IMG/VR virus record: IMGVR_UViG_3300028864_000025
Span: 1-64,000 of that record
Direction: 5' to 3' (one strand)
DNA from: a virus
Length of the DNA stretch: 64,000 nt
Of this stretch, positions 1-64,000 are shown piece after piece. The position numbers and the translations under genes were made by a program. Within the stretch, counting starts at the first letter, position 1; each line of letters begins with the position of its first letter. Under the pieces are notes generated by a model. The model made no database searches, had not been told where the DNA came from, and worked only from the letters and a program-made list of their open reading frames with translations.

Positions 1-322
1 TTTCAGAATCATCAGCAGATTCTTTCTCTTCTTTATCTTTCTCTTCTTTGTCCTTTTCAGAATCATCAGCAGATTCTTTCTCTTCTTTATCTTTCTCTTC
101 TTTGTCCTTTTCTTTGTCCTTTTCAGAATCTTCTTCTGCTGCTAATTTTTGCTCTAATGTTAAATCACTTTCATTATCAGCATAACCTTCTATTTCTTGC
201 GCTAATTTTTCAAGAACCGCAGGATCTAAATTGCTTAATGTACTTTTAATGTTAGCATTTTCTGAGGCTTTCTTTTCAAAAAAACCACCCTCTATAAATT
301 CACTATAAAAATTATTTGACAT
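1..322 (-). CDS. N-terminal part of acidic tandem-repeat protein, cut by window edge
   Basis: The reading frame starts at the ATG ending at 322, overlaps the last 11 bases of the gene at 312-2669, and runs out of the window. AGGGAG lies about nine bases upstream. The first 22 residues include SEFIEGGFFEKKAS and a second EKLA follows near residue 40, matching the E-K-x-A tags of other minus-strand proteins here. From about residue 70 the protein is an acidic, lysine-rich repeat of 18 residues (EKDKEEKDKEEKESADDS), seen in DNA as a 54-base period. No enzyme motif is visible. A scaffold or internal-core role is inferred from the composition and from the neighbouring prohead protease. Confidence 0.75.
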   Translation of the reverse strand, partial: MSNNFYSEFIEGGFFEKKASENANIKSTLSNLDPAVLEKLAQEIEGYADNESDLTLEQKLAAEEDSEKDKEKDKEEKDKEEKESADDSEKDKEEKDKEEKESADDSE

Positions 323-2669
323 TTAACATTTCTCCCTTCTTTGTCTTGTTTATTTTATTTGTAGCTTTTTCGATACCTTTTCCTATACCTGCAAATATTA
401 ATCCATCAGCTAGAAATCCTGGGATTGATCCTGCAAGTTGACCTTTTTTCGAATTGTTAAAAATAACATCACCTAGCATTGAATCTCCAATATCTCTAAT
501 GAAATTGCTTGCTTGCTTTTCAATTTCTATTTTAAAGCAAGAACTTGCAGTTTTCAAGTACTCGTCCATATCTTGATATTTTAAATTTCCCTCAAGAAGT
601 ATATTCTCAGCAGTATCTTCATTTCCGACACCAATTAGTACAGAGGCATATTTTATAATCGATATGTCTTTTTTTGAATAACCATTATCTTCCATAGCGC
701 TATCGATGCTAGCATTTTTAAAAATATTATCATCGAAATCATCAGCTTGTTTTGGAATTTTTTTAGAAATATCTTTAATTAACTTTCCTGCTCCTTTCGA
801 ACCTTTATTTATTGCTTTTATTCCTGCAGGTGTAACCATAGAATACAGGAATGCTGCATTTGTAGGGTTTTCAGCTATATACCTATTAAATGATGATGTC
901 TGGTCTCCATTGTTTATTCTGCTTCTTTGGAGTGCTGAATAAGAAAGTGTTAGTGGTATTCCAGCCATCAATGCTTTCATTGTACTTAACTTTGCAGTTT
1001 TTTCAAATCCAAAAGTATTATCATCTAAATAGTTTGCTATTTTCATTATACCATCATTTAACTCTCCGTTATTAGCTCTTTTAATTCTATCGTTTTGATA
1101 TGCAGAATTAATCATTGCTGACATAATAGCTGGAACAGTAAGGTCAGAGGCTTCTTCACTTGCTGCTTTAGTTAATATATTTGGTAGGAAATGATTTCTA
1201 TTATTTTTTGGCTCTATTTCTCCTCTTGAAATCTTATCTAATCTAGGATATGCAAACTTTCTATGATTACTTCTAGATTCTAATAAGTGAGATACTATGC
1301 CATCCATGATGTCGTGGTTAAGGAAGTCACCATTGAAGCTTGTCTCTTGAGGTCTTGTTTTCATAATTACAAGTTTTATTTTAGCTGCTGGATGATTATT
1401 AAACATTCCATATCCACTAGAATCACATTCACTTTTAATAGCATTTATCACATTCATAACATGACCTATTCCCATGTCCATGCCTAAATTTTCAGTTATA
1501 GAATTATTATTACTAATAATAGATTTATCACCCAAACTACATGGAATCTGTCTTAAATCGTGACAATCCATATTCATGACTTCGAAAAAGATATCATGAA
1601 TTTCGAGTGGAGATAATTCTATAGCTGCAAAATCTAAAACTTTTAAAAATTGACTGAATACTTTTTCTGGAGGAACTTTATTCATCTGAGACAATTCTCT
1701 CAATTTCATTCCAATATCTTGGCATTTAGCTTTATCCCAATATTCCGAGTAATTTAACTTCAATACATCGACTATATTTTCTAACATATTTAATCCATCT
1801 CTCGAAACTTCATCACAAGCATTAGCTAATGCCTTATCTCTTATTTTGGTTTTTACTTTATCAACATCTTTAGGTGTTGATTTTTTATCCTCTTTAAAAG
1901 AAGAAGCTATCACTTCCATATTTAATTCTTCATAAGGTTTTTCTGTTGCAACTTTAAATATATCCTCAATCTCAAGACTATCAATCATACTTGCTGTTTT
2001 CTCTAAACCTTTTCCTGATACAAATGCAACTTTACTTCCCTCGATAATTAGACCTTCAACTTTTGCAGTTCTTTCTGCTCCATTTAATACTGCAGATATA
2101 TCGTGGAATTTAGGTCCTATATTGATTTCATAAACTTTCTTTCCATTGTCCATGACTTTACCTTTCATGGTCTTTAAATGCTCACAGTAATCAAATCTAG
2201 TTTTTGCAGCTTTACCACAATAAGAACATACTACATGGTCTACTCTGCACCCCATAGATACATCGGTCATAAATCCTTTTTCGAAACCTCTAACTATTGA
2301 TGGCGCTATTCTTCTATCTATCCTTATTAATAAATAGACAGACTTCATTTTATCTGACCAATCCGCCGTTAGTACATCACCTATGGCTTTTTCTATTAAT
2401 TTATTTTCGTGATTTTTAAATGTGTGAGCAGATAAGAATGTTTTATATCCTTTTAATAATTCTGTTTCAGGAAAATAATCATCATTCTTGTTACTGCCCC
2501 AATACTCTCCAGCACTAACTGCTTTAACCTTAAGATATAAGTAATCAGGATCATAGGTAAAACCATCTGGTAATTTTACTGAGGCTGTTTTAATTAAGTC
2601 ATTATCAATGACTTCAAAATCATTATTTTTAAAATCAATTAAAAATGTTGTGTGTTTGTTAAAAGACAT
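312..2669 (-). CDS. Probable prohead (head-maturation) protease with long C-terminal extension
   Basis: 785 residues, ATG with GAGGAGAG upstream. The first ~200 residues fit a phage prohead protease: GSNKNDDYF and LLKGYKTFLSAHTFKNHEN (candidate catalytic His), then the IGDVL strand and TDVSMGC (candidate Ser), like the H..S arrangement of U35/S78-type proteases. A CSYCG...FDYCEHL cysteine cluster is inserted afterwards. The remaining ~550 residues are unfamiliar and contain many K-x-A motifs (IKTAS, EKTAS, FKVAT, EKTAK, FKNAS, LKTAS, EKQAS), which could be self-processing sites. The call is from motif shape only. A virion structural role without protease activity remains possible. Confidence 0.5.
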   Translation of the reverse strand: MSFNKHTTFLIDFKNNDFEVIDNDLIKTASVKLPDGFTYDPDYLYLKVKAVSAGEYWGSNKNDDYFPETELLKGYKTFLSAHTFKNHENKLIEKAIGDVLTADWSDKMKSVYLLIRIDRRIAPSIVRGFEKGFMTDVSMGCRVDHVVCSYCGKAAKTRFDYCEHLKTMKGKVMDNGKKVYEINIGPKFHDISAVLNGAERTAKVEGLIIEGSKVAFVSGKGLEKTASMIDSLEIEDIFKVATEKPYEELNMEVIASSFKEDKKSTPKDVDKVKTKIRDKALANACDEVSRDGLNMLENIVDVLKLNYSEYWDKAKCQDIGMKLRELSQMNKVPPEKVFSQFLKVLDFAAIELSPLEIHDIFFEVMNMDCHDLRQIPCSLGDKSIISNNNSITENLGMDMGIGHVMNVINAIKSECDSSGYGMFNNHPAAKIKLVIMKTRPQETSFNGDFLNHDIMDGIVSHLLESRSNHRKFAYPRLDKISRGEIEPKNNRNHFLPNILTKAASEEASDLTVPAIMSAMINSAYQNDRIKRANNGELNDGIMKIANYLDDNTFGFEKTAKLSTMKALMAGIPLTLSYSALQRSRINNGDQTSSFNRYIAENPTNAAFLYSMVTPAGIKAINKGSKGAGKLIKDISKKIPKQADDFDDNIFKNASIDSAMEDNGYSKKDISIIKYASVLIGVGNEDTAENILLEGNLKYQDMDEYLKTASSCFKIEIEKQASNFIRDIGDSMLGDVIFNNSKKGQLAGSIPGFLADGLIFAGIGKGIEKATNKINKTKKGEMLNVK

Positions 2670-2680
2670 ATTGATATCTC

Positions 2681-3285
2681 TCCTCTCTTTTAATTACTGA
2701 TTAAAGTATAGCATTAATAAAATGGAACGACAATCTTCATGTTATTCCTATTAGTGGACACTTTTAAAATAGAAGTGTCCACTTTTTAAAAAAAGTGTCC
2801 ATGCTTTTTTCCCGCAGGTAAGCCGAAAAAATAAAAATGGACAAATGGGAATAAAAGGGTGTCCATGCTTTTTCCTTTCACCAAGAGCAGAACTATTAAA
2901 AATGATGATTTTGGACACTTTTGGTTAGGGGTATCCCCCTCTCTTTAAAATTTTTAAAAGAAATTATCAAAATAAGATAGAAATTAAGAGGAAATAGGTG
3001 AATTAAAAAAATACCCCTATATACTTTATCTTAAACTGTCCTATTATATATATAATAATAATATATATTATATATATATGAACCTATAGTAAGTGTCCAT
3101 GAGGGTTTAGTAAAATAGATATATCCATTTTATTCCATTGATGGTGGACACTTGCAGGACATTTGGGGACATTAGAAAATATTCATTATTTTTATTTCCT
3201 TTACCTAAGCCAAATCAATATAGGAAAATGGACACTTACAAAATTTGTAAGTGTCCATTTTATTTTATAAATGCTAATTTTTGTA
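2681..3285. other. Candidate replication origin: gene-free divergent junction
   Basis: About 600 bases lie between the leftward protease gene and the rightward gene at 3324 without any convincing ORF. The stretch holds eight exact copies of a 9-base element in both orientations, a nearly pure TA tract (about 3043-3080, a good duplex-unwinding candidate) and a perfect hairpin at 3229-3257. Iterons plus an AT-rich tract at a divergent transcription boundary is the usual architecture of an origin. A cluster of operators for a regulator is the alternative. Confidence 0.5.
2755..3257. repeat. Iteron-like repeats AAGTGTCCA / TGGACACTT
   Basis: Exact copies are at 2755-2763(-), 2773-2781(+), 2793-2801(+), 2912-2920(-), 3091-3099(+), 3145-3153(-), 3229-3237(-) and 3249-3257(+). 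A near copy (GGTGTCCA) is at 2858-2865. Two pairs form inverted repeats: 2755-2781 with a 9-base spacer, and 3229-3257, a perfect 14-bp stem with one central base. Confidence 0.85.
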
Positions 3286-3300
3286 GTATAAGATATTAAA
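3286..3300 (+). promoter_or_regulatory. Phage promoter-like element (GTATAAGATATTAAA)
   Basis: Exact copy of the recurring 15-base element, 23 bases before the start of the gene at 3324. The bases before it (ATGCTAATTTTTGTA) closely match those before the copy at 4604, so the conserved block may reach upstream. Confidence 0.65.
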
Positions 3301-3323
3301 TAAAAAGAAAGGTGATGGTAATT

Positions 3324-3695
3324 ATGAATACAAAAATGAAATTAGGTTTAGGAATTGGAGCAATAGCAACAACAATAACAGGAGTAGTAGCAAGCAAAAT
3401 TATTACAAGTAAAAGCAAAAAGAAAATTGAGGAAGGAGAATTTGATGAAGATCAAGAAAAGAAATTCAAGATTAAAAGTAGAATATTCGAAGGAATAGGA
3501 ATAGCAGGAGTAATAGCAGGAGTAGCAACATTAGGAACAATATTAATGGATAGTAACAATAAAAATGAAGATGAAAATGACGTGGAAGAAATAGAATACA
3601 ACAATGAAGTGGAAGAAATAGAAATCAATGAAAATGAAATAGATAATGAAAAATTGGAAAATGAAATAAATAATGAAATAAAAGAAAATGAATAA
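3324..3695 (+). CDS. Small two-helix membrane protein with acidic tail
   Basis: 123 residues. ATG 3324 was chosen because AAAGGTGATGG sits at the right distance; GTG/ATG codons at 3312-3315 fall inside that ribosome-binding site. Two hydrophobic glycine/isoleucine-rich segments (about residues 4-24 and 52-72) flank a lysine-rich loop, and the last 45 residues are mostly E, N and D. Codons end almost exclusively in A. It forms a single unit with the promoter element at 3286 and a terminator at 3697. The function is unknown. A small membrane effector made early in infection is plausible. Confidence 0.75.
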   Translation: MNTKMKLGLGIGAIATTITGVVASKIITSKSKKKIEEGEFDEDQEKKFKIKSRIFEGIGIAGVIAGVATLGTILMDSNNKNEDENDVEEIEYNNEVEEIEINENEIDNEKLENEINNEIKENE

Positions 3696-3696
3696 T

Positions 3697-3726
3697 AAAA
3701 AAGGTGGGGAGACTCACCATTTTTTA
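3697..3726 (+). terminator. Rho-independent terminator
   Basis: GGTG/CACC hairpin with an 8-base loop, framed by A6 and T6 tracts, directly after the stop of the gene at 3324. Confidence 0.65.
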
Positions 3727-3784
3727 TTGTCAGAATTTTGTTTTAGCATTAGAATAAGAATGAATAATATATGGAGGTAATGTA

Positions 3785-4588
3785 ATGAACGAAAATTTAG
3801 AAAATGAAAAGATATTAGCATTAGAAAGTAAGGATTTGAATTCTCATAATCCAGGATATAATGTTGAAAGGAAATCACTAGATAAGATGAATAATAGCAT
3901 GGCGAACATATCGCATCTACCTAAAAATCAGATCAAAGAAAATAATGGAATTAAAACCAAAATAAGAACAAGAAAAGAAGCTCGTATTATTTGGCAAACT
4001 TTTCTTAAAAAATATGCAGTAGATTTTGAGGCATATATGGGATATGGAATCAATGAAATCAAGAAGATAGGTTGGAGAGAATTTATTGATTTTATGGATT
4101 GGAGAGAAAAGGAAGATATTCCTAGATACAGAACGGACAGAGTAAAAGTTATTCCATGTCAGCATTGTGGAAATCACTTCACTACATTCCAAATAGATTT
4201 TGGTTTATGTAATCAATGTAAAAAAATATATAATTTAAAGCATTTTGGAGAAGTATGTCAGTATAGTGACCAAGTGGATGCTGGTTCAAGTGGTGCTTTA
4301 GTAATAGCCTTTGCATATATGGATGAATTCAGAAAGATGTACAGGAACGATTTACCGCTAAAAGAGAAGATTGAAATGGCCGGACAGCTAGATGATTTTA
4401 GTGGACTATATACATTAAAATTATTAGAGAGTATTATTAGTGAAAATAAGGCAGATGAGTTTTTAAAAATAACAGATGAAACCCTTATAACTCAAAAAGC
4501 GATAAATAAATATGAGTCTATAAAAACTATTCTTTTATCTTATGATTCTAATGAATTAAAGTTAAAAAGATTAAAAGATATTTTTTAA
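3785..4588 (+). CDS. Zinc-ribbon protein of unknown function
   Basis: 267 residues, ATG with TATGGAGGT upstream. A basic region (TKIRTRKEAR, about residues 58-67) is followed by a helical domain containing GWREFIDFMDWREKED. A four-cysteine knuckle (CQHC near 121-124 and CNQC near 137-140) resembles a zinc ribbon. The C-terminal half is helical and ends with KLKRLKDIF. The zinc knuckle and basic patch suggest nucleic-acid contact. I do not recognise the family. Confidence 0.7.
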   Translation: MNENLENEKILALESKDLNSHNPGYNVERKSLDKMNNSMANISHLPKNQIKENNGIKTKIRTRKEARIIWQTFLKKYAVDFEAYMGYGINEIKKIGWREFIDFMDWREKEDIPRYRTDRVKVIPCQHCGNHFTTFQIDFGLCNQCKKIYNLKHFGEVCQYSDQVDAGSSGALVIAFAYMDEFRKMYRNDLPLKEKIEMAGQLDDFSGLYTLKLLESIISENKADEFLKITDETLITQKAINKYESIKTILLSYDSNELKLKRLKDIF

Positions 4589-4603
4589 ATGCCTATATTT
4601 GTA

Positions 4604-4618
4604 GTATAAGATATTAAA
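4604..4618 (+). promoter_or_regulatory. Phage promoter-like element (GTATAAGATATTAAA)
   Basis: Exact copy upstream of the gene at 4669. The last three A's begin a perfect 13-bp hairpin (4616-4628 with 4631-4643), so the transcript probably starts as a stem-loop. Confidence 0.65.
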
Positions 4619-4643
4619 GGAGAAACATTAATGTTTCTCCTTT
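4616..4643 (+). promoter_or_regulatory. 5'-terminal mRNA hairpin
   Basis: AAAGGAGAAACAT pairs perfectly with ATGTTTCTCCTTT across a two-base loop, immediately downstream of the promoter element and before the AGGAGG of the gene at 4669. There is no T-tract immediately after it, so it looks like a 5' stabilising or regulatory hairpin. A weak terminator is the alternative. Confidence 0.55.
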
Positions 4644-4668
4644 AATAATTTTTTAGGAGGAATTAATT

Positions 4669-5100
4669 ATGTCGAAGTCAATCAAGGTAAGCGAAAAACA
4701 TGGAGTTAATCCCACAATACCACTTTGTTTTTATTGTGGTGGACACAAAGAAGAAATTGTACTTATGGGAAAATTAAAAGATGATGCTGAAGCACCTAAG
4801 AATTTATTACTTGATTATGAACCTTGTGATAAATGTAAGGAGCAATTTAAACAAGGCTTTTTGGTTACGGAAGTTTCTAGTGAACCTACAATTGAAAATC
4901 AACCACCGATTACTAAGGGGCATTATCCAACAGGAAAGCTTTTACTTATTAAAAAAGAATCAGCAAAAGATATTTTCGGTAAAGACAAGGAATGGGAAAG
5001 TATGGAGAGAAGGAGTGCTGTTCTTCTAGATAAAGAAATCTTTGAACACATATTTGGAGATGCATTAAGAGAACAGCAAAAAGAAGTACAGGCACAATAA
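4669..5100 (+). CDS. Four-cysteine (zinc-binding) protein, unknown function
   Basis: 143 residues; ATG follows TTTAGGAGGAATTAATT. CFYCGG (about residues 21-26) and CDKC (about 53-56) make a plausible zinc ribbon. The rest is a compact alpha/beta domain without catalytic signatures, ending in a helical DALREQQKEVQAQ tail. It begins a run of three short genes with zinc knuckles or charged tails before the SSB-like gene, suggesting accessory roles in replication or host takeover. The function is not recognised. Confidence 0.7.
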   Translation: MSKSIKVSEKHGVNPTIPLCFYCGGHKEEIVLMGKLKDDAEAPKNLLLDYEPCDKCKEQFKQGFLVTEVSSEPTIENQPPITKGHYPTGKLLLIKKESAKDIFGKDKEWESMERRSAVLLDKEIFEHIFGDALREQQKEVQAQ

Positions 5101-5133
5101 TAAATTATTTCTGTTAACGAAAGGAGATTAATA

Positions 5134-5808
5134 ATGAGAATAATTTATGGAACCAAGGTGCTGATTGAAAAAGATTTGTTTGAAAACTGTGGTAGACCCA
5201 TAAATCTCATTCAACTCGTTACAGATAATTTAGATAGTGTCTTAGAAGATTTGGATGATGTATGTTTATTCTTTATGCACAGAGGAACCTATCAATCAGC
5301 ACAATTTAATTTTAGATTCATTCCATTAAATGTAATAGAACAATACATTCTTTATAAGAGTGTTAAATCTAATGCAGAAGATTCAATAAAAAACATGGCC
5401 ACGAATTCAACTCGAAAATATTTTGATCAGATGATTGAAATTGCAAAAGATAGATTGGATTCTTTAATTAAAGAATATACAGATCTAGAACTTAGAAAAT
5501 TAGAGTATGAAACTTGCATGACTTTTATCTTTGATAAAAATGATAAGCTTAAGGATATCTGTCTAGCCATTCCAGAATTAGTGGTATCAAAAATCAATAC
5601 ACTTACAGAGTATACTTGTACGAAATGTGGAGCAACTAAAAAGACTGATATATTGCCCGAAGATATGTATTATAGAATTCATGATGGGCAAGTAATATAT
5701 TACTGCAATAATTGTGTTAGTGATTATCCTGATGCAGTTCATGTTGGTGATATCTATGGAAAAGAAATCAAAAGTGCTTTACAAAAGGAAAAAATATATA
5801 TAAAATAA
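5134..5808 (+). CDS. Zinc-ribbon protein of unknown function
   Basis: 224 residues; ATG preceded by GAAAGGAG. The middle (about residues 75-140) is a long charged helix, possibly a coiled coil. Near the C-terminus CTKCGATKK and YYCNNCVSDY (about residues 165-195) form a CxxC...CxxC ribbon. It sits 33 bases after the preceding zinc protein and is likely co-transcribed from the 4604 element. There is no recognisable catalytic motif. Confidence 0.7.
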   Translation: MRIIYGTKVLIEKDLFENCGRPINLIQLVTDNLDSVLEDLDDVCLFFMHRGTYQSAQFNFRFIPLNVIEQYILYKSVKSNAEDSIKNMATNSTRKYFDQMIEIAKDRLDSLIKEYTDLELRKLEYETCMTFIFDKNDKLKDICLAIPELVVSKINTLTEYTCTKCGATKKTDILPEDMYYRIHDGQVIYYCNNCVSDYPDAVHVGDIYGKEIKSALQKEKIYIK

Positions 5809-5833
5809 AAAATGTTATCAAAAAAATAAATTC

Positions 5834-5848
5834 ATATAAGGTATTAAA
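5834..5848 (+). promoter_or_regulatory. Variant phage promoter-like element
   Basis: ATATAAGGTATTAAA differs from the consensus at two positions. It precedes the gene at 5900 and runs into an 8-bp hairpin (TTAAACGA 5844-5851 with TCGTTTAA 5865-5872). Confidence 0.5.
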
Positions 5849-5872
5849 CGAGGGAAATTAATCTTCGTTTAA
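5844..5872 (+). promoter_or_regulatory. 5'-terminal mRNA hairpin
   Basis: TTAAACGA pairs with TCGTTTAA across a 13-base loop, in the same position relative to the promoter element as the hairpin at 4616. TTTTTTTAGGAGG follows. Confidence 0.4.
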
Positions 5873-5899
5873 AATAAATTTTTTTAGGAGGAATAAAAA

Positions 5900-6268
5900 A
5901 TGAAAACACAACCAGAATTTTTAGAATCAGTAATGGAAAAGGTAAAAGCGCAAGGTGTGGAATTAAGTGAAGCTGTAGTAAAGAAAGTACTTAAGGCAGC
6001 AGATGAAACAAGAGTAGAGGATCTTGTAGAAACAGGAAAAACAAAACTTACTGATATTGGTACTTTAGAAACAAGATATAGAGCTGCAAGACCAGGAGTT
6101 AATCCAAGAACAAAAGAAGAAATTACAGTTCCTGAAGCATTAACAGTAGGATTATCAGTTAGTTCTATAATCAAAAAGGAAATAGAAGAGAAAGTTGATA
6201 TCGTTCCTTATAGAGAAGCAGCAGAAGCTAAGAAAGCAGCAGCAGAAGCTAAGAAAGCAGCAAAATAA
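5900..6268 (+). CDS. Small helical protein with Ala/Lys-rich tail
   Basis: 122 residues, ATG with AGGAGG. The body is helical (VMEKVKAQGVELSEAVVKKV) and the end is a near-repeat EAKKAAAEAKKAAK that would form a positively charged helix. It lies directly before the SSB-like gene with its own variant promoter. It may be a DNA-associated small protein, but this is inferred only from charge and position. Confidence 0.65.
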   Translation: MKTQPEFLESVMEKVKAQGVELSEAVVKKVLKAADETRVEDLVETGKTKLTDIGTLETRYRAARPGVNPRTKEEITVPEALTVGLSVSSIIKKEIEEKVDIVPYREAAEAKKAAAEAKKAAK

Positions 6269-6324
6269 TAAAATGTTAATTATTAAAAATAAAATAAAAT
6301 ATAAATCAAGGGGGACAAATTAAA

Positions 6325-7167
6325 ATGGCAGATGTTAAAGGTAAAAAAGAGGAATTAGCAGTAAAAGACGCAAGCGTAGTAGTTGAAGGATTCGGTGCAT
6401 TTAAAAGTCCCAACGAAGAAGTAGTTGGATTAGATGTAAATCAATCAGATATTCAATTACCAAAATATAAATTATTACAAACAACTTCTCCAGAAGTTAC
6501 TAAATGTAAAGATGGAAGTATAAAGGCTGGACAATTCTATAATACAGTAACAGGCGAAGCTAAAGATGCTATCGATTGTATATTATTAGATCAAGGGAAA
6601 TCAATGGTAAATTGGAAGAAACCTTTTAAAAGAGGAGAGGACCCATTATGCAGAAGCTTCAATGGTAAAGTTAAAGTAGATGCTGATGGTGTTGGAGATG
6701 GTAACTGTGAAACATGCCAATACTCTTCTCAAAACCAAAAGGCTTGGAATAACTTACCTGAAGGAGAAACAAAACCAGCATGTAATATGAGTTATGTATT
6801 CCTTGCTTTAGATTGTGAAACTAGAACACCATTTAGAATCATAGCAGCAGGTGCAAGTGTAAAAACTACCAAAGGATTCATGAACAAATTAATTCCACTT
6901 AACATTGCTCCTTTTGCATGTAAGGTAACATTTGGAAGTCACCAAGAAGAAAATGATCAAGGTGTATTCTATGTATTGGATTATAATAACTTTAGACCAA
7001 ACGATGATGCTATGAATCCTGATGGAAAAACTCGTAATGAAAAGGCTTATCAAGAATTAAAAACTATGAGTTTAGCGTTAAAGAAATTATTCATGACTGA
7101 AATCGTAGAAAGAGATATTATAGATGTAGAACAAGGTGCCGATGGCAAAGATGGAGAATTATTCTAA
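6325..7167 (+). CDS. Probable phage single-stranded-DNA-binding protein
   Basis: 280 residues, ATG with a GGGGGAC ribosome-binding site. The layout fits phage SSB-like proteins seen in large phages: a conserved LPKYKLLQ entry, a globular domain with four spaced cysteines (LCRS, NCETCQ, ACNM; about residues 110-155) that could bind zinc, and an acidic C-terminal end (DVEQGADGKDGELF) of the sort that recruits replication partners. It forms its own unit, closed by a strong terminator at 7187. The assignment is structural inference; no OB-fold motif can be proven by eye. Confidence 0.45.
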   Translation: MADVKGKKEELAVKDASVVVEGFGAFKSPNEEVVGLDVNQSDIQLPKYKLLQTTSPEVTKCKDGSIKAGQFYNTVTGEAKDAIDCILLDQGKSMVNWKKPFKRGEDPLCRSFNGKVKVDADGVGDGNCETCQYSSQNQKAWNNLPEGETKPACNMSYVFLALDCETRTPFRIIAAGASVKTTKGFMNKLIPLNIAPFACKVTFGSHQEENDQGVFYVLDYNNFRPNDDAMNPDGKTRNEKAYQELKTMSLALKKLFMTEIVERDIIDVEQGADGKDGELF

Positions 7168-7186
7168 AACTATAATAGATAATTAA

Positions 7187-7216
7187 ATGAAAGAGCCTTT
7201 CGGCTCTTTCATTTTT
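7187..7216 (+). terminator. Strong rho-independent terminator
   Basis: ATGAAAGAGCC pairs with GGCTCTTTCAT around a TTTC loop, followed by T4. It ends the SSB-like transcript. The ATG in the stem is not a gene start. Confidence 0.85.
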
Positions 7217-7243
7217 CATATTTTCATTTGGGAGGTAATTGTA

Positions 7244-7990
7244 TTGTTTAAGATAAGTATCGAAAAATCAAAAAATAAATATCTTGATATAGTTAAAGAA
7301 ATAACTGATATAATGAATAGCGAGAAATTAAAGAATGTAGATAAAAATGGATACTACATAGTATCTTGCTTTATAAGAGATATGAACAATTTATTATGCG
7401 AAACAACAATAAAAGAGAAAGAACTTTTGAAACAAAAAGGGTTTAGCAATTCATTGGTACACAATAGAACTGTTAAGTCTGTCTTATTAAATACTGAAAT
7501 ATCTGAACTTGCTGATGCTGTAAAGAAAGATTTAGGTAAAGAAGCAGAAGGCTTTGAGTTAGCTGATATAGTTATGAGATGTACAAATTTTCTTTGTTCT
7601 GATGAAACTATATCTCAATACCTAAAATTAAGTATAGAAATTAAGAAAGAATTGAGCGAATTTGAGAATAAGTATTTTGCAATTTCAGTAAATACTTATT
7701 CTCAAAGCGAAAATGAATCTAAATTTGTTATGATAGAAGATATGATGAGAGTTTGGAATGAAGTTAATACATCTTCAAAGATAATGATGTATGCTTATCA
7801 TAATTCAGAAAAGAACTTCTTAAAACTATTTGTGGCAATGTGGAATAATATCATAGAGTTAGTATCATTATGTGATGTGTATGCTGATGTATTTTTGCCA
7901 GAGAATTTGCAGTATTACGTTGAAACAAAAATGGAACAAAATTTTGGAAGACCGTTCAGATATAACATTTCCGGAAATATAGATAAGTAA
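7244..7990 (+). CDS. Unknown helical protein
   Basis: 248 residues from TTG 7244, which sits eight bases after GGGAGG. The longer in-frame ORF from 7187 would begin inside a terminator hairpin and is rejected. The protein is mostly helical with many lysines and an acidic middle, with no domain I recognise and one stretch (SVLLNTEISELADAVKKD) resembling a packing helix. It stands between the SSB-like gene and nrdD, with terminators on both sides. Confidence 0.65.
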   Translation: MFKISIEKSKNKYLDIVKEITDIMNSEKLKNVDKNGYYIVSCFIRDMNNLLCETTIKEKELLKQKGFSNSLVHNRTVKSVLLNTEISELADAVKKDLGKEAEGFELADIVMRCTNFLCSDETISQYLKLSIEIKKELSEFENKYFAISVNTYSQSENESKFVMIEDMMRVWNEVNTSSKIMMYAYHNSEKNFLKLFVAMWNNIIELVSLCDVYADVFLPENLQYYVETKMEQNFGRPFRYNISGNIDK

Positions 7991-8004
7991 TTTTGCATTT
8001 CTTT

Positions 8005-8040
8005 AATAGAGCATCTATAATTATAGATGCTCTATTTTTA
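8005..8040 (+). terminator. Rho-independent terminator
   Basis: Perfect 16-bp palindrome (AATAGAGCATCTATAA with its complement) followed by a T-rich run, between the gene at 7244 and nrdD. Confidence 0.75.
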
Positions 8041-8060
8041 TTTTGAGGGAGGAAATTTTT

Positions 8061-10223
8061 ATGATAGAAAAGGTTATAAAAAGAGATGGGAGAAGAACAA
8101 AATTTTCAGAAAGGAGAATAAGAGAAGCTATTTCTGAAGCTATGAGAAATTGCGGTGCCAGTACTTATAATGTTATAGGACAAGTTACTGAAGCATGCAT
8201 TAACGCAATCAATGTTAATTTTGATGAAGCTTCATATCCTAAAGTTGAAGAAATCCAAGATGTAATTATTGGAGTGCTTAAGGAAATGGAATTGGGGAAT
8301 GTAGCGGAACATTTTGAGGAATACAGACAAGACAGAACTAAGGTTAGAGAAATTAAATCAGATGTAATGCAAGCAATTAAAAAGATTGGTGAAGAAACCA
8401 CTAGAGATAATGCTAATGTAGGAAATAATTTCAGTGCTAAATTACTTCAAATAGCCTCTGTAGCAAACAAATATTTTAACCTAGCAAATATGCCCAAAGA
8501 ACATTCAAAGGCACATGAGCGAGGTGATATCCATATACATGACGTAGATAGTTTCAATCTTACTATTAATTGTCTTCATATTGATACTAGGAGAAAATTA
8601 GCGGAAGGATTTAATACTGGATATGGGACAATAAGATCACCTAAGAGTATTGAAGCTGCTGGAGAATTATCATGTATTCTTCTTCAATCAACTCAGAATG
8701 ATATGTTTGGTGGTCAAAGTCATGTTAATTTCGATAATGATATGGCGCCATTTGTAGGAGAAACTAGAAAAAAATATGAGATTGAGGAAATAAATAATTT
8801 CATTCACTATAGTCCTAATTTAATGAGAGAGAATTTAGTTATAAATGATTTTTCCGCGTTTGATCAAAAACTTATAAAAGATAATGTGGAGAAGAGAGTT
8901 AAAAAATCAGTTCGCCAAGCCATGCAAGGTGTATGCTACAACCTAAACACAATGCATTCTCGTGCAGGAAGCCAAGTTCCATTCTCATCAATTAATATTG
9001 GTATTCCTAAGAATGAAGATGCAGCATTAGTATGTCAAATGTTCCTTGAAGAATATGACAAGGGCATGGGCAAGGGAGAACAAATGATTTTCCCGAATAT
9101 TTGTTTCAGAACAAAGAAAGGTGTAAATACAGAAGAAAATGATCCTTACAGATATCTATATGATTTAGCTGTCAAAGTTGCAGCTCACAGAATGAATCCT
9201 ACATTTAGAAATTTAGATAATTCTATGGACCTTTCTTATTACATTAGAGGTATATTGGCAGCACAGATGGGTTGTAGAACAAATGTAATGGCAAACAGAA
9301 ATGGAGAAGATGGTCCTGAAGCTAGAGGAAATATAGCTCCATGTTCAATGAATATGGTTAGGTTAGGAATAGAAGCCAAAAGTAATTGGGATAAATTCTT
9401 CAAGTCACTAGATAAATTAATGATACTATCAAAAGAGGAATTATTGTACAGATATGACGTACTTAAGAAATTAAGAATAAAAGATTTACCTTTCGTCGCA
9501 GGCCAAAAACTCGTAAAAGGTTCAGAGGGGTTAGGTCCTGAAGACAGTATTGAACCAATATTAAAACAAGGAACATGGGGAATAGGATTCATAGGTCTTG
9601 CAGAAACACTTATCGCTATGATGGGAGTTCATCATGGAGAATCAGAAGAAGCTTATGAAAAAGCAAAAGAAATCATGAATTTTATGAGTGACAGAGTTGA
9701 AGCGTTTGGAGATGAAACAGGCTTAAACTTTTCTCTATATGCAACTCCAGCTGAGGGATTAAGCGGAAGATTCACTGAAATGGATTTGAAAAGATATGGA
9801 GAAATAAAGAATGTAACTGATAGGGGATTCTACACTAATAGTTTTCACATTCCAGTTTACTACAATATTTCAGCACTTAAGAAAGCTGATTTAGAAGCTC
9901 CATTTCATAAATTATGTACTGGTGGAATGATAAGTTACTTTGAGATCGATGGTGGCGATACAGAAACTAGAGAACGATATATTCATAGACATTTAAAATA
10001 TTGTAGAGAGAATACCAATATAGTGTATGTTGCTTATAATTTCAGGATAAGGTATTGCAAAGATTGTGGCACAGAAGCAACTATGGATATGACAACTTGC
10101 CCTAATTGTGGAGGAAATCATTTTCAAGGAATATCTAGAGTTACAGGATATTTAAGTTTAGATGAAAGATTTGGGTATGGAAAAGAAAGAGAGAGAGAAT
10201 CAAGAATAGTCCATGAAATATAG
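8061..10223 (+). CDS. nrdD: Anaerobic ribonucleoside-triphosphate reductase (class III), large subunit
   Basis: Reduces ribonucleotides to deoxyribonucleotides with a glycyl radical that works only without oxygen. 720 residues from ATG 8061 (GGGAGGAAATTTTT upstream); upstream in-frame TTG 8043 overlaps that site. An N-terminal ATP-cone (IKRDGRRTKFSERRI) is followed by the ten-stranded barrel. A zinc site CKDCG...CPNCGG and the radical loop RVTGYLS (glycine near residue 695) close the protein. The length is normal. The activase NrdG lies 1.5 kb downstream in the same direction. The pair implies an anaerobic host. Confidence 0.95.
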   Translation: MIEKVIKRDGRRTKFSERRIREAISEAMRNCGASTYNVIGQVTEACINAINVNFDEASYPKVEEIQDVIIGVLKEMELGNVAEHFEEYRQDRTKVREIKSDVMQAIKKIGEETTRDNANVGNNFSAKLLQIASVANKYFNLANMPKEHSKAHERGDIHIHDVDSFNLTINCLHIDTRRKLAEGFNTGYGTIRSPKSIEAAGELSCILLQSTQNDMFGGQSHVNFDNDMAPFVGETRKKYEIEEINNFIHYSPNLMRENLVINDFSAFDQKLIKDNVEKRVKKSVRQAMQGVCYNLNTMHSRAGSQVPFSSINIGIPKNEDAALVCQMFLEEYDKGMGKGEQMIFPNICFRTKKGVNTEENDPYRYLYDLAVKVAAHRMNPTFRNLDNSMDLSYYIRGILAAQMGCRTNVMANRNGEDGPEARGNIAPCSMNMVRLGIEAKSNWDKFFKSLDKLMILSKEELLYRYDVLKKLRIKDLPFVAGQKLVKGSEGLGPEDSIEPILKQGTWGIGFIGLAETLIAMMGVHHGESEEAYEKAKEIMNFMSDRVEAFGDETGLNFSLYATPAEGLSGRFTEMDLKRYGEIKNVTDRGFYTNSFHIPVYYNISALKKADLEAPFHKLCTGGMISYFEIDGGDTETRERYIHRHLKYCRENTNIVYVAYNFRIRYCKDCGTEATMDMTTCPNCGGNHFQGISRVTGYLSLDERFGYGKERERESRIVHEI

Positions 10224-10240
10224 ATTAAGGGGTGATGATA

Positions 10241-10396
10241 TTGGAAGAAATAAAATATGGATATCTAAGGGAACTAGAAATAAAGGATTTAGTAACTAGA
10301 AGATTCCATTTTTCAGCTAGATCAGTTATAGTTCCAAATACAAAAGAAATTAGAACAGATAATACTGAAAAAATAATAAATGAGAGAAAGGAGTAG
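10241..10396 (+). CDS. Short unknown protein (51 residues)
   Basis: Begins at TTG 10241 after AAGGGGTGATGATA and ends at TAG 10394-10396, two bases before the next start. Basic and acidic residues are balanced and there are no cysteines or membrane segment. It sits in a tight string of very short genes between nrdD and nrdG. Confidence 0.55.
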   Translation: MEEIKYGYLRELEIKDLVTRRFHFSARSVIVPNTKEIRTDNTEKIINERKE

Positions 10397-10398
10397 CT

Positions 10399-10602
10399 AT
10401 GTTTGAATTCATTAAGAAAATATTTAAGAAAGTAACACCTGAAATAAAATGTAGCACATGCAAAAAATGTAAGAGAATTAAGGAAGGTTGGTATTGTTCG
10501 ATTCATTATAGTACTCGCAAAAAAGGCTATAATTACTATTCATCAATATGTGGCAAGCAACGAATAAAAACTAAACCTAGATGGTGTCCATTAATTAAGT
10601 AG
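10399..10602 (+). CDS. Small cysteine-rich (zinc knuckle) protein
   Basis: 67 residues with AAAGGAG upstream. CSTCKKCKR, WYCS, ICGK and WCPLIK supply six cysteines in a basic protein, typical of a small zinc-binding domain. The stop is TAG at 10600 and the next ORF continues in the same frame, so amber readthrough would fuse the two. The function is unknown. Confidence 0.6.
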   Translation: MFEFIKKIFKKVTPEIKCSTCKKCKRIKEGWYCSIHYSTRKKGYNYYSSICGKQRIKTKPRWCPLIK

Positions 10603-10617
10603 TTGGGAGGAATAGCT

Positions 10618-10848
10618 ATGCTCAATAGAATAGGTAAATTTATTTATGAAAAAATAGTCAGGAAAGTATTTAAGTATGAACCACTCCCAAACATAAAATT
10701 GGAGAGTTCATTAGAATTTCAAGGACATATACTCATGATAGAATCTATTTCCATGCATACTGAACTTGGCCAAGGTACAGAAGTTAGTTTCAAATGTAGG
10801 GATGATATTCTATTACGATTAAAAAGGAGGATTGACATTGAAAATTAA
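10618..10848 (+). CDS. Short unknown protein
   Basis: 76 residues from ATG 10618 (GGGAGGAATAGCT upstream). A basic amphipathic N-terminus (IGKFIYEKIVRKVFKY) precedes a beta-rich C-terminal half. It is in frame with the gene that ends at the TAG at 10600. Confidence 0.55.
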   Translation: MLNRIGKFIYEKIVRKVFKYEPLPNIKLESSLEFQGHILMIESISMHTELGQGTEVSFKCRDDILLRLKRRIDIEN

Positions 10849-11068
10849 AATTGGAGACCAAATACATGATAGTAAAGATGAGCCTATAATGGTAATCTTG
10901 TCTGATAAAGATAAAGAAAATATCAGTAATATGTTAACGGAATGTCACAAATATGCTTGTTTTCCTGATACCATAAATAAAGAAGAAGCAGTGGAATTTA
11001 TGGATACAGAGAACCCTAAGAAGATGCGTATCATTCAAGTACCTCACGATGCTAAGAAAGGAGAGTGA
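10838..11068 (+). CDS. Short unknown protein
   Basis: 76 residues. TTG 10838 lies seven bases after AAGGAGG and overlaps the previous gene by 11 bases. Starts LKIKIGDQIHDSKDEPIMVI and is moderately acidic. No recognisable domain. Confidence 0.5.
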   Translation: MKIKIGDQIHDSKDEPIMVILSDKDKENISNMLTECHKYACFPDTINKEEAVEFMDTENPKKMRIIQVPHDAKKGE

Positions 11069-11069
11069 G

Positions 11070-11333
11070 CTTGATATGGCAGAAGCACTCATCGTTGTTA
11101 TGATAAGAGTAATATCTAGAGTTGATGGATATTGCGTATTCTGGATGCTGATAGCATTATCTATTGGAGTGAAGTGTGGAGAAAGTTATTATAAGATGTT
11201 TCTAGAATCAAAATATAAAGATAAAGGTACAATTTATATAAACAAAAAGTCATACAGAATAATAAGTGAAAGCGAGGCTATCGAAAATGATTTACTCAAC
11301 TTATCTATCAAATCTGAAAAAGATACCAAGTGA
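11070..11333 (+). CDS. Short protein with one membrane segment
   Basis: TTG 11070 is seven bases after AAAGGAGAG; ATG 11076 is the alternative start. The hydrophobic segment VFWMLIALSIGVKCG lies in the first third and a basic/acidic tail follows. It overlaps the next gene. The function is unknown. Confidence 0.45.
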   Translation, partial: LDMAEALIVVMIRVISRVDGYCVFWMLIALSIGVKCGESYYKMFLESKYKDKGTIYINKKSYRIISESEAIENDLLNLSIKSEKDTK

Positions 11334-11712
11334 TGCAGTAAAAATATTTATTGCAAGGCAAGCGAAGCCAGTAGTAGTGGAATCGCTTAAGAAATATGAT
11401 TGTTTATGGGCAAAACGTTTTGCTCCAACAGATGAATTAAGAGATGAATTTAAAAATAAGGAAATAGAATGGAAAGAATTCGTTGAAAAATATCTAGTAG
11501 AACAAGCATATGACATAATGAAAGTAAGTATTCTAAGATTAGGATTAATGAAAATAATCGAAGATGCTCATAAAGAAGGAAAAGATATTTATTTCATATG
11601 CTATGAAAAAGATCCATTAGAATGTCACAGAACTCCTTGGTGTAATTTTATTTCTGTATATTTAAAAACAGAATACAAGGAGGCTGATTTCAGTGAAAGC
11701 AAGGATAGCTGA
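11287..11712 (+). CDS. DUF488-family protein
   Basis: 141 residues from ATG 11287 (AGCGAGG eight bases upstream). The opening MIYSTYLSNLKKIPSD and the signature CYEKDPLECHR (about residues 105-115), followed by the paired WC, match DUF488 proteins. That family carries a conserved CxxxxxxCHR motif and is common in phages and bacteria, with no settled biochemical role. It overlaps nrdG by 20 bases and is probably translationally coupled with it. Confidence 0.7.
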   Translation: MIYSTYLSNLKKIPSDAVKIFIARQAKPVVVESLKKYDCLWAKRFAPTDELRDEFKNKEIEWKEFVEKYLVEQAYDIMKVSILRLGLMKIIEDAHKEGKDIYFICYEKDPLECHRTPWCNFISVYLKTEYKEADFSESKDS

Positions 11713-12187
11713 GGAAATAATTCATGAATCTTTAGTGAATGGAGAAGGAATCAGAGCTACAGTATTTTTTGCTGGTTGTGATAAAGACTGTAAGGGGTGT
11801 CATAACAAGGAACTTCAAAATTTCAAAGCAGGTATTTCAAGAGAAGTTGATGCTATTGTTACTGAAATCCTAGAAAGTAAACCAATGATAGATGGTGTTA
11901 CTTTGAGTGGTGGAGACCCAATGTGTCAGCAACATGCAGCATTAGGATTATGTAGAAGATTAAAAGATCATGGGATTAATATATGGCTTTATACTGGAAG
12001 AACTTATAATGAACTGATAGGCAACAGTATCTTATCTAATGTCGATGTCCTTGTTGATGGCAAATTCGAAGAAGATTTAATGAGTGAAAAGATAAAATAT
12101 AGAGGTTCTTCTAATCAAAATATAATGTATTTAAAAGAAGGTATACCATATAGGATAATTTCGGGGGAGGAAAATGGATATGAATAG
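11693..12187 (+). CDS. nrdG: Anaerobic ribonucleotide reductase activating protein
   Basis: Radical-SAM enzyme that installs the glycyl radical on NrdD. 164 residues from GTG 11693, with AAGGAGG nine bases upstream. The iron-sulfur motif CDKDCKGCHN (about residues 29-38) follows a typical NGEGIRATVFFAGC entry; TLSGGDPM is the SAM-contact GGDP loop. The length is normal. It overlaps the flanking genes at both ends, consistent with one operon with nrdD. Confidence 0.92.
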   Translation: MKARIAEEIIHESLVNGEGIRATVFFAGCDKDCKGCHNKELQNFKAGISREVDAIVTEILESKPMIDGVTLSGGDPMCQQHAALGLCRRLKDHGINIWLYTGRTYNELIGNSILSNVDVLVDGKFEEDLMSEKIKYRGSSNQNIMYLKEGIPYRIISGEENGYE

Positions 12188-12968
12188 ATTTCTTCTTGAT
12201 ATAAATCAAGAGCAATTAATAGAACTAGGAATGTTAATTGATGAGAATATTAAAAAGATTGAAAATAGTTCAGATAAGAAACTTCACATACTTCAGGGAA
12301 TAGAGTATGCATTAGTAAGTGCAAAAGTGGTTCCTGAAGAAAGTCTAGCTGAAAGATATTTCAATGAAAGAGAAGTAAAAATGCCAAATAATACTTTAGG
12401 GAAAGCAGTCAACGATGATAATAAGGTCAAATTAAGTATTGCTCCTCCGGAAACTTTCGAAGGTAAATTTAGTTTTGAATCAGGATATGAAGGTTTATTA
12501 TCTAGCGAAACCCATTACCATGAATTTACTTACGGCAAGTCGGGACAACTCGGAATATTTATCAGATCAAATGTCTCAGCAGTATCTAAGAGCTTATATA
12601 TATGCAAAGGTGATTTAGATGAATTGCATAATATATTTAATTTATTCGAAGAAGATTTGTTTATTTGTAAGCCTAGATTTGATAGATTAGATGAATATGA
12701 TACCACTACAGAACAAAATTTTTCTCCAGAACCCGGAATAATAGCTTACAATATGAATATAGCATCCATAAAAACAGGAGGCAGTTATAAAATCAGGATT
12801 GTATCAAGAATCAAAAATGAAGAAGATCTTAATCTTGAATTTATTTCATTTGAAGTATTCAAGTATAAAGATAATAATTTTGATAGCGAAATGAAATTCA
12901 ATTACTTTGAGTTTCAAACATTCAAAAACTTTATTAAATTTTGGCAAGAACATGATTTAGAATTATAA
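12180..12968 (+). CDS. Unknown protein following nrdG
   Basis: 262 residues from ATG 12180, nine bases after GGGGGAGG; ATG 12174 would be too close. Soluble and mixed alpha/beta, with a C-terminal domain containing paired strand segments (GSYKIRIVSRIKNEEDLNLE). No catalytic motif was recognised. It starts eight bases before nrdG ends, so it belongs to the same transcript. Confidence 0.65.
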   Translation: MNRFLLDINQEQLIELGMLIDENIKKIENSSDKKLHILQGIEYALVSAKVVPEESLAERYFNEREVKMPNNTLGKAVNDDNKVKLSIAPPETFEGKFSFESGYEGLLSSETHYHEFTYGKSGQLGIFIRSNVSAVSKSLYICKGDLDELHNIFNLFEEDLFICKPRFDRLDEYDTTTEQNFSPEPGIIAYNMNIASIKTGGSYKIRIVSRIKNEEDLNLEFISFEVFKYKDNNFDSEMKFNYFEFQTFKNFIKFWQEHDLEL

Positions 12969-12983
12969 TAGGGGGAAATTAAA

Positions 12984-13994
12984 ATGGCAAACATAATCGA
13001 TGGTGGAAAAGGAATCAATGTAAAATTAATTGGTTCAATGGAAAGAGAAAGCTTTGTAGATATTGCTGCAACGATAACTAGGTCAGAAAAAAGTCTAGAT
13101 GAGATTGTAAGTATGGACTATAATGAGGACTTGGTTAAAAAGGTAGTTAGTATGAGCCACTTAGCTACAACAGAATTTGACTACTTTGTTTTTGCAGTTG
13201 AGGGTGCAAGCAGAGTGTGTGAAACTCAATTAGTAAGAAAAAGAATAGGTGCAGCATACATGATTAAAACTGGTAGGATTGAAAAGGGTGGAAAAAGAAG
13301 TTTCGATGTAATTAAACCACCCTCACTAGATGGACTATATGTATCAGTTAAATTAAATCCTTCCAAAATACTTATAAATGATCATGAAAATTTAGGAAGA
13401 ATGATAGGTTTTGATGCACTTACTGAAATAGACCTAACGTACGGAGATGTTATGGATATATTGGAACAATTCTATAATGGTGGTGTCGATAAAGGATATC
13501 CAGAAGAAGATATGAGGTTCGCAAAGCCACAGGGTACAGAATTTAAATGTCTTATCGCTATGACTGGACATGCCCTACTAGATTGGTTTAAAATCAGATG
13601 TTGTAATAATGCTCAATGGGAGATTAAAATTTTAGCTGATAAAAAATTGGCTCTATGTAAATCTCACTCACCAGCATTATTTTCAAATGCAGGAGCGTCA
13701 TGTAAAGTCCTTGGTTATTGTCCAGAGAATGGCAGACAATGCGAGCAATGCAAAGGCAAGATAATGACTCACGAAGAAGTTAAAGTTCTTATAAAGGAGC
13801 ATATGAAACCTAAATTCGAATTAAACAGTGAATGTTTTTTAGAATATACATGTCCTGGCGATGAGCATAAACTAATCTTAACTGGTCAAGATGGACCAAC
13901 TATATATGCTAGGTGTCCTGAATGTAATAAGTGGTGGGCCATTGATGATAGAGATGGTAGTATCATTTTACATAAAGATAGATACACATTCTAA
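12984..13994 (+). CDS. Divergent flavin-dependent thymidylate synthase-like protein with zinc ribbon
   Basis: 336 residues. The ThyX core is visible: VEGASRVCETQLVRKRIGA matches the R..QxxRHRxxS region and LLDWFKIRCCNNAQWEIK matches the late ThyX motif with AQWEIR, followed by LGYCPENGRQCEQC. However the signature RHRxxSxNExSxRY is degenerate: RHR is RKR and the following residues are AAYMIKTGRIEKGG. A C-terminal CPGDE...CPECNKWW ribbon is added. It may be an altered or inactive synthase, or act on another pyrimidine. No thyA-like gene was seen in the window. Confidence 0.7.
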   Translation: MANIIDGGKGINVKLIGSMERESFVDIAATITRSEKSLDEIVSMDYNEDLVKKVVSMSHLATTEFDYFVFAVEGASRVCETQLVRKRIGAAYMIKTGRIEKGGKRSFDVIKPPSLDGLYVSVKLNPSKILINDHENLGRMIGFDALTEIDLTYGDVMDILEQFYNGGVDKGYPEEDMRFAKPQGTEFKCLIAMTGHALLDWFKIRCCNNAQWEIKILADKKLALCKSHSPALFSNAGASCKVLGYCPENGRQCEQCKGKIMTHEEVKVLIKEHMKPKFELNSECFLEYTCPGDEHKLILTGQDGPTIYARCPECNKWWAIDDRDGSIILHKDRYTF

Positions 13995-13997
13995 AAT

Positions 13998-14034
13998 AGA
14001 GAGGAGATTTTTACTAAATAAAAATCTCCTCTCT
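13998..14034 (+). terminator. Long hairpin after the ThyX-like gene
   Basis: AGAGAGGAGATTTTT pairs perfectly with its complement across a 7-base loop. The T-run is in the stem rather than after it, so it may be a processing or stabilising hairpin as much as a terminator. The rest of 13995-14121 holds only a three-codon ORF behind a GGGGGA site. Confidence 0.5.
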
Positions 14035-14121
14035 ATCGATATATTAATTTTAGGGGGAATAAACTATGCTCAATTAAATTATAAATCTTCCAAAATTTAA
14101 AAGCAAATGAGAGGTACTTAA

Positions 14122-14823
14122 ATGAAAGATAAATTTACTGTCTTAGTTTTTGACTTATCTAGTGTTTGTGTAGGAGTTATAGCTTCCATTATTGATACAA
14201 ATACTGGAGACCCAATACTAGTTAAGAGCTGTCCCATAATACCCAAAAGTTTTAATCCCGAAGAATTAGGATATAAAAAAACTAAGAAAAAATTACTAAC
14301 CGGAAAAAATGGAGAGTCTATAAATTCATACTATAGACTTGGAGAAGAGTCTATAAGTAAGGTAGAGAAGAAGAAGAGAGATACTCAAGTAAGAAACAAG
14401 AAGAACTCTTTTGTGCTTAAATATATAGGAGAACAAATTACAAAAATAGTAACAGCCATACAGCCTGATTTAATTGTTGTAGAAAAGAATGAGATATTCA
14501 ACGGAGTATTAACGTCAGTACTTCTCGGAAAAGTAATGGGAGTACTCATTGGTGTTGCGAGTTCAAAGAGTATTGATGTTATTGAATATCCAGTTAAAGA
14601 AGTAAGAGGACCTATCGACTTAGTAAAAGTCACTCATGATTTAGTAGATAATTTAACTGAAAAAGAAATACTTAAAATACCCGATATAACAAAAAGAGCA
14701 CTCCGAAAATATATGGAAAAGAAATACGGAAAGTATGGATTAGAGTGTAACACCGATGATGAAAGCGATGCGTGCGTGGTATTCAATTACTGGTTAGAGG
14801 AAAAGTTCAAAAGGAGTAGATAG
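14122..14823 (+). CDS. RuvC-like Holliday-junction resolvase
   Basis: 233 residues, ATG with GAGAGGTAC upstream. The RNase H-fold acidic residues are in order: VFDLSSVCVGV (first Asp, about residue 11), PDLIVVEKNEIF (Glu, about 120) and DDESDACVVFNYW (C-terminal Asp pair, about 213-217). This arrangement matches RuvC/poxvirus-type phage resolvases that cut branched replication DNA before packaging. A TAG stop at 14821 is followed, in the same frame, by the small ORF at 14830. Confidence 0.72.
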   Translation: MKDKFTVLVFDLSSVCVGVIASIIDTNTGDPILVKSCPIIPKSFNPEELGYKKTKKKLLTGKNGESINSYYRLGEESISKVEKKKRDTQVRNKKNSFVLKYIGEQITKIVTAIQPDLIVVEKNEIFNGVLTSVLLGKVMGVLIGVASSKSIDVIEYPVKEVRGPIDLVKVTHDLVDNLTEKEILKIPDITKRALRKYMEKKYGKYGLECNTDDESDACVVFNYWLEEKFKRSR

Positions 14824-14829
14824 AGAAAA

Positions 14830-14937
14830 ATGAACCAAGGATATAATATTTGCTCAAAATGTCCACGAAAGCATGAGTGCAGAGTTGTATATACTTCATG
14901 TGAATATTTTTGGAGCGAGTATAACAAAAAGAAATAA
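14830..14937 (+). CDS. Tiny four-cysteine protein or amber-readthrough extension of the resolvase
   Basis: 35 residues with C-x2-C, C and C spacing (ICSKCP, EC, SCEYF), like a mini zinc knuckle. Its AAGGAG lies 13 bases upstream, longer than usual. It is in frame with the resolvase across the TAG at 14821-14823, so it could be a separate gene or a readthrough domain. Confidence 0.45.
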   Translation: MNQGYNICSKCPRKHECRVVYTSCEYFWSEYNKKK

Positions 14938-14957
14938 AATATAGGGGGACGAGATAT

Positions 14958-15197
14958 ATGCCAAAAAATGTAAGAAACTTTTGGGTAGATGGAGAAATCG
15001 ATGGATATACAAATAATTTAACTGGTGGACCAAGAAACAAAGAGGGTGGTATTGATATAACCATCAAGCAAAGAGATAATGGTGCAGTAACAACAGCACT
15101 AAAAATTGAGGGGTTCGCTAATGACAAAGGAGAACTGTCATTAAGAGTAAAAGATAAAGATGATAATTTAGTTTTTGAAAATGATACAAAGAGATAG
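14958..15197 (+). CDS. Small beta-rich protein of a common phage family
   Basis: 79 residues with AGGGGGAC upstream. The pattern RNFWVDGEIDG, GGPRNKEGG and IKQRDNGA resembles a short protein family often seen in phages and plasmids, without known function (recognised from memory only). It probably forms antiparallel strands. It is followed closely by the next gene. Confidence 0.55.
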   Translation: MPKNVRNFWVDGEIDGYTNNLTGGPRNKEGGIDITIKQRDNGAVTTALKIEGFANDKGELSLRVKDKDDNLVFENDTKR

Positions 15198-15208
15198 GGG
15201 GAAGTAAG

Positions 15209-15661
15209 ATGGATAAGAATTTTATTGATTTAATTTATTTTGAACAAACTCCTAATTATATGAAAAATGAAATAAAAAAATTATGGAATCCACAAGTAGG
15301 AGATTTGTTTTGCACAAACAAAGATAATTTGCATGTAGTTCTTTCATATACAAATAAATTCATATTAACATGGTGTGGTGACAATATAAGAAAAGATAAT
15401 TGTATGCCATTATTAAATGAGACACAGTTAATAAGCTTTATCCGAAATAAATTTCATGCAGTTGCTGATGTAACTTATGTAGATAGAGACTCATCCACTG
15501 GATTGTTCGAAATTGGCTTTGATTTATTCGAAATTAATTCAAGAGATGGAATATCAACAATGATAGTAAGTCATACATTTAAGGTTGAAAATACTCTTAT
15601 GGGCTATTGGTTATTAATACAGAAGATGCTGGAGGAGGAAGATAGATGTCAAGAAAAATAA
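15209..15661 (+). CDS. Unknown soluble protein
   Basis: 150 residues, AGGGGGAAG upstream. The N-terminal part (FEQTPNYMKNEIKKLWNPQVGDLFC) is followed by mixed strands and helices. It overlaps the start of the DinG-type helicase by 16 bases, which implies translational coupling. No motif was recognised. Confidence 0.6.
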   Translation: MDKNFIDLIYFEQTPNYMKNEIKKLWNPQVGDLFCTNKDNLHVVLSYTNKFILTWCGDNIRKDNCMPLLNETQLISFIRNKFHAVADVTYVDRDSSTGLFEIGFDLFEINSRDGISTMIVSHTFKVENTLMGYWLLIQKMLEEEDRCQEK

Positions 15662-17733
15662 TATTAGATGATATATTTAATAATGATGGAGCCATAAGTG
15701 ACTTAAGAGATGGCTATAAAGAAAGACCGTCACAGATAGAGGCTGCTCATAGAATAAAGGATTGTTTGGACAATAATAAGATTGGAGTTATTGAGGGTGA
15801 AACAGGAATGGGTAAATCATATGCTTATCTGTTCCCTGTACTATTAGATATAATTGAAAGTGGATTTACGCACAGAGCTGTCATTGCAACATCGGGAATA
15901 TCACTCCAAGAGCAATTAAATACTAAGGACGTTCCTTTTGCGATTGAAGTAATGAAATCTTTATATCCAAATATAACCGATGAGTTACAGTATACCTTAT
16001 TAAAGGGTAGACAAAACTTTATATGTAATGAAAAGGTAGCAGATTTAGGATTATACGAAACAACAAAAAATATGATTGATAGTTCATTTGAGAAGATTTA
16101 TGATTTCGTAAATAATACAAAAACAGGAGATTTATCGGAACTTAATTTCATTCCTGAACAAGACATATTAGAAAAAATATGCTGTACAAAGAAAGGTGAA
16201 TGTACAGGGAAGAATTGTAAGTATCAACAAGAATGTTTCTATGGGAAACATAAGATAAAATTAAATTCATCAAAAATAATAATAACCAACTATCATATGT
16301 TATTTGCTGATAATAAAATAGGAGGAAAGATACTACCAGTTTACGACATATTAGTATTTGATGAAGCTCATGAAGCAGCTAATATATTCAGGGATTTTGA
16401 TGCACTAAAATTATCTTATAATACAGTGTCTATGCTTAGAAATAAGAGCAGTGAATTAAATCACATATGCGCAAATTATAAGGATTCATTAGATCCTGAA
16501 ATGTTTAACTCTGTTCTCAAGGAATTTGAAATTGCATTTTTTGATATAGAAGGAAAATTTACTGATTTAAGTTCTCCAACTATTATCAATAATAAAGATG
16601 AACTACCAAAATCTTTTTATGAACTAAAAACTCCGATGACAAATATAGATAACTGTATCGCTGACGCATTATCTAATTGCGAACAGAATCTAGCTGCATT
16701 CGGAGATAGCTATGATGATGAAGAAAGTAAGGAAGTAACGAAAGTATATCAAATTCTGCAAACCATGTCCGATTCATCATCTGACATATTATACTTTATT
16801 ACATCTATAGAAAATATTCTAAAAGATGATAATAAAGTAATTTGGCTGGAAAAGATAAATGAAACAGTAAGCTTGAATTGTAAGAAAGTTGAGGTCGGAG
16901 GTTCATTAGCTGAAGCTTTCTTTGCTAGCGAAACTGTCACTTCTATATTTACATCAGCTACAATGAGTGTCGGTGGTTCCTTTGAATATATAAAAGAACA
17001 ACTTGGATTAAATCTATCAAAAAAAGATGTAGTTGAATTTATAGGTTCATCTCCATTTAATCTTGAAGAACAGCAATTATGGTATTTACCGGAAGGAGCC
17101 ATAGAGGGAAATAAATTTGGATTTGATAAAACTATAGCTGGAAATATTCACTCTATAGTAAAAGCTACTGGTGGTGGAGCATTGTGCCTATTTACATCTG
17201 TGAAAAATATGAGAAATACTTTCTATGAACTGCAATATCAATTGCCATATACAATATATGTTCAAGGAGATATGCCAAGAACTAAGCTTGTGGAAAAATT
17301 CAAGGAAGATAAAAACTCTGTATTATTTGGTACACGCTCATTCTTTACTGGTGTTGATGTTCCTGGAGATGCACTTAGATGTGTAATTATAGATAAGTTT
17401 CCATTCCCTCAACCAACAGATCCAATACAACAAAAACTAAAAGATAGAGCTAATTCATTTTATAAGTATTCAATTCCCGATATGGTAATAACACTTAAGC
17501 AAGCCATAGGTAGAGGAGTAAGAAGTGTAACTGACAAATGTGTAATTGTTATTTTAGATGGAAGAATGTCTACAGCTAAATATAAAGGAAGAATAAATTC
17601 TAGCTTTGGATATAAGAAAACAGGGACTAGGGATTTAGAGAAAGTAAAAGAATATTGCAAGGATTTTATTGAAGAATCTAAACCTCTTGAATATCCTGAA
17701 AACGGAGAGGGCGACGAGGATATGCCTTTTTAA
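15646..17733 (+). CDS. DinG/XPD-type iron-sulfur DNA helicase
   Basis: 695 residues. Unwinds DNA 5'-3' in DinG relatives. Motif I GETGMGKS (about residues 54-61), iron-sulfur cysteines CC..C..C..C (CCTKKGECTGKNCKYQQEC, about 182-200), DEAH box VFDEAH (about 240), TSATMS (about 443) and motif V/VI region FGTRSFFTGVDVPG and QAIGRGVRS. All expected parts are present. The start overlaps the preceding gene behind GGAGGAAG. A strong terminator follows. Confidence 0.88.
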   Translation: MSRKIILDDIFNNDGAISDLRDGYKERPSQIEAAHRIKDCLDNNKIGVIEGETGMGKSYAYLFPVLLDIIESGFTHRAVIATSGISLQEQLNTKDVPFAIEVMKSLYPNITDELQYTLLKGRQNFICNEKVADLGLYETTKNMIDSSFEKIYDFVNNTKTGDLSELNFIPEQDILEKICCTKKGECTGKNCKYQQECFYGKHKIKLNSSKIIITNYHMLFADNKIGGKILPVYDILVFDEAHEAANIFRDFDALKLSYNTVSMLRNKSSELNHICANYKDSLDPEMFNSVLKEFEIAFFDIEGKFTDLSSPTIINNKDELPKSFYELKTPMTNIDNCIADALSNCEQNLAAFGDSYDDEESKEVTKVYQILQTMSDSSSDILYFITSIENILKDDNKVIWLEKINETVSLNCKKVEVGGSLAEAFFASETVTSIFTSATMSVGGSFEYIKEQLGLNLSKKDVVEFIGSSPFNLEEQQLWYLPEGAIEGNKFGFDKTIAGNIHSIVKATGGGALCLFTSVKNMRNTFYELQYQLPYTIYVQGDMPRTKLVEKFKEDKNSVLFGTRSFFTGVDVPGDALRCVIIDKFPFPQPTDPIQQKLKDRANSFYKYSIPDMVITLKQAIGRGVRSVTDKCVIVILDGRMSTAKYKGRINSSFGYKKTGTRDLEKVKEYCKDFIEESKPLEYPENGEGDEDMPF

Positions 17734-17753
17734 TTAAAAATAATCAAAAAAAG

Positions 17754-17785
17754 AAGAGTTGGCGAAAGCCAACTCTTTTTATTTT
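17754..17785 (+). terminator. Rho-independent terminator of the 3.3-17.7 kb plus-strand block
   Basis: AAGAGTTGGC and GCCAACTCTT form a stem with a GAAA tetraloop, followed by a T-rich tail. Confidence 0.85.
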
Positions 17786-17858
17786 AAACATAGTATTTAC
17801 GCATTTCTCGGCCAAGAAATGTGGATTGTTAGGGCCCTAAAACAACCTAACTATGTTT
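17786..17858. ncRNA. Structured element resembling a three-way junction, at convergent gene ends
   Basis: Closing stem AAACATAGT/ACTATGTTT (17786-17794 with 17850-17858) encloses a 9-bp arm (17800-17808 with 17815-17823, loop CGGCCA) and a second arm (TTGTT 17826-17830 with AACAA 17841-17845) whose loop contains GGGCCC. The two loops share self-complementary GGCC and could kiss. Either strand could be the RNA: it lies after the plus-strand terminator and after the minus-strand gene at 17870. It matches no ribozyme or riboswitch that I can recall. Confidence 0.4.
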
Positions 17859-17869
17859 GAAACCTATAA

Positions 17870-18280
17870 TTATTCTTTTACTAATTTTCCTAATACACCA
17901 TGTTCTTTCACGAGTTCTTCATTACTAATTTCTTTAGCTCCCTCTATACTTATCTTTTCTGGGAACTTATTATAATCTTTCATGAGTTTCTTAGCTATAC
18001 TGTTATCTCTTTTTTCTTTCAAGAAATTAAGTTTTTCAAGAAGAAAAATTTCTTGACCTTTAAGTATTGGTGTATTTGTTTTTGCCATTAATACCATTTG
18101 AGCAATCCCAGAACCACCATCATCTTTGCCTGCTTCATCTGCATGACTAGATGCAAATTTTTCATAGAATTCTGCTTCGAGTTGAGTTGCAATTAATTCA
18201 TCCCTAACTCTGTTTATATTTGCGTTTATTATCTTTTCTCTTGATGTTAGTTTAGGTGCTACATTTTTATTTTTTGTCAA
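17870..18280 (-). CDS. Small helical virion-block protein
   Basis: 136 residues. TTG ending at 18280 was chosen because AGGGAG lies eight bases upstream; GTG at 18289 would overlap that site. The sequence is charged and helical (TSREKIINANINRVRDELIA) with a coiled-coil-like middle. It follows the RNA polymerase gene after a terminator hairpin. The function is unknown. Confidence 0.65.
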   Translation of the reverse strand: MTKNKNVAPKLTSREKIINANINRVRDELIATQLEAEFYEKFASSHADEAGKDDGGSGIAQMVLMAKTNTPILKGQEIFLLEKLNFLKEKRDNSIAKKLMKDYNKFPEKISIEGAKEISNEELVKEHGVLGKLVKE

Positions 18281-18326
18281 AGTTATCACTCCCTAAATTT
18301 TTATTTCTATAAACAATATAACAAAT

Positions 18327-18361
18327 AAAAACAAGTTGGTCAATGACCAACTTGTTTTTTG
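18327..18361. terminator. Bidirectional terminator hairpin
   Basis: ACAAGTTGGTCA and TGACCAACTTGT form a perfect 12-bp stem with A-tract and T-tract on the two sides, directly after the stop of the RNA polymerase gene. Confidence 0.8.
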
Positions 18362-18366
18362 TGAAT

Positions 18367-21300
18367 CTATTTTAGGTATTTATTTACATCTATTTTGTTA
18401 TTAAAGAAGTTAGACATTTTATTTGTATATTTATCTTTAAATTCATCTTTTAGTTCTGCACCTGCCCCGATGTTCAACATCTTACCAGCCATAAGTCTTG
18501 CTCTTGGGTCTTGTAGATTATCTACTGCTCCCATTTCAGCACCAGAAGCTAATGTTCCCATAAGACCTCCGGAATTTCTACTTCCCATATCACCAAACCA
18601 ATTTCCAGTAACACTTGCTGGCATTTTACCTTGAAGTAAAACTTGATATTCTATTGGTTTATATAATACTTTCACTTTTTCAGTATATTTAGAAAGTAAG
18701 GCTACATTCTCTGATGTTATTATTGAACCTTTTTTAGCGACCAATTTGCCTCCAATAATAATGTCAGTGGCTAATGTTCTTCCAAGTAATTGAGTTGCAT
18801 CTACGGGAGAAATATCTACTGTTTTTGTTCCAGTACAATTTTCCTTATTCCATCTATCATAAAGATTTACATCACCTTTTTGTCCTTTCATGAATGATGA
18901 ATCTCCTGAATCTGTAATTTGTGCAGTACCTGTTAATTTAGATACTATAGTTTCTGCATGTCTTCTATCCATATAAGCATTGGAAGCCTTGATAGCATAT
19001 TGCATAGAGTTTGCTAAATAGTCCCTTGTGTAATTTACTGCTTCATGTTGACCATTAGCTTCTGCTCTCAATTTAAATAATTTGCTAGGATCAGCATTAG
19101 TAAGTACTAACGTTGTTTTGTTATTATCCATTGTAGCAACGATATCGCTGGAATCACCGACAGTTAAGAAATCTCCTTTCTCTACTACATCTCCACGTTT
19201 AACCTTTAATGCTGGAGGTGTTTGACCTAACACTTTTTTGATGACGTGTTTTCTTTTTCCGATCATTATAGTTATTTCATTTGGAGTTTCAGTTACACTA
19301 TCTACTGTTCCGCTTTGTTCTGCTAATACAGCTTTATTTGAAGGCTTACTGCTAAGGTCTAGTATATTGTTAACTCTAGGTAATCCAAGAGTAGCAGCTG
19401 AATTTGCACCACCAGTATGGAAAGTATTCATTGTCATTTGAGTAACAGGTTCTCCTATAGCTTGAGAAGCTATAACTCCAACAGCAGTTCCTATCTTGAC
19501 TGGTTGTATTGTTCCTGCCATCGCACCGTAGCAATGTTGGCATTTTCCATGTGGAGTTTTACATCTAAGTGGAGAACGTACTGGAACATATTCAATAGTA
19601 TCATCTTTGAATATTGCGTTATACATTTCACCAGTAATTATTTGGTTTCTTTTACAGATAACTCTTCCGGTTGAATCTTTTATGTCTTGACCTGCATATC
19701 TACCTTTGATTGTTTTATCATTCTTTGAAAGATTGATAAATTCCTTTGTTCCACAATCTTTTTCTGTTACAACTAAGTCTTGAGTTGTTGACCAGACATC
19801 TCTAGTTAATGCTCCTGGTGCTTCTGTTGAAACTGATCTGTCATACATACCTTTTCTTGAATCTCTGCCTAGTGTGTAATAATCTTGAGGACTTAATCCA
19901 TCAAAATGGGAATTTCTTATAGGGCTTAATGTTTTTAAACTAACGTCCATACCAACACCGATAGTTGAGAACATTTTTCTGATTTGTTGAGCATTAGCTC
20001 TAGCCCCAGAACTCATCATTACTTGTAATGGATTATCACTAGGAAGTAAACCACCTTTCAATTTACCTTCTATTTCATTTTCAACTTTTTTCCAAGATTC
20101 AGGATCTGTACTATCTCCTTTTGCAGTAATTTTATTAATCTCAGATGTTACATTCTTATCGAAAGTAAAGTCTTTAACTCCAAGAGATAATCCTGTTCTT
20201 GTTGAAGCTTTAAATCCTAAGTCTTTAACTGCATCAAATAAATTAGCTATTTCAACTTTTGACATTAATTTGAATCCTGTCAATTCTGATTCCTCATAAG
20301 TTTTTATAAGCATTTTCATTACTTCATCCTTAGTCCAAACTTTTCTGAAATCTCTGTACTTCTTTATTCTTTCAGGAATTACCCAGTTAAATAAAGCTTG
20401 ACCTGCAGTTGTTTCTTGCATACATATTGGAACTCTAACCTTACTATCATGGTTTACTCTGCCCATTAGATAATCTTTTCTAAGGTCTTTTTCATTAGCA
20501 TAAGATTTCACTGTACCCTTTGGCTTATCCCAATGATTAGTTAATTGATATATTCCAAGAGCCATTTCATGTCTTATTTCTATAACCATTTTACCATCAG
20601 TAGGGTTAATTAAATTGTGTGATGGCATAGCAAGTCTTCTAGCTTCTTCTTTAGCTTTTTCTGTTACAGGAACATGAGCTGCCATTGTATCTCCATCGAA
20701 GTCAGCATTGTATCCAGTAACTACAAGTGGATTAAGTTGTAAACTTCTTACTACACCGCCATCTTCGTATTCTTTAATGACAGGCTTCATAGCTTGAATA
20801 CTGTATTTATGAAGTGATGGCTGTCTATTTAAGAATAAAAGTCTATCACTTGCAATCTCTTGTATTATTTTCTTTACTTCTTGGTCAGGTTTATTTACTC
20901 TGCTTTCAGCTTCAATATCATTTTTGCATATACCCTTATCAACTAATCCTTTGATGATGAATGGCTTGTAGAGTTGTTTTGCCATATCTAAAGGAACTCC
21001 AACTTCGTCTAATCTTAGATTAGGGTCAACAGTTATAACTGATCTTCCAGAGAAATCAACTCTCTTTGCAAGCATTTCTTTTCTAACTAATCCAGCTTTA
21101 GAACTTAATGTATCTTTCATTGATGTTATTGTTTTGTCTCCATCTTTAGCATCGATGTGGCCTTGAAGCATCTTTAATGAATCGTACATAACTTTACTTC
21201 TTTGAGCTAAATCTTTTGGCGCTAATCCAGTACCATCAACATTTCCGTTGTTATCTAATACAGCCTCTCTCTCGGCTACCTGTTTAGCCGATAAAACTTT

Positions 21301-24300
21301 AGAGTATAATTTATTCAAGTCATTAATCAATACACTTCTATCCTCTTGTTTAGGAATTATAGGTCTTAAATAAGAAGGAGTAACAGGTAAATATTTAACC
21401 ATTAAATCTTGTGGCTTTAAGTTATTGTGCTTTAACATCTCAAAAGCCTTAACTTTTTTGTAAGCTTTATTTATGTCGTCACCATTTTTTGCAACATCTA
21501 AATCTATTCTAGCTTTATCTAATGATTTATCTACATCAATATTTTTCAAAATATATTCTAATGCAGCACCACCTGTCTTATAAGGAATATTAACACCTTG
21601 TTCTTTTAGTTTATCTAATACATCTATAGGAACTAATTGACCTGTCTTGAATCCATGTTCTTCCATATTAGCTTTGAATTGTTCCTTATACATCTTAACA
21701 AGTTCTGGATTCTCAATTCTAGATAATGATGATTCCATTTCAGAAACATCAGTAATAATAGCCTTAGGTCCTTTTTCTCCTGTCACTGTAGCTGGTGCAG
21801 CTAATTGTTTTAGCTCATCTCTCTTTAATCCAGTTATATGCTCATAAATATTATTAGAAGCATTTTCCATAAATAAAGGATTTGGTACAGGAATAGGAAG
21901 TTTTATATAACCCCACTTATCTCTATCTTCATCTGTTCCTTCACCGAAAATTTCAGAATCCATAAGTCCACCTTTTTGATCTGGTGCAGACTTTTTACTA
22001 CTATCAGTTTTTGTATCCTTATCTCCGTATAACTTTCTAGCATCTAGTATTTTAGATTCGAATACTTCTTTATCCTTACCTATAGTTTTTATGAATTCTT
22101 CTTGATTTATAGGAGCTAAACCTAAACTATTAAATGGTTTATCAAGTGATGTTTGCACTCCATTGTACATAGGTTTAACATGAAGTCCTAATGTCTTTAA
22201 TGAATCAATATAAACTTTTAGAGTTTCAGGAGTTGCTGATTTAGATAATTCAGCAGCATCAAGATTACCTGTTGATATAGCTTTAAATATTGCAGCCTTG
22301 CCCTTAGAATCGCCACCACCATCAGCTTTGATAGTTTGGTTCTCTAATAGATTCCATGCTGCTCCATGACCTTGTAATGCTCTCATTTCCATTTCGCCCA
22401 ATCTTTGAGGATTGAACTTTTCACCTTGAGCTGTTCCAGTTTCTTTTTTAGGCATATGAGTTTTAGATGTCAAAGAAGTTTCTCTGTTACTTCTCGATTG
22501 AATTTTATCATCAACCTTATGCTTAAGTTTCATGATGTAACAATTACCAACTGTTACTGGATTTTCGATAGGAACATCAATAATATTTCCATCATCGTCT
22601 TCTTCCTTTAATGTAACTTTCATTTTTCCATCAGGGAATCCGATTTGTTTCAATCCTTCAAGAACTCTATCCTTTTCACGATGGTTAAAGTTATCAACAA
22701 CAAATGTCTTACCAGTCTTTTCGGCAATAAGTCCTGCTGCTGCTTCAAGTAATTGTCCTGGGTTCTTTCTTGAAGGTACTGCAAGAGGTGACATCATTAA
22801 ATCTAATGGCTTTCCATCTTCTGCTACAGGCATTAGATTGTCAGCTAACACTCTTGTTATTGTTCCTTTATTACCATGTCTACCTGCAATCTTATCTCCT
22901 TTTTTCAAAGCCTTTTTATTAACTATACTGAATATTACCTTTTGTTTATTAACAGCATCAGGACTATTAACAACGGTAATTCTTTCTATTTTACCAGCTA
23001 CATATGAACCATGAGGTACATTCATTTCACTATATTTGTATTTAATTTTTCCACTACCTAATGAAATTAAATCAATGATATCATCTGATTCTTTTGTTAT
23101 TTCTTTTAGATATCCAACCAATACAGAGCCAGCTTTGATTTCTGTGCCGACTTTTATAATACCATCATTATCAAATAATGAAAGATTTGAATTTGTAGTT
23201 TCTTTCATTAATTCGCTTTTAATGTTACTTCCTTTTCCTCCTAATGCATTTTGAGGAATCATTATTTCTACTTCATTAAATTCATCAGAAGTCATTCTAT
23301 TTGCAAAACTTTGAGATACAATAACACCATCTTCATAGTTATATCCTTTGTAAGGAACATACCCTATTCTAGTATTTAATCCCAATGCTAATTTTCCATC
23401 TTTTGTGTGCCAACCCTCAGCAATTATTTGCCCTTGATTTACTTTATCTCCTACTTTAACTTTCAGCTCATTATTAATATAACTTTGATTTAAAGGATAA
23501 TAATGATAGTAAGCATGAGGATACTCTTTCCCATCTTCTCCGATAACTATGATAGATGAGTTTGTTATAGTTTGAACTGTACCATTAACTGCTGCTCTAA
23601 TTGGTTTACCTTGTTCTTCTCCAACCTTTTGATCGAAAGTTTCACCAGTATGCTTGTCAGCTAATGTTGTAACAAGTGCAGCTTGTCTATTAACTAAAGG
23701 TATTGCTTGTTTCTGCATGGCAGCACCCATAAGAGTTCTTGAACCATCATTATGAGCAACAAAGGGAATCATATTAGCTGATGTACCTAAGATAGATTGA
23801 GGTGATGCATCCACATAATTAATTTTAGAGATTGGATACATTCCGTTCTTATTCATGTATCTAGCAGGAACTACATCTTCTGTAAATACATACTTATTAC
23901 CATCTTTATTTACATATCTTGAATCATTGAAAGCTATGATATTTTCCTCTTCCTCATTAGGAGATAATCTTAGTTTATTGGCATCACTTATGATAGCCTC
24001 ACCATTTAACACTCTTAGGAATTCAGATTTTATTGTATGATTTTCTATCCTAGCTCCAACAGTTAAATGTTGAGTAAAACCTATCTTTCCACTTTCAGGA
24101 GTTTCAACTGGGTCTATTTTATTTATTCCACTTTGAGTTAAATTTCTAGCATCAGTTTCATTTCTCATGGAATTCTTACTCATTCCGTCTGGTCCACCTT
24201 GAGTAATTTCTCTTTGTTTAGCCTCCATAAATAAAGGATTTATTTCTTCTGAAGCTAAGCAAAGTTCACTATTCATAAGACCATTTCTACCATTTAAATC

Positions 24301-25353
24301 ATTGTGAATAGTATTTTGCATACCAGTAAGTAAAGGTGCACCTTTCTTTGTTGAATCATAAGAAGTCATCTTAGTTTTTACTGACTCTAAAAATTTATCT
24401 ATACCATTAACTATTGATTCAAAAATTAAATCATTGTCACTGTATATTTCTTTATATTTTATTAAGTCTTTTGTATCTTCCTCAACAAGTCCTGTAGAAA
24501 CTGATACAGTCTTTTTTACAGCTTTAGAAATAAGTTCTTTATTTAGATAAAGATTATTTGTAGTCTTACCTAGTGTTGAACTTATAGCTGAACCATCTCC
24601 AAATGTAGCATGTTGAGCAAAGAAAGCTAATATATTTTCTCTCTTCTTAGCATCACTTAGATTTTCTCCACTGACTGCTCTAGGGAAGAATATTTTATAT
24701 AATGTATCTAATGATTTTTCATTTCTTTTCTTTTGATTTATAGTCATTATTGCATCAGAAGCATCGCTATCGCCGAATGACTTTTTAATTTCTGCATCAG
24801 TAAAACCTAATAGTGTCATTAAATTTACAACATTAAATTTAATTGCTGCACCATAAGATTTTATTTCTGTATTGAATACCTTTGTTTCGGGATCTAATAT
24901 CATTGTCATTGCTGGCATGAATGCTCCAGCTACCTTATTTCTTTCAAATCTAAGCTGAGTCTTGATATTCCCATTACTAGATTTATTAGTATAACATCCA
25001 GGTTTCATTCTCATTTGAGATATTATATTTTTTTCAATTCCATTAACAAGATAGGTACCTCTTTCTGTTGCTACAGGAAAAGTTACCAATTTTGCATAAT
25101 GTCCATTATGAACCGATGTACCTGCTCCATTAGTAATTTTAATTGTACCAGAAACAAACCCCTCAGTATTCCCACTTCCTGAGTATTTCATGTTAAGTTG
25201 ATTATCGATATTATAATTTGATTCAGGAATATTAACTTTTAAATTATCAATGTTAAGTTGTAATCCATGCTCACCTTTTAGGGGTAAACTTCCATTAATA
25301 TATTTAACTATTCGATTCGCTAATTCTGTTGATTTATCAATCATTCTATTCAC
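18367..25353 (-). CDS. Single-chain multisubunit-type RNA polymerase: beta fused to beta'
   Basis: 2328 residues. Residues ~1-1090 are beta: GYNYEDGVI (~668), KGDKIAGRHGNKG (~820), the PSRKNPGQLLE loop, and GEMEMRALQGHGAAW (~990). From ~1127 beta' begins with GLMDSEIFGEG, then KRVDFSGRSVI (~1430), the catalytic NADFDGD (~1548), second zinc site DCGT plus CKTPHGKCQHC (~1866, ~1930-1940) and the bridge/trigger region ASQAIGEPVTQMTMN (~1962). The beta' N-terminal zinc ribbon is absent. AAGGAG precedes the ATG. The polymerase lies among virion genes, as in jumbo phages that carry polymerase, but here both halves are one ORF and the sequence is close to bacterial subunits. It shows none of the E-K-x-A tags. 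Confidence 0.9.
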   Translation of the reverse strand: MNRMIDKSTELANRIVKYINGSLPLKGEHGLQLNIDNLKVNIPESNYNIDNQLNMKYSGSGNTEGFVSGTIKITNGAGTSVHNGHYAKLVTFPVATERGTYLVNGIEKNIISQMRMKPGCYTNKSSNGNIKTQLRFERNKVAGAFMPAMTMILDPETKVFNTEIKSYGAAIKFNVVNLMTLLGFTDAEIKKSFGDSDASDAIMTINQKKRNEKSLDTLYKIFFPRAVSGENLSDAKKRENILAFFAQHATFGDGSAISSTLGKTTNNLYLNKELISKAVKKTVSVSTGLVEEDTKDLIKYKEIYSDNDLIFESIVNGIDKFLESVKTKMTSYDSTKKGAPLLTGMQNTIHNDLNGRNGLMNSELCLASEEINPLFMEAKQREITQGGPDGMSKNSMRNETDARNLTQSGINKIDPVETPESGKIGFTQHLTVGARIENHTIKSEFLRVLNGEAIISDANKLRLSPNEEEENIIAFNDSRYVNKDGNKYVFTEDVVPARYMNKNGMYPISKINYVDASPQSILGTSANMIPFVAHNDGSRTLMGAAMQKQAIPLVNRQAALVTTLADKHTGETFDQKVGEEQGKPIRAAVNGTVQTITNSSIIVIGEDGKEYPHAYYHYYPLNQSYINNELKVKVGDKVNQGQIIAEGWHTKDGKLALGLNTRIGYVPYKGYNYEDGVIVSQSFANRMTSDEFNEVEIMIPQNALGGKGSNIKSELMKETTNSNLSLFDNDGIIKVGTEIKAGSVLVGYLKEITKESDDIIDLISLGSGKIKYKYSEMNVPHGSYVAGKIERITVVNSPDAVNKQKVIFSIVNKKALKKGDKIAGRHGNKGTITRVLADNLMPVAEDGKPLDLMMSPLAVPSRKNPGQLLEAAAGLIAEKTGKTFVVDNFNHREKDRVLEGLKQIGFPDGKMKVTLKEEDDDGNIIDVPIENPVTVGNCYIMKLKHKVDDKIQSRSNRETSLTSKTHMPKKETGTAQGEKFNPQRLGEMEMRALQGHGAAWNLLENQTIKADGGGDSKGKAAIFKAISTGNLDAAELSKSATPETLKVYIDSLKTLGLHVKPMYNGVQTSLDKPFNSLGLAPINQEEFIKTIGKDKEVFESKILDARKLYGDKDTKTDSSKKSAPDQKGGLMDSEIFGEGTDEDRDKWGYIKLPIPVPNPLFMENASNNIYEHITGLKRDELKQLAAPATVTGEKGPKAIITDVSEMESSLSRIENPELVKMYKEQFKANMEEHGFKTGQLVPIDVLDKLKEQGVNIPYKTGGAALEYILKNIDVDKSLDKARIDLDVAKNGDDINKAYKKVKAFEMLKHNNLKPQDLMVKYLPVTPSYLRPIIPKQEDRSVLINDLNKLYSKVLSAKQVAEREAVLDNNGNVDGTGLAPKDLAQRSKVMYDSLKMLQGHIDAKDGDKTITSMKDTLSSKAGLVRKEMLAKRVDFSGRSVITVDPNLRLDEVGVPLDMAKQLYKPFIIKGLVDKGICKNDIEAESRVNKPDQEVKKIIQEIASDRLLFLNRQPSLHKYSIQAMKPVIKEYEDGGVVRSLQLNPLVVTGYNADFDGDTMAAHVPVTEKAKEEARRLAMPSHNLINPTDGKMVIEIRHEMALGIYQLTNHWDKPKGTVKSYANEKDLRKDYLMGRVNHDSKVRVPICMQETTAGQALFNWVIPERIKKYRDFRKVWTKDEVMKMLIKTYEESELTGFKLMSKVEIANLFDAVKDLGFKASTRTGLSLGVKDFTFDKNVTSEINKITAKGDSTDPESWKKVENEIEGKLKGGLLPSDNPLQVMMSSGARANAQQIRKMFSTIGVGMDVSLKTLSPIRNSHFDGLSPQDYYTLGRDSRKGMYDRSVSTEAPGALTRDVWSTTQDLVVTEKDCGTKEFINLSKNDKTIKGRYAGQDIKDSTGRVICKRNQIITGEMYNAIFKDDTIEYVPVRSPLRCKTPHGKCQHCYGAMAGTIQPVKIGTAVGVIASQAIGEPVTQMTMNTFHTGGANSAATLGLPRVNNILDLSSKPSNKAVLAEQSGTVDSVTETPNEITIMIGKRKHVIKKVLGQTPPALKVKRGDVVEKGDFLTVGDSSDIVATMDNNKTTLVLTNADPSKLFKLRAEANGQHEAVNYTRDYLANSMQYAIKASNAYMDRRHAETIVSKLTGTAQITDSGDSSFMKGQKGDVNLYDRWNKENCTGTKTVDISPVDATQLLGRTLATDIIIGGKLVAKKGSIITSENVALLSKYTEKVKVLYKPIEYQVLLQGKMPASVTGNWFGDMGSRNSGGLMGTLASGAEMGAVDNLQDPRARLMAGKMLNIGAGAELKDEFKDKYTNKMSNFFNNKIDVNKYLK

Positions 25354-25356
25354 TCC

Positions 25357-25521
25357 TTATTCATAACGTTCAATTTCAAGAAGATATAAGATCGTTCCTT
25401 CCTTTGGACAAGGGGAAATTACCTTATTGGTAATGTCTACCATATCATCATTTAATAATTCATTCAGAAGTCTTTCTTCTGCAGGAAGAGTATATACTTT
25501 CACCTCTTTTTTCTTCTTCAT
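25357..25521 (-). CDS. Small protein upstream of the RNA polymerase gene
   Basis: 54 residues, starts MKKKKEVKVYTLPAEERLLN and ends two to three bases before the ribosome-binding site of the polymerase gene. GGGGTGTGG precedes the ATG. Basic N-terminus and acidic middle with one cysteine. An accessory polymerase subunit would be attractive from position alone, but no similarity to omega or delta is visible. Confidence 0.55.
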   Translation of the reverse strand: MKKKKEVKVYTLPAEERLLNELLNDDMVDITNKVISPCPKEGTILYLLEIERYE

Positions 25522-25564
25522 TTTACCACACCCCAATCCATTTTTCTATTTAACCCTACACTAA

Positions 25565-25579
25565 GTATAAGATATTAAA
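25565..25579 (+). promoter_or_regulatory. Phage promoter-like element in a minus-strand region
   Basis: Exact GTATAAGATATTAAA in plus orientation between two minus-strand genes. No plus-strand ORF follows. The terminator at 25613 would end a transcript of only about 55-60 bases. Confidence 0.5.
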
Positions 25580-25612
25580 GAAGAAATATAAACAGGGAAA
25601 GATGTATAAATT

Positions 25613-25639
25613 AAAAACGAGGGCATTGCCCTCGTTTTT
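25613..25639. terminator. Bidirectional terminator after the portal gene
   Basis: AAAAACGAGGGC pairs with GCCCTCGTTTTT around a three-base loop, directly after the portal stop codon. Confidence 0.8.
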
Positions 25640-25642
25640 AAT

Positions 25643-27514
25643 TTAGCTTTCTCTTCTTGGTGGTTTTTGATTAGGTAATGGTCTCATGTCAATTTTATCT
25701 TTAGATTGTTTAGTTTGTTTAGTTTGCTCTAATTCAGCTAATCTCTTTTCTACCATGCCTTTAGCTTCCATTGGTATCTTGGATAAATATTGGGTTTGTT
25801 GTTCTTTAGGCATTTTAATTAAGCTAAGAGCTATCCTGTTTACTTCTTTCTCAACATCACCATTGTTTTGTTGTCCCTCTTGAGGTTGTTGAGACTGCTT
25901 ACTTTCCCCTGCTTGTTGATTAGTGGCTTGTTGTTCACCAGTTCCTCCAGATTGAGGAGCTTGTTGTTCTTCAGGATTAATATTAACTCCGTATTGCTGT
26001 GCAAGTTTTTGTTGCATTGCTTGTAATTTAAACTGCATTTCCATTTGTTTTATTTGGAGTTGTTCCTGTAGCTCCATAGATTCTATTTGCATTTTAATCT
26101 TCTCATTTTCGGCTTTCGTTTGAAGAAGTAGAGCATCCATAGTTTCCTTTTCGATGGCTTCTTTCATCTTATCAGAATCCATACCCATTGCTTTCCACAT
26201 ATAATCATTAGAACATTTATTTGCACTATTCAACTGAATAATTAATTGTTTTTGTTGAACATCATCTTGCATTTTTAGGTCAGACATTTTTACTGAAAGT
26301 AATGCATCATCATCTTCTTCTGATAACCATTCACCCCTGGCTTTTGCCATACCCCTAATTATAAAGTTTTGCATAAAATCTTCTAAAAGAAGTCTATATG
26401 TTATAAATTGATTTTCTAATATTCTAAGAGATATTGAACTTCCTGAATAACTTACTCCACCGAAAATAAATTCTTTAGGCATATTCATACCAGCTAAGAT
26501 TTCAGATTGAACTTGGTCTATTTCAGGAGCAAGTAATAAACTTCTTCCTTCTCCACCAACATTTATAACATTAACTGGTACTGGAGATACAACTTTATAG
26601 TTAGGATCCCTAACAGATTTTTTTATTTGGTCAGCTAAGTCCTGTGCTGTTTTATTCCAATCAGCTTGAATGTTAACAGTATTTGTTCTATCAAGATAAT
26701 ATATTCTCATTGGCACTATATGCTCTCTAGCGATAGCCTCTTGTGCTTGCCTAAGAACATTTCTGTACATCAATAGTTTTAGTACGTTTGCTACTACAGG
26801 AACTCCCCAGACGCTATTATCACCCATAGAATCGGTCGCTCTACTGAAATGATAAACATTATCAGGGTTTAGTATGATACTTTTATTTTTTCTAACAGCT
26901 TGTTTCATAAGTTCTGGTATTTTTTCATATTCAGCTTTCGGTTGTTTCTTTGTTACTATATCTCTTATTTTTTGAGGAATAGTCCATCGAAATGTCTTAC
27001 TTCCTGTAGCTGGATTATAATCTATAATCATTTTCGAAGGATCTAATCTAATCATATTAGTCCATTCTTTTTCACCCTTAGAGTTTCCTCCAAGCTCACC
27101 CATAACAAAGCAATTTCCATATAAAAAGTAATCTATCCCTATCTCTATAAGTAATTTATGAAGATTAAGATTTTTAAATAAAACCTTCTCATAGAGTTTA
27201 ACTGAATCTGATTTTTCTTTACTTTTATTTTCATCATCTTCTAGTGTAACTTCGGATACAGGGAATGTAGCTAACGCATTGATAGCTCCACTTATTAATG
27301 GATCAAATGTATAGTAATATTTACACCATTTAAATACATCTATAGTTGATTCAGGTAATTGCATATCAGAAAGATTTAAAAAAGGTGATGGATATGGATT
27401 TTGCATATTACCTCTGAATGAGGCTACCTTTTCTTGCGAACCTTCAATGGCTGCATTAAGTTCTTTCTCTAACATGGCTTTTTTATCTTTCTCATCTAAA
27501 AACCCTTTACTCAT
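25643..27514 (-). CDS. Portal protein
   Basis: 623 residues. Portals form the dodecameric DNA channel of the capsid vertex. The order is typical: WCKYYYTFDPLISGAI, then IDYFLYGNCFV, VYHFSRATDSMGDNSVWG, and the wing/stem region ending LLAPEIDQVQSEILAGMNMPKEFIFGG split by short linkers. The C-terminal ~110 residues are a glutamine-rich coiled tail. SQEKVASFRG near residue 31 is a copy of the E-K-x-A tag and may mark N-terminal processing. Large terminase lies upstream in the same block. Confidence 0.85.
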   Translation of the reverse strand: MSKGFLDEKDKKAMLEKELNAAIEGSQEKVASFRGNMQNPYPSPFLNLSDMQLPESTIDVFKWCKYYYTFDPLISGAINALATFPVSEVTLEDDENKSKEKSDSVKLYEKVLFKNLNLHKLLIEIGIDYFLYGNCFVMGELGGNSKGEKEWTNMIRLDPSKMIIDYNPATGSKTFRWTIPQKIRDIVTKKQPKAEYEKIPELMKQAVRKNKSIILNPDNVYHFSRATDSMGDNSVWGVPVVANVLKLLMYRNVLRQAQEAIAREHIVPMRIYYLDRTNTVNIQADWNKTAQDLADQIKKSVRDPNYKVVSPVPVNVINVGGEGRSLLLAPEIDQVQSEILAGMNMPKEFIFGGVSYSGSSISLRILENQFITYRLLLEDFMQNFIIRGMAKARGEWLSEEDDDALLSVKMSDLKMQDDVQQKQLIIQLNSANKCSNDYMWKAMGMDSDKMKEAIEKETMDALLLQTKAENEKIKMQIESMELQEQLQIKQMEMQFKLQAMQQKLAQQYGVNINPEEQQAPQSGGTGEQQATNQQAGESKQSQQPQEGQQNNGDVEKEVNRIALSLIKMPKEQQTQYLSKIPMEAKGMVEKRLAELEQTKQTKQSKDKIDMRPLPNQKPPRRES

Positions 27515-27517
27515 TTA

Positions 27518-29437
27518 TTATTCCCCCTCAGGCCTTACAATATTATAAGTCGAAAGTTGGTTTTGGATAGTTTTGTTATAAAAATCTAAAGCACTATCTA
27601 AAGCCATATTCAAAACAACTTGTCTTTTTATTATAGCAGATAAATCTTGCTTTATTGATTTTTTTGAAATTATTACATCAATTAAATCTCCATTAATCAT
27701 TTGATTAGCACTCATATTTGGATTATCAGCCATATATCTTCTTATCGATTTTAAAATAATCATTGAGTTATCAGCTATATATTCACATTTTGAATTTATT
27801 TCTTCGTCTAATTGTGCATCGTCCGAACTTAATGTCATTTTACCTTTAATTGCTTTTAATAGGGCTTCATTGAGTATTTGATTAAACATTGGCTCTGTAA
27901 GTGAACCAACTATACTTGTTGGATTATATATATAAATCTCTTGATCTGATAGAACATCACAGATGTAGTTCACTGCTTCTCTTGAAAAATTATCATAAAT
28001 ATCATCATATGGAGTTACCCTATCTAAGGCATCTATAGTAAAAGCAATATCTTGAATTTTAACATTATCTTTTTCTGACGATAAGAAATCTACGGATTTA
28101 GACGATAAACTTAGTATTGTTTTTTCGAAAGCATAAGCATTCGTATATGGGCTTTCTGATTGATTTGCTACTAGAATAGTCATTATTTTATTAAGATTTG
28201 ATTCAGGTATATCTTCAACATTAAACTCTTTCTTTATAATTGACTCGATTGCACCTATATCATAAGTTAACCAATCAACTCCTAGTTTTGATGTTATAAA
28301 TAAATACAGTACAACTGGGTGAGTATCCGATGATTGTATGCAGTTGGAATAAGATGTTTGTGCTATATTTACTTCTGCTAACTTTTCTATTGCAGATTCT
28401 ATAGTTACTTCATTAGATTGTTTAACCATGTTTTTTATATTATTAACAAAATAATTTTTGAAATATTTAATATCCTGTTTTATGAAGTGTTGATAACCAT
28501 CCTCATTCATAGAGATTAAAGGCAATGTACTTACTAATTGATTTTCTAGAGAAAACACAACTCTATCAGGAAAAAATCCTACTTTGATATTACTCATAAC
28601 ATATCCTGGGTTCTCTAGCTTTCTCTTTATTTCTTTAATATTTTCGCTACTACTATTTAATCCTAATGAGCTTTTTATTCCAGTAATAAATCCTGCATAC
28701 TTAGTGAATGGTCTTTCTAAAACTAAATCTATATGTTCCACCTCAGAATCATTTTCCATATCACTAACAACAGCACTTGCTAATTTTTCTTTAATATCAT
28801 TACCAATAAAAAATTCTCCACTTTTTTTAGCTAATGATATTAAATCCACTTCACTTATATCATCTAAAAAAGAGGTGTCACTAGCATCTTTAGATATTGA
28901 ATCTTTGATACCTAATTGTTTTCTTACGAAATTCTTAGTAAAACCTTGCTCTGCAATTTGCATTTCAGAATACATTTTGCTCATAAGTAAATTCTTGAAG
29001 TATTCCTCATTCTTGTTTTTCCATGCCATCTTCATATCAGAGTTCATTTCATTAGTTTCTATAGTATCGAGAGTAAATGGTTTATTTTTATTGTTTACTG
29101 TATAGATAGCACTAACAGGAGTAAATACAACTTTCAAATTGTTTGCTACTGAATTGACTTGATTGTAATAATTCCCATCAATTCTTGGCATCTCTTTATT
29201 TCTTCTTACATTTTCTTGAAGTACTCTTTTCTCATTTTCCTTTTCAATATTATTTTTAGCCATAAGTCCACCAACAATTGCTCCGAAAATTGCCCCAGGA
29301 GTTACCCCTATTTTTTTCTGTGGAGATGTTGGCCAATCAATTTGTGGTCTTCTTGATTCAGTAACTCCATCGGGAATTGGAAAACCATAGTCGCCATTAG
29401 GTATGAAATTATGATTATATTTATAATTTTCGTTCAT
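27518..29437 (-). CDS. Large virion-block protein of unknown function
   Basis: 639 residues, directly upstream of the portal gene (gap of three bases). The N-terminus has a glycine-rich hydrophobic segment (TPGAIFGAIVGGLMA). Internal tags EKLAS and EKLAE occur. Its ribosome-binding site (GGGAGGTG) is about 33 bases from the ATG, but an 11-bp hairpin between them would bring the effective spacing to a normal range. A connector, adaptor or internal protein role is inferred from position. Confidence 0.6.
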   Translation of the reverse strand: MNENYKYNHNFIPNGDYGFPIPDGVTESRRPQIDWPTSPQKKIGVTPGAIFGAIVGGLMAKNNIEKENEKRVLQENVRRNKEMPRIDGNYYNQVNSVANNLKVVFTPVSAIYTVNNKNKPFTLDTIETNEMNSDMKMAWKNKNEEYFKNLLMSKMYSEMQIAEQGFTKNFVRKQLGIKDSISKDASDTSFLDDISEVDLISLAKKSGEFFIGNDIKEKLASAVVSDMENDSEVEHIDLVLERPFTKYAGFITGIKSSLGLNSSSENIKEIKRKLENPGYVMSNIKVGFFPDRVVFSLENQLVSTLPLISMNEDGYQHFIKQDIKYFKNYFVNNIKNMVKQSNEVTIESAIEKLAEVNIAQTSYSNCIQSSDTHPVVLYLFITSKLGVDWLTYDIGAIESIIKKEFNVEDIPESNLNKIMTILVANQSESPYTNAYAFEKTILSLSSKSVDFLSSEKDNVKIQDIAFTIDALDRVTPYDDIYDNFSREAVNYICDVLSDQEIYIYNPTSIVGSLTEPMFNQILNEALLKAIKGKMTLSSDDAQLDEEINSKCEYIADNSMIILKSIRRYMADNPNMSANQMINGDLIDVIISKKSIKQDLSAIIKRQVVLNMALDSALDFYNKTIQNQLSTYNIVRPEGE

Positions 29438-29444
29438 ATTATAA

Positions 29445-29469
29445 AACAGACAGAGATACTCTGTCTGTT
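29445..29469 (-). promoter_or_regulatory. Hairpin between ribosome-binding site and start codon
   Basis: AACAGACAGAG pairs perfectly with CTCTGTCTGTT around a three-base loop and lies exactly between GGGAGGTGC (29471-29479) and the ATG ending at 29437. Folding it out leaves about 8-9 bases of spacing, as in T4 gene 25. Confidence 0.6.
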
Positions 29470-29486
29470 CGCACCTCCCTTATTAT

Positions 29487-29633
29487 TTATTTTCTGTTAG
29501 CATCTGAACCTGTTTCTTTTGCAGACACTTTCTTTTCTCTTTCTGATTGTGTATCAGAAGTATCTGATTTAACATTAGCACAACCAAAAGGCATAAATCC
29601 TGGATGACCTTTTAACTTATTCATATCAGTCAT
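29487..29633 (-). CDS. Small protein in the virion block
   Basis: 48 residues, ATG after GGAGGTGAATTAA. The sequence MTDMNKLKGHPGFMPFGCAN is followed by a serine/threonine/lysine-rich tail. It is compact and hydrophilic, between the portal-proximal protein and the glycine-rich protein at 29702. The function is unknown. Confidence 0.6.
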   Translation of the reverse strand: MTDMNKLKGHPGFMPFGCANVKSDTSDTQSEREKKVSAKETGSDANRK

Positions 29634-29701
29634 TTAATTCACCTCCATAAATTCTTTACATTTAAATTCTATAACATTATCTGTTATCAGTAAACAAATA
29701 A

Positions 29702-31084
29702 TTATTTTTGCATTCTAAAATTCTTCTTTACTCCATTACCGATAGATATTTTATTGGTCTTAATTCTGCTCGAATCACCTAACATATGATTAATATCTTT
29801 ATCCGCATTGTCAGCAACATCACCAATATCAAAACCATTAGTACGTGTATCTGCTTGTTTTGATAATGCAGTATCTAGTTGTTTGGATATATCTCTTTTA
29901 ATTTTTCTTTTTGTGCCATCGCCACTAACCTGAATGACTATTCCGTTAGCCATGCTATTTTGCATATTAGACTTATTGCTACGGCTATCTTCTAATCTTC
30001 CGAAAGAATTTGTAATATCTCTTCCGGTTGCAGCCATCAATGCAGCAGGGAAAATTGTTCTACCTAATCCCTCGACACCTTTTTCTAAATTCATTTTAAC
30101 TTCACCCTCAACTTTAGGTGACATTTTGAATCCTGCTACTTTTTCAGGATCATCTTTTTTTTTTGGTTCTTTTTCAAATCCACGCCTTAAATTTCTACCA
30201 AGAGCAAAACTTAAAGCTGCTGGAGCTACATAATAAGGAATTGATTCTTTTCCTTTTTGAAGAAAGTGTTCATTCAATAATTTTTTTCCATATTCAGCAT
30301 CGAAGCTAGCTAACTTTTCTAAATCTAAAAGTTCATCAGAAGCTTTCTTTTTCCTCTTAAGTCCTTTATTGACTTGCGCAGCAACATCAACTACAACCTT
30401 TCCAGCCTTACTATTATTTTTCACTACTCTTAATGGATATTTCATCATTTTATCGCCTGCAATGCTAGCCATAACACCCGCAGGTTTAAGTACTTTTTTG
30501 TGACTTAATGCATTCAGTATTAATCCTGCACTAATACCTGTACCTATAGTATTGTATTCTAAATCTTTCTCAGGACTTCTCTCTTTATCGAATCGTTTCA
30601 TTGTTTTTGTGGTTGCAACACCTGCACCCATCATACCCAATAAAGCTGGTATAGTTACTTTTCCAGCCCTAGCACCTTCTTTTAATGTCTCTTTTACGTT
30701 TTTATTTTTCGCATTTTGAACCATATTTTTCAAATGCTCTGTATTTTTGGTATCTAAATCATCCACCTTACTCTTAACTTTGTTAATGCCTTTTTTTGCA
30801 TCGTAAGAAAAGTTATGAACTATTCTTCTTACATCATTCCCACTTGGAATCTTCATTCCAGCCTGTTTACAAAGAAGATCAAGTGTTTCAGATGCTGTTA
30901 CACCTGGACCTGATATCATAGCATTATTTAATCCATTCTTATGAGTTATATTTTTTGAAACTGTAGTACCCATCATAGCATCATATTTATTTTCAGAATT
31001 ATTATAGGTAGTCTTTGTTTTCTTAGCTCCATCAATAGCATCCATTGTGCCAAATATAGCATTTAATCCAGCTTGCTTATACAT
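29702..31084 (-). CDS. Probable packaged/internal virion protein with K-x-A tags
   Basis: 460 residues from ATG 31084 (MYKQAGLNA), which has a perfect AGGAGG. Upstream in-frame codons lie in a terminator hairpin and are rejected. Tag-like motifs recur: YKQAG, CKQAG, LEKLAS, PEKVAG and SKQAD. Two glycine/alanine-rich hydrophobic stretches (around IPALLGMMGAGVATT) separate basic regions. The repeated sites suggest a polyprotein cut by the prohead protease. The function of each piece is unknown. Confidence 0.6.
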   Translation of the reverse strand: MYKQAGLNAIFGTMDAIDGAKKTKTTYNNSENKYDAMMGTTVSKNITHKNGLNNAMISGPGVTASETLDLLCKQAGMKIPSGNDVRRIVHNFSYDAKKGINKVKSKVDDLDTKNTEHLKNMVQNAKNKNVKETLKEGARAGKVTIPALLGMMGAGVATTKTMKRFDKERSPEKDLEYNTIGTGISAGLILNALSHKKVLKPAGVMASIAGDKMMKYPLRVVKNNSKAGKVVVDVAAQVNKGLKRKKKASDELLDLEKLASFDAEYGKKLLNEHFLQKGKESIPYYVAPAALSFALGRNLRRGFEKEPKKKDDPEKVAGFKMSPKVEGEVKMNLEKGVEGLGRTIFPAALMAATGRDITNSFGRLEDSRSNKSNMQNSMANGIVIQVSGDGTKRKIKRDISKQLDTALSKQADTRTNGFDIGDVADNADKDINHMLGDSSRIKTNKISIGNGVKKNFRMQK

Positions 31085-31115
31085 ATTTATCCTCCTATTC
31101 TCTTCGTTATAATAC

Positions 31116-31150
31116 AAAAGGCATTCCCTTGTAATTTGGGAATGCCTTTT
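31116..31150 (-). terminator. Terminator after the gene at 31163
   Basis: AAAAGGCATTCCC pairs with GGGAATGCCTTTT around a nine-base loop on the minus strand, just after the stop of the acidic protein gene. Confidence 0.7.
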
Positions 31151-31162
31151 ACTCAAGGGATT

Positions 31163-31669
31163 TTATTCAAATTCATATCCATATGAAGCAAGAACTTCCA
31201 TAGCTGCATTAACTTCTATACAAGCATCTGCATAACATTCTTCAGCAGCAGCAATTTTTTCGCTACCATCATCATATATCCCTGCTATTTGATTTGTAAA
31301 TTGGATAGCTTCTTCACTTGATTCAGCAGCTTCTTTATCTAATCCATTTTCATCATAAAGACCAGCCTCTGCAAGAGTTTCGATACATGCTTGCTTTTGA
31401 ATTGTTCCATCTTCATACATTTCTTGGCAAAGTGCTATTTTATTCATAGCATTTTCATAAACAGCAGCAGCTTTTTCTTCTTCTGATGCTTTAGATCCAC
31501 CTTGTGCTTGTGCTTTAGCTTGAGCCTTTTTAGCCTCAATTATTTTTTTAATTTGTTCAGGTGTAAGTTTTTGACCTTCACCAGCAGTTTTTTCAACACC
31601 AAAATCCTCGACTATTTCATTTGCTAATTTTTCTACCATTTCACTATATTGATTATTAGTTAATTTCAT
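31163..31669 (-). CDS. Acidic helical protein, possible scaffold/core component
   Basis: 168 residues, rich in E and A, with recurring tags VEKLA, VEKTAG, MNKIA, IQKQA, LDKEA and SEKIA spaced about every 20-30 residues. The regular spacing of potential processing sites and the acidity suit a core or scaffolding protein degraded during head maturation. AGGAGG-like site upstream. There is no catalytic motif. Confidence 0.6.
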   Translation of the reverse strand: MKLTNNQYSEMVEKLANEIVEDFGVEKTAGEGQKLTPEQIKKIIEAKKAQAKAQAQGGSKASEEEKAAAVYENAMNKIALCQEMYEDGTIQKQACIETLAEAGLYDENGLDKEAAESSEEAIQFTNQIAGIYDDGSEKIAAAEECYADACIEVNAAMEVLASYGYEFE

Positions 31670-31714
31670 TTCATTTTCCTCCTTTAATCTAAAATCTAAA
31701 TTAATTATATTCTA

Positions 31715-32437
31715 TTAAAAATTATTATTCAAGTCAGGGAAGTAATTCTGTTGATCTATTGGGTTACTTCTATCTCTGACCTTTTTTATTCCAAAGCCAG
31801 CAGCACCTAATCCCGCAACTGTTCCGAGCCTTGCATTAGTAGTACTTCTAGTAGCTTTGTCAAAAACTTTTTGTTGATCGCCAATTTTACTATTTAAATC
31901 AGTAATGCCAATTTTATCTTCCCAATTTTTCATATTAGCTTTGTTTTTATCAAGCTTAGAATTTAAGTCTGATGTTATATTTTGTTTAGCTTGATTCTTT
32001 CTCATATTTAATGAGTCGAGTTGCTTTTGAGCAGAAGAGACTTCTTTAGTTGCCGCCCTACCTTCGCTATCAAATAAATTTTTTACAAAGCCTTGTTTTT
32101 GAGTTCTATCTAAAATAGTTTTGTTTTTGATTTTTAAGCCATCAACATTCTTCTCTGCATCACCTATTTTTTTATTCAAATTAGGCAAATATTTATCTGT
32201 ATCATTCAACTTGCTATTAATCTTATCCATGTTATTTTTTATTGAATTGTATTCTGGACTACTATTCTTAAAATTATTGCCAAGAGATACCATATCATCT
32301 AATTTATTTTTGGATTCTTTCTTAGCTATTCCAGTAACATTAGATAGATACTTATTTTTCTTAACTAGCTTTGTTAGATTCTCAATAGAGTCATCTAATA
32401 TTCCAGCAGTTTTTTCAGGTTCACTTGGCTTTATTGA
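31715..32437 (-). CDS. C-terminal part reached by -1 frameshift: coiled-coil domain
   Basis: This frame is open from a TGA just upstream of 32437, but no ATG, GTG or TTG occurs before the ATG at 32293, and that ATG has no ribosome-binding site. The upstream part carries PEKTAG and a helical stretch; the rest (about 190 residues) is a charged coiled coil with a C-terminal glycine-rich segment (LGTVAGLGAAGFGIKK). The end of the upstream gene supplies A-AAT-TTT-TTT-CAA, and slipping back one base at the T7 run enters exactly this frame. Confidence 0.6.
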   Translation of the reverse strand, partial: SIKPSEPEKTAGILDDSIENLTKLVKKNKYLSNVTGIAKKESKNKLDDMVSLGNNFKNSSPEYNSIKNNMDKINSKLNDTDKYLPNLNKKIGDAEKNVDGLKIKNKTILDRTQKQGFVKNLFDSEGRAATKEVSSAQKQLDSLNMRKNQAKQNITSDLNSKLDKNKANMKNWEDKIGITDLNSKIGDQQKVFDKATRSTTNARLGTVAGLGAAGFGIKKVRDRSNPIDQQNYFPDLNNNF

Positions 32438-33519
32438 AAAAAATTTTCTGGATCTAAAACCTCATCTGTAACTCCACAAGAAGCGCATTTTTCTCTTATT
32501 TTAATATATTCATCATTTTTTTCAGAAAGAGTATTTACACATTGTTTAAAGTCACTAGCTAATTTAACAATATCATCAATACTTCTTAACGACTTATTTG
32601 TAGATAAAAGAATATTTGGTATTTCAGTATCACAAACAACACTTGCAATTTTGCTTAATGAATATTTACCTAGTGTAAATTTTTCACTAGCTTTTTTCTC
32701 AACATCAATATTGTTTAGCTCAACCGAGAAATTATCATGTAGTGCCTTTCTTTCTTTGTACATAGCTATTCTTTCTTCGGTAGCTTCCTTAATTAAGCCT
32801 ATTTCTCTCTCATTTAAATTAGCTGATTTTACTATTGCGGACATAACTTCATTAACATCTGAGCCTAATTTTTCAAGGCTTATAAAAGTATCTCCTAATT
32901 CATTACAATAATGCATAACTTCTTTTGAGATTTTATTAAGTTCATCTTCTTTTCTATCTAGCGTTTCTGCTATTTTTTTTAAGAAGAAATCTCCTCTTGA
33001 ATATTTCATATTAACAGACAAATCACCGAAGCTATGATCAAGATTACCGTTAAATAAATCATAGTGTTCATCACTTGCGATTTTTTCCATATATTCATCA
33101 TCGATTTTATTTTGCTCGAAAGCAACTTTTTCTGATTTTTTAGGTTCATCTGTAGGCTCTGTCTTATCGGAATCAGAAGATGAACTTTCACCTCTCATAC
33201 ATTTCTTTACACCATCGATTGATGCTATATTAAATTCAACTTCTCTATCTGCACCAACTAACTTCTTGTATTTTATTAGGTATACTTGATTATTAACTTC
33301 TTCAACAATTCTATGAATCTGATCATCATTCATGTTTTCTCTTTTAGCAATCTTTGCTATTGCTTGATTTAAGTCAATATTGAATTTTAGAAATTCGGAA
33401 ATAACCACATCTCTATATTCTAATATTTTTCTTGAAAAATCAGTAGATAAATCTCTCTTGTTTTGTAGATCATAACTTCCATCTGACAATGCTTGTAATA
33501 ATGTTGACATTTTTATCAC
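32431..33519 (-). CDS. Virion-block protein, zero-frame product before a candidate frameshift
   Basis: 362 residues. Tags EKIAS, KKIAE, EKKAS and SKIAS occur along a charged helical chain, and a CASCG motif closes it (CASCGVTDEVLDPENFFQ). The ATG has AAGAAGTG upstream. With the -1 shift the product would be about 601 residues, joining the coiled-coil domain. Likely an internal or core virion protein between terminase and the acidic protein gene. The enzymatic function is unknown. Confidence 0.6.
   Translation of the reverse strand: MIKMSTLLQALSDGSYDLQNKRDLSTDFSRKILEYRDVVISEFLKFNIDLNQAIAKIAKRENMNDDQIHRIVEEVNNQVYLIKYKKLVGADREVEFNIASIDGVKKCMRGESSSSDSDKTEPTDEPKKSEKVAFEQNKIDDEYMEKIASDEHYDLFNGNLDHSFGDLSVNMKYSRGDFFLKKIAETLDRKEDELNKISKEVMHYCNELGDTFISLEKLGSDVNEVMSAIVKSANLNEREIGLIKEATEERIAMYKERKALHDNFSVELNNIDVEKKASEKFTLGKYSLSKIASVVCDTEIPNILLSTNKSLRSIDDIVKLASDFKQCVNTLSEKNDEYIKIREKCASCGVTDEVLDPENFFQ
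32437..32443 (-). promoter_or_regulatory. Candidate slippery site for -1 frameshift
   Basis: Seven T's on the coding strand, read AAT TTT TTT CAA TAA in the zero frame, with the stop two codons after the run. A homopolymer sequencing error would look the same. Confidence 0.5.
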
Positions 33520-33534
33520 TTCTTTCTTATTTAT

Positions 33535-35166
33535 TTACCATCCACCACGTTCACTTTCATCAACGCCGCTAAATGCTATTGCTCCACTTCCTGTTTCTCT
33601 GAATATCTCTTCGGCCAATTTAGCATATACGCATGAATGAAGAGCATCATCTGGTTGACCTTCAGGATGAGTATACATCAAATCTTCTGATCGACCAGTT
33701 TTTTCAGATTTTCTATATTCAGCTTGTTCAGATAAATGATGGTCATATAACCAAGGAAACTCTGATTTATCTGCTCCTGGCCATAATATATCTTCTTTCT
33801 GAATCGAAGTAACATACTCTTGCATTACTTGAGTCCTGTTAACAATCCATCTTGCTTGATCCAAATCATATTTCTTTCTTAACTTTTGATTAAAAGAATA
33901 GTAACAAGCAACAACCCTACTTACCCCAAATATATTTTGTAATTTTTTATATCTATCATAACCAAATCCCCAATCCACAACAGCCAAGCAGACGTTGTAG
34001 TTTTGCATCATATAGCAAATATCGTTTATTTGATAGTCGGGGTCTAATTCTTCTCCGACAGCATATCTTTTTATAAATAATAATTGGAATTTACCATTAC
34101 TGTTTCTTGCATATATACTCACTACAGTATATGATTTTTCTCCAGTTCCCCAATCCACTCCCATATACACAGGAACATTTGCAAATTCTCCTTCACATCG
34201 ATTAAACATTCTTTGATTGTTTGCACTGATTCTACCCAACATAACAGGGGTAAATGGCTTCGAAGCATTCTCATAACTTCTTCCAAGAACTTCGTTATGA
34301 AACTTATCTAACGAATAGTTATCTGCATACTTTGACCAAATATCCTCGGCAGTTATCCAAGGAACCATTAATTGAGATATTCTAAAACCTTTTAATTTTT
34401 TCTCTGGTGCAAGTGGCAACCAAAATCCATTAACAATGCTCATTTTTGGTAATTCCATCTCGCACTTTCTACATACAAATTGTTTCGGTCTTAGATTCTT
34501 AATTCCCATTATTTGGTACTTACCACAATGAGGGCATTTTACTACCCATTCATTTTGTGATGATTGGTCCCATTTTTGCTGAATTGTATTGGAGAATGTT
34601 TTAGGTGTTCCTGTATACCAAGTAACTCTCATTCTTGCTCCAGCTTCAAGTGCATGAGATTGACATTCCTTTATTACTGGTAATGCATCAATGTGGATAT
34701 CTTGTATTTCATCTCCCCATATTCCATTAACAGTAATACCTCTTATATTATCCCCAAGTCCATAGCAATGCTTTAAGTATACAGTAGAATTAGTCTTTTT
34801 TATTGTTTTCATGAATACAGCTTGTGAATCATGCTTATCTATATAGTCTTTTTTGATAACATCTTGATTGCTGTATTCATACAATTTCCCTAATCTTTCA
34901 TTTGAGAATTCCTTAACTTGTGATGTTAAGGGTGCGAAATATAAACCCTTAAAGTTTTCAAGAAGCAACGTATGGTTAGCCATATGAGTGGAATTAGTAG
35001 TAGATTTCTCAACTTGTCTTCCACTCATAATAAGTCCTTCTTCTATCTGACCATTATATATAGGATCTAGATAATGCCTGTCACTTAATCTAAATGGTTT
35101 CCCATCTAATCGATATATGGATTCGGCAAACGTAGAAGGCAGTACTTGTTTGATTTGTTTTTCCAT
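33535..35166 (-). CDS. terL: Terminase large subunit
   Basis: 543 residues. The ATPase and nuclease that package DNA. Walker A is SGRQVEKST (about residues 47-55, with E where G is usual), Walker B GIWGDEIQDI (~150). A zinc ribbon CPHCG...CRKC (~213-238) is inserted before the nuclease domain. Nuclease aspartates lie in MGVDWGTGEKS (~340), VVDWGFG (~397) and the late PDDALH. No E-K-x-A tag, as expected for a non-virion motor. Portal lies downstream in the same block. Confidence 0.88.
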   Translation of the reverse strand: MEKQIKQVLPSTFAESIYRLDGKPFRLSDRHYLDPIYNGQIEEGLIMSGRQVEKSTTNSTHMANHTLLLENFKGLYFAPLTSQVKEFSNERLGKLYEYSNQDVIKKDYIDKHDSQAVFMKTIKKTNSTVYLKHCYGLGDNIRGITVNGIWGDEIQDIHIDALPVIKECQSHALEAGARMRVTWYTGTPKTFSNTIQQKWDQSSQNEWVVKCPHCGKYQIMGIKNLRPKQFVCRKCEMELPKMSIVNGFWLPLAPEKKLKGFRISQLMVPWITAEDIWSKYADNYSLDKFHNEVLGRSYENASKPFTPVMLGRISANNQRMFNRCEGEFANVPVYMGVDWGTGEKSYTVVSIYARNSNGKFQLLFIKRYAVGEELDPDYQINDICYMMQNYNVCLAVVDWGFGYDRYKKLQNIFGVSRVVACYYSFNQKLRKKYDLDQARWIVNRTQVMQEYVTSIQKEDILWPGADKSEFPWLYDHHLSEQAEYRKSEKTGRSEDLMYTHPEGQPDDALHSCVYAKLAEEIFRETGSGAIAFSGVDESERGGW

Positions 35167-35175
35167 AGAATCACC

Positions 35176-36030
35176 CTACTCTTGCTGTTCTTGTTGTTTT
35201 TTTAATCTATGCTTCTTGAAATTTACTATATTTTCAGGAGTGGCAAAATAAGTAGGTAATGCTGCAACTTCTTGTGCGGCTGCCATAGGAGCTAATGCTG
35301 CTCCAACTTTAAGTGCGCGCTTTGCAACTCTAACTGAATTATCTCCCATTTTTTTACTTACCATTTTTTGGAATTCAGGATTACTTGCCGCATCTACTGT
35401 AGTTGCTTTATTTGATAGGTCTTTAAAATCTCTAGCAAATATCTTTCCACTGGCACCAACTCTTCCCAATGATTGTTCTAGGTTTTTACCTATTTCACCA
35501 CGAATAGCCTTACCTTTCTTTAATCCGTATAAACCTCCCCATAATGCTGCAACTGGTGCTGTGCTTGCGCCTATAGTTGCGGCGATACTTTTAGCATCAG
35601 GAGCTGTTCCAAATTCTTCTTTGTGTTTTTTATATAATTGATAAGTAGGAATTGTTGCTCCTCCTGCGATATCACCAATTGCCATGCCTGCCATGCCACC
35701 ATGAACCAAAGCTTTATTGAATGGCATCTTGCCTTTTTTCATAGCGAGAGCAGTACCAGCTATACCTCCAATTTTCATTGCAGTATCTTGTGCTTCGCCA
35801 TTAACCATCCCTGTTGCAATACTCTTGCCTACTGTCTTTACACCACTTTTTATCTTAGCTTTACCTTCATCATTACTTAAAGCGTATGCGCTACCTAATG
35901 CTCCTGCACCTACACCTGTTCCTATTCCAACTTTTTTAATTAAACCTTTATTTTTGTTGAACATTTTAATTGCTTTTTCTTTTATGCTTGCAGTCTTTTC
36001 TATAGATTCAATATAATATTCCTTATTCAT
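35176..36030 (-). CDS. Tagged glycine-rich protein (candidate injected/membrane-active)
   Basis: 284 residues from ATG 36030 with GGAGGTGATAATTGTT. The N-terminus MNKEYYIESIEKTASIKEK is one of the clearest Y-x3-IEK-x-A tags. After it come alternating basic and glycine/alanine-rich hydrophobic segments (VGIGTGVGAGALGSAYAL, IAATIGASTAPVAALWGG). The tag followed by membrane-active repeats recurs in four other genes here. No enzyme motif. Confidence 0.6.
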   Translation of the reverse strand: MNKEYYIESIEKTASIKEKAIKMFNKNKGLIKKVGIGTGVGAGALGSAYALSNDEGKAKIKSGVKTVGKSIATGMVNGEAQDTAMKIGGIAGTALAMKKGKMPFNKALVHGGMAGMAIGDIAGGATIPTYQLYKKHKEEFGTAPDAKSIAATIGASTAPVAALWGGLYGLKKGKAIRGEIGKNLEQSLGRVGASGKIFARDFKDLSNKATTVDAASNPEFQKMVSKKMGDNSVRVAKRALKVGAALAPMAAAQEVAALPTYFATPENIVNFKKHRLKKQQEQQE

Positions 36031-36134
36031 AACAATTATCACCTCCATCAAATTTATTATATATCAATCAATAGATTGTAACAACTTATTGATGAAAGGC
36101 TAATAATTGTGTATGATTAATTTGAGGTGATAAT

Positions 36135-36770
36135 ATGGATAAAAATAATAACAAAGAAAATGAATTAAATATCGTAAAGTTTGAGGATAACGAAAATCCA
36201 ATAGACAAAATATCAGAATTAATTAAACAATGTTTTGATAGTCTTAAAGGACAAGACTTACTAATAACAAATAGGAGAATTAGTGGTGATTATTTTTCTA
36301 CATTCGCTGACTCATTATATGCGTATGAGAAAGGTATAGTTTTATTGGAGCGTTTCTTTAAAAAAGATAAATGTAAATGGATTGGACAGGAGTATAAGGA
36401 GTTTTCAGAAAAGGATAAAGAACTCTTAAAGGAGTTTGAAGAATTTGCTCATAATATCCCAACTTCTATTGATACAACTCAAGAGGAGAGAACTAAGTAT
36501 TCTGACAAACTAGAGGGATATCAAGGAAGAATTAAGAATATAGCTCCCAAGATTGGTATAATTAATGATTATATGTATGATGATATAAGACTGATATTAT
36601 TAGATGATGTTGAAGATGAGGGCTTAAAAAATTTAAGTAATTCATATAGTTCTTTCGGAATAGCAATGTTAACAACTCTTACATGGGGAAATATTAATGG
36701 ATTATCTTTCGGAATAACAACTATTAATTATGATGATTATGTGGATTTAATCTTAATACCAATAAAATAA
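36135..36770 (+). CDS. Unknown acidic protein, isolated plus-strand gene
   Basis: 211 residues, ATG after GAGGTGATAAT. Acidic throughout and mostly helical. It is a single plus-strand gene between minus-strand ones, without the phage promoter element but with a very strong bidirectional terminator after it. No tag or known domain. Confidence 0.6.
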   Translation: MDKNNNKENELNIVKFEDNENPIDKISELIKQCFDSLKGQDLLITNRRISGDYFSTFADSLYAYEKGIVLLERFFKKDKCKWIGQEYKEFSEKDKELLKEFEEFAHNIPTSIDTTQEERTKYSDKLEGYQGRIKNIAPKIGIINDYMYDDIRLILLDDVEDEGLKNLSNSYSSFGIAMLTTLTWGNINGLSFGITTINYDDYVDLILIPIK

Positions 36771-36802
36771 AAGTGTGGCTCCAAGAGCCACACTTTTATT
36801 TT
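36764..36802. terminator. Strong bidirectional terminator
   Basis: 17-bp stem AAAATAAAAGTGTGGCT/AGCCACACTTTTATTTT around CCAAG; it serves the convergent genes on both sides. Confidence 0.85.
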
Positions 36803-38057
36803 ATCTTTCCTCGTCTTCATTGAAGTTTAATGCTATTTCATCTAAACCTTCAATTTCATCTAACTTTACATTGCCGTAATTTTCATCACCAGTTTGTTCA
36901 GCAACTCTTCTCTTATTTTCTTCAATAAGCTCTTCTTCTCTTTTTCCATATAATTGAAGAACCACTTCTTGAGAGTGTTTATCATTATTTCCACTTCTTC
37001 CCGACATAGCTCTGATTTCTTCCACCTTATCATGAGCGAAAGACATCATTTTAGCGGTTTTAAATAATGGGTCAACTACATCTCTATCCTTATCAGCATC
37101 CAATGAAACGAATCGCTTGTATGCTTTACCTACAACATCAGCAAACATATCTTCGAAGCTTGCCTCATTCATTTCTGCTATATTAACTGCAGCATTTGTA
37201 TACATCATATTCAAACCTTTTATGTTGTCTGATAATTCAGATACTCTTTTTTCGGTTTGATCGATAAGACTAACCCTGTCTCCCATACTTAATTCTTCGT
37301 AATCACCAATGCCATCTTCCACATCTTTAAGTAATGTGTTCAAGGAATTTTTTTCAGTAACAAGAGAGTTTATTTTATCCTCGATTGTTTGAGTCTGTAT
37401 ATTAAAAAACATTGATTTATATAATTGGATATCCTGATCATAAACACTAAATTTTAATTGTTCTCTACAATATCTAGTTATTCTATCTGTAGGAACATTT
37501 TCCAATAAGAATTTATCTATTAGGTATCTTTTCTCAAATAACAATATTTTTTCAACAGCACCTTTTCCTCTAGTCGATGTTGATGATGTAAGTAATCTAT
37601 TTCCTTTTTCATCAACAGGTAAATTAACTGCACTGCCATGGAATCTGTATATTTCTTGGCACCACATCTCATCTATATCTAGTGATTTTATTAATTTACA
37701 AAATTTAACTTGACCATCTAAATCATCTCCTAAATCCAGTCTATAATTCAGGAGTTCTTTAGTATATGCACCTCTCTTTGATTTTGCTCTAAGAAGTTTA
37801 TTTTTATAATCTGCATAAATATTCGCAAGTCCGAAATGTTTTATCAATGGATCCATAACAGCTAAATAATATAGTGTCAATGGTTTTTCGTGAGGTGCTG
37901 ATAGTCCCAATTTTTGTAATTCTTTCTTTATAACTATTGGAGAATACCTTTTACTTAAAAGATATCTGATGTACTTAATGTGAGGCTTCTTCTCTATTCC
38001 TTCAATGGTTTGCCTATATTTAGGATCTAGTTTTTCAAAATCTATTTTTATACCCAC
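36801..38057 (-). CDS. Unknown protein next to the packaged set; possible small terminase
   Basis: 418 residues. The N-terminal 60 residues resemble a helix-turn-helix (YIRYLLSKRYSPIVIKKELQKLG). A central coiled coil follows around residues 220-290. LFKTAK is a K-x-A motif near residue 330 and the C-terminal tail is acidic. HTH plus coiled coil and acidic tail, located upstream of terL, would suit a small terminase subunit, but the protein is longer than usual. Held at low confidence. Confidence 0.4.
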   Translation of the reverse strand: MGIKIDFEKLDPKYRQTIEGIEKKPHIKYIRYLLSKRYSPIVIKKELQKLGLSAPHEKPLTLYYLAVMDPLIKHFGLANIYADYKNKLLRAKSKRGAYTKELLNYRLDLGDDLDGQVKFCKLIKSLDIDEMWCQEIYRFHGSAVNLPVDEKGNRLLTSSTSTRGKGAVEKILLFEKRYLIDKFLLENVPTDRITRYCREQLKFSVYDQDIQLYKSMFFNIQTQTIEDKINSLVTEKNSLNTLLKDVEDGIGDYEELSMGDRVSLIDQTEKRVSELSDNIKGLNMMYTNAAVNIAEMNEASFEDMFADVVGKAYKRFVSLDADKDRDVVDPLFKTAKMMSFAHDKVEEIRAMSGRSGNNDKHSQEVVLQLYGKREEELIEENKRRVAEQTGDENYGNVKLDEIEGLDEIALNFNEDEER

Positions 38058-38117
38058 GTTATTCCCTCCGTTTCTATTTCATTATAAATGCAAAGATAAT
38101 TTTTGTAAAACAAGGCT

Positions 38118-39731
38118 CTAACTACTAAACTTATTTTTTATCTTTTGAATTAAACTTTCTTTTGGTCTCATTTTACGGTTATTTTCATCAAGTAAATTAT
38201 ATAGTAGTTGATTTTGTTTAGCCTTATTATCAGCTATTTCATAAATAACTTCATCAGGAGTCCTATATGGAGATTTAAATAAACCTAACGTTTTTGGCAT
38301 AGTAGATAGATACCTATTTACTTCGACCTTTCGTTCGCCCTCCGCCCGTTTCGATTGACCGAACGCTCTTATTCCTCTGGCTTCCATTTGCTTCATTCTT
38401 TCTGGATTATAGTGACCATCTAAGGCACCTTCCCATGTAGTATCTCCAAGAGATAATCCTTCTGCTCCTGCCCCACTTATAAGCATTACTCTTTTCTTTC
38501 TAGCATTATAATCATTAACATCATTCTGTCTAGTTTCTTCTGTAACTCCTTTATTACCCTTACCTATAAACTTTCCATAACTTATTCCTCTATCCTTAAG
38601 TCCTGCTTCTAATACATCAGCTCCACCATTAATCATATTAGTTAGTAGTATTGCTTGACCATCAGGAGTTGTCTTTAAATGTTCTTGCATATCACTAAGC
38701 ATCTTATCTGTTTTTGGTGATAGCCTTGAACTTTCTTTTAGTGATATTCCAGGAACTACTGAACCAACACTATTAACTAATTTTCTTGCTTCTATCATAC
38801 GATTAAATGCTTTTGATATTTCATCATCTTTTAGGGTTTCTAATCTTTTTTGTTTTATTATTTCTCTTAGTTTAGGGTCATTCTTAATTAATTGCTTATA
38901 ATATTTAGCTTGCTCTTTAGATAATGGAACTTTTTCGGTATGAGTTTCTTTAAGTGGAATCTTGGCCATAGGTCTAACATCATCAACGCTAGCATAGTCA
39001 ACATATTTAGCTAAGTCACCTTGCAATCTTTTCTTATTGTTAAAACCAGTAACAGGAACTCTATTCTCCTTAAGTCCTTTATATTTAGGTGAAGTACTTC
39101 TCTTTAGATAATTCTTATCAAAATCTTTCGAAGTAGCACCTAGATGATGTTCGCCTTGTGAAGCTAAATCAACTAAATTGTACATATCAGGAATATGATT
39201 ATTTACTATAGAGCCTGTTAATCCTATAAAATTCTTGTATTTATCTCTAGTGCTTTTGAAACTATCTAATGTCGCAGTATCATTATTTCTAAGCTTATGC
39301 ATTTCATCAGCTATGACTGTGTCAGCACCAGTATCCCTTAAGATAGCTTCAGGATTTTTCCTGAACATTTCATATGAAATTATATTATAGTCAGAATCTT
39401 TATTGGGTGCATGACCTGTTCCTTTTGATATCTCACCCATATTACCCACAATATTATATTTACTGTCCGTAAATTTTTTTACACCATCATTTCCAAAATT
39501 ATGTCTTAAACTTGCTGGAGTAACTACGAGTGCTTTGTTCGCTAAGCCTTTTTCTTTCATCTTTTCGAACTTAGCTATCGATGATAATGTTTTACCACTT
39601 CCAACATCGTGCGCAACAATCATACTGTTTGATGGATTATCAACTACACGTTTTTGAAACGGATTAAATTCTATATCATCATGAAGTTTTGCTTGTTTCT
39701 CTATTTGCTCTTTATATTTATCTCTTTTCAT
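38118..39731 (-). CDS. SF2/SNF2-type helicase carrying the IEKQA tag
   Basis: 537 residues from ATG 39731 (AGGAGG seven bases away). The N-terminus is MKRDKYKEQIEKQAK, then FNPFQKRVVDNP, motif I GSGKT (44-48), VVTPASLRHNF, ADEMH (DExH variant, about 140), GLTGSIVNN, and the second RecA lobe with LISGAGAEGLSL and QMEARGIRAFGQ. The SF2 architecture is complete. The tag marks it as a candidate packaged protein, reminiscent of the helicase DarB carried in phage P1 heads. Confidence 0.8.
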   Translation of the reverse strand: MKRDKYKEQIEKQAKLHDDIEFNPFQKRVVDNPSNSMIVAHDVGSGKTLSSIAKFEKMKEKGLANKALVVTPASLRHNFGNDGVKKFTDSKYNIVGNMGEISKGTGHAPNKDSDYNIISYEMFRKNPEAILRDTGADTVIADEMHKLRNNDTATLDSFKSTRDKYKNFIGLTGSIVNNHIPDMYNLVDLASQGEHHLGATSKDFDKNYLKRSTSPKYKGLKENRVPVTGFNNKKRLQGDLAKYVDYASVDDVRPMAKIPLKETHTEKVPLSKEQAKYYKQLIKNDPKLREIIKQKRLETLKDDEISKAFNRMIEARKLVNSVGSVVPGISLKESSRLSPKTDKMLSDMQEHLKTTPDGQAILLTNMINGGADVLEAGLKDRGISYGKFIGKGNKGVTEETRQNDVNDYNARKKRVMLISGAGAEGLSLGDTTWEGALDGHYNPERMKQMEARGIRAFGQSKRAEGERKVEVNRYLSTMPKTLGLFKSPYRTPDEVIYEIADNKAKQNQLLYNLLDENNRKMRPKESLIQKIKNKFSS

Positions 39732-40557
39732 CACTATGCCTCCTAAACTTACTTAATCCATAAGCTCCAAGTCCAATACCAGCTGTCCCGATTCCAATTC
39801 CAAGTGCAAGCTTTTTATTTATTCTTGATTTAGGTATATTTCTTATTTTATCTTTATATTTCTCTTTGTTTTTATAGCAATGATCAATTATTATTTTGTC
39901 ATTATCTCTAGCTAGATAAGCTTGAAACGGTTTTTTCTGAACATAATCCATTCTTGATATTTCTAAGTCCTTTTTAAATTGATTACTCATATCCTTATTG
40001 ACAGATATTTTTTTGCCATAATTTTTCAAACCATCATTTTTAGGATCTAATAGGCTTCTTGATAATTTCAATTTTTTAGGGAAAGATTTATTCTCGTAAT
40101 ATGGAGAGAATGCTCCCTCATTCATCATTTGAGCATCAAAACCATGAGTTCCCTTTACTATAGCATTTCTCTTCGAAACAGCATTATAGAGTTCTTTATC
40201 TCCCTTGCTTAATTTTTTTACTCCTGAAAACTTATCAAATACATTTAACATTGCTTTCTCGGATTTACTCATGTTTGAGTTCTTGATATCAAAATCAGCA
40301 AGTGATTTTGGTGATACTATATTTGTCTTACCACCCTTAGAATTTATTTGCTGAAATTCTTTATCATCCACAATATCATTCATATCCCATTTTTCTATTA
40401 AATTTTTATTCCCTAGTTCCACACCCTTTGCAATTTCGGAATTACTCTTTCCTACAGTTTTAATTAATTTATTTCGATTTTTATTTGATAACTCATGATA
40501 TTTCTCTTTCCATTTTGTTGCAGCTTGCTTTTCTATTTGCTCTTTATATCGATTCAA
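39718..40557 (-). CDS. Tagged protein of unknown function
   Basis: 279 residues from TTG 40557 behind GAGGAGTGAG. N-terminus NRYKEQIEKQAATKWKEK. The middle is lysine-rich with GTHGFDAQMMNEGAFSPYY (about residues 135-155), and the C-terminus has one membrane-type segment (LALGIGIGTAGIGLGAYGL) with a basic end. It overlaps the helicase by 14 bases. No catalytic family was recognised; a small enzyme domain around HGFD is possible. Confidence 0.6.
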   Translation of the reverse strand: MNRYKEQIEKQAATKWKEKYHELSNKNRNKLIKTVGKSNSEIAKGVELGNKNLIEKWDMNDIVDDKEFQQINSKGGKTNIVSPKSLADFDIKNSNMSKSEKAMLNVFDKFSGVKKLSKGDKELYNAVSKRNAIVKGTHGFDAQMMNEGAFSPYYENKSFPKKLKLSRSLLDPKNDGLKNYGKKISVNKDMSNQFKKDLEISRMDYVQKKPFQAYLARDNDKIIIDHCYKNKEKYKDKIRNIPKSRINKKLALGIGIGTAGIGLGAYGLSKFRRHSDEKR

Positions 40558-40629
40558 TTCAACTCACTCCTCTCTATCTAACACTAATTCTATCACACAT
40601 ATTTTTTAAATTAAATAAATGATATATTG

Positions 40630-40644
40630 GTATAAGATATTAAA
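40630..40644 (+). promoter_or_regulatory. Phage promoter-like element (GTATAAGATATTAAA)
   Basis: Exact copy, 28 bases before the start of the gene at 40673. Confidence 0.65.
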
Positions 40645-40672
40645 GGAATAAAATAGAAAAGGAGAGATAAAT

Positions 40673-41206
40673 ATGGAAAAAATATTAAAAAATAAAAGTA
40701 ACGTAATAGCAATAATAGTGGCAATTTTTATAGTAGGTAGTGTAATGGGGATGAACATAGGAATAAGATATGAACAAACAATTAATACTCAAAGAGCAGC
40801 AGATGTAATTAATGTGAATATACAAAAACAAATGAAAGAGAAAGAATATTTTGATATAGAGTTTAATAAAATAAAAAATGGATTCGTAGAATCAACAGGA
40901 GAATTATATAAAGAAACTAAGGACAAAACAGGATTTAATTTTGACAAGGATTCGAAACAAAGAATGGCAAATGCATTAGTTAAATTAGGAAACATAACAA
41001 AAGAAAGCAGTAATTTGAAAGTACCAACAGATTTAGATAATATACAAATATATTCAGATATAAAGGATATAAGTAAATATATAGATAGATTTAGTATTAG
41101 ATTTATTGATGGAGTTGATAATAAAAGCAAAGATAGTTTAGATCAAGCAGCAGAAGAAATAAAAAATATAAACAAAATAATTGATAATAACAAATTAAAA
41201 CAATAA
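40673..41206 (+). CDS. Membrane-anchored small protein
   Basis: 177 residues; AAAGGAGAG before the ATG. One N-terminal membrane helix (VIAIIVAIFIVGSVMGMNIG, about residues 11-30), then a helical outside domain. It is a single-gene unit: promoter element at 40630, terminator at 41206. No tag. The function is unknown. Confidence 0.65.
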   Translation: MEKILKNKSNVIAIIVAIFIVGSVMGMNIGIRYEQTINTQRAADVINVNIQKQMKEKEYFDIEFNKIKNGFVESTGELYKETKDKTGFNFDKDSKQRMANALVKLGNITKESSNLKVPTDLDNIQIYSDIKDISKYIDRFSIRFIDGVDNKSKDSLDQAAEEIKNINKIIDNNKLKQ

Positions 41207-41236
41207 AAATAAAGTGGCGAAAGCCACTTTATTTTC
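41206..41236. terminator. Bidirectional terminator
   Basis: AAATAAAGTGGC/GCCACTTTATTT with GAAA loop. Confidence 0.8.
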
Positions 41237-42019
41237 TTAATAGTTTAATGAATATCTTGCCTCATTTCTTATTCTATCTAAGTTTGGAGATACCTTATTT
41301 TGTGCGTGATTAAAGGCACCATTTTGATCCATCGCTACTCCAGTTAATCTTCCGAAACCTGCTCCAAGTCCTGCACCTAATCCTCCAGAAAGAACAACTT
41401 TCCCTAGTCTATTAGTTGTTCCTCCTGCCAATCCTAATCCTAATCCTGCTAATGCTCCAACTCCAGTTCCAATCTTAAGACCTGTCTTTTTTGCAGTTAA
41501 ACTATCATATTTATTTTGATATTCTTTAGAGCTGTAGACATTACTTATTGATGAATCTAACTCTTTATATTTATTTAAAGTATCTTCACTAACCCTTTTA
41601 TTAGTCTTATGAGCAACTAATACTTTCATAATATCTTCATTCATACCATTAACTAAAGCTGATTGTATATCATTTCTGATATGAGGTTTCAGATCATCTT
41701 GAAGAGAATTTGGTAGTCTCCTATACCAAATAGAATTAGTTACATCACTCAAATGTTTATCGGTCTTTTCGCGTATAGATAAGGCTTCATTATTAGTCTT
41801 TTGGTGTTTTGCTTCGTTGCTTCTCGTCGGAGTGCTCGTCGCATATCTCGTCGCACTCCTTGTATGTTGATTAATATCGTTCTTATATTGTTCTTTAGTC
41901 TTTTTGAACTGACCACTTCTAAATCCACTATCTGCTGATTGATTGGAATTACCTCCAAAATCTCCGCTTCTGTATTCGCCAGTTACTGCCTCTTTTTCAA
42001 TTTGTTCTTTGTAATTCAT
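41237..42019 (-). CDS. Tagged glycine-rich protein
   Basis: 260 residues from ATG 42019 (GAGGAAGGTG upstream). MNYKEQIEKEAVTGEYRSG opens the chain, a basic Ser/Thr/Arg-rich region follows, and the last third is very glycine-rich and hydrophobic (AGLGLGLAGG, GGLGAGLGAGFG). Similar in layout to the genes at 35176 and 43625. It may insert into a membrane. Unknown function. Confidence 0.6.
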   Translation of the reverse strand: MNYKEQIEKEAVTGEYRSGDFGGNSNQSADSGFRSGQFKKTKEQYKNDINQHTRSATRYATSTPTRSNEAKHQKTNNEALSIREKTDKHLSDVTNSIWYRRLPNSLQDDLKPHIRNDIQSALVNGMNEDIMKVLVAHKTNKRVSEDTLNKYKELDSSISNVYSSKEYQNKYDSLTAKKTGLKIGTGVGALAGLGLGLAGGTTNRLGKVVLSGGLGAGLGAGFGRLTGVAMDQNGAFNHAQNKVSPNLDRIRNEARYSLNY

Positions 42020-42020
42020 A

Positions 42021-43604
42021 TTACAATACACCTTCCTCTTCGCCCATATTCGTTTTAAAAATTTTTGAACTTAAGTCATTAAACTTATCTCTTGCAGGCT
42101 GTAACTTATTTGAAATTGCCCTAATCTTATTCTTGGTATCACTTGCTATCATTGATGCCCTTGGCTTTGCAACCTGTAGTCCGTTTCTTATTCCTTCTTT
42201 AGCAATATCCAAATCTCTTTGTGACATCGCTAAAAGTGGAAAGGGTGCATCAAAAAGAGTATCGAAAGCATTGTCCTTAACTATTTTAGTTACTTTTTGA
42301 ACAACTGGAGATTCTCTTAATTTTTTTCCATACATTTTTCCTCCAGCAAATATTGCTTGTTTTTCTATTTCCTCTATATAGTATTCCTTAGATTTCTTCT
42401 CAAAGTTAGAAGATTTTTTTCCTTTAAGCTGATTCATAATATGGCTTTCTGATACTTTAAATAGTTTTAATCCATATTCCTTTGCCATATCCTTAAAACT
42501 ATTAAATTGTTCTTCAAAGACTATGTGTATATCTTTATTTGTAGTTATGCTCTCAATATCATTCTTATATCTTAGAGGCTTAAAATCACCTTTTATTTTG
42601 TACATCGAACAAGGTTTGTTTATATCTACATCACTAGTATATTTTAATACTGTGCCTGTGTAGTTGCTTTCCGTAGGAACTTTACTATCCTTAGTCAGTA
42701 CATTGAATCTAGCAGTACCATCATTCCACTTTAATCCAAAAGCAGCAGAGAAAGAAGGATATTTAGACGCGAATAAAACATCTCCTTTGTTGTTTCCTGA
42801 TGTATCTTCTGATAATCTAAATTTCTTTATTCCTTGAACTGGTGAAGCATGATAATAAACATTTTCTCCAGCTTCTTTTTCAATACTATTATCATTATCC
42901 TCGCTAGCTGTGCTTTTGATGAAAGAAAACTTTCCTATAGCACCTTTTAATGTTGGTGCAGTAGCACATGCTCTATGAGTGTAGCAGAAGTATATAGTTT
43001 CTCCACTAGGCATAAATGCTTTCGATATACCTAATTCTCCATTATTATACCAAACCGCCTTACCCTCTCTTACTATTTTCTTTTCATCAGAAGTTAAAGG
43101 TATTTGATATTTTTTAAGATCTTTCATTTTGTATCTTTTCTCGGCTACTTTATCAAATCCACTAAGTATCTCATTTGCTTTTTGTTCAATAAGTTCTTCT
43201 ATGCTTTTTTCTGCTCCACCTGTGTATTTACCATAATATACAGGAACTTCTTTGATTCCTTTAAATTCGCAAGCTTCCTTTCTATGATGTCCATCAAGCA
43301 AAATAGAATGACCTTTTGTTTGAGGGGTAATTCCTTGGAATTTATCTACCACCATGAAAGGATTAATATTTCCAGGCTTTATAGTTTCTGCAATATTAAA
43401 CACCTTTTCTTTATTTACAGGTTTATCGATACCTTGTAGTTTATCTATCTTCATCATTTTCTTTTGCCATTTATAATTCTTTACAAGTTTTATTGCACCA
43501 TCTTCATTAGGTGTCTTGTATTCATGGGAAGTAGCAATCATATAAGCTACTTCTCTATCAATGGAACCTTTCAGAAATGCCCTATCTATCTTCTCTAATT
43601 TCAT
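42021..43604 (-). CDS. Multidomain protein: ParB/Srx-like domain, ADP-ribosyltransferase-like domain, internal processing tags
   Basis: 527 residues, AGGAGAAACGCA before the ATG. Residues ~85-125 hold the ParB/sulfiredoxin-like site (SILLDGHHRKEACEFKGI). FDKVAEKRY (~151) and SIEKEAG (~240-246) are tag-like sites. Right after the second comes YYHASPVQGIKKF...VLFASKYPSFSAAFG (~250-290), which has the shape of an ADP-ribosyltransferase-like fold (H-x-S then a strand and a helix). EYYIEEIEKQA (~410) opens a basic C-terminal piece. Tags fall between domains, as expected if they are cut sites. The ART call is by eye. Confidence 0.55.
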   Translation of the reverse strand: MKLEKIDRAFLKGSIDREVAYMIATSHEYKTPNEDGAIKLVKNYKWQKKMMKIDKLQGIDKPVNKEKVFNIAETIKPGNINPFMVVDKFQGITPQTKGHSILLDGHHRKEACEFKGIKEVPVYYGKYTGGAEKSIEELIEQKANEILSGFDKVAEKRYKMKDLKKYQIPLTSDEKKIVREGKAVWYNNGELGISKAFMPSGETIYFCYTHRACATAPTLKGAIGKFSFIKSTASEDNDNSIEKEAGENVYYHASPVQGIKKFRLSEDTSGNNKGDVLFASKYPSFSAAFGLKWNDGTARFNVLTKDSKVPTESNYTGTVLKYTSDVDINKPCSMYKIKGDFKPLRYKNDIESITTNKDIHIVFEEQFNSFKDMAKEYGLKLFKVSESHIMNQLKGKKSSNFEKKSKEYYIEEIEKQAIFAGGKMYGKKLRESPVVQKVTKIVKDNAFDTLFDAPFPLLAMSQRDLDIAKEGIRNGLQVAKPRASMIASDTKNKIRAISNKLQPARDKFNDLSSKIFKTNMGEEEGVL

Positions 43605-43624
43605 TGCGTTTCTCCTTTCATTTA

Positions 43625-44095
<471 letters not shown>

Positions 44096-44172
44096 TAATT
44101 TTCCTCCTATCATATAATTATCATAGGTTCATTATAACTTAATTTATTATTTTTTAAAAATAATAATAAATG

Positions 44173-44187
44173 GTATAAGATATTTGT
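44173..44187 (+). promoter_or_regulatory. Phage promoter-like element, 3' variant
   Basis: GTATAAGATATTTGT; the last four bases differ from the consensus and begin a small ATTTGT/ACAAAT hairpin (about 44182-44200). Confidence 0.5.
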
Positions 44188-44225
44188 AAATAGAACAAAT
44201 AATAAAAGAAGGAAGGATGATTTAC

Positions 44226-44426
44226 ATGATAAACAAAATTAAGGAAAAAGTAGGGAAAGCAGGATTAATTGGAGGAGCAGCAATAGTAGTAGCAGGAATA
44301 GCAACAGGAGCAATAACATTTATGGCAAGAAAAGACAAAAAGGATATAATAAACAAAATTAAAGAAAACAATGAAAAAGTTGAAGAGAAAGTTGAAAATG
44401 AAGAAGATCAATCAGAAACTAAATAA
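44226..44426 (+). CDS. Tiny membrane protein
   Basis: 66 residues; ATG 44226 chosen because AAGGAAGG lies nine bases upstream (ATG 44217 overlaps it). One membrane helix (LIGGAAIVVAGIATGAITFM) between a lysine-rich head and an acidic tail. Nearly all codons end in A or T. Ends with a terminator at 44451. Confidence 0.6.
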   Translation: MINKIKEKVGKAGLIGGAAIVVAGIATGAITFMARKDKKDIINKIKENNEKVEEKVENEEDQSETK

Positions 44427-44450
44427 AGAATAATTTGGAAGAAATATATT

Positions 44451-44482
44451 AAGAATAAAGATGAAAATCTTTATTCTTTTTG
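44451..44482 (+). terminator. Rho-independent terminator
   Basis: AAGAATAAAGAT and ATCTTTATTCTT with GAAA loop and T-run; the ATG inside (44461) is not a start. Confidence 0.8.
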
Positions 44483-44508
44483 TTCTCAAAAAAGAAAGGA
44501 TGATATCG

Positions 44509-44955
44509 ATGATCAATAAAGAAAAATTAACAGTGTATGGTATACTAGGAGGATTAACAATTATATCAGGAACAATAGGTGGAGCATTAACTGCTGTTAT
44601 AATGACAAAAAGCAATAGAGCAAATAAAAAGGCTATAGCAGTAAATGAAAATAAGAATGAAATATTTAAGAATGAGATCTATGAATCATTAAATAAATAT
44701 AGTGCTGACTTCGAGAGCAGTATTGAAATACTAGCTAAGTCAAATGATGTAATAGAAGAATCTATCACTAGAGCGAAAGATACAATAACAAAAGTAGCAG
44801 AAGCTGAAAATAAAGCTACAGAAAATATATCCAATGAATTAAAGAAAATAACTAATGATTCTATCATTAAAATACAGCAAGAAGGAAATCGAATTTTCGC
44901 TGAAACAAATGAACACTTTGAAAAAAATAAACAAAAATATTGGGAAGAAAAATAA
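44509..44955 (+). CDS. Small membrane-anchored coiled-coil protein
   Basis: 148 residues from ATG 44509 (AAAGAAAGG at proper spacing). One membrane segment (GILGGLTIISGTIGGALTAV) then ~115 residues of heptad-like helix. No promoter element directly upstream, so transcription may come through the previous terminator. The function is unknown. Confidence 0.6.
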   Translation: MINKEKLTVYGILGGLTIISGTIGGALTAVIMTKSNRANKKAIAVNENKNEIFKNEIYESLNKYSADFESSIEILAKSNDVIEESITRAKDTITKVAEAENKATENISNELKKITNDSIIKIQQEGNRIFAETNEHFEKNKQKYWEEK

Positions 44956-44988
44956 ATAATAGCTGGGGTTCTGCCCCAGCTATTATTT
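44954..44988. terminator. Bidirectional terminator
   Basis: AAATAATAGCTGGGG/CCCCAGCTATTATTT around a short loop, between convergent genes. Confidence 0.85.
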
Positions 44989-45667
44989 AATAGAAACTAT
45001 TTATTTCATTTTTTCCTCTTTCAATATCATCATATAATCTACTTCTGTCATGATCAACATCATGAAGATCATCTCTTCTCTCTTGTGGCGCTTCTTTAGG
45101 CATTACACCACACATTGCTCCACATTGAGGGCATCTACCATCCTCACTATCAGGCTTTCCTGCATAGCCACATTGTTCACAATTAATATCACCCATATAC
45201 CCCGAAAGCTTTAGTAGTGCTTGTTTCTCTATTTTATTTTTATAGTATTCTTTTTTTTCATCTTCTTCTGTTACGGAATTTACCATTCTTCTTTTCTCAT
45301 CTTCATTTGGACTTTCTTGAACTTCCTTTTCCTCATCAGTCATCTTATTATCTTCGTCATGAGGAATTTCCATATCTGCTTTTTTGAATACCCCAAGAGC
45401 AGCAGAACCTAATTTCTTAGCGGCACTAACACCTGGACCTGCTGCTAATCCACCAAGAGCTAATCCACCCATAACTCCACCAGCTATATTTCCAGCCTTT
45501 TCATCCGGAGAAGCACCAGGATTAGCTTCATTAGCTGATACACCCTTCATTGAGCCGATTCCAGCCCCAAGCAATGCTCCGCCAGTTGTTCTACCTAGAA
45601 ATTTACCTACTTGAGCAAATCCAGCAGTTTTAAGTATTTCTTCACTTAAATTATTTATTTCATTCAT
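44987..45667 (-). CDS. Two-part tagged protein with C-terminal zinc ribbon
   Basis: 226 residues. EEILKTAGFAQ near the start and YYKNKIEKQALLKL near residue 145 are tags. The first part is glycine/alanine-rich (GALLGAGIGSMKG, GGVMGGLALGGLAAG). After an acidic linker the second part has CEQCGYAG...RCPQCGAMCG, a zinc ribbon. The second tag stands exactly at the boundary, consistent with cleavage into two products. Confidence 0.6.
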   Translation of the reverse strand: MNEINNLSEEILKTAGFAQVGKFLGRTTGGALLGAGIGSMKGVSANEANPGASPDEKAGNIAGGVMGGLALGGLAAGPGVSAAKKLGSAALGVFKKADMEIPHDEDNKMTDEEKEVQESPNEDEKRRMVNSVTEEDEKKEYYKNKIEKQALLKLSGYMGDINCEQCGYAGKPDSEDGRCPQCGAMCGVMPKEAPQERRDDLHDVDHDRSRLYDDIERGKNEINSFY

Positions 45668-45736
45668 AACAATCGAACCTCCTTTATTAGTATAATTATA
45701 TGATAAAAATAATTCTTTGGAAAGGAAAGTGATTAT

Positions 45737-46249
45737 ATGTCAAGAATATCATTCTCTAGATGGGCTATGAATATAGCTGAGGAAACAAAAAGAAGAAGTA
45801 CTTGTTGTTCCAGAAAAGTAGGTGCAATAATAGTAAAAGATAAAAACCTTATATCTACAGGATATAATGGCGCACCAAGTGGAGCAACTCACTGTACAGA
45901 TATTGGTTACTGCAAAAGGAGAGAGATGGGATTTAAGTCAGGGGAGGGATTGGAGTTTTGTAGAGCTGGTCATGCTGAATCAAATGCAATAGATCAATGT
46001 GCAAAACATGGAAATAGTTGTGATGGAGCAACTATGTATGTTACTACGCAACCATGTGTGTTTTGCACAATAAGACTCATTCAGGCAGGAATAAAAAAGG
46101 TTATATTTAAAGGAGAATATCCAACCAAACTAGCAAAGGAATTAGCTGATGAAAGTGGATTGGAATTTATTAAATATGGGGAGGACGTTTCGTACGAATT
46201 TTTGCCAGCTGATAAAAATGCAGTAGTCCATCCTCTTAAGATTGATTAA
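45737..46249 (+). CDS. Deoxycytidylate (dCMP) deaminase
   Basis: 170 residues; converts dCMP to dUMP, feeding thymidylate synthesis. GAIIVKDKNLISTGYNGAPSG entry split across the usual strands, zinc ligands in GHAESNAI (His about residue 78) and TQPCVFCT (~105-110), with the extra cysteines of the GYCKRREMG region typical of phage dCMP deaminases. Length is normal. ATG with GAAAGTGATT. The divergent ThyX-like gene would be the next step. Confidence 0.9.
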   Translation: MSRISFSRWAMNIAEETKRRSTCCSRKVGAIIVKDKNLISTGYNGAPSGATHCTDIGYCKRREMGFKSGEGLEFCRAGHAESNAIDQCAKHGNSCDGATMYVTTQPCVFCTIRLIQAGIKKVIFKGEYPTKLAKELADESGLEFIKYGEDVSYEFLPADKNAVVHPLKID

Positions 46250-46274
46250 AACTTAATCAATCCACTATAAAATG

Positions 46275-46289
46275 GTATAAGATATTAAA
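46275..46289 (+). promoter_or_regulatory. Phage promoter-like element before a tRNA-like RNA
   Basis: Exact GTATAAGATATTAAA ending 11 bases before the tRNA-like sequence at 46300. Confidence 0.6.
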
Positions 46290-46299
46290 GAGAAAGAAA

Positions 46300-46367
46300 T
46301 AAATTATAGCTCAGTTGGTTAGAGCGGTCTATATGACATGTCGTAGGTTCAAGTCCTACTGATTTAT
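46300..46367 (+). tRNA. Shortened tRNA-like RNA on the plus strand
   Basis: TAAATTA/TGATTTA acceptor stem (one G-U), D-arm GCTCAGTTGGTTAGAGC and T-arm GTAGG-TTCAAGT-CCTAC are well formed. The region between them, however, has only 16 bases after position 26 (GTCTATATGACATGTC), too short for a standard anticodon arm plus variable loop. The total is 68 bases without CCA. It has its own promoter element and lies apart from the tRNA cluster. It may be a decoy or a degenerate gene. Confidence 0.55.
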
Positions 46368-46437
46368 TTTTCTTTAATTTTTTATAGATTGGAGGTATAC
46401 TAAATGAAAGATTAAAATTATGGGGGTATGAATAACT

Positions 46438-47055
46438 ATGAATACAAACATGGAAGTAATACTAAGAGAGCTAAGAAAAATGTTTATCGAATTTAATATC
46501 AAATATTTTGATGGGCAACTAAAAGAACCTATGATTGTGGTTCAAACTCATGGACAAAAGAAAAGTACATTAGGTTGGTGTTCAGTTCATCAGATATGGA
46601 GTGGAGAAAACGAGGACGAAAAAGAGTATGAAATTACAATGTGTGCAGAATACTTAAACAGAACCTTTCATGAACTTTGCGGAACAATGCAACATGAGAT
46701 GGTTCATCTCTATAATATTTATAACAATATCCAAGACGTCAATGCTAATGGAAAAACACATAATACAAAATTCAGAGATGCAGCAGAATCAAGAGGATTA
46801 CACATAGAAAGAGCAGATAAAATTGGTTGGTCAGTAACAACACTAACTGATTCTATGCGAGAGTTTGTTGATTCTTTGGATATTGATAAGTCGGTGTTTT
46901 CATGGAAAAGAACTAATTTTGTTGCTCCGAAGAAAACTAGAAAGCCATCGACTAAACTCAAATACGTGTGTCCTGATTGTGGAGCAAGCTTTGAGAGTAA
47001 AAAAGAAATCAAGGCTATATGTACAGATTGTGATACAATATTTAATCAAGCATAA
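46438..47055 (+). CDS. SprT-like zinc metalloprotease
   Basis: 205 residues. HEMVH (residues 86-90) is the HExxH zinc site and FDGQLKEP near the N-terminus fits SprT-like domains; a C-terminal CPDCG...CTDCD zinc ribbon is also typical. SprT proteins bind DNA-protein crosslinks and cut proteins; the phage use is unknown. The ATG follows GGGGGTATGAATAACT. A terminator follows the gene. Confidence 0.82.
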   Translation: MNTNMEVILRELRKMFIEFNIKYFDGQLKEPMIVVQTHGQKKSTLGWCSVHQIWSGENEDEKEYEITMCAEYLNRTFHELCGTMQHEMVHLYNIYNNIQDVNANGKTHNTKFRDAAESRGLHIERADKIGWSVTTLTDSMREFVDSLDIDKSVFSWKRTNFVAPKKTRKPSTKLKYVCPDCGASFESKKEIKAICTDCDTIFNQA

Positions 47056-47057
47056 TT

Positions 47058-47092
47058 AAAACAGTCATCAGAAATTGATGACTGTTTTTTAT
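47058..47092 (+). terminator. Rho-independent terminator
   Basis: AAAACAGTCATCA/TGATGACTGTTTT stem followed by a T-run. Confidence 0.85.
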
Positions 47093-47113
47093 TTGAAAGG
47101 AATGAGATAATTC

Positions 47114-47734
47114 ATGAAGATAACAAAAAATACAATGCAAGAAAGTTTAGATAAAGCCCTAGAAATATTTTCGAAAAACGTAATAAAACCTAACTGTTCA
47201 GTCATAATAAAATATATCAATGACGAAGATTTCATAGCAAGTGCAAAGGATACACAATTCAATTCTATGCTAATTAATTCTAAATTCTACGAAGATTTCG
47301 ATAAGGAATATAAAAGTTTTGCAGCAGTCTATCCGATGGACAAAACTCAAATAATTAAACTTATGGGATTACCTTATCGAATATCAATATCTTTAGACAG
47401 AGCCAAAAGAGTGCTTTCTAAAGAAAGCACTAAAAATACAAAGGAATATCTTTTACATGTTTTCTTCCATGAATTAACACATTTATTTGAGGACGAAATA
47501 AAAGATAAATACAGTGAATGCTATGATATAATTTCAAACAAATATAATAGTGAAAATCATATAAATGAAATGCTTGCAGAAACATTTTCTTATAAATATA
47601 CTGACCATGTACGTTGCGATGAAATGGAGAAGAGATTGAATTACAAATTATATAAAAGGCTTAATAATCAGAGAATAAATATAGTGCATCATGATGATGA
47701 GAAAGAAATGACGGAATACATGAAATATATTTAA
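47114..47734 (+). CDS. Second putative zinc metalloprotease
   Basis: 206 residues with HELTH at 119-123 and NEMLAETFS (~152-160), which could provide the third ligand. It differs from SprT and from the preceding gene. GAAAGGAATGAG before the ATG. It overlaps the stop of the minus-strand gene at 47731 by four bases. Substrate unknown. Confidence 0.65.
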   Translation: MKITKNTMQESLDKALEIFSKNVIKPNCSVIIKYINDEDFIASAKDTQFNSMLINSKFYEDFDKEYKSFAAVYPMDKTQIIKLMGLPYRISISLDRAKRVLSKESTKNTKEYLLHVFFHELTHLFEDEIKDKYSECYDIISNKYNSENHINEMLAETFSYKYTDHVRCDEMEKRLNYKLYKRLNNQRINIVHHDDEKEMTEYMKYI

Positions 47735-48042
47735 TTAATTTCAATGTTCCATCTAGCCTCAAAAGGCTTCTTTGTTTCTTTGATACCTTTTATATTTTTT
47801 GTTTTGAATCTCCTAATTTCATTTTTTGTAGTATCGAACCCCCAAAAATCATCACCTGAAAGTTTGTAGGGTTCAACCAATCTTTTTGTTTTAGTACCTT
47901 TTTTGTCTTTGTAAGATATCTCTAAGAGATTTTTATTGAGACCACAATTTTTAATTTTGTTGATTCTTTTATCATTCATAGTTAATTCTTGTGCCTGTTT
48001 TTCAATATAATCCTTATATTTATTTCTAAGATGAATATTCAT
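47731..48042 (-). CDS. Tagged WYL-like small protein
   Basis: 103 residues from ATG 48042 (AAGGAGTTGATATTA upstream). The tag HLRNKYKDYIEKQAQEL opens the chain. The rest resembles a WYL-type ligand-binding module: LLEISYKDKKGTKTKRLVEP then DDFWGFDTTKNEIRRFKTKNI in pieces. WYL domains sense ligands or nucleic acids in bacterial defence and regulation. The tag suggests it is packaged. Its ribosome-binding site is buried in a 14-bp hairpin. Confidence 0.55.
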   Translation of the reverse strand: MNIHLRNKYKDYIEKQAQELTMNDKRINKIKNCGLNKNLLEISYKDKKGTKTKRLVEPYKLSGDDFWGFDTTKNEIRRFKTKNIKGIKETKKPFEARWNIEIN

Positions 48043-48047
48043 TAATA

Positions 48048-48083
48048 TCAACTCCTTGATTCTTATTTTAATCAAGGAGTTGA
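48048..48083 (-). promoter_or_regulatory. Hairpin sequestering the ribosome-binding site of the WYL-like gene
   Basis: TCAACTCCTTGATT and AATCAAGGAGTTGA form a perfect 14-bp stem with an eight-base loop. On the minus strand the AAGGAG lies in the 3' arm, five bases before TATTA-ATG, so it would be closed when folded. Confidence 0.55.
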
Positions 48084-48111
48084 TTAGTATCAATAAGAAA
48101 GAGGGAGATTT

Positions 48112-48450
48112 ATGAAAATAATTAATTTAGTAGCACATAATATAAATGTATTAAACAAAGATGGCAAAGAAATAATAATTCCTCCTAGTGGGAAAATAGT
48201 AAGAGTAGAATTTGTTCAAGAAGAAATTAATAATGTAGATAATTTTTCTATCTTTAAGAAAAGTTATAACAATGTAAAGTTTCCTATTGATATAGAAAGT
48301 GATAAATTCTACATCGTCAGTAGAGAGGTGCTTAAAGCTCTACAAGAGCAAGATTATCCTATGGTTAATAACTTTATGTCTCCGAACACAACGAAGGCTA
48401 AGAAAGACGAGAATGGGGTTATTTTAAACGTTAGGGGCTTTACTGTATAA
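48112..48450 (+). CDS. Unknown small protein
   Basis: 112 residues, AGAGGGAGATTT before the ATG. Beta-rich N-terminal half (LVAHNINVLNKDGKEIIIPP) and a C-terminal strand pair. The gene is directly followed by a promoter element for the next gene, so it ends its own unit. No motif. Confidence 0.6.
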   Translation: MKIINLVAHNINVLNKDGKEIIIPPSGKIVRVEFVQEEINNVDNFSIFKKSYNNVKFPIDIESDKFYIVSREVLKALQEQDYPMVNNFMSPNTTKAKKDENGVILNVRGFTV

Positions 48451-48459
48451 GATATTAAA
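48445..48459 (+). promoter_or_regulatory. Phage promoter-like element (GTATAAGATATTAAA)
   Basis: Exact copy overlapping the stop codon of the gene at 48112; 22 bases before the gene at 48482. Confidence 0.6.
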
Positions 48460-48481
48460 AAGAAGAAAGAGAGTGATAGTA

Positions 48482-48880
48482 ATGAAAATGACAGAAAATA
48501 ACAAAAACAAAAAAATATTAAAGGGATTAATTAAAGAGTACAAATCAATGACAAAAAAATATGAAAAGGAGAGATTTGCTCATCCAGGATTAAAAAATGA
48601 TATAAATCAATTAGGAAATGATATATTGGAATTAAATTCAAAAATAAAACATAACAGTATTATTGTAAATATAGAAAAAAGAAAAACAATTAAAGAGTGT
48701 GACAAGAAGATAGACAATATGGTATTGGATTACAAAGCAATGAATAAATCATTAGATAAGTATGAAAAAGAAGGTAGTGAATTTAGTAAGAAAAAAGCAG
48801 ATAAGTTAAAAATTAAAATTAAGAAAATAGAAAAAGATATTTTAAGAATAAATGAAGAAAAAGAATTAGCAGCAAAATAA
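48482..48880 (+). CDS. Basic coiled-coil protein
   Basis: 132 residues from ATG 48482 (AGAGAGTG site). Lysine-rich with long heptad patterns (DKLKIKIKKIEKDILRINEE). No cysteines, no tag. It forms one unit with its promoter and the terminator at 48884. Confidence 0.6.
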   Translation: MKMTENNKNKKILKGLIKEYKSMTKKYEKERFAHPGLKNDINQLGNDILELNSKIKHNSIIVNIEKRKTIKECDKKIDNMVLDYKAMNKSLDKYEKEGSEFSKKKADKLKIKIKKIEKDILRINEEKELAAK

Positions 48881-48883
48881 ATT

Positions 48884-48911
48884 AGGGGAACAGCAATGTT
48901 CCTTATTTTTT
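48884..48911 (+). terminator. Rho-independent terminator
   Basis: GGAACA/TGTTCC stem extended by wobble pairs, GCAA loop, then TTATTTTTT. Confidence 0.7.
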
Positions 48912-48936
48912 GCTTTAATATGAGGGGGAGATTAAA

Positions 48937-49362
48937 ATGTCAAAATATATTTATCAAACAGTTCAAGAAAATGAATATCTAGATGTATATAGGATAACTG
49001 AGGGAGTACTCTTAAAAGTTTACAAAGTTAGAGCAATAGAAGGAGTTTATTTTATTGACATAAATAAGAGAAAAATGGAGAAGATATCTAAAGATATATA
49101 TAAGCTCAAAGAAAAGAACAGTGTCTACGGAACTATTCTAGAAGCTGGAACTATAGTACTTGAAAATGTACCAGTAAAAATAACGGAATTAAAGAATTAT
49201 AGATATGAAATAAAAACAACAGGAAACTCATTAGGAGGCTCTGCAATTAATTTCTCTAGGTACTTAGATACAATTAATCATCTAATAAATAAAACTCAAA
49301 ATCCGAGCCAATATGAATGGGAGAATGGAAATCCTGAATACATGCAGGGAGGACAAAAATGA
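48937..49362 (+). CDS. Unknown protein
   Basis: 141 residues with GAGGGGGAG upstream. Mixed alpha/beta with paired short strands (VYRITEGVLLKVYKVRAIEG). It overlaps the next start by four bases (ATGA), so it heads a short operon 48937-50627 without a visible phage promoter element. Confidence 0.6.
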   Translation: MSKYIYQTVQENEYLDVYRITEGVLLKVYKVRAIEGVYFIDINKRKMEKISKDIYKLKEKNSVYGTILEAGTIVLENVPVKITELKNYRYEIKTTGNSLGGSAINFSRYLDTINHLINKTQNPSQYEWENGNPEYMQGGQK

Positions 49363-49619
49363 AGAAAGTTATCATAATAGGCGTTGCAAGTGTAGGCTTC
49401 GAGGGGAGAGCTTTTTTACTTGAAGCTATAGCGAATGGGGAACTTGTAATTCCGGCTGAGAAACCTGTAAAGAAAGAGGATATGATACTTAACACTATGG
49501 ATAGATTTGAAGTAATGGATGATTTTGATTTTAAGAAGATAGGTAACGAGGTAGGCAAGGCTAACAAGAAAGGTAAGTCAATTAAAAATTGGAATAAGAA
49601 TAAATTTTGGCAAGGGTGA
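49359..49619 (+). CDS. Unknown small protein
   Basis: 86 residues, GGGAGGACAAAA before the ATG. Starts MKKVIIIGVASVGFEGRAFL; the C-terminus is basic (KANKKGKSIKNWNKNKFWQG), possibly nucleic-acid binding. Coupled to the previous gene by ATGA overlap. Confidence 0.55.
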   Translation: MKKVIIIGVASVGFEGRAFLLEAIANGELVIPAEKPVKKEDMILNTMDRFEVMDDFDFKKIGNEVGKANKKGKSIKNWNKNKFWQG

Positions 49620-49620
49620 T

Positions 49621-49941
49621 ATGATGGCAGTGTGTAATAATTTTTTTGATGGAATGAGAATAGCTAATTTTGGAAACATTTCATTACATGGATTAGAGGT
49701 AATAGAAAACGTACAACTTACTGATGGATTCTTAGAATACCCATCTAAAAGAAATAAGAACAAAAGGATACAAAAGAAATGGATCAAGAAATATGGATAT
49801 AAACGCAAGCCAATCCCAAATAAAAATATCTATATTTTTGAGAATAAGATATTGATGGCACATCCAGCAATTATTAAGAAAATGATGAAAGGAATGAATA
49901 AGGTTGAGAAAAGTACAGGAATCAATAACAAAAATATTTAA
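49621..49941 (+). CDS. Unknown small basic protein
   Basis: 106 residues; two adjacent ATGs (49621, 49624) follow AAGGGTG. Middle region basic (SKRNKNKRIQKKWIKKYGYK). No motif seen. Part of the short operon. Confidence 0.5.
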   Translation: MMAVCNNFFDGMRIANFGNISLHGLEVIENVQLTDGFLEYPSKRNKNKRIQKKWIKKYGYKRKPIPNKNIYIFENKILMAHPAIIKKMMKGMNKVEKSTGINNKNI

Positions 49942-50245
49942 AGATTTTAAGTCCTTAAATAATCTTGATTTAAATAGTGAAAGGCACGAAGTAATAGAAG
50001 TATTGAATTTATTGGAAAAAGATATATCAAAAACAAAGGAAATGATAAATAATCAAGAAGGAGATTTTAAGCAATATTTAGAGTGCATGGCTTGCGGACA
50101 CAAAAGCGTTCCAATTAAGAGTGATTGTTTTGTTCTTCAGATGAGTAAATGTGAAGATTGCAATATAGAATTTTCTGTTAGGATGTTTAAAAGTGGTAGA
50201 TTTAGAATGAGGAATATGGGGGTAAAAAATGAGCGAAGTTCGTGA
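49904..50245 (+). CDS. Zinc-knuckle protein
   Basis: 113 residues from TTG 49904, overlapping the previous gene by 38 bases. C-terminal CMACGHKS and CEDCNIEF form a zinc ribbon. The N-terminal half is a helical stretch. The start has a weak ribosome-binding site (AAAGGAATG), so the first residues are uncertain. Confidence 0.45.
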   Translation: MRKVQESITKIFKDFKSLNNLDLNSERHEVIEVLNLLEKDISKTKEMINNQEGDFKQYLECMACGHKSVPIKSDCFVLQMSKCEDCNIEFSVRMFKSGRFRMRNMGVKNERSS

Positions 50246-50444
50246 ATCATTAGAAAAGAAAAAGAATAAAAAGGTTCTATTGGATAGAGAAATCATAAAT
50301 ACAATGCTTAGAGCTATCACTAAAGATGAAGATGTAGTAAGGAGATGGAACAACAAATGCAGATCAATTAAACAAAAACAGAAATCTATAAGGCGAATTG
50401 ATAGACATATTCGTAGATTGGAAAAACTAGCAAAACCATTTTAG
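50229..50444 (+). CDS. Small basic protein
   Basis: 71 residues, ATGGGGGTAAAA upstream. Arg/Lys-rich helix at the C-terminus (QKSIRRIDRHIRRLEKLAK). Ends with TAG at 50442, in frame with the next ORF. Confidence 0.5.
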   Translation: MSEVRESLEKKKNKKVLLDREIINTMLRAITKDEDVVRRWNNKCRSIKQKQKSIRRIDRHIRRLEKLAKPF

Positions 50445-50456
50445 GGAGGAATTAAT

Positions 50457-50627
50457 ATGTCTGATAACAAGAAAAATCCTATCATTGGAGAAACTATCAG
50501 TGATGTCCATTATGGCAATCCTATGATTATAGAATTTGAGAGTGGAGATAAAATAGAAATGGAATTTTGCAGAGTAGATGGAGAAAACACTGCTCTTACG
50601 AAATATATAAAAAAAGAAAATAAATAA
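50457..50627 (+). CDS. Short unknown protein
   Basis: 56 residues (MSDNKKNPIIGETISDVHYG start) with TTTAGGGAGG overlapping the preceding TAG stop. Acidic N-terminal half, beta-like middle. It closes the operon before a strong terminator. Confidence 0.6.
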   Translation: MSDNKKNPIIGETISDVHYGNPMIIEFESGDKIEMEFCRVDGENTALTKYIKKENK

Positions 50628-50665
50628 AATAATAGCGTGGCGATAAGCCACGCTATTATTTTTCG
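50628..50665. terminator. Bidirectional terminator between the operon and the tRNA cluster
   Basis: AATAATAGCGTGGC/GCCACGCTATTATT with a five-base loop and T-runs on both sides. On the minus strand it would end the tRNA transcript. Confidence 0.85.
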
Positions 50666-50784
50666 AGGTGCTACTTCATAAAATCCCTCACATAATCGAT
50701 ATAGTTTCAGTTTACCATGCAGATTGTTATCTGACAAAGATATCAATTATTTTTACTTGTGGGCTGCAACGGCCACAAGCGAAG

Positions 50785-50906
50785 TCTTTTTTGTAGGGTT
50801 CGAACCCACTAAACAGTATCATTCTTCACTATACAAATGCACCGTTTTTTCGCCGAGGTCAAGGATTAGAAGTCCTAGCCTATACCGGAGAGAACTAAAG
50901 CAAAAG
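50785..50906 (-). tRNA. tRNA-like with Arg(TCT) anticodon and long insertion
   Basis: Anticodon loop CTTCTAA on stem AGGA/TCCT, and T-arm GTGGG-TTCGAAC-CCTAC. The acceptor is weak (CTTTTGC with AAAAAAG). About 50 bases separate the anticodon stem from the T-arm instead of 4-5, so the variable region carries a large insertion. It may be a degenerate tRNA or an unusual structured RNA. Confidence 0.4.
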
Positions 50907-50946
50907 TACACGAATGCTGATATGAGAAACCCACTGTTTCTGCCAC

Positions 50947-51022
50947 TGGCCAAGGGAGCAAGGTTCGAACTTGCGCATACATATTCTAAGAATACAGCTC
51001 TACCACATTAAGCTATCCCCTG
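50947..51022 (-). tRNA. tRNA, anticodon uncertain, CCA encoded
   Basis: Acceptor CAGGGGA/TCCCTTG, D-arm GCTTAATGTGGTAGAGC, T-arm GCAAG-TTCGAAC-CTTGC and encoded CCA are all present, 76 bases. The anticodon loop reads CTTAGAA (TAG, Leu CUA) if aligned with U33, but the stem then has a mismatch and the variable loop is short for leucine. Confidence 0.75.
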
Positions 51023-51092
51023 AAAATCTTTTTTGGTATCCATTGCGGTATTTCCGCTAGTCCAATACCTGTATGATAAATCATACTAAATG

Positions 51093-51121
51093 TCACGATT
51101 TGAGCATGTCGTGAAATGACA
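51093..51121 (-). ncRNA. Spacer hairpin between tRNAs
   Basis: CACGA/TCGTG stem inside TGTCA...TGACA, between two tRNAs on the cluster transcript. Confidence 0.4.
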
Positions 51122-51140
51122 GAGGCTTGTGAGGCTCTTT

Positions 51141-51235
51141 TGGCGGAGCGACAGAGATTCGAACTCTGGCATCGGTGACTAACCGACCTAGCAGTTTTCA
51201 AGACTGCCCCCTTATAGCCACTTGGGTATCGCTCC
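51141..51235 (-). tRNA. tRNA-Ser(TGA)
   Basis: 95 bases with encoded CCA. Acceptor GGAGCGA/TCGCTCC, anticodon arm GCAGT-CTTGAAA-ACTGC (TGA), long variable arm, T-arm CAGAG-TTCGAAT-CTCTG. All stems pair. Confidence 0.93.
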
Positions 51236-51242
51236 ATATGTA

Positions 51243-51358
51243 CGACCAGTGAGGGATTTGAACCGCCTACTCAAATTTAAATCTTTAAATAACCCAATCC
51301 GGAAAAGTTAAGTTAGTGTTTTAAATCGTGCTTTAACCAAACATAAGCTACACTGGGC
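51243..51358 (-). tRNA. tRNA-like with about 43 extra bases
   Basis: Acceptor GCCCAGT/ACTGGTC (one mismatch), D-arm GCTTATGTTTGGTTAAAGC, and a T-loop TTCAAAT are recognisable, but about 43 extra bases lie between D-arm and T-arm and no standard anticodon arm can be fixed. Confidence 0.4.
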
Positions 51359-51419
51359 ATGTAAGAGTAAATTAATACTCTAAATATAATACTAGGCTTG
51401 CAGAAGTTAACAATACTGC

Positions 51420-51535
51420 AAGATGATGCCTTACTAATCTCGCCTTTATTCGCAAAACTAGGTTTACCTACTTCTTTCTTCTCATACTTCCTAATATTCT
51501 ATTTACAATATTAATTTTATGCCCCACATCATCTT
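51420..51535 (-). ncRNA. Candidate structured RNA inside the tRNA cluster
   Basis: A 9-bp closing stem (AAGATGATG with CATCATCTT) encloses about 98 bases containing a TAGGT-AA-ACCTA hairpin. A CTTGCAG/CTGCAAG hairpin (51397-51422) overlaps one arm, so two alternative folds are possible. No T-arm or CCA, so it is not a tRNA. Confidence 0.4.
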
Positions 51536-51582
51536 AGCATTTTTAAGTATAAACTTAAAACATTGAATCAGCAGAGCAAGCA

Positions 51583-51730
51583 GAGAATAAGAGGATTCGA
51601 ACCTCCAATGGATTTCCCATGTATAATTTCAACACAGCCAGATTATGAATCATCTGACAAGCTAATCTTATCAGTTTAGTACAAAGCACTAAACTGACTT
51701 AGCAGCGTATGCCCATTCCGCCATATTCTC
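51583..51730 (-). tRNA. tRNA-Leu-like with large internal insertions
   Basis: Acceptor GAGAATA/TATTCTC pairs perfectly and the D-arm GCGGAATGGGCATACGC and T-arm GGAGG-TTCGAAT-CCTCT are leucine-like. The element is 148 bases long instead of about 85, with extra hairpins (CAGTTTAG/CTAAACTG and CAGAT/ATCTG). The first candidate anticodon loop, GTCAGT, is one base short. Confidence 0.45.
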
Positions 51731-51751
51731 TGTACTTAGTCCCAACCTACT

Positions 51752-51863
51752 AAGTGATGAGCTCCTCATGAACTCTCCGAAATTTTCTCCTATTTAGGTA
51801 CCTAACGGTGGAAACTCATGACCTCTTGCGGTGCAGTACTACACATATTTACCAAGATCACTT
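51752..51863 (-). ncRNA. tRNA-sized structured element, not a normal tRNA
   Basis: AAGTGAT/ATCACTT closes a 112-base segment containing ATGAG/CTCAT and a TTAGGTACCTAA palindrome, but no TTCRA T-loop or clear anticodon arm. Confidence 0.3.
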
Positions 51864-51910
51864 ATTCTCTTTAAGTCGAGGAGACATAATTTCTGAAACC
51901 TTTTGACTTT

Positions 51911-51984
51911 GGTGGACGATTGAGGATTCGAACCTCCGACTTTCAGACCAGCTGACACGCTTTACCCTTAAGCTATTCGCCCAT
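51911..51984 (-). tRNA. tRNA with shortened anticodon loop, possibly Thr(GGT)
   Basis: GGGCGAA/ATCGTCC acceptor (one mismatch), D-arm GCTTAAGGGTAAAGC, T-loop TTCGAAT and encoded CCA. The anticodon stem TCAG/CTGA closes only five bases (CTGGT) instead of seven. Confidence 0.6.
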
Positions 51985-51990
51985 ATTAAA

Positions 51991-52006
51991 TCCAGTCTTT
52001 CCTGGA
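51991..52006 (-). ncRNA. Spacer hairpin between tRNAs
   Basis: TCCAG/CTGGA around GAAAGA, 7 bases upstream of the tRNA at 51911-51984. Confidence 0.4.
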
Positions 52007-52080
52007 AGTCACCTAAAATACTGATTACTCGACAATGGTTATGCCGTTATAACTCCGTATCAGCTTGGAGAGTTTCCTTA

Positions 52081-52122
52081 TACACATCGTAGCCAATCCT
52101 AACCGCAAAAGCGCGGTGTGTA
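52081..52122 (-). ncRNA. Spacer RNA structure between tRNAs
   Basis: TACACA/TGTGTA closes an inner ACCGC/GCGGT hairpin in the 147-base gap between tRNA-Tyr and the tRNA at 51911. No ORF fits in this gap. Confidence 0.4.
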
Positions 52123-52131
52123 CGGATTTAT

Positions 52132-52218
52132 TGGTGGAGCGAGTAGGACTTGAACCTACAATGAGCGAACTCAACAGATTTACAGTCTGCCTGCCTTTTC
52201 CAATTTGCATATCTCTCC
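52132..52218 (-). tRNA. tRNA-Tyr(GTA)
   Basis: 87 bases with encoded CCA. GGAGAGA/TCGCTCC acceptor with one A-G mismatch, anticodon arm GCAGA-CTGTAAA-TCTGT, long variable arm and T-arm GTAGG-TTCAAGT-CCTAC. Confidence 0.88.
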
Positions 52219-52225
52219 ATAGTGA

Positions 52226-52259
52226 GAGTTTCTAATTATTTGACCTAGCCCGGAAACTC
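52226..52259 (-). ncRNA. Spacer hairpin between tRNAs
   Basis: GAGTTTC/GAAACTC with a 20-base loop between tRNA-Ser(GCT) and tRNA-Tyr. Confidence 0.4.
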
Positions 52260-52279
52260 AATAAGGTAAATGGCTATTT

Positions 52280-52368
52280 TGGCGGAGAAGAAAGGACTCG
52301 AACCTCCATGCCGATTTCTCGACAATAGCTTAGCAAGCTATCGTGGCTACCAATTTCACCACTTCTCC
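52280..52368 (-). tRNA. tRNA-Ser(GCT)
   Basis: 89 bases with encoded CCA. GGAGAAG/CTTCTCC acceptor, anticodon arm ATAGC-TTGCTAA-GCTAT, variable arm, T-arm GGAGG-TTCGAGT-CCTTT with wobble pairs. Confidence 0.92.
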
Positions 52369-52410
52369 AAGTTGTTTCTAATTATTTTCGTAACTTCTTT
52401 TCGTCGTTAC

Positions 52411-52426
52411 TTTCTAAGCCTAGAAA
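52411..52426 (-). ncRNA. Spacer hairpin between tRNAs
   Basis: TTTCTA/TAGAAA around GGCT; a GTAAC/GTTAC hairpin (52390-52410) lies next to it. Confidence 0.4.
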
Positions 52427-52452
52427 CCTTTCAAATATGGCTCGTATTGTAT

Positions 52453-52527
52453 TGGTGCAAAGAGTAGGAATCAAACCCACTACACTTGATTATTAGTCAA
52501 GCGGTTTACCAATAAGCCTATCTCCGC
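52453..52527 (-). tRNA. tRNA with AAT anticodon (Ile codon AUU), CCA encoded
   Basis: 75 bases. GCGGAGA/TCTTTGC acceptor using two G-T wobbles, anticodon arm CTTGA-CTAATAA-TCAAG, T-arm GTGGG-TTTGATT-CCTAC. A34 in an Ile anticodon is rare in bacteria and T56 replaces the usual C. Confidence 0.7.
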
Positions 52528-52535
52528 ATATTATT

Positions 52536-52550
52536 TTGGCTTAGCGCCAA
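52536..52550 (-). ncRNA. Spacer hairpin between tRNAs
   Basis: TTGGC/GCCAA around five bases. A second hairpin TTGGTA/TACCAA follows at 52575-52596. Confidence 0.4.
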
Positions 52551-52602
52551 CCGATAATTATCAGTCAACACTAATTGGTAACTTGCTGGATACCAAGCCT
52601 TC

Positions 52603-52690
52603 TGGTGCAAGTCATGGGATTTCAACCTCATAATCTCTAAGTCACGTTAATGAAGCTTCCTTAGTGTTCTATCATCGAACTAATACTTGC
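52603..52690 (-). tRNA. tRNA-like with an 18-base anticodon loop
   Basis: GCAAGTA/GACTTGC acceptor (one mismatch at the base), D-arm GTTC/GAAC, encoded CCA. The anticodon stem CTAAG/CTTAG closes 18 bases including a GAAGCTTC palindrome, and the T-stem has a bulged A. Either degenerate or carrying a tiny insertion. Confidence 0.45.
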
Positions 52691-52699
52691 ATAAAATAG

Positions 52700-52770
52700 T
52701 GGGGCTAGATGGAATCGAACCATCAACACCAGGCTTACGGCCTGTGCTCTACCGTTTGAGCTATAGTCCC
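52700..52770 (-). tRNA. tRNA with five-base anticodon loop, possibly Thr(CGT)
   Basis: GGGACTA/TAGCCCC acceptor (one A-C mismatch), D-arm GCTC/GAGC, T-arm GATGG-TTCGATT-CCATC. The anticodon stem CAGGC/GCCTG is perfect but encloses only CGTAA, as if positions 32-33 were lost. 71 bases, no encoded CCA. Confidence 0.65.
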
Positions 52771-52777
52771 TATAATG

Positions 52778-52864
52778 CAGAAATGACTGGATTCGAACCA
52801 GTAAATATCAAGATATACAATTCTAGAAATTGCAAAGCCTCTCCTCTGACTATATCGCGTTCCC
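52778..52864 (-). tRNA. Class II-like tRNA with CTA anticodon (amber-decoding)
   Basis: Anticodon arm GCAAT-TTCTAGA-ATTGT puts CTA at positions 34-36, which would read UAG. T-arm ACTGG-TTCGAAT-CCAGT is perfect and an ATAT/ATAT variable arm is present. The acceptor (GGGAACG with CATTTCT) relies on wobbles and has a mismatch, and four extra bases precede the D-stem. First RNA downstream of the sigma70-like promoter. Confidence 0.55.
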
Positions 52865-52878
52865 ACATCATGTATAAT

Positions 52879-52908
52879 AATATATCATTTCTAAAAATAC
52901 TTTGTCAA
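52879..52908 (-). promoter_or_regulatory. Host sigma70-type promoter of the tRNA cluster
   Basis: TTGACA (52903-52908), 18-base spacer, TATATT (52879-52884) on the minus strand, just before the first tRNA. It differs from the phage element and is the only clear host-type promoter noticed. Confidence 0.65.
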
Positions 52909-52936
52909 TACTATTTTTTAAAATAGTATAAATAGG

Positions 52937-52951
52937 GTATAAGATATTAAA
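52937..52951 (+). promoter_or_regulatory. Phage promoter-like element (GTATAAGATATTAAA)
   Basis: Exact copy, 28 bases before the gene at 52980. Confidence 0.65.
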
Positions 52952-52979
52952 TAAAAAACAGAAAGAGAGAGTGATAAAC

Positions 52980-53318
52980 ATGAAAAAATTTATAGTAAAC
53001 AGTTTAGCAGTAATCGGAGGATTAACAGTAGTAGGAACAATAGCAGGAATGATGATAACAAAGAAAGCAATTAAAGGAATTAATGAAACAATGACACAAG
53101 AAGGTTTAGGAGATTTAAGTCAAGTAATTAAAAAGGCAAGTGAAGATCATAAAATGAATGAGGAATTAAATAGACATGCAGAAAAATATGAAATTAAAAT
53201 AGCAAAGAGTGATAATGGATCAATAACGTTTATAAAAGATGGAGAAATTAGAGATGAATATGATAGTTTAGAGCAAGCATATAATTATGTAACAGAACAT
53301 GAGGAAATTAATAAATAA
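52980..53318 (+). CDS. Small membrane-anchored protein
   Basis: 112 residues from ATG 52980 (GAGAGAGTG). N-terminal membrane helix (SLAVIGGLTVVGTIAGMMI), then a soluble domain with a strand pair near the end (ITFIKDGEIRDEYDSLEQA). A-ending codons dominate. Single-gene unit with promoter and terminator. Confidence 0.65.
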   Translation: MKKFIVNSLAVIGGLTVVGTIAGMMITKKAIKGINETMTQEGLGDLSQVIKKASEDHKMNEELNRHAEKYEIKIAKSDNGSITFIKDGEIRDEYDSLEQAYNYVTEHEEINK

Positions 53319-53321
53319 GAA

Positions 53322-53344
53322 GTGGGCGAAAGCCCACAAATTAT
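53322..53344. terminator. Bidirectional terminator
   Basis: GTGGGC/GCCCAC with GAAA loop, followed by AAATTATTTT. Confidence 0.65.
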
Positions 53345-54276
53345 TTTCCTGCAATTTTTTCAAAACATTCTTCGATGATTTCATTTGCTTCTTTGTGATG
53401 AGGATTTTTTGTCTTTTTGAAAGAATCAGCTAACAGTTTTCCCCCTATAGCTATTGGGATTGCTCCTAATCCTACATGTCCAAGACCTTTAGCAAAATGT
53501 TTAGGGTTTTCCTTTATGAACCGACCAATACCTTTTAATGTTTGTTTCTCATAACCCTTTCCACCCTTTACATATTTTGATGCTATATCTCCTTGAATAA
53601 CATCTGTTTGTGGACCTAACTGATTAAATCCACTTCTAGCTACATTCATAGGAATTTTTTGACCCATATACATGATATTGCCATCCACTTTCTTTTGAAG
53701 AATTTTTTGAAATTCTTTAGCATTCTTAGCTCCCATTAATTCTGGATTGTCTACTTTATGCATACCCTTATAATCCTTAACAGGAATATTAACTTTTAGT
53801 GTTTCTTGAGTTTTCTTTGCACCAAAAAGATCTGGCATAAGTCTTCCGTTATCAATTTGATCTCTTCTCATTCCTATTCCATCAGCTACACCTTTCTTTT
53901 TCGCCATATAAGTTTTACCTGCTTGTTCTTCTTTTCCTATACCTGCTGCCATAGAAGTTAGGTTATCAGGGTCCATAGCTTTATTTGATAATATTCCATG
54001 TTCTTTGATTCCACTAACATTATCTTTCTTCGTATTGTGATATCTTCTAACTACACCATCTAGCATTCCTTCTTGCCTTGCCTTATTTATAACGTTTGCT
54101 CCGACTGCTCCACCAACAATTCCTGCTCCACCCTTAGCAACTTTTTTATTATGTTCTTTTTCAGCATAGTCGAGATCTTTATTTGAAATTTCATCTACAG
54201 AAACTCCCCACTTTTTCGCAAGTTGTTTTTTTGTATATTCTACTGCTGTTTTTTCTATTTGATTTCTATAATTCAT
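53341..54276 (-). CDS. Tagged protein with ADP-ribosyltransferase-like region
   Basis: 311 residues from ATG 54276 (AGGAGGAGAATAT upstream). MNYRNQIEKTAVEY opens the chain and NEIIEECFEKIAGK closes it. In between, VRRYHNTKKDNVSGIKEHGI and a following KTYMAKKKG resemble the start of an ART fold (Y-H-x-T, then GI-x-x and a strand). A glycine-rich segment and a hydrophobic C-terminal region follow. The enzyme call is by eye; tags at both ends make it a member of the packaged set. Confidence 0.5.
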   Translation of the reverse strand: MNYRNQIEKTAVEYTKKQLAKKWGVSVDEISNKDLDYAEKEHNKKVAKGGAGIVGGAVGANVINKARQEGMLDGVVRRYHNTKKDNVSGIKEHGILSNKAMDPDNLTSMAAGIGKEEQAGKTYMAKKKGVADGIGMRRDQIDNGRLMPDLFGAKKTQETLKVNIPVKDYKGMHKVDNPELMGAKNAKEFQKILQKKVDGNIMYMGQKIPMNVARSGFNQLGPQTDVIQGDIASKYVKGGKGYEKQTLKGIGRFIKENPKHFAKGLGHVGLGAIPIAIGGKLLADSFKKTKNPHHKEANEIIEECFEKIAGK

Positions 54277-54306
54277 ATATTCTCCTCCTAATGTTTTATA
54301 TTTATA

Positions 54307-54321
54307 GTATAAGATATTAAA
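54307..54321 (+). promoter_or_regulatory. Phage promoter-like element (GTATAAGATATTAAA)
   Basis: Exact copy, 25 bases before the gene at 54347, lying upstream of and antisense to the start of the tagged gene at 54276. Confidence 0.65.
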
Positions 54322-54346
54322 CAAGATATAGAAAGAGGTGAAATTA

Positions 54347-54496
54347 ATGAAAAACAAAACAGTAGCAATAGTATTGGGATTAGGAATACTAGGAATAGTA
54401 GCATACAGAAAAATAGAAGGAGTGATGTTTCAGAAATACTATTTAATCGCACAAGGCGAAGAAATAAGTAAATATAGAGATTCAATAAAGAAATAA
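54347..54496 (+). CDS. Tiny membrane protein
   Basis: 49 residues (MKNKTVAIVLGLGILGIVAY start) after AAAGAGGTG. One membrane helix followed by a short charged tail. Unit with promoter and terminator. Confidence 0.65.
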   Translation: MKNKTVAIVLGLGILGIVAYRKIEGVMFQKYYLIAQGEEISKYRDSIKK

Positions 54497-54526
54497 AGAG
54501 TTGGGCAATGCCCAACTCTTTATTTC
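54490..54526. terminator. Bidirectional terminator
   Basis: GAAATAAAGAGTTGGGC/GCCCAACTCTTTATTTC around three bases. Confidence 0.85.
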
Positions 54527-55710
54527 TTTTCAATTATGTCATTAACTATATCCATAGCTGTTTTTGCTAAAGCTTTTTTTGTAGATATAACACCTGCTCC
54601 ATGAGTTAAGTTATTTTTCTTACCTCTTTCAGCTTCTTCATTTTTTACAATTGTAGCTTTAGAAAGTTTATGATCTAATCCTTTTTCAGCTTCTTCTTTT
54701 CTTACACTTTCAGCTTTGCCAAGCTTATGATTTAATCCATGATGTTCTTCTTCCTTTTTCGTGATAGTAGCTTTCGCAATTGGAGAAGTTACACTTCTTG
54801 CAGCTTCTTCTTTTTTTGTGATTTCAGCTTTAGGTACTGGCGATTTCAAGCCTCTTTCTCTTTCTTCATTTAGTGTAATTGTAGCTTGAGCGATTTTTTC
54901 AAAAGTATCACTAACTACAGTGCTTGCTTCTTTTTCAGCTAATGCTCTTCTTCTTTTCTTTTGAATTACAGCTTCTGGTGTTGTTCCAAGACTTGCTGCT
55001 AATCCTACTAATCCCATACCAGGAGCATGTTGACTTAATCCACTAGCAGCATAATTAGCAGCACCACCTAATTGTGTTTTTAAGTGCTCTTCCTTGCCTG
55101 CTTTTCCTCCGATATATTTTTCATGCAACTTATTAGTATCGTGAGCCCTAAATGCTGCATTTGCTCCAGCACTACCTATCCCCAATACTCCTAATTGCTT
55201 TGCACTTAACTGACCCATATTTCCTTTACTATGAGAATGCGCCATCATTGCTATTCCAACAGGTAACATTGCTCCGAAAGTTTTAAAGCCTCTTCCGAAT
55301 TCTGGAGCAATTCTATCTCTCCACATTCTAGTTTCAGTATCATCATCTCTATCTCTTGCAATTTTTTCGAATTGATCTTCGATTATATCGCTAGCCGTTT
55401 TTTGTTTTTTACTTCCAGCAGCATATCCTGCTCCAGTTGCACCTGCAAGACTTGCTGCACCTACTCCAGTAGCCACCCTTGCGTTCTTTGTCGCAGAACT
55501 TGTACTGTCAGCTTTAGCTTTAGCTTTATCAGCTATATCGCTTATTCTTTGCATGTGAGCTCCTTGATTAGATAAATTTTTGCTTCCATTTGCTGGATCA
55601 GTAAGTCTTGTTGATGCTTTATCTAATGCTCCCTCTGCTTTATTGAGCGCTCCTTTTGCCTTTTTCAATGTCTTTCCTGTGATTAAATTTTTGTATTCGT
55701 TGAAACCCAT
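54520..55710 (-). CDS. Tagged protein with five 19-residue repeats
   Basis: 396 residues; AAGGAGG before the ATG. N-terminus MGFNEYKNLITGKTLKKAK, internal tags DQFEKIARD (~residue 115) and DTFEKIAQA (~275), glycine-rich hydrophobic middle. Residues ~276-370 are five tandem 19-residue units (x-x-I-x-K-x-EEA-x-x-G-LxHKL-x-K), read in DNA at 54601-54885. The repeats resemble a charged rod or DNA-contact region. Tags fall at domain borders. Confidence 0.6.
   Translation of the reverse strand: MGFNEYKNLITGKTLKKAKGALNKAEGALDKASTRLTDPANGSKNLSNQGAHMQRISDIADKAKAKADSTSSATKNARVATGVGAASLAGATGAGYAAGSKKQKTASDIIEDQFEKIARDRDDDTETRMWRDRIAPEFGRGFKTFGAMLPVGIAMMAHSHSKGNMGQLSAKQLGVLGIGSAGANAAFRAHDTNKLHEKYIGGKAGKEEHLKTQLGGAANYAASGLSQHAPGMGLVGLAASLGTTPEAVIQKKRRRALAEKEASTVVSDTFEKIAQATITLNEERERGLKSPVPKAEITKKEEAARSVTSPIAKATITKKEEEHHGLNHKLGKAESVRKEEAEKGLDHKLSKATIVKNEEAERGKKNNLTHGAGVISTKKALAKTAMDIVNDIIEKK
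54601..54885 (-). repeat. Five tandem 57-base coding repeats
   Basis: Each unit codes for 19 residues with a conserved KKEEA core and a HKL or SPI segment. Units differ in sequence, so they have diverged since duplication. Confidence 0.8.
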
Positions 55711-55754
55711 AATATGATCCTCCTTTTTATTCTTTAATCTTTAATCTATTTATA

Positions 55755-55769
55755 GTATAAGACATTAAA
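55755..55769 (+). promoter_or_regulatory. Phage promoter-like element, one-base variant
   Basis: GTATAAGACATTAAA, 26 bases before the gene at 55796. Confidence 0.6.
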
Positions 55770-55795
55770 CAATAAAATAAAAGGGAATGATTATA

Positions 55796-55882
55796 ATGGA
55801 AAGGATGATAGCAACGATAATGGTTTTAATAGTGGTTAGTATAGCAACAAAATATATTAAAAATAAGAAGGAGAATGATTAA
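55796..55882 (+). CDS. Very small membrane protein
   Basis: 28 residues (MERMIATIMVLIVVSIATKY start) after AAGGGAATGATT. One membrane helix plus a lysine-rich tail. The next gene starts two bases after its stop. Confidence 0.55.
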   Translation: MERMIATIMVLIVVSIATKYIKNKKEND

Positions 55883-55883
55883 G

Positions 55884-56015
55884 ATGATTAAAAGAGGAAT
55901 AGTAGCAGGAATAGAAATAGGAATAGCAATAGTAGTAGCAAATTTAGTGATGGCAGGGGCATATCATATGTCAGAAAAAGCAAAAAGAAAAATAAAAGAA
56001 AATATAAAAAATTAA
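55884..56015 (+). CDS. Very small membrane protein
   Basis: 43 residues with AAGGAG nine bases upstream. Hydrophobic isoleucine/valine-rich segment (IVAGIEIGIAIVVANLVMAG) then a basic tail. Nearly all codons end in A. Confidence 0.6.
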   Translation: MIKRGIVAGIEIGIAIVVANLVMAGAYHMSEKAKRKIKENIKN

Positions 56016-56016
56016 G

Positions 56017-56038
56017 GTGAGGGGTTAAAATCCCTCAC
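56017..56038 (+). terminator. Weak terminator hairpin
   Basis: GTGAGGG/CCCTCAC around a short loop; only a weak T-tract follows. Confidence 0.4.
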
Positions 56039-56047
56039 AATATTCTC

Positions 56048-56062
56048 GTATAAGATATTAAA
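56048..56062 (+). promoter_or_regulatory. Phage promoter-like element (GTATAAGATATTAAA)
   Basis: Exact copy, 18 bases before the gene at 56081. Confidence 0.65.
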
Positions 56063-56080
56063 AAGAACGGAGTAGATAAT

Positions 56081-56266
56081 ATGGGATACGAAATAAATAA
56101 AAATGAATTTGAAGAATATGAAACAAAGATGAATAAATTGGAAGATATACATAATAGGTTTGATAGTAAAATTAGATTATTAACAAGAAATGGTAAATGT
56201 ACAAAGACATTAGATAAGTTAGATTACATAGAATATAAAAAAGAATTAATGATTGAAGAATTATGA
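56081..56266 (+). CDS. Small helical protein
   Basis: 61 residues after ACGGAGTAGATAAT. Charged helix with heptad spacing, one cysteine, no membrane segment. Unit with promoter and terminator. Confidence 0.6.
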   Translation: MGYEINKNEFEEYETKMNKLEDIHNRFDSKIRLLTRNGKCTKTLDKLDYIEYKKELMIEEL

Positions 56267-56299
56267 TTAATGGGGATAAATCCCCATTAATATTTTTTA
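56266..56299 (+). terminator. Rho-independent terminator
   Basis: ATTAATGGGGA/TCCCCATTAAT with TAAA loop and ATTTTTTAT tail. Confidence 0.85.
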
Positions 56300-56302
56300 T
56301 TA

Positions 56303-56317
56303 GTATAAGATATTAAA
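56303..56317 (+). promoter_or_regulatory. Phage promoter-like element (GTATAAGATATTAAA)
   Basis: Exact copy, 73 bases before the glycosidase gene; its 3' end overlaps the first of two hairpins. Confidence 0.65.
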
Positions 56318-56376
56318 TAAAAGACTTGAAGTATTTCAAGCTTTATTTCATAATATTAGTAAATGAACTAATATTA
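56315..56376 (+). promoter_or_regulatory. Two 5' UTR hairpins before the glycosidase gene
   Basis: Hairpin 1: AAATAAA...CTTGAA with TTCAAG...TTTATTT (56315-56348). Hairpin 2: TAATATTAGT with ACTAATATTA around six bases (56351-56376). AAGGAG follows two bases later. Position suggests control of translation or mRNA stability. Confidence 0.5.
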
Positions 56377-56389
56377 TGAAGGAGTTAGA

Positions 56390-57295
56390 GTGAGAATGAA
56401 GAGAGAAAAAATATTTCAAGCTTTTAACTGGAGGATAAGTGATATTATAGATAACTTAAGAAAAATAGCTAGTCAAGGTTTTACAATTATACAAGTAAGT
56501 CCGCTTCAAGGAACGAAACAGTGGATTGGTCCCTGGTGGATTTATTACCAACCTACCAATTTTAGGATTGGTAATTTTTTAGGGAATGAAAATGATTTAA
56601 GAGAACTTTGCGAAAAGGCAAATGAATACGGTATTAGAATTATAGTTGATGTGGTTTTCAATCATGTCGCTAATGCAGGTGATGGCTTAAATTCATTTAT
56701 CCCTCACGAAAATGTAGATCCATCAATCAGAAACAATCCTAATTTTTTTCATGAACGAAGAGGTATAGAAAATTATAACGATAGGTGGCAAGTTACTCAT
56801 TGGGGAATAAATCTACCTGATTTAAATACAAGTAATGAGGAACTTCAATTTATTATGATTAGATATCTTCATGACTTACTTGGATGTGGAGTAAAAGGAT
56901 TTAGGTTCGATGCAGCTAAGCACATAGAATTGCCTGATGATTTTGATGGGTCTAATTTTTGGCCAATGATACTGTCGGGATTAAAAGGTAGGGATTTATT
57001 TGTCTATGGTGAAGTTATAATGGCAGACAAAGAAACTGTTGATAGGTATACTAAATATATAAATGTGGGAACAGATGGATATGGCAGTGATAAGAATAAA
57101 TTAATATTGTGGTCGTTTAGTCATGACGAGGACTTAACATTTAATAAGTTATCTAATTTAACTAGAGATATGACTATTAATGAGTGGTCCAATTTATTGC
57201 AAGATAACAAAGAGAGCCATGTTTTATTTTATCCAAGACAATTTGATGATACTTGGACAGATAATAGAATAAGAGAAATAAATGAAAAGTATTGA
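56390..57295 (+). CDS. GH13 (alpha-amylase family) glycosidase, minimal catalytic barrel
   Basis: 301 residues. The four GH13 regions are present with catalytic residues: DVVFNH (~89-94), GFRFDAAKH (nucleophile Asp ~174), VYGEVI (acid/base Glu ~208) and WSFSHDED (Asp ~246). No C-terminal beta domain or signal peptide, so shorter than usual bacterial amylases (about 450-550). GTG 56390 is five bases after AAGGAG; ATG 56396 is the alternative. Own promoter element, two 5' hairpins and a terminator. Substrate unknown; glycogen-like or other alpha-glucan is the family expectation. Rare in phages as far as I know. Confidence 0.9.
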   Translation: MRMKREKIFQAFNWRISDIIDNLRKIASQGFTIIQVSPLQGTKQWIGPWWIYYQPTNFRIGNFLGNENDLRELCEKANEYGIRIIVDVVFNHVANAGDGLNSFIPHENVDPSIRNNPNFFHERRGIENYNDRWQVTHWGINLPDLNTSNEELQFIMIRYLHDLLGCGVKGFRFDAAKHIELPDDFDGSNFWPMILSGLKGRDLFVYGEVIMADKETVDRYTKYINVGTDGYGSDKNKLILWSFSHDEDLTFNKLSNLTRDMTINEWSNLLQDNKESHVLFYPRQFDDTWTDNRIREINEKY

Positions 57296-57301
57296 AAATT
57301 C

Positions 57302-57340
57302 AATAAGATAAGCTATAATTATAGCTTATCTTATTTTTAT
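57302..57340 (+). terminator. Rho-independent terminator
   Basis: Perfect 17-bp palindrome (AATAAGATAAGCTATAA with its complement) followed by T-run. Confidence 0.8.
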
Positions 57341-57371
57341 ATACAAAATAAAAGAATGGGGGATCATCAAA

Positions 57372-57953
57372 ATGATGAATATAGTAAAAGATAGTGAAGA
57401 AATTATTAAAGAAATACGTAACCGAATACGGGGGATAACAAATCAATTCGTTAATAAGCCGATGACTAGCGATACTTTGGCATGTATAAGTTCAAATCTT
57501 AATTCGTTTCTAAAAAGTATTATTAGTCAGGGTAGACTTGATGATGGAATAAGCGCAAAAGTTGATGGAGATAAAGATACTGCTAATATACATTTTTATT
57601 ATGGCGATAAGGAATTGTATTTAGTTGATATATCGAATTTAATTGATTTTAATCCTAATGATTATTATTATGTTGAGAATGATCAAATATATCACTATTG
57701 CCCTAATAGCATAACATTCACACTGTCATTGGATGAAGAAAAACCAACTAAGATGATACAGATTCATGAATGTAAAAAATGCCCATATATGCAACTTAGA
57801 AGTAAACGTAGAAATCTTGGAGTTTGTGATAACCTTGATTTAGATTTATCTCATGATGAAGAAAACTTTGAACTCAAGGATAATTATATTCCCGATTGGT
57901 GTCCACTTGAAAATTATAAGAAAGTTGATGAGGTGAAGAATAATGAAAAATAA
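57372..57953 (+). CDS. Unknown cysteine-containing protein
   Basis: 193 residues; GGGGGATCATCAAA before two adjacent ATGs. A C-terminal cluster (CKKCPYM, GVCD, WCPLENY) fits a metal-binding module. It overlaps the next gene by 11 bases, and both precede the sigma-like gene. Confidence 0.6.
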   Translation: MMNIVKDSEEIIKEIRNRIRGITNQFVNKPMTSDTLACISSNLNSFLKSIISQGRLDDGISAKVDGDKDTANIHFYYGDKELYLVDISNLIDFNPNDYYYVENDQIYHYCPNSITFTLSLDEEKPTKMIQIHECKKCPYMQLRSKRRNLGVCDNLDLDLSHDEENFELKDNYIPDWCPLENYKKVDEVKNNEK

Positions 57954-58332
57954 TAACGAAGAATTTGTAAAAGAGTTAGATATAATTGTTAAAGATGTTT
58001 GGCAACAAATAATAGATAGGCTTGCTATTGATAAGGAGATAGCAATAATAACAGATGTGAATTTCTTCATCGAAGATAAAAGAGTTAAAGAGCTCCTAAC
58101 TAAATATGAATTAAAAGCAGATAAATTTGATATAAAAATGGAAACTTCAAAAAATAAATATATTGGAAACAAGTGTAAATATTATTACAATGAAATGGAA
58201 ATGAAACCAGTATGTCATTATATTCAACCTAAAGATCGTAGAGAAGTAACATTATTGCAAATGCTAAGAGAATGTGAGAAGCAAGACACTCATACTCCTG
58301 ACATCAAGCACTTGGAAGAACCTGAAAAATAA
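57943..58332 (+). CDS. Unknown small protein
   Basis: 129 residues starting inside the previous gene after GATGAGGTG. Helical with acidic and basic patches, two C-terminal cysteines (KCKYYY, VCHYIQP). Coupled by overlap with its neighbour. Function unknown. Confidence 0.55.
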   Translation: MKNNNEEFVKELDIIVKDVWQQIIDRLAIDKEIAIITDVNFFIEDKRVKELLTKYELKADKFDIKMETSKNKYIGNKCKYYYNEMEMKPVCHYIQPKDRREVTLLQMLRECEKQDTHTPDIKHLEEPEK

Positions 58333-58350
58333 AACATATTGGGGGAGGAA

Positions 58351-59796
58351 ATGGAGAGAAAATCTATAAAATTAAAGATAGATTCAAAGGAAGAAATAAG
58401 GGAAATGTCTATAGATGAAGTTTATGAACAATTTAAAAACTTCATCTATAAGTCCTGTCAATCATGGCTCAGACAATATGAATTTGATGATTTATGCCAA
58501 ATTGCATCAATAGGATTAACAAAAGCTTATAATAAATATGACGTAAGTAAGGATATATTATTCCTAACATATGCAGCAAGAATAGTGCAAAATGAAATTC
58601 TCATGTACAATAGAAAAAATAAAGAGAATTATTTTTGTGATAGCCTTAATAGAACAATACTTGGAAAAGATGATAGTGAGGAAGAGTTACAATCTTTTAT
58701 TCCTGACAGTATCAATATAGAAGATGATGTTGTTCAAAAATATCAATGTATTGAATTACAAGAAGTAATAGAGAATCTAACAGATAGAGATAAAGAGATA
58801 GTGACAGAGATTGCTTTTAATGAAAAGACACAGCTTCAATTATCGGAGAAGTTAGGCTTGTCCCAATCTTACGTATCAAGAATATATAGCAGAACATTAA
58901 AAACAATAAAGGGTAGAATGGAGAATGATGATATGCCTCACGAATTAAAAATAACAAGAGAACAATTACTCAAAGATTGCTTAGTTCTTGGCACTAGCAA
59001 AACAGCACAACAAATAATTGCTGATACTTATGGATTCTCGAACCGATTAACTGTCGGTAATTATATTTCTAAGTTTAAAATAAAGGAGGAAATGGTAAAA
59101 ATCAAAGAGAAAGAAATGAAAGATGAGGGGGAGGATATTAAAGTGAGAAAAGAAGATGCAAAAATAACAAGAGAGCAATTACTCAAGGAATGCATGGCTG
59201 TCGGAACCAGTTGGTCATCAGCTAAAAAAATAGCTGATAAATACGGATTGGCTCACGCAACCATAGGTAATTATATCAATAGAATGAAAATCAGAGAAGA
59301 AATTGATAAGATGGATAATAATAAAAAACCTGAAGAAATTGATAAGATGGATAATAATAAAAAACCTGAAGAAAATAATGTAGTTGAGAATCCTATTCTT
59401 GATAATAGGATTTCTAAAGAGATTGTTAGTGATAATATAAAGCTTTCAAAAACAATAAATAGAAATCCTGCGCTATCAAAGGACAATATTGTTATGAGAG
59501 ACTATAAACCTAAAACATGGGATGAATACGCGAAAGACCATGATGGCGATGTTCCTAGACAAAAGATTCTGGAGAATAGATCAAAATTAAGATCTATTCT
59601 CCGAGGTAATATTGGTGAATATGATATTACAGGTGAATTGATAGCAGCAAAAATTAATGGTTCTAGTATAATTATAGATGAATCAGAGATACCAGAACTA
59701 ATCGAAGAACTTCAAGAATTAATGAAAGCAATGAAAGGTATGGCTTATGTGAACTATCTAAAGAATGATACAGAAAGGAAAGTAAGTAATGATTAG
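58351..59796 (+). CDS. Sigma-70-family-like factor with two extra HTH modules
   Basis: 481 residues from ATG 58351 (GGGGGAGGAA). Region 2-like stretch FDDLCQIASIGLTKAYNKYD and FLTYAARIVQNEIL (~residues 50-95) and region 4-like HTH LSEKLGLSQSYVSRIYSRTL (~170-190) resemble a sporulation/flagellar-type sigma. Then two copies of an ITREQLLK module (~201-248 and ~272-318) with HTH shape, a duplicated EEIDKMDNNKKP linker and a unique C-terminal domain. A natural partner for the phage polymerase; the promoter recognised is not shown. Confidence 0.75.
   Translation: MERKSIKLKIDSKEEIREMSIDEVYEQFKNFIYKSCQSWLRQYEFDDLCQIASIGLTKAYNKYDVSKDILFLTYAARIVQNEILMYNRKNKENYFCDSLNRTILGKDDSEEELQSFIPDSINIEDDVVQKYQCIELQEVIENLTDRDKEIVTEIAFNEKTQLQLSEKLGLSQSYVSRIYSRTLKTIKGRMENDDMPHELKITREQLLKDCLVLGTSKTAQQIIADTYGFSNRLTVGNYISKFKIKEEMVKIKEKEMKDEGEDIKVRKEDAKITREQLLKECMAVGTSWSSAKKIADKYGLAHATIGNYINRMKIREEIDKMDNNKKPEEIDKMDNNKKPEENNVVENPILDNRISKEIVSDNIKLSKTINRNPALSKDNIVMRDYKPKTWDEYAKDHDGDVPRQKILENRSKLRSILRGNIGEYDITGELIAAKINGSSIIIDESEIPELIEELQELMKAMKGMAYVNYLKNDTERKVSND
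59299..59370 (+). repeat. 36-base tandem duplication inside the sigma-like gene
   Basis: Two nearly exact copies coding EEIDKMDNNKKP twice. In-frame and probably recent. Confidence 0.8.
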
Positions 59797-60343
59797 AAAT
59801 AAATATGAGAGTGATTATGAAATAAAAAGACTTGGATTAAATAGAATGCTAGAGGGAATATTTACAAAAGATTCAAAGACAGAAGACCTTGAAAAGTTCT
59901 TAGATGATAATGTTTTTGAATATTACAATATAAGAGATAAATCAGTATCATCCGGTAAATTCCTATATAAGCTTACTAGAGAAGAAATTCTAGAAGCAAG
60001 TAAGAATTACACCAAGTTTGCAGTTTATGAAAGCCTAGCGTTGGCAGACGATAGATTAGTGCTGCAAGGAGATATAGAAATAGATAAGGATTTTGTTATG
60101 AGGGCATCGCTTAGTGATATAAAGAATATGTCCAATAGACTGGCGATGCAAGAGCCAGTCTATCATATTTATAATCATGATTTGAGAGAGCGAAAAGAAC
60201 CATCGATATATGGTCTATCAAAAGTTATAGATTATATAGCCAGTAAAGAATTAATTGGAATGGTGGTAGAGTTTTCCCTATTTGAGATACCAGTTGGAAT
60301 AAATAGGGAACATTTGATAATATGGGAATTAAGAAATTATTAG
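59789..60343 (+). CDS. Unknown protein coupled to the sigma-like gene
   Basis: 184 residues; ATG overlaps the end of the sigma-like gene by eight bases behind AGAAAGG. Helical N-terminal half, then IEIDKDFVMRASLSDIKNM and a C-terminal domain with FEIPVGINREHLIIWE. No recognisable motif. Position suggests an accessory to the sigma-like protein. Confidence 0.6.
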   Translation: MIRNKYESDYEIKRLGLNRMLEGIFTKDSKTEDLEKFLDDNVFEYYNIRDKSVSSGKFLYKLTREEILEASKNYTKFAVYESLALADDRLVLQGDIEIDKDFVMRASLSDIKNMSNRLAMQEPVYHIYNHDLRERKEPSIYGLSKVIDYIASKELIGMVVEFSLFEIPVGINREHLIIWELRNY

Positions 60344-60353
60344 GAGGAAACAG

Positions 60354-60677
60354 ATGAAAGAAATTATAAGAATAAAAAGAAGTACGTTCGAAACACGAAG
60401 TAAATTCTTAACTTTGGTTGCTATAGATTCGAACACATTTATATATAAGAAAAGATTTAAATACAAAATTAAAACCTTTTTAAAGGTAATAGGTATGATA
60501 TTATGGATACCTATTAATATACCTTACTCATTAGTAGTGGCAATACTGTTTACTTTGGCTGAATGGTGGGTAGATATGATTGATAGTTTCAGAGGTAATG
60601 ACATTAAAGAATGGTGTCAAGATATCAAGTCAGAATTTAAGTCTATTCAAGATTGTATTTTTGAGATTGAAGATTAG
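60354..60677 (+). CDS. Small membrane protein
   Basis: 107 residues after TTAGGAGGAAACAG. Two adjacent hydrophobic stretches (VIGMILWIPINIPYSLVVAI and LFTLAEWWV) separated by short charged segments, then a charged C-terminus. Unknown role. Confidence 0.6.
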   Translation: MKEIIRIKRSTFETRSKFLTLVAIDSNTFIYKKRFKYKIKTFLKVIGMILWIPINIPYSLVVAILFTLAEWWVDMIDSFRGNDIKEWCQDIKSEFKSIQDCIFEIED

Positions 60678-60686
60678 GAGGAATAA

Positions 60687-60860
60687 ATGGATTGCAATGT
60701 TAGCTGTAAATGTAAAGAATGTGGAAAATTAATGGAATTTGATACCACAAATGAGGCGTTCAATCTACGGATATTGATGAAAGCTTTAGAAGGAATAGGG
60801 CATAAATGTATGCAATGTGCATTGAGAGATTTAAGCATAGAGGCGCAGGAATCAATATAA
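60687..60860 (+). CDS. Small zinc-knuckle protein
   Basis: 57 residues after TTAGGAGGAATAA. Six cysteines: CNVSCKCKECG at the N-terminus and HKCMQC near the end. Typical of compact zinc-binding accessory proteins. Confidence 0.6.
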   Translation: MDCNVSCKCKECGKLMEFDTTNEAFNLRILMKALEGIGHKCMQCALRDLSIEAQESI

Positions 60861-60888
60861 TAAAAGAAATCTAGATGGGGGTAATGGT

Positions 60889-61074
60889 ATGAGAATAATT
60901 GTAGGTATGATAACAGGGTTAGGAGTAACAGCAGGAATAGTATCAGAGAGAGAAGATGTAAAATTAATAAATAAAGTACAGAAGATAGAGCCAATAAGTG
61001 AATCTCAAAGAACAGCATATGATGATAAGTTTCAGAGATTATTAGATAGAAGCAAGAGAAATGTAGGGTTGTAA
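60889..61074 (+). CDS. Small protein with hydrophobic N-terminus
   Basis: 61 residues after GATGGGGGTAATGGT. RIIVGMITGLGVTAGIVS may be a membrane anchor or a weak signal; the rest is charged. Bidirectional terminator follows. Confidence 0.55.
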   Translation: MRIIVGMITGLGVTAGIVSEREDVKLINKVQKIEPISESQRTAYDDKFQRLLDRSKRNVGL

Positions 61075-61105
61075 AAATAGAGGTGGCTTAGCCACCTCTA
61101 TTTTT
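61073..61105. terminator. Bidirectional terminator
   Basis: AAAAATAGAGGTGGC/GCCACCTCTATTTTT around three bases. Confidence 0.85.
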
Positions 61106-62246
61106 ACCTTTTCTTTTTTTGTTCATCAAGCATTGATTTTGTTTTCATTCCTGTATTATATTGCATATGAGAAGATGATGCATTCAATGCTCCCCCAGCT
61201 ACTCCTGTTCCTAGAGTAGTTAATGCGGTAAGCGCTCTTTCTCCACCTTCTGATACTTTCTTTCCACCGTAATAGTTTTTAGAAAGGTCCTCACCTACAT
61301 CTTGCAATTTAGAATTTATATCTCTAACTCTTTTACCTGAATCAGCCATACCTTTCATGTGATTTAATGCTTCTTCCTGTTCTTTCTTTGATAACCTCTT
61401 GCCCTTTTTAGCTGCATTAAATAGTTGTTCGGCTTTATCTACGCCACCCATTGTTTTATTAGATTCCCTCATTAAATCGCCACCAAGTCCTTGGAATTCG
61501 GATAGCTTACCTAGTGATTTAGTGTATTTCATTACTCTTTTTGGATTAAAGGAATCCATACTTCCTTTTGCCATATTCATAAGATTATGTGATAACCCTG
61601 GCATTTTCTTTCTTACTGCAAGTGCTGCTGCCCCTGTCATTGCTGCTGGCATTAATGCGCCTGTTGCTGCTCCACTAATAAATCCACTGGCGTCTCCTAC
61701 AGCTTTATGAATCTTATGATGCTTTTCATTTTGCAGAGAGTTTCTAAATGTACTAACTCCTGTTGGGTCAAACCCCGATACAAAATCTTTCATATATGAT
61801 GATTCTGCTAATTTTTCACAAGCTATCTTTTCTATTTGTTCTTTATAATTCATATTTGCCTCCTTATTCATCCAATTATTAAATTTACCTATTTGCTCAA
61901 TCAAGTGTTTCGGATTACCATCAAAGCATACTGCATTATCATCGACATACATTATTGCTGGTGGTTTTTCTTTTGCCACCCCATCTACTTTAATATCATA
62001 TTTTTCTAGCCATTTTTTAATAGCATCTATCCCACCTTTTTGGAAACATCTGGTAGATACAACAACGATTTTATAATCTTGCCTTAATTTATCTATAGCT
62101 TCTTTTATTCCCTCTACTGGTTTATCAGGTATATTGGTTGTTCCTTTCCAACCACTAATATAGGAGTGAATCACTCCGTCAAAATCAAACACTATGGTTT
62201 TTTTAGCGCTTGCTATTTTTTCTATTAATTTCTTATAATTCAACAT
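61104..62246 (-). CDS. Two tagged proteins fused: HAD phosphatase and glycine-rich protein
   Basis: 380 residues from ATG 62246 (GGGAG six bases upstream). MLNYKKLIEKIASAKK is the first tag, then a HAD domain: FDFDGVI (nucleophile Asp21), VVVSTR (~58-62) and MYVDDNAV (~100). A second tag MNYKEQIEKIACEKLA begins at residue 132. Its ATG (61853) has its own AAGGAGG at correct spacing, so the C-terminal 249-residue part (glycine/alanine-rich membrane segment, GTGVAGGAL end) may also be made alone. Confidence 0.75.
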   Translation of the reverse strand: MLNYKKLIEKIASAKKTIVFDFDGVIHSYISGWKGTTNIPDKPVEGIKEAIDKLRQDYKIVVVSTRCFQKGGIDAIKKWLEKYDIKVDGVAKEKPPAIMYVDDNAVCFDGNPKHLIEQIGKFNNWMNKEANMNYKEQIEKIACEKLAESSYMKDFVSGFDPTGVSTFRNSLQNEKHHKIHKAVGDASGFISGAATGALMPAAMTGAAALAVRKKMPGLSHNLMNMAKGSMDSFNPKRVMKYTKSLGKLSEFQGLGGDLMRESNKTMGGVDKAEQLFNAAKKGKRLSKKEQEEALNHMKGMADSGKRVRDINSKLQDVGEDLSKNYYGGKKVSEGGERALTALTTLGTGVAGGALNASSSHMQYNTGMKTKSMLDEQKKKR

Positions 62247-62319
62247 CATCAACTCCCTTCCTCCTTAGTATAAAATAAAAATAAGAAATAAGAAAGCTAA
62301 TAAACTTTCGAAATTTATG

Positions 62320-62334
62320 GTATAAGATATTAAA
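62320..62334 (+). promoter_or_regulatory. Phage promoter-like element (GTATAAGATATTAAA)
   Basis: Exact copy; three bases later a perfect 28-base palindrome begins. Confidence 0.65.
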
Positions 62335-62336
62335 GC

Positions 62337-62364
62337 AGAAGAGCAACGATATCGTTGCTCTTCT
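62337..62364 (+). promoter_or_regulatory. 5'-terminal perfect palindrome
   Basis: AGAAGAGCAACGAT meets its complement with no loop bases. Direct position after the promoter element and 23 bases before ATG 62388. As RNA the tip would open by a few bases. Confidence 0.6.
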
Positions 62365-62387
62365 CTAATTTTATGGAGGTATTAAAA

Positions 62388-62777
62388 ATGGAGAGAGTAT
62401 CATTCAAAGAAGCAATAATAGAAAGTGCAAAAGATATGATTACAGATTTTACAGTGGACGGTGAGTGCTCAAATTGTGGTAATTGCTGTACTAATTTACT
62501 ACCAATGAGCAAGGAAGAAATAAAGAGAGTCCAAAAGTATGTCACAGATAATAATATAAAGGAGCAGTCCAATATCAATCCATTAGAAAAATATCCACCA
62601 ATAGATATGGTATGTCCTTTCAGAAACAATAAGAATAAGTCTTGCAATATCCATGATGTTAGACCAAAAGTATGTAGAAAATTTATCTGCAACAAACCAG
62701 TAGAAGCTAAGAAAAATAGAGATTTATTCAGCAGAACATTACAGATAATTAATTGCAGAGCTACATTTTTTAAGTAG
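62388..62777 (+). CDS. YkgJ-family zinc/iron-cluster protein
   Basis: 129 residues from ATG 62388 (ATGGAGGTATTAAAA). The CSNCGNCCTNLL (~residues 26-37), DMVCPF, SCNIHDVRPKVCRKF arrangement is the YkgJ/UPF0153 cysteine pattern. The family binds a metal cluster and its role is not settled. Own promoter and 5' hairpin. Confidence 0.8.
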   Translation: MERVSFKEAIIESAKDMITDFTVDGECSNCGNCCTNLLPMSKEEIKRVQKYVTDNNIKEQSNINPLEKYPPIDMVCPFRNNKNKSCNIHDVRPKVCRKFICNKPVEAKKNRDLFSRTLQIINCRATFFK

Positions 62778-62789
62778 GGGGAATTAAAT

Positions 62790-62981
62790 ATGAAATTTGT
62801 AGGAATTATAAAATTGAAAAATGGACACAATATACCAGTAAAAATAGATGCTGATAATGAAATTAAAGCGAAAGATGAAATTAAGGAAAACATTAGTCAA
62901 GTTACTAACCAAGAAGTAGAAGATATTATTTGTGCGAGTTTAAATTTTGGATTCAATATTATCACAAGGGGGCATCAATAG
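62790..62981 (+). CDS. Small unknown protein
   Basis: 63 residues after GTAGGGGGAATTAAAT. Beta-rich (FVGIIKLKNGHNIPVKIDAD) with a helical middle. It precedes the endonuclease gene by two bases. Confidence 0.55.
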   Translation: MKFVGIIKLKNGHNIPVKIDADNEIKAKDEIKENISQVTNQEVEDIICASLNFGFNIITRGHQ

Positions 62982-62983
62982 AA

Positions 62984-63670
62984 ATGCAATTATATTTATA
63001 TGATCCAATGAACAATGTTAAAACGCCAACCAGCTACAAATTATTATCAGGAATAACAGGAATGAACAAAGGAGATTTAGCAGTCTATAAGTCTAGACGT
63101 AATAAGCTTGGAGCTCTACATCGCTACATTGTTGATGAAAAAACAACCAAAGAAGAACTCTATGAATTAATGCTTAAAGAGAAACCTAAAGATGAAATAT
63201 GGAAGAATGTTGAGAATGAATATCAAATAAGTAATTATGGTAGATTCAGAAGATTGTATAAATCTAAAGGACCAAGACTTCTGATGCCATACAGGAAGAA
63301 AAATAAGTGGCTAGTAGTAAAGATACATGGTAAGGAAGTAGAGATTCATAAGTTAGTTGCCCATGCATTCTTAGAAGTTCCTGAGGGCAAATGTATATAT
63401 CATAAGAATGAAAATATTTGGTACAACCATGTAAGTAATATAGGTTTTGCAACAAGAAAAGAACTTGGCGAAATGTTTGGTGGTAGTAGTTCAAAAGGAA
63501 TCCCTGTATCAAAGATAGATTTAGATACAGGCGAAGTCTTAGATGAATATGATAACATGGCTGTCGCAGGTAGAGAAAATTATATGAGTAGAGAAGCTAT
63601 AAGATTGGCCATTGAGGAAAATAGACCATCTTGTGGATTCGGTTGGAAGAAATGTGCTAATTGGGACTAA
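62984..63670 (+). CDS. NUMOD4/HNH-type homing endonuclease-like protein
   Basis: 228 residues from ATG 62984 (GGGGG upstream). The NUMOD4 sequence IWKNVENEYQISNYGRFRR and the HNH-like region HKLVAHAFL...IYHKNENIWYNHVSNIG (first His replaced by Tyr), then a NUMOD1-like end SKIDLDTGEVLDEYDNM and SCGFGWKK. Free-standing HNH endonucleases spread among phages. The altered first His leaves activity uncertain. Confidence 0.75.
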   Translation: MQLYLYDPMNNVKTPTSYKLLSGITGMNKGDLAVYKSRRNKLGALHRYIVDEKTTKEELYELMLKEKPKDEIWKNVENEYQISNYGRFRRLYKSKGPRLLMPYRKKNKWLVVKIHGKEVEIHKLVAHAFLEVPEGKCIYHKNENIWYNHVSNIGFATRKELGEMFGGSSSKGIPVSKIDLDTGEVLDEYDNMAVAGRENYMSREAIRLAIEENRPSCGFGWKKCANWD

Positions 63671-63694
63671 GTACCTAGTAAGGAGGAATTAATT

Positions 63695-63937
63695 ATGAAA
63701 AAAGATAAAATGTATTGTGGTAAGGTATATATTGACGAGGAATTAAAAAATGTTCTGATTGAATATGGGGTAATAATATTAGGTATCTATGACAAGAAAC
63801 TTAAATGTTATGAAAATTGTTTGATGTCAATCCCAGTCTTTAATAAGCTAATGTTATTAGCGAAGAAAGGTGCATTATATTTCGACGGTTCTTTAATGGC
63901 CAATGTAGATGAGTTACAAAAACATATTTCTTTATAG
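63695..63937 (+). CDS. Small unknown protein
   Basis: 80 residues after AAGGAGGAATTAATT. Mixed strands and helices with two cysteines (MYCGKVY, KCYENCLM). The promoter element at 63937 overlaps its stop. Confidence 0.6.
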   Translation: MKKDKMYCGKVYIDEELKNVLIEYGVIILGIYDKKLKCYENCLMSIPVFNKLMLLAKKGALYFDGSLMANVDELQKHISL

Positions 63938-63951
63938 TATAAGATATTAAA
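63937..63951 (+). promoter_or_regulatory. Phage promoter-like element (GTATAAGATATTAAA)
   Basis: Exact copy, 28 bases before the last partial gene. Confidence 0.65.
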
Positions 63952-63979
63952 TAAAAATGAGGAAGAGAGTGTGGTAAAC

Positions 63980-64000
63980 ATGAAAAAAGAAATAATGATA
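63980..64000 (+). CDS. Start of a gene cut by the window edge
   Basis: ATG 63980 behind AGAGAGTGTGG; seven codons (MKKEIMI) are visible. It lies downstream of the promoter element at 63937 and so is probably another short promoter-driven gene. Confidence 0.5.

What the first reader, a model, noticed from the sequence alone, without database searches (positions are those of the whole stretch)
29702..62246. A recurring Y-x3-[I/F]-E-K-[QTIE]-A tag on minus-strand proteins: candidate capsid-packaging and processing signal for injected proteins
At least ten minus-strand proteins open with or contain close variants of YKEQIEKQA: genes ending at 36030, 39731, 40557, 42019, 44095, 45667, 48042, 54276, 62246 (twice) and the multidomain gene at 42021. 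Portal, the acidic protein and the protease carry shorter E-K-x-A copies. I saw no E-K-x-A in the plus-strand proteins or in terminase or polymerase. T4 internal proteins use an N-terminal targeting sequence of similar size (MKTYQEFI...) that the prohead protease removes. Tagged proteins here include an SF2 helicase, ParB/ART-like, HAD and WYL-like domains, the kind of set described for injected 'polyvalent' proteins and P1 Dar proteins. Inference: this is a modular arsenal delivered with the DNA.
Basis: partly seen in the sequence, partly recalled or inferred. Interest (0 to 1): 0.92.

Follow-up and report, generated by a model that had tools for sequence, protein, structure and literature searches.

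The report
Phage protein packaging-and-cutting address tag
This uncultured relative of giant Bacillus phage G puts the same short N-terminal peptide on many unrelated proteins; comparison with hundreds of related phages indicates that it ends in the cut site of the phage's own head protease and probably addresses those proteins into the virus head, so the list of proteins a phage carries into its host could be read from sequence.

Summary
Y-x3-[IV]-E-K-x-A occurs 12 times in 11 minus-strand proteins of the head/cargo cluster (0.1 expected) and never elsewhere in the ~160-kb genome. E-K-x-A is enriched only in that cluster (49 vs 7.1), not in tail or plus-strand proteins; control motifs are flat.

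The core [hydrophobic]-x-K-x-A is very probably the cut site of the phage's T4 gp21-like head protease. It is conserved in 69/69 intact protease relatives, flanks the predicted protease core on both sides, lies in the major capsid protein, and is strongly enriched around the protease gene in 51 non-redundant loci. The homologous capsid protein of phage G, whose mature N-terminus was sequenced, begins right after the aligned alanine. In Salmonella phage Arash the motif is in 11/68 virion proteins and 0/137 undetected ones.

The longer tag behaves as a modular address label. A parallel tag, MNKYLEKxA, starts 24 unrelated protein families in 39 viral contigs, up to six per contig; 19 of 20 multi-tag contigs encode the same protease. 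Cargo includes SNF2 helicases and ART-like proteins.

Inferred, not shown: packaging, cleavage and injection of the tagged proteins in this phage. New variant of the capsid-targeting-sequence/prohead-protease principle.

The parts
31622..31648 (-). tag YSEMVEKLA at the N-terminus of the acidic scaffold-like protein 31163-31669
   Evidence: start 31669 with Shine-Dalgarno AGGAGG
35989..36015 (-). tag YIESIEKTA, N-terminus of gene 35176-36030
39690..39716 (-). tag YKEQIEKQA, N-terminus of SNF2 helicase gene 38118-39731
40522..40548 (-). tag YKEQIEKQA, N-terminus of gene 39718-40557 (TTG start)
41987..42013 (-). tag YKEQIEKEA, N-terminus of gene 41237-42019
42354..42380 (-). internal tag YIEEIEKQA in multidomain gene 42021-43604 (ParB-like and ART-like by eye)
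   Evidence: no nearby start codon
44054..44080 (-). tag YKQEIEKQA, N-terminus of Gly-rich gene 43625-44095
45218..45244 (-). internal tag YKNKIEKQA between a Gly-zipper part and a Cys-rich part of gene 44987-45667
47992..48018 (-). tag YKDYIEKQA, N-terminus of WYL-domain gene 47731-48042
54244..54270 (-). tag YRNQIEKTA, N-terminus of ART-like gene 53341-54276
   Evidence: relatives in L178 and L126 carry NKYLEKIA / NKYLEKVA
61821..61847 (-). internal tag YKEQIEKIA with its own ATG (61853) and perfect Shine-Dalgarno, between the HAD part and a Gly-zipper part of gene 61104-62249
62211..62237 (-). tag YKKLIEKIA, N-terminus of HAD gene 61104-62249
312..2669 (-). head maturation protease (785 aa) with a long C-terminal extension carrying further EKxA sites
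2025..2582 (-). predicted mature protease core (residues 30-215), bounded by KTA|S (27-29) and KVA|F (213-215)
   Evidence: K27 and A29 invariant, K213 and A215 >=90% in 31 sequences; model ordered ~30-210
2..322 (-). acidic, repeat-rich scaffold-like protein (5' part) with FEKKA|S and LEKLA|Q
25643..27514 (-). portal protein, EKVA|S near the N-terminus (residues 28-31)
33535..35166 (-). terminase large subunit, no EKxA
18367..25353 (-). fused beta-beta' type RNA polymerase (2328 aa), homologous to virion RNAP subunits of phage Arash; no EKxA
38118..39731 (-). tagged SNF2 helicase; relatives in other phages with this protease carry different N-terminal [hyd]xKxA leaders; the Arash relative gp217 is an abundant virion protein

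Best explanation
The tag is a two-part N-terminal leader. Its end, [I/L/M/F]-E-K-x-A, is the recognition and cleavage site of the phage's T4 gp21-like head maturation protease, which is predicted to cut after the Ala. The upstream part (M-N-Y-K-x-x-I here, M-N-K-Y-L in a sister clade) is a capsid-targeting sequence that puts otherwise unrelated proteins into the prohead core, probably by binding scaffold. After assembly the protease trims itself, the capsid protein, portal, scaffold and the cargo leaders; the cargo (SNF2 helicase, ART-like, HAD, WYL, Gly-zipper and Zn-ribbon proteins) stays inside with the DNA and is ejected into the host to act early in infection. Tag copies inside three multidomain cargo genes would let the protease split them. 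Shown: the motif, its enrichment, its conservation around protease and capsid-protein sites, the published capsid cut position in phage G, and the modular spread of tags. Inferred: cutting, packaging and ejection of the tagged proteins in this phage, and the scaffold contact.
For: Tag 12 vs 0.1 expected, confined to the head/cargo cluster; EK.A 49 vs 7.1. Protease: K27 and A29 invariant and K213/A215 >=90% in 31 diverse sequences; N-terminal KxA in 69/69 intact homologues; the predicted fold is ordered at ~30-210 and disordered outside, so both sites sit at its borders; best solved match T4 gp21 5jbl, prob 1.00. Capsid protein: the Ala of EKFA34 is an invariant column, with K-x-A in 4 of 5; phage G gp27 matures from 282 to 255 residues by N-terminal sequencing, i.e. 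after Ala27, the aligned Ala (PMC5646251). 51 non-redundant protease loci: [ILVMF].K.A[AS] 465 vs 60, [ILVMF]EK.A 290 vs 26; K-x-A the strongest residue pair after CxxC; replicated in five cellular-bin contigs. Arash virion proteins 11/68 vs 0/137, Fisher 3e-6 (data from PMC10585845). MNKYLEKxA starts 24 unrelated cargo families in 39 contigs, 19/20 multi-tag contigs with the protease. SNF2 relatives in other phages have different KxA leaders, and the Arash relative is a virion protein.
Against: No virion proteomics for this phage. The position after the Ala in cargo tags is loose (N,S,K,A,V,I,G,L,Q,V,S,C), so cargo may be cut poorly or not at all. Several Arash proteins with predicted sites (gp221, gp223, gp242) have 100% peptide coverage, so some copies stay uncut. 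Arash helicase gp217 is in virions without a tag, so a tag is not the only route. The phage G capsid site lacks the Lys. Actinophage relatives of the protease do not show clear enrichment (gene calling there was poor).
Confidence: 0.82

Rival explanations
1. The motif is only a processing site: cargo gets into the head by other means (DNA, portal or RNAP binding) and the N-terminal peptide is merely a propeptide.
For: The short [hyd]EKxA without the Y part is the commoner form in portal, protease, scaffold and capsid protein (26 of 38 sites); Arash gp217 is packaged without a tag.
Against: Residues upstream of the cut site are conserved on unrelated cargo (Y in 9 of 13 N-terminal sites vs 3 of 25 internal ones; NKYLEK constant over many families), which a bare cut site would not need.
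Confidence: 0.2
2. The tag is an address inside the infected cell (membrane or compartment targeting, or a degron) rather than a capsid signal.
For: Short N-terminal conserved peptides often act so; many cargoes have Gly-zipper membrane segments.
Against: The same core sits in capsid protein, portal, scaffold and protease, coincides with a sequenced capsid maturation site and is enriched in virion proteins.
Confidence: 0.06
3. The repeats are recent duplications, a mobile DNA element or a translation-initiation element with no peptide function.
For: Most copies sit right after a Shine-Dalgarno and start codon.
Against: 135 synonymous pairwise codon differences; internal copies without start codons; protein-level recurrence with other DNA in other phages.
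Confidence: 0.02
4. Chance or composition: Lys/Glu/Ala-rich amphipathic helices in this A+T-rich genome.
For: Cluster proteins are Lys/Glu-rich.
Against: Shuffles, control motifs, strand and module contrasts, and replication in 51 loci.
Confidence: 0.01

Closest known systems
T4 internal-protein capsid targeting sequence (CTS) removed by prohead protease gp21
   Same: Short N-terminal leader on cargo proteins, with a head protease of the same fold (gp21 5jbl is the best structural match).
   Different: The predicted cut motif is [hyd]-E-K-x-A| and not a Glu-ending T4 site (T4 site from memory); here one leader is reused on up to eleven unrelated proteins; homology to the T4 leader was not tested.
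P1 DarB N-terminal capsid signal (PMC9024508)
   Same: N-terminal signal (more than 9, fewer than 30 residues) packages a large anti-restriction protein and a heterologous reporter; the cargo SNF2 helicase here matches PHROG families of large helicase/methyltransferase proteins.
   Different: P1 shows it for one protein and no repeated tag; the P1 capsid protein is cut between E120 and S121.
SPN3US / phiKZ head protein propeptides cut by their prohead proteases (PMC10052503)
   Same: One protease trims many head and ejected proteins at a short motif, with Ser favoured at P1'.
   Different: The SPN3US motif is A-x-E (from memory for the exact letters) and most propeptides are long (111-254 residues); here K-x-A with 11-17-residue leaders on cargo.
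Polyvalent proteins (Iyer et al. 2017, PMC5512222)
   Same: ParB-like, ART-like, helicase and similar domains in late-gene contexts, thought to be injected; some are multidomain.
   Different: There processing was attributed to built-in metallopeptidase domains; here most cargoes are separate proteins sharing a tag and a head-protease site.
Bacillus phage G head module
   Same: Capsid protein gp27 and protease gp19 are the closest isolate homologues (27% and 37%); KxA enriched in its head genes.
   Different: I found no repeated Y-x3-IEKxA leader in phage G; its capsid cut site lacks Lys.

Membership tests
Head maturation protease, T4 gp21 / herpesvirus assemblin class | fold of the gp21/assemblin class | tested here: met
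   AlphaFold model of residues 30-210; Foldseek best PDB matches T4 gp21 (prob 1.00, E 2e-3) then HCMV protease; BFVD best hit phage G gp19 and many annotated prohead proteases
Head maturation protease, T4 gp21 / herpesvirus assemblin class | conserved His and Ser catalytic pair | tested here: inconclusive
   H87 and S138 (in SMGC) invariant in 31 sequences; geometry and activity not tested
Head maturation protease, T4 gp21 / herpesvirus assemblin class | encoded between portal and major capsid protein in the head module | tested here: met
   portal 25643-27514, protease 312-2669, scaffold-like protein, capsid protein G002:157747-158778, all minus strand, though with other genes between portal and protease
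Capsid targeting sequence (T4 IP / P1 DarB type) | short N-terminal leader shared by otherwise unrelated proteins | tested here: met
   8 N-terminal cargo copies plus 3 internal here; 24 cargo families with MNKYLEKxA
Capsid targeting sequence (T4 IP / P1 DarB type) | leader sufficient to bring a reporter into the head | not testable with these tools
   needs bench work
Capsid targeting sequence (T4 IP / P1 DarB type) | leader removed by the prohead protease | tested here: inconclusive
   motif identical to the conserved protease and capsid sites and to the published phage G capsid cut; cutting of cargo not shown
Polyvalent proteins | two or more disparate effector domains in one polypeptide | tested here: inconclusive
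   42021-43604 looks ParB-like plus ART-like by eye, no Pfam match; most tagged proteins are single-domain

The most novel reading that the evidence does not exclude
A large, mostly uncultured clade of tailed phages (hundreds of contigs, with phage G, Arash and Vibrio D69 among isolates) shares one head-protease specificity, [LMFI]-(E)-K-x-A|, and different lineages have each evolved a private, reusable N-terminal address tag ending in that site, put onto any protein to be packed and injected. The injected arsenal of such phages could then be listed from genome sequence alone.
Probability: 0.6. Interest if true: 0.85.

Novelty: new variant of a known kind. Interest (0 to 1): 0.76.

Why it matters
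Which proteins a phage carries in its head and injects is normally known only from virion proteomics of cultured phages. If the tag is what it seems, it gives a sequence-level rule that names the injected proteins of a widespread, mostly uncultured phage group, including small proteins of unknown function that may be anti-defence factors. It also assigns a predicted cleavage specificity to a protease family for which I found none reported.

Tried and rejected
YKxQIEKxA pattern across IMG/VR: besides this phage only single, mostly internal hits; six contigs tested (five of these hits and the one) lack the protease. MNYKxxIEKxA: one other hit, which looks like a RelE-type toxin start, judged chance. 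The Y-x3 tag form is sparse in 31 records of related or candidate phages (9 with a match), so it is lineage-specific, unlike the KxA core. MNKYFEK hits (a 609-aa protein and two singletons) came from contigs without the protease and are probably chance; they are still counted in the 39 contigs and 24 families. No family assignment for most cargo. A single-sequence fold of the L109 protease was submitted by mistake instead of an alignment and not used. The phage G capsid structure paper was not held; PDB 6wkk carries the whole 280-residue chain sequence and does not show the cut. Word searches in open papers found no mention of the tag strings.
Full report
WHAT THE WINDOW IS. The window belongs to a ~160.5-kb phage genome: IMG/VR 3300031722_000008 (G002) covers it with a 13-base offset and its two ends overlap in the repeat of an acidic gene, so it looks circular. 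Head genes lie on the minus strand: terminase 33535-35166, portal 25643-27514, protease 312-2669, an acidic scaffold-like protein 2-322 and, past the contig end, the major capsid protein G002:157747-158778. The nearest isolate is Bacillus phage G (capsid protein 27%, protease domain 37% identity), then Salmonella phage Arash and Vibrio phages such as D69.

THE OBSERVATION. In a gene-call set for the whole genome the tag Y-x3-[hyd]-E-K-x-A is present 12 times in head/cargo minus-strand proteins (0.1 expected from shuffles) and never in tail or plus-strand proteins; EK.A is 49 vs 7.1, against 4 vs 3.1 and 11 vs 10.0; EK.G, EK.S, DK.A, KE.A, ER.A are flat. Most N-terminal copies follow a good Shine-Dalgarno; of the three internal copies, that at 61821-61847 has its own ATG and perfect Shine-Dalgarno, the others have none near. 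The twelve tag copies differ by 135 synonymous pairwise codon differences, so the peptide is what is kept. There are two classes of [hyd]EKxA site: Y at -4 occurs in 9 of 13 N-terminal sites but only 3 of 25 internal ones, and those 3 lie within three multidomain cargo genes.

THE CORE IS A HEAD-PROTEASE SITE. (a) Aligning 31 diverse proteases, K27 and A29 are invariant inside an otherwise variable N-terminus, and K213/A215 are >=90% just after the domain; all 69 intact proteases from 80 loci have K-x-A upstream of the domain. (b) The AlphaFold model is confident at ~30-210 and disordered at 1-28 and 211-262, so both sites sit at the borders of the folded core, as expected for self-excision. 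Its best solved match is T4 gp21 (5jbl, prob 1.00), then herpesvirus protease. (c) In the capsid-protein alignment A34 (EKFA|S) is invariant and K-x-A is present in four of five. Phage G gp27 is 282 residues, and 255 when mature by N-terminal sequencing (PMC5646251 Table 1), i.e. it starts after Ala27, with a mass of 28.17 kDa against 28.2 reported; Ala27 is the aligned column. (d) In 51 non-redundant protease loci [ILVMF].K.A[AS] is 465 vs 60 and [ILVMF]EK.A 290 vs 26; in an unbiased search of residue pairs K-x-A ranks first after CxxC. The pooled profile is [L/M/F/I]-E-K-[T/E/V]-A|[S/A/E]. Five loci from cellular genome bins repeat the enrichment.

VIRION TEST. From the Arash virion table (PMC10585845) and its annotated genes, [ILVMF]EK.A is in 11 of 68 proteins with >=5 unique peptides (19 sites, 2.1 expected) and in 0 of 137 undetected ones (1.7 expected), Fisher 3e-6; altered control motifs show nothing. 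Caveat: the table is permissive (116 proteins), and several site-bearing proteins have 100% coverage, so some copies remain uncut.

THE TAG IS MODULAR. Several protease loci from IMG/VR hold cargo with short KxA leaders. A scan of IMG/VR for MNK-Y-[LF]-E-K-x-A at a start codon gave 87 matches in 39 contigs, 20 contigs with two to six. With the tag left off they fall into 24 unrelated families, including SNF2 helicases, ART-like proteins (YHGT, by eye), small basic peptides and Gly-zipper proteins. The same protease is in 27 of 39 contigs and in 19 of 20 multi-tag ones; the 12 without it are all under 48 kb, 9 of them under 40 kb, so most may be fragments. SNF2 helicases related to the window's (36-40% identity) carry other leaders, e.g. 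MSLGDYLIKSAAA, and the Arash relative gp217 is an abundant virion protein (1148 spectra) without a leader. The ART-like gene 53341-54276 has relatives starting MNKYLEKIA and MSNKYLEKVA.

MECHANISM. Shown: the motif, its enrichment, conservation and the published phage G cut. Inferred: the leader's upstream part recruits cargo into the prohead core, the protease trims it after the Ala, and the cargo is ejected with the DNA; tags inside multidomain genes split them. The loose residue after the Ala in cargo tags leaves open whether cargo is cut efficiently.

KNOWN SYSTEMS. It works like the T4 capsid targeting sequence and the P1 DarB signal (PMC9024508) and like SPN3US head processing (PMC10052503). 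It differs in cut motif and in one tag being reused across many unrelated proteins. Iyer et al. ascribe polyvalent-protein processing to built-in metallopeptidases (PMC5512222) and note a divergent head peptidase in one jumbo-phage group (PMC7824862) but, in the passages found, no cut motif or tag. No open paper held contains the tag strings; subscription journals were not searchable. I therefore call it a new variant of a known kind.

Noticed in passing
window 18367-25353 (-): A 2328-aa single-chain RNA polymerase homologous to both Arash gp206 (beta) and gp216 (beta'), the first being the most detected Arash virion protein; probably a fused, packaged RNAP.
   Followed up: partly
window 61853: Internal ATG with a perfect Shine-Dalgarno inside gene 61104-62249, right at the second tag: two tagged proteins apparently fused in frame, possibly also made separately.
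   Followed up: partly
G002:69569-72817 (-): A 1082-aa protein with eleven EKxA sites, candidate inner-core or scaffold protein cut into many pieces.
   Followed up: no
window 1-322 and the end of G002: G002 ends overlap in an acidic repeat (EKDKEEKDKEEKESADDS) of the scaffold-like gene; the genome is probably circular in assembly with the break in this repeat.
   Followed up: partly
L186 (IMG/VR 3300029822_000797): A 4.9-kb fragment with a capsid protein 67% identical over 273 residues, the only close relative seen; its capsid N-terminus is missing.
   Followed up: no
window 8043-10223 (+): Anaerobic ribonucleotide reductase (NrdD-like), suggesting an anaerobic host.
   Followed up: no
MNKYLEK contigs, e.g. 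L213, L230, L238: Very small, Lys-rich tagged proteins (50-58 aa) recur; they may be DNA-binding internal proteins.
   Followed up: no
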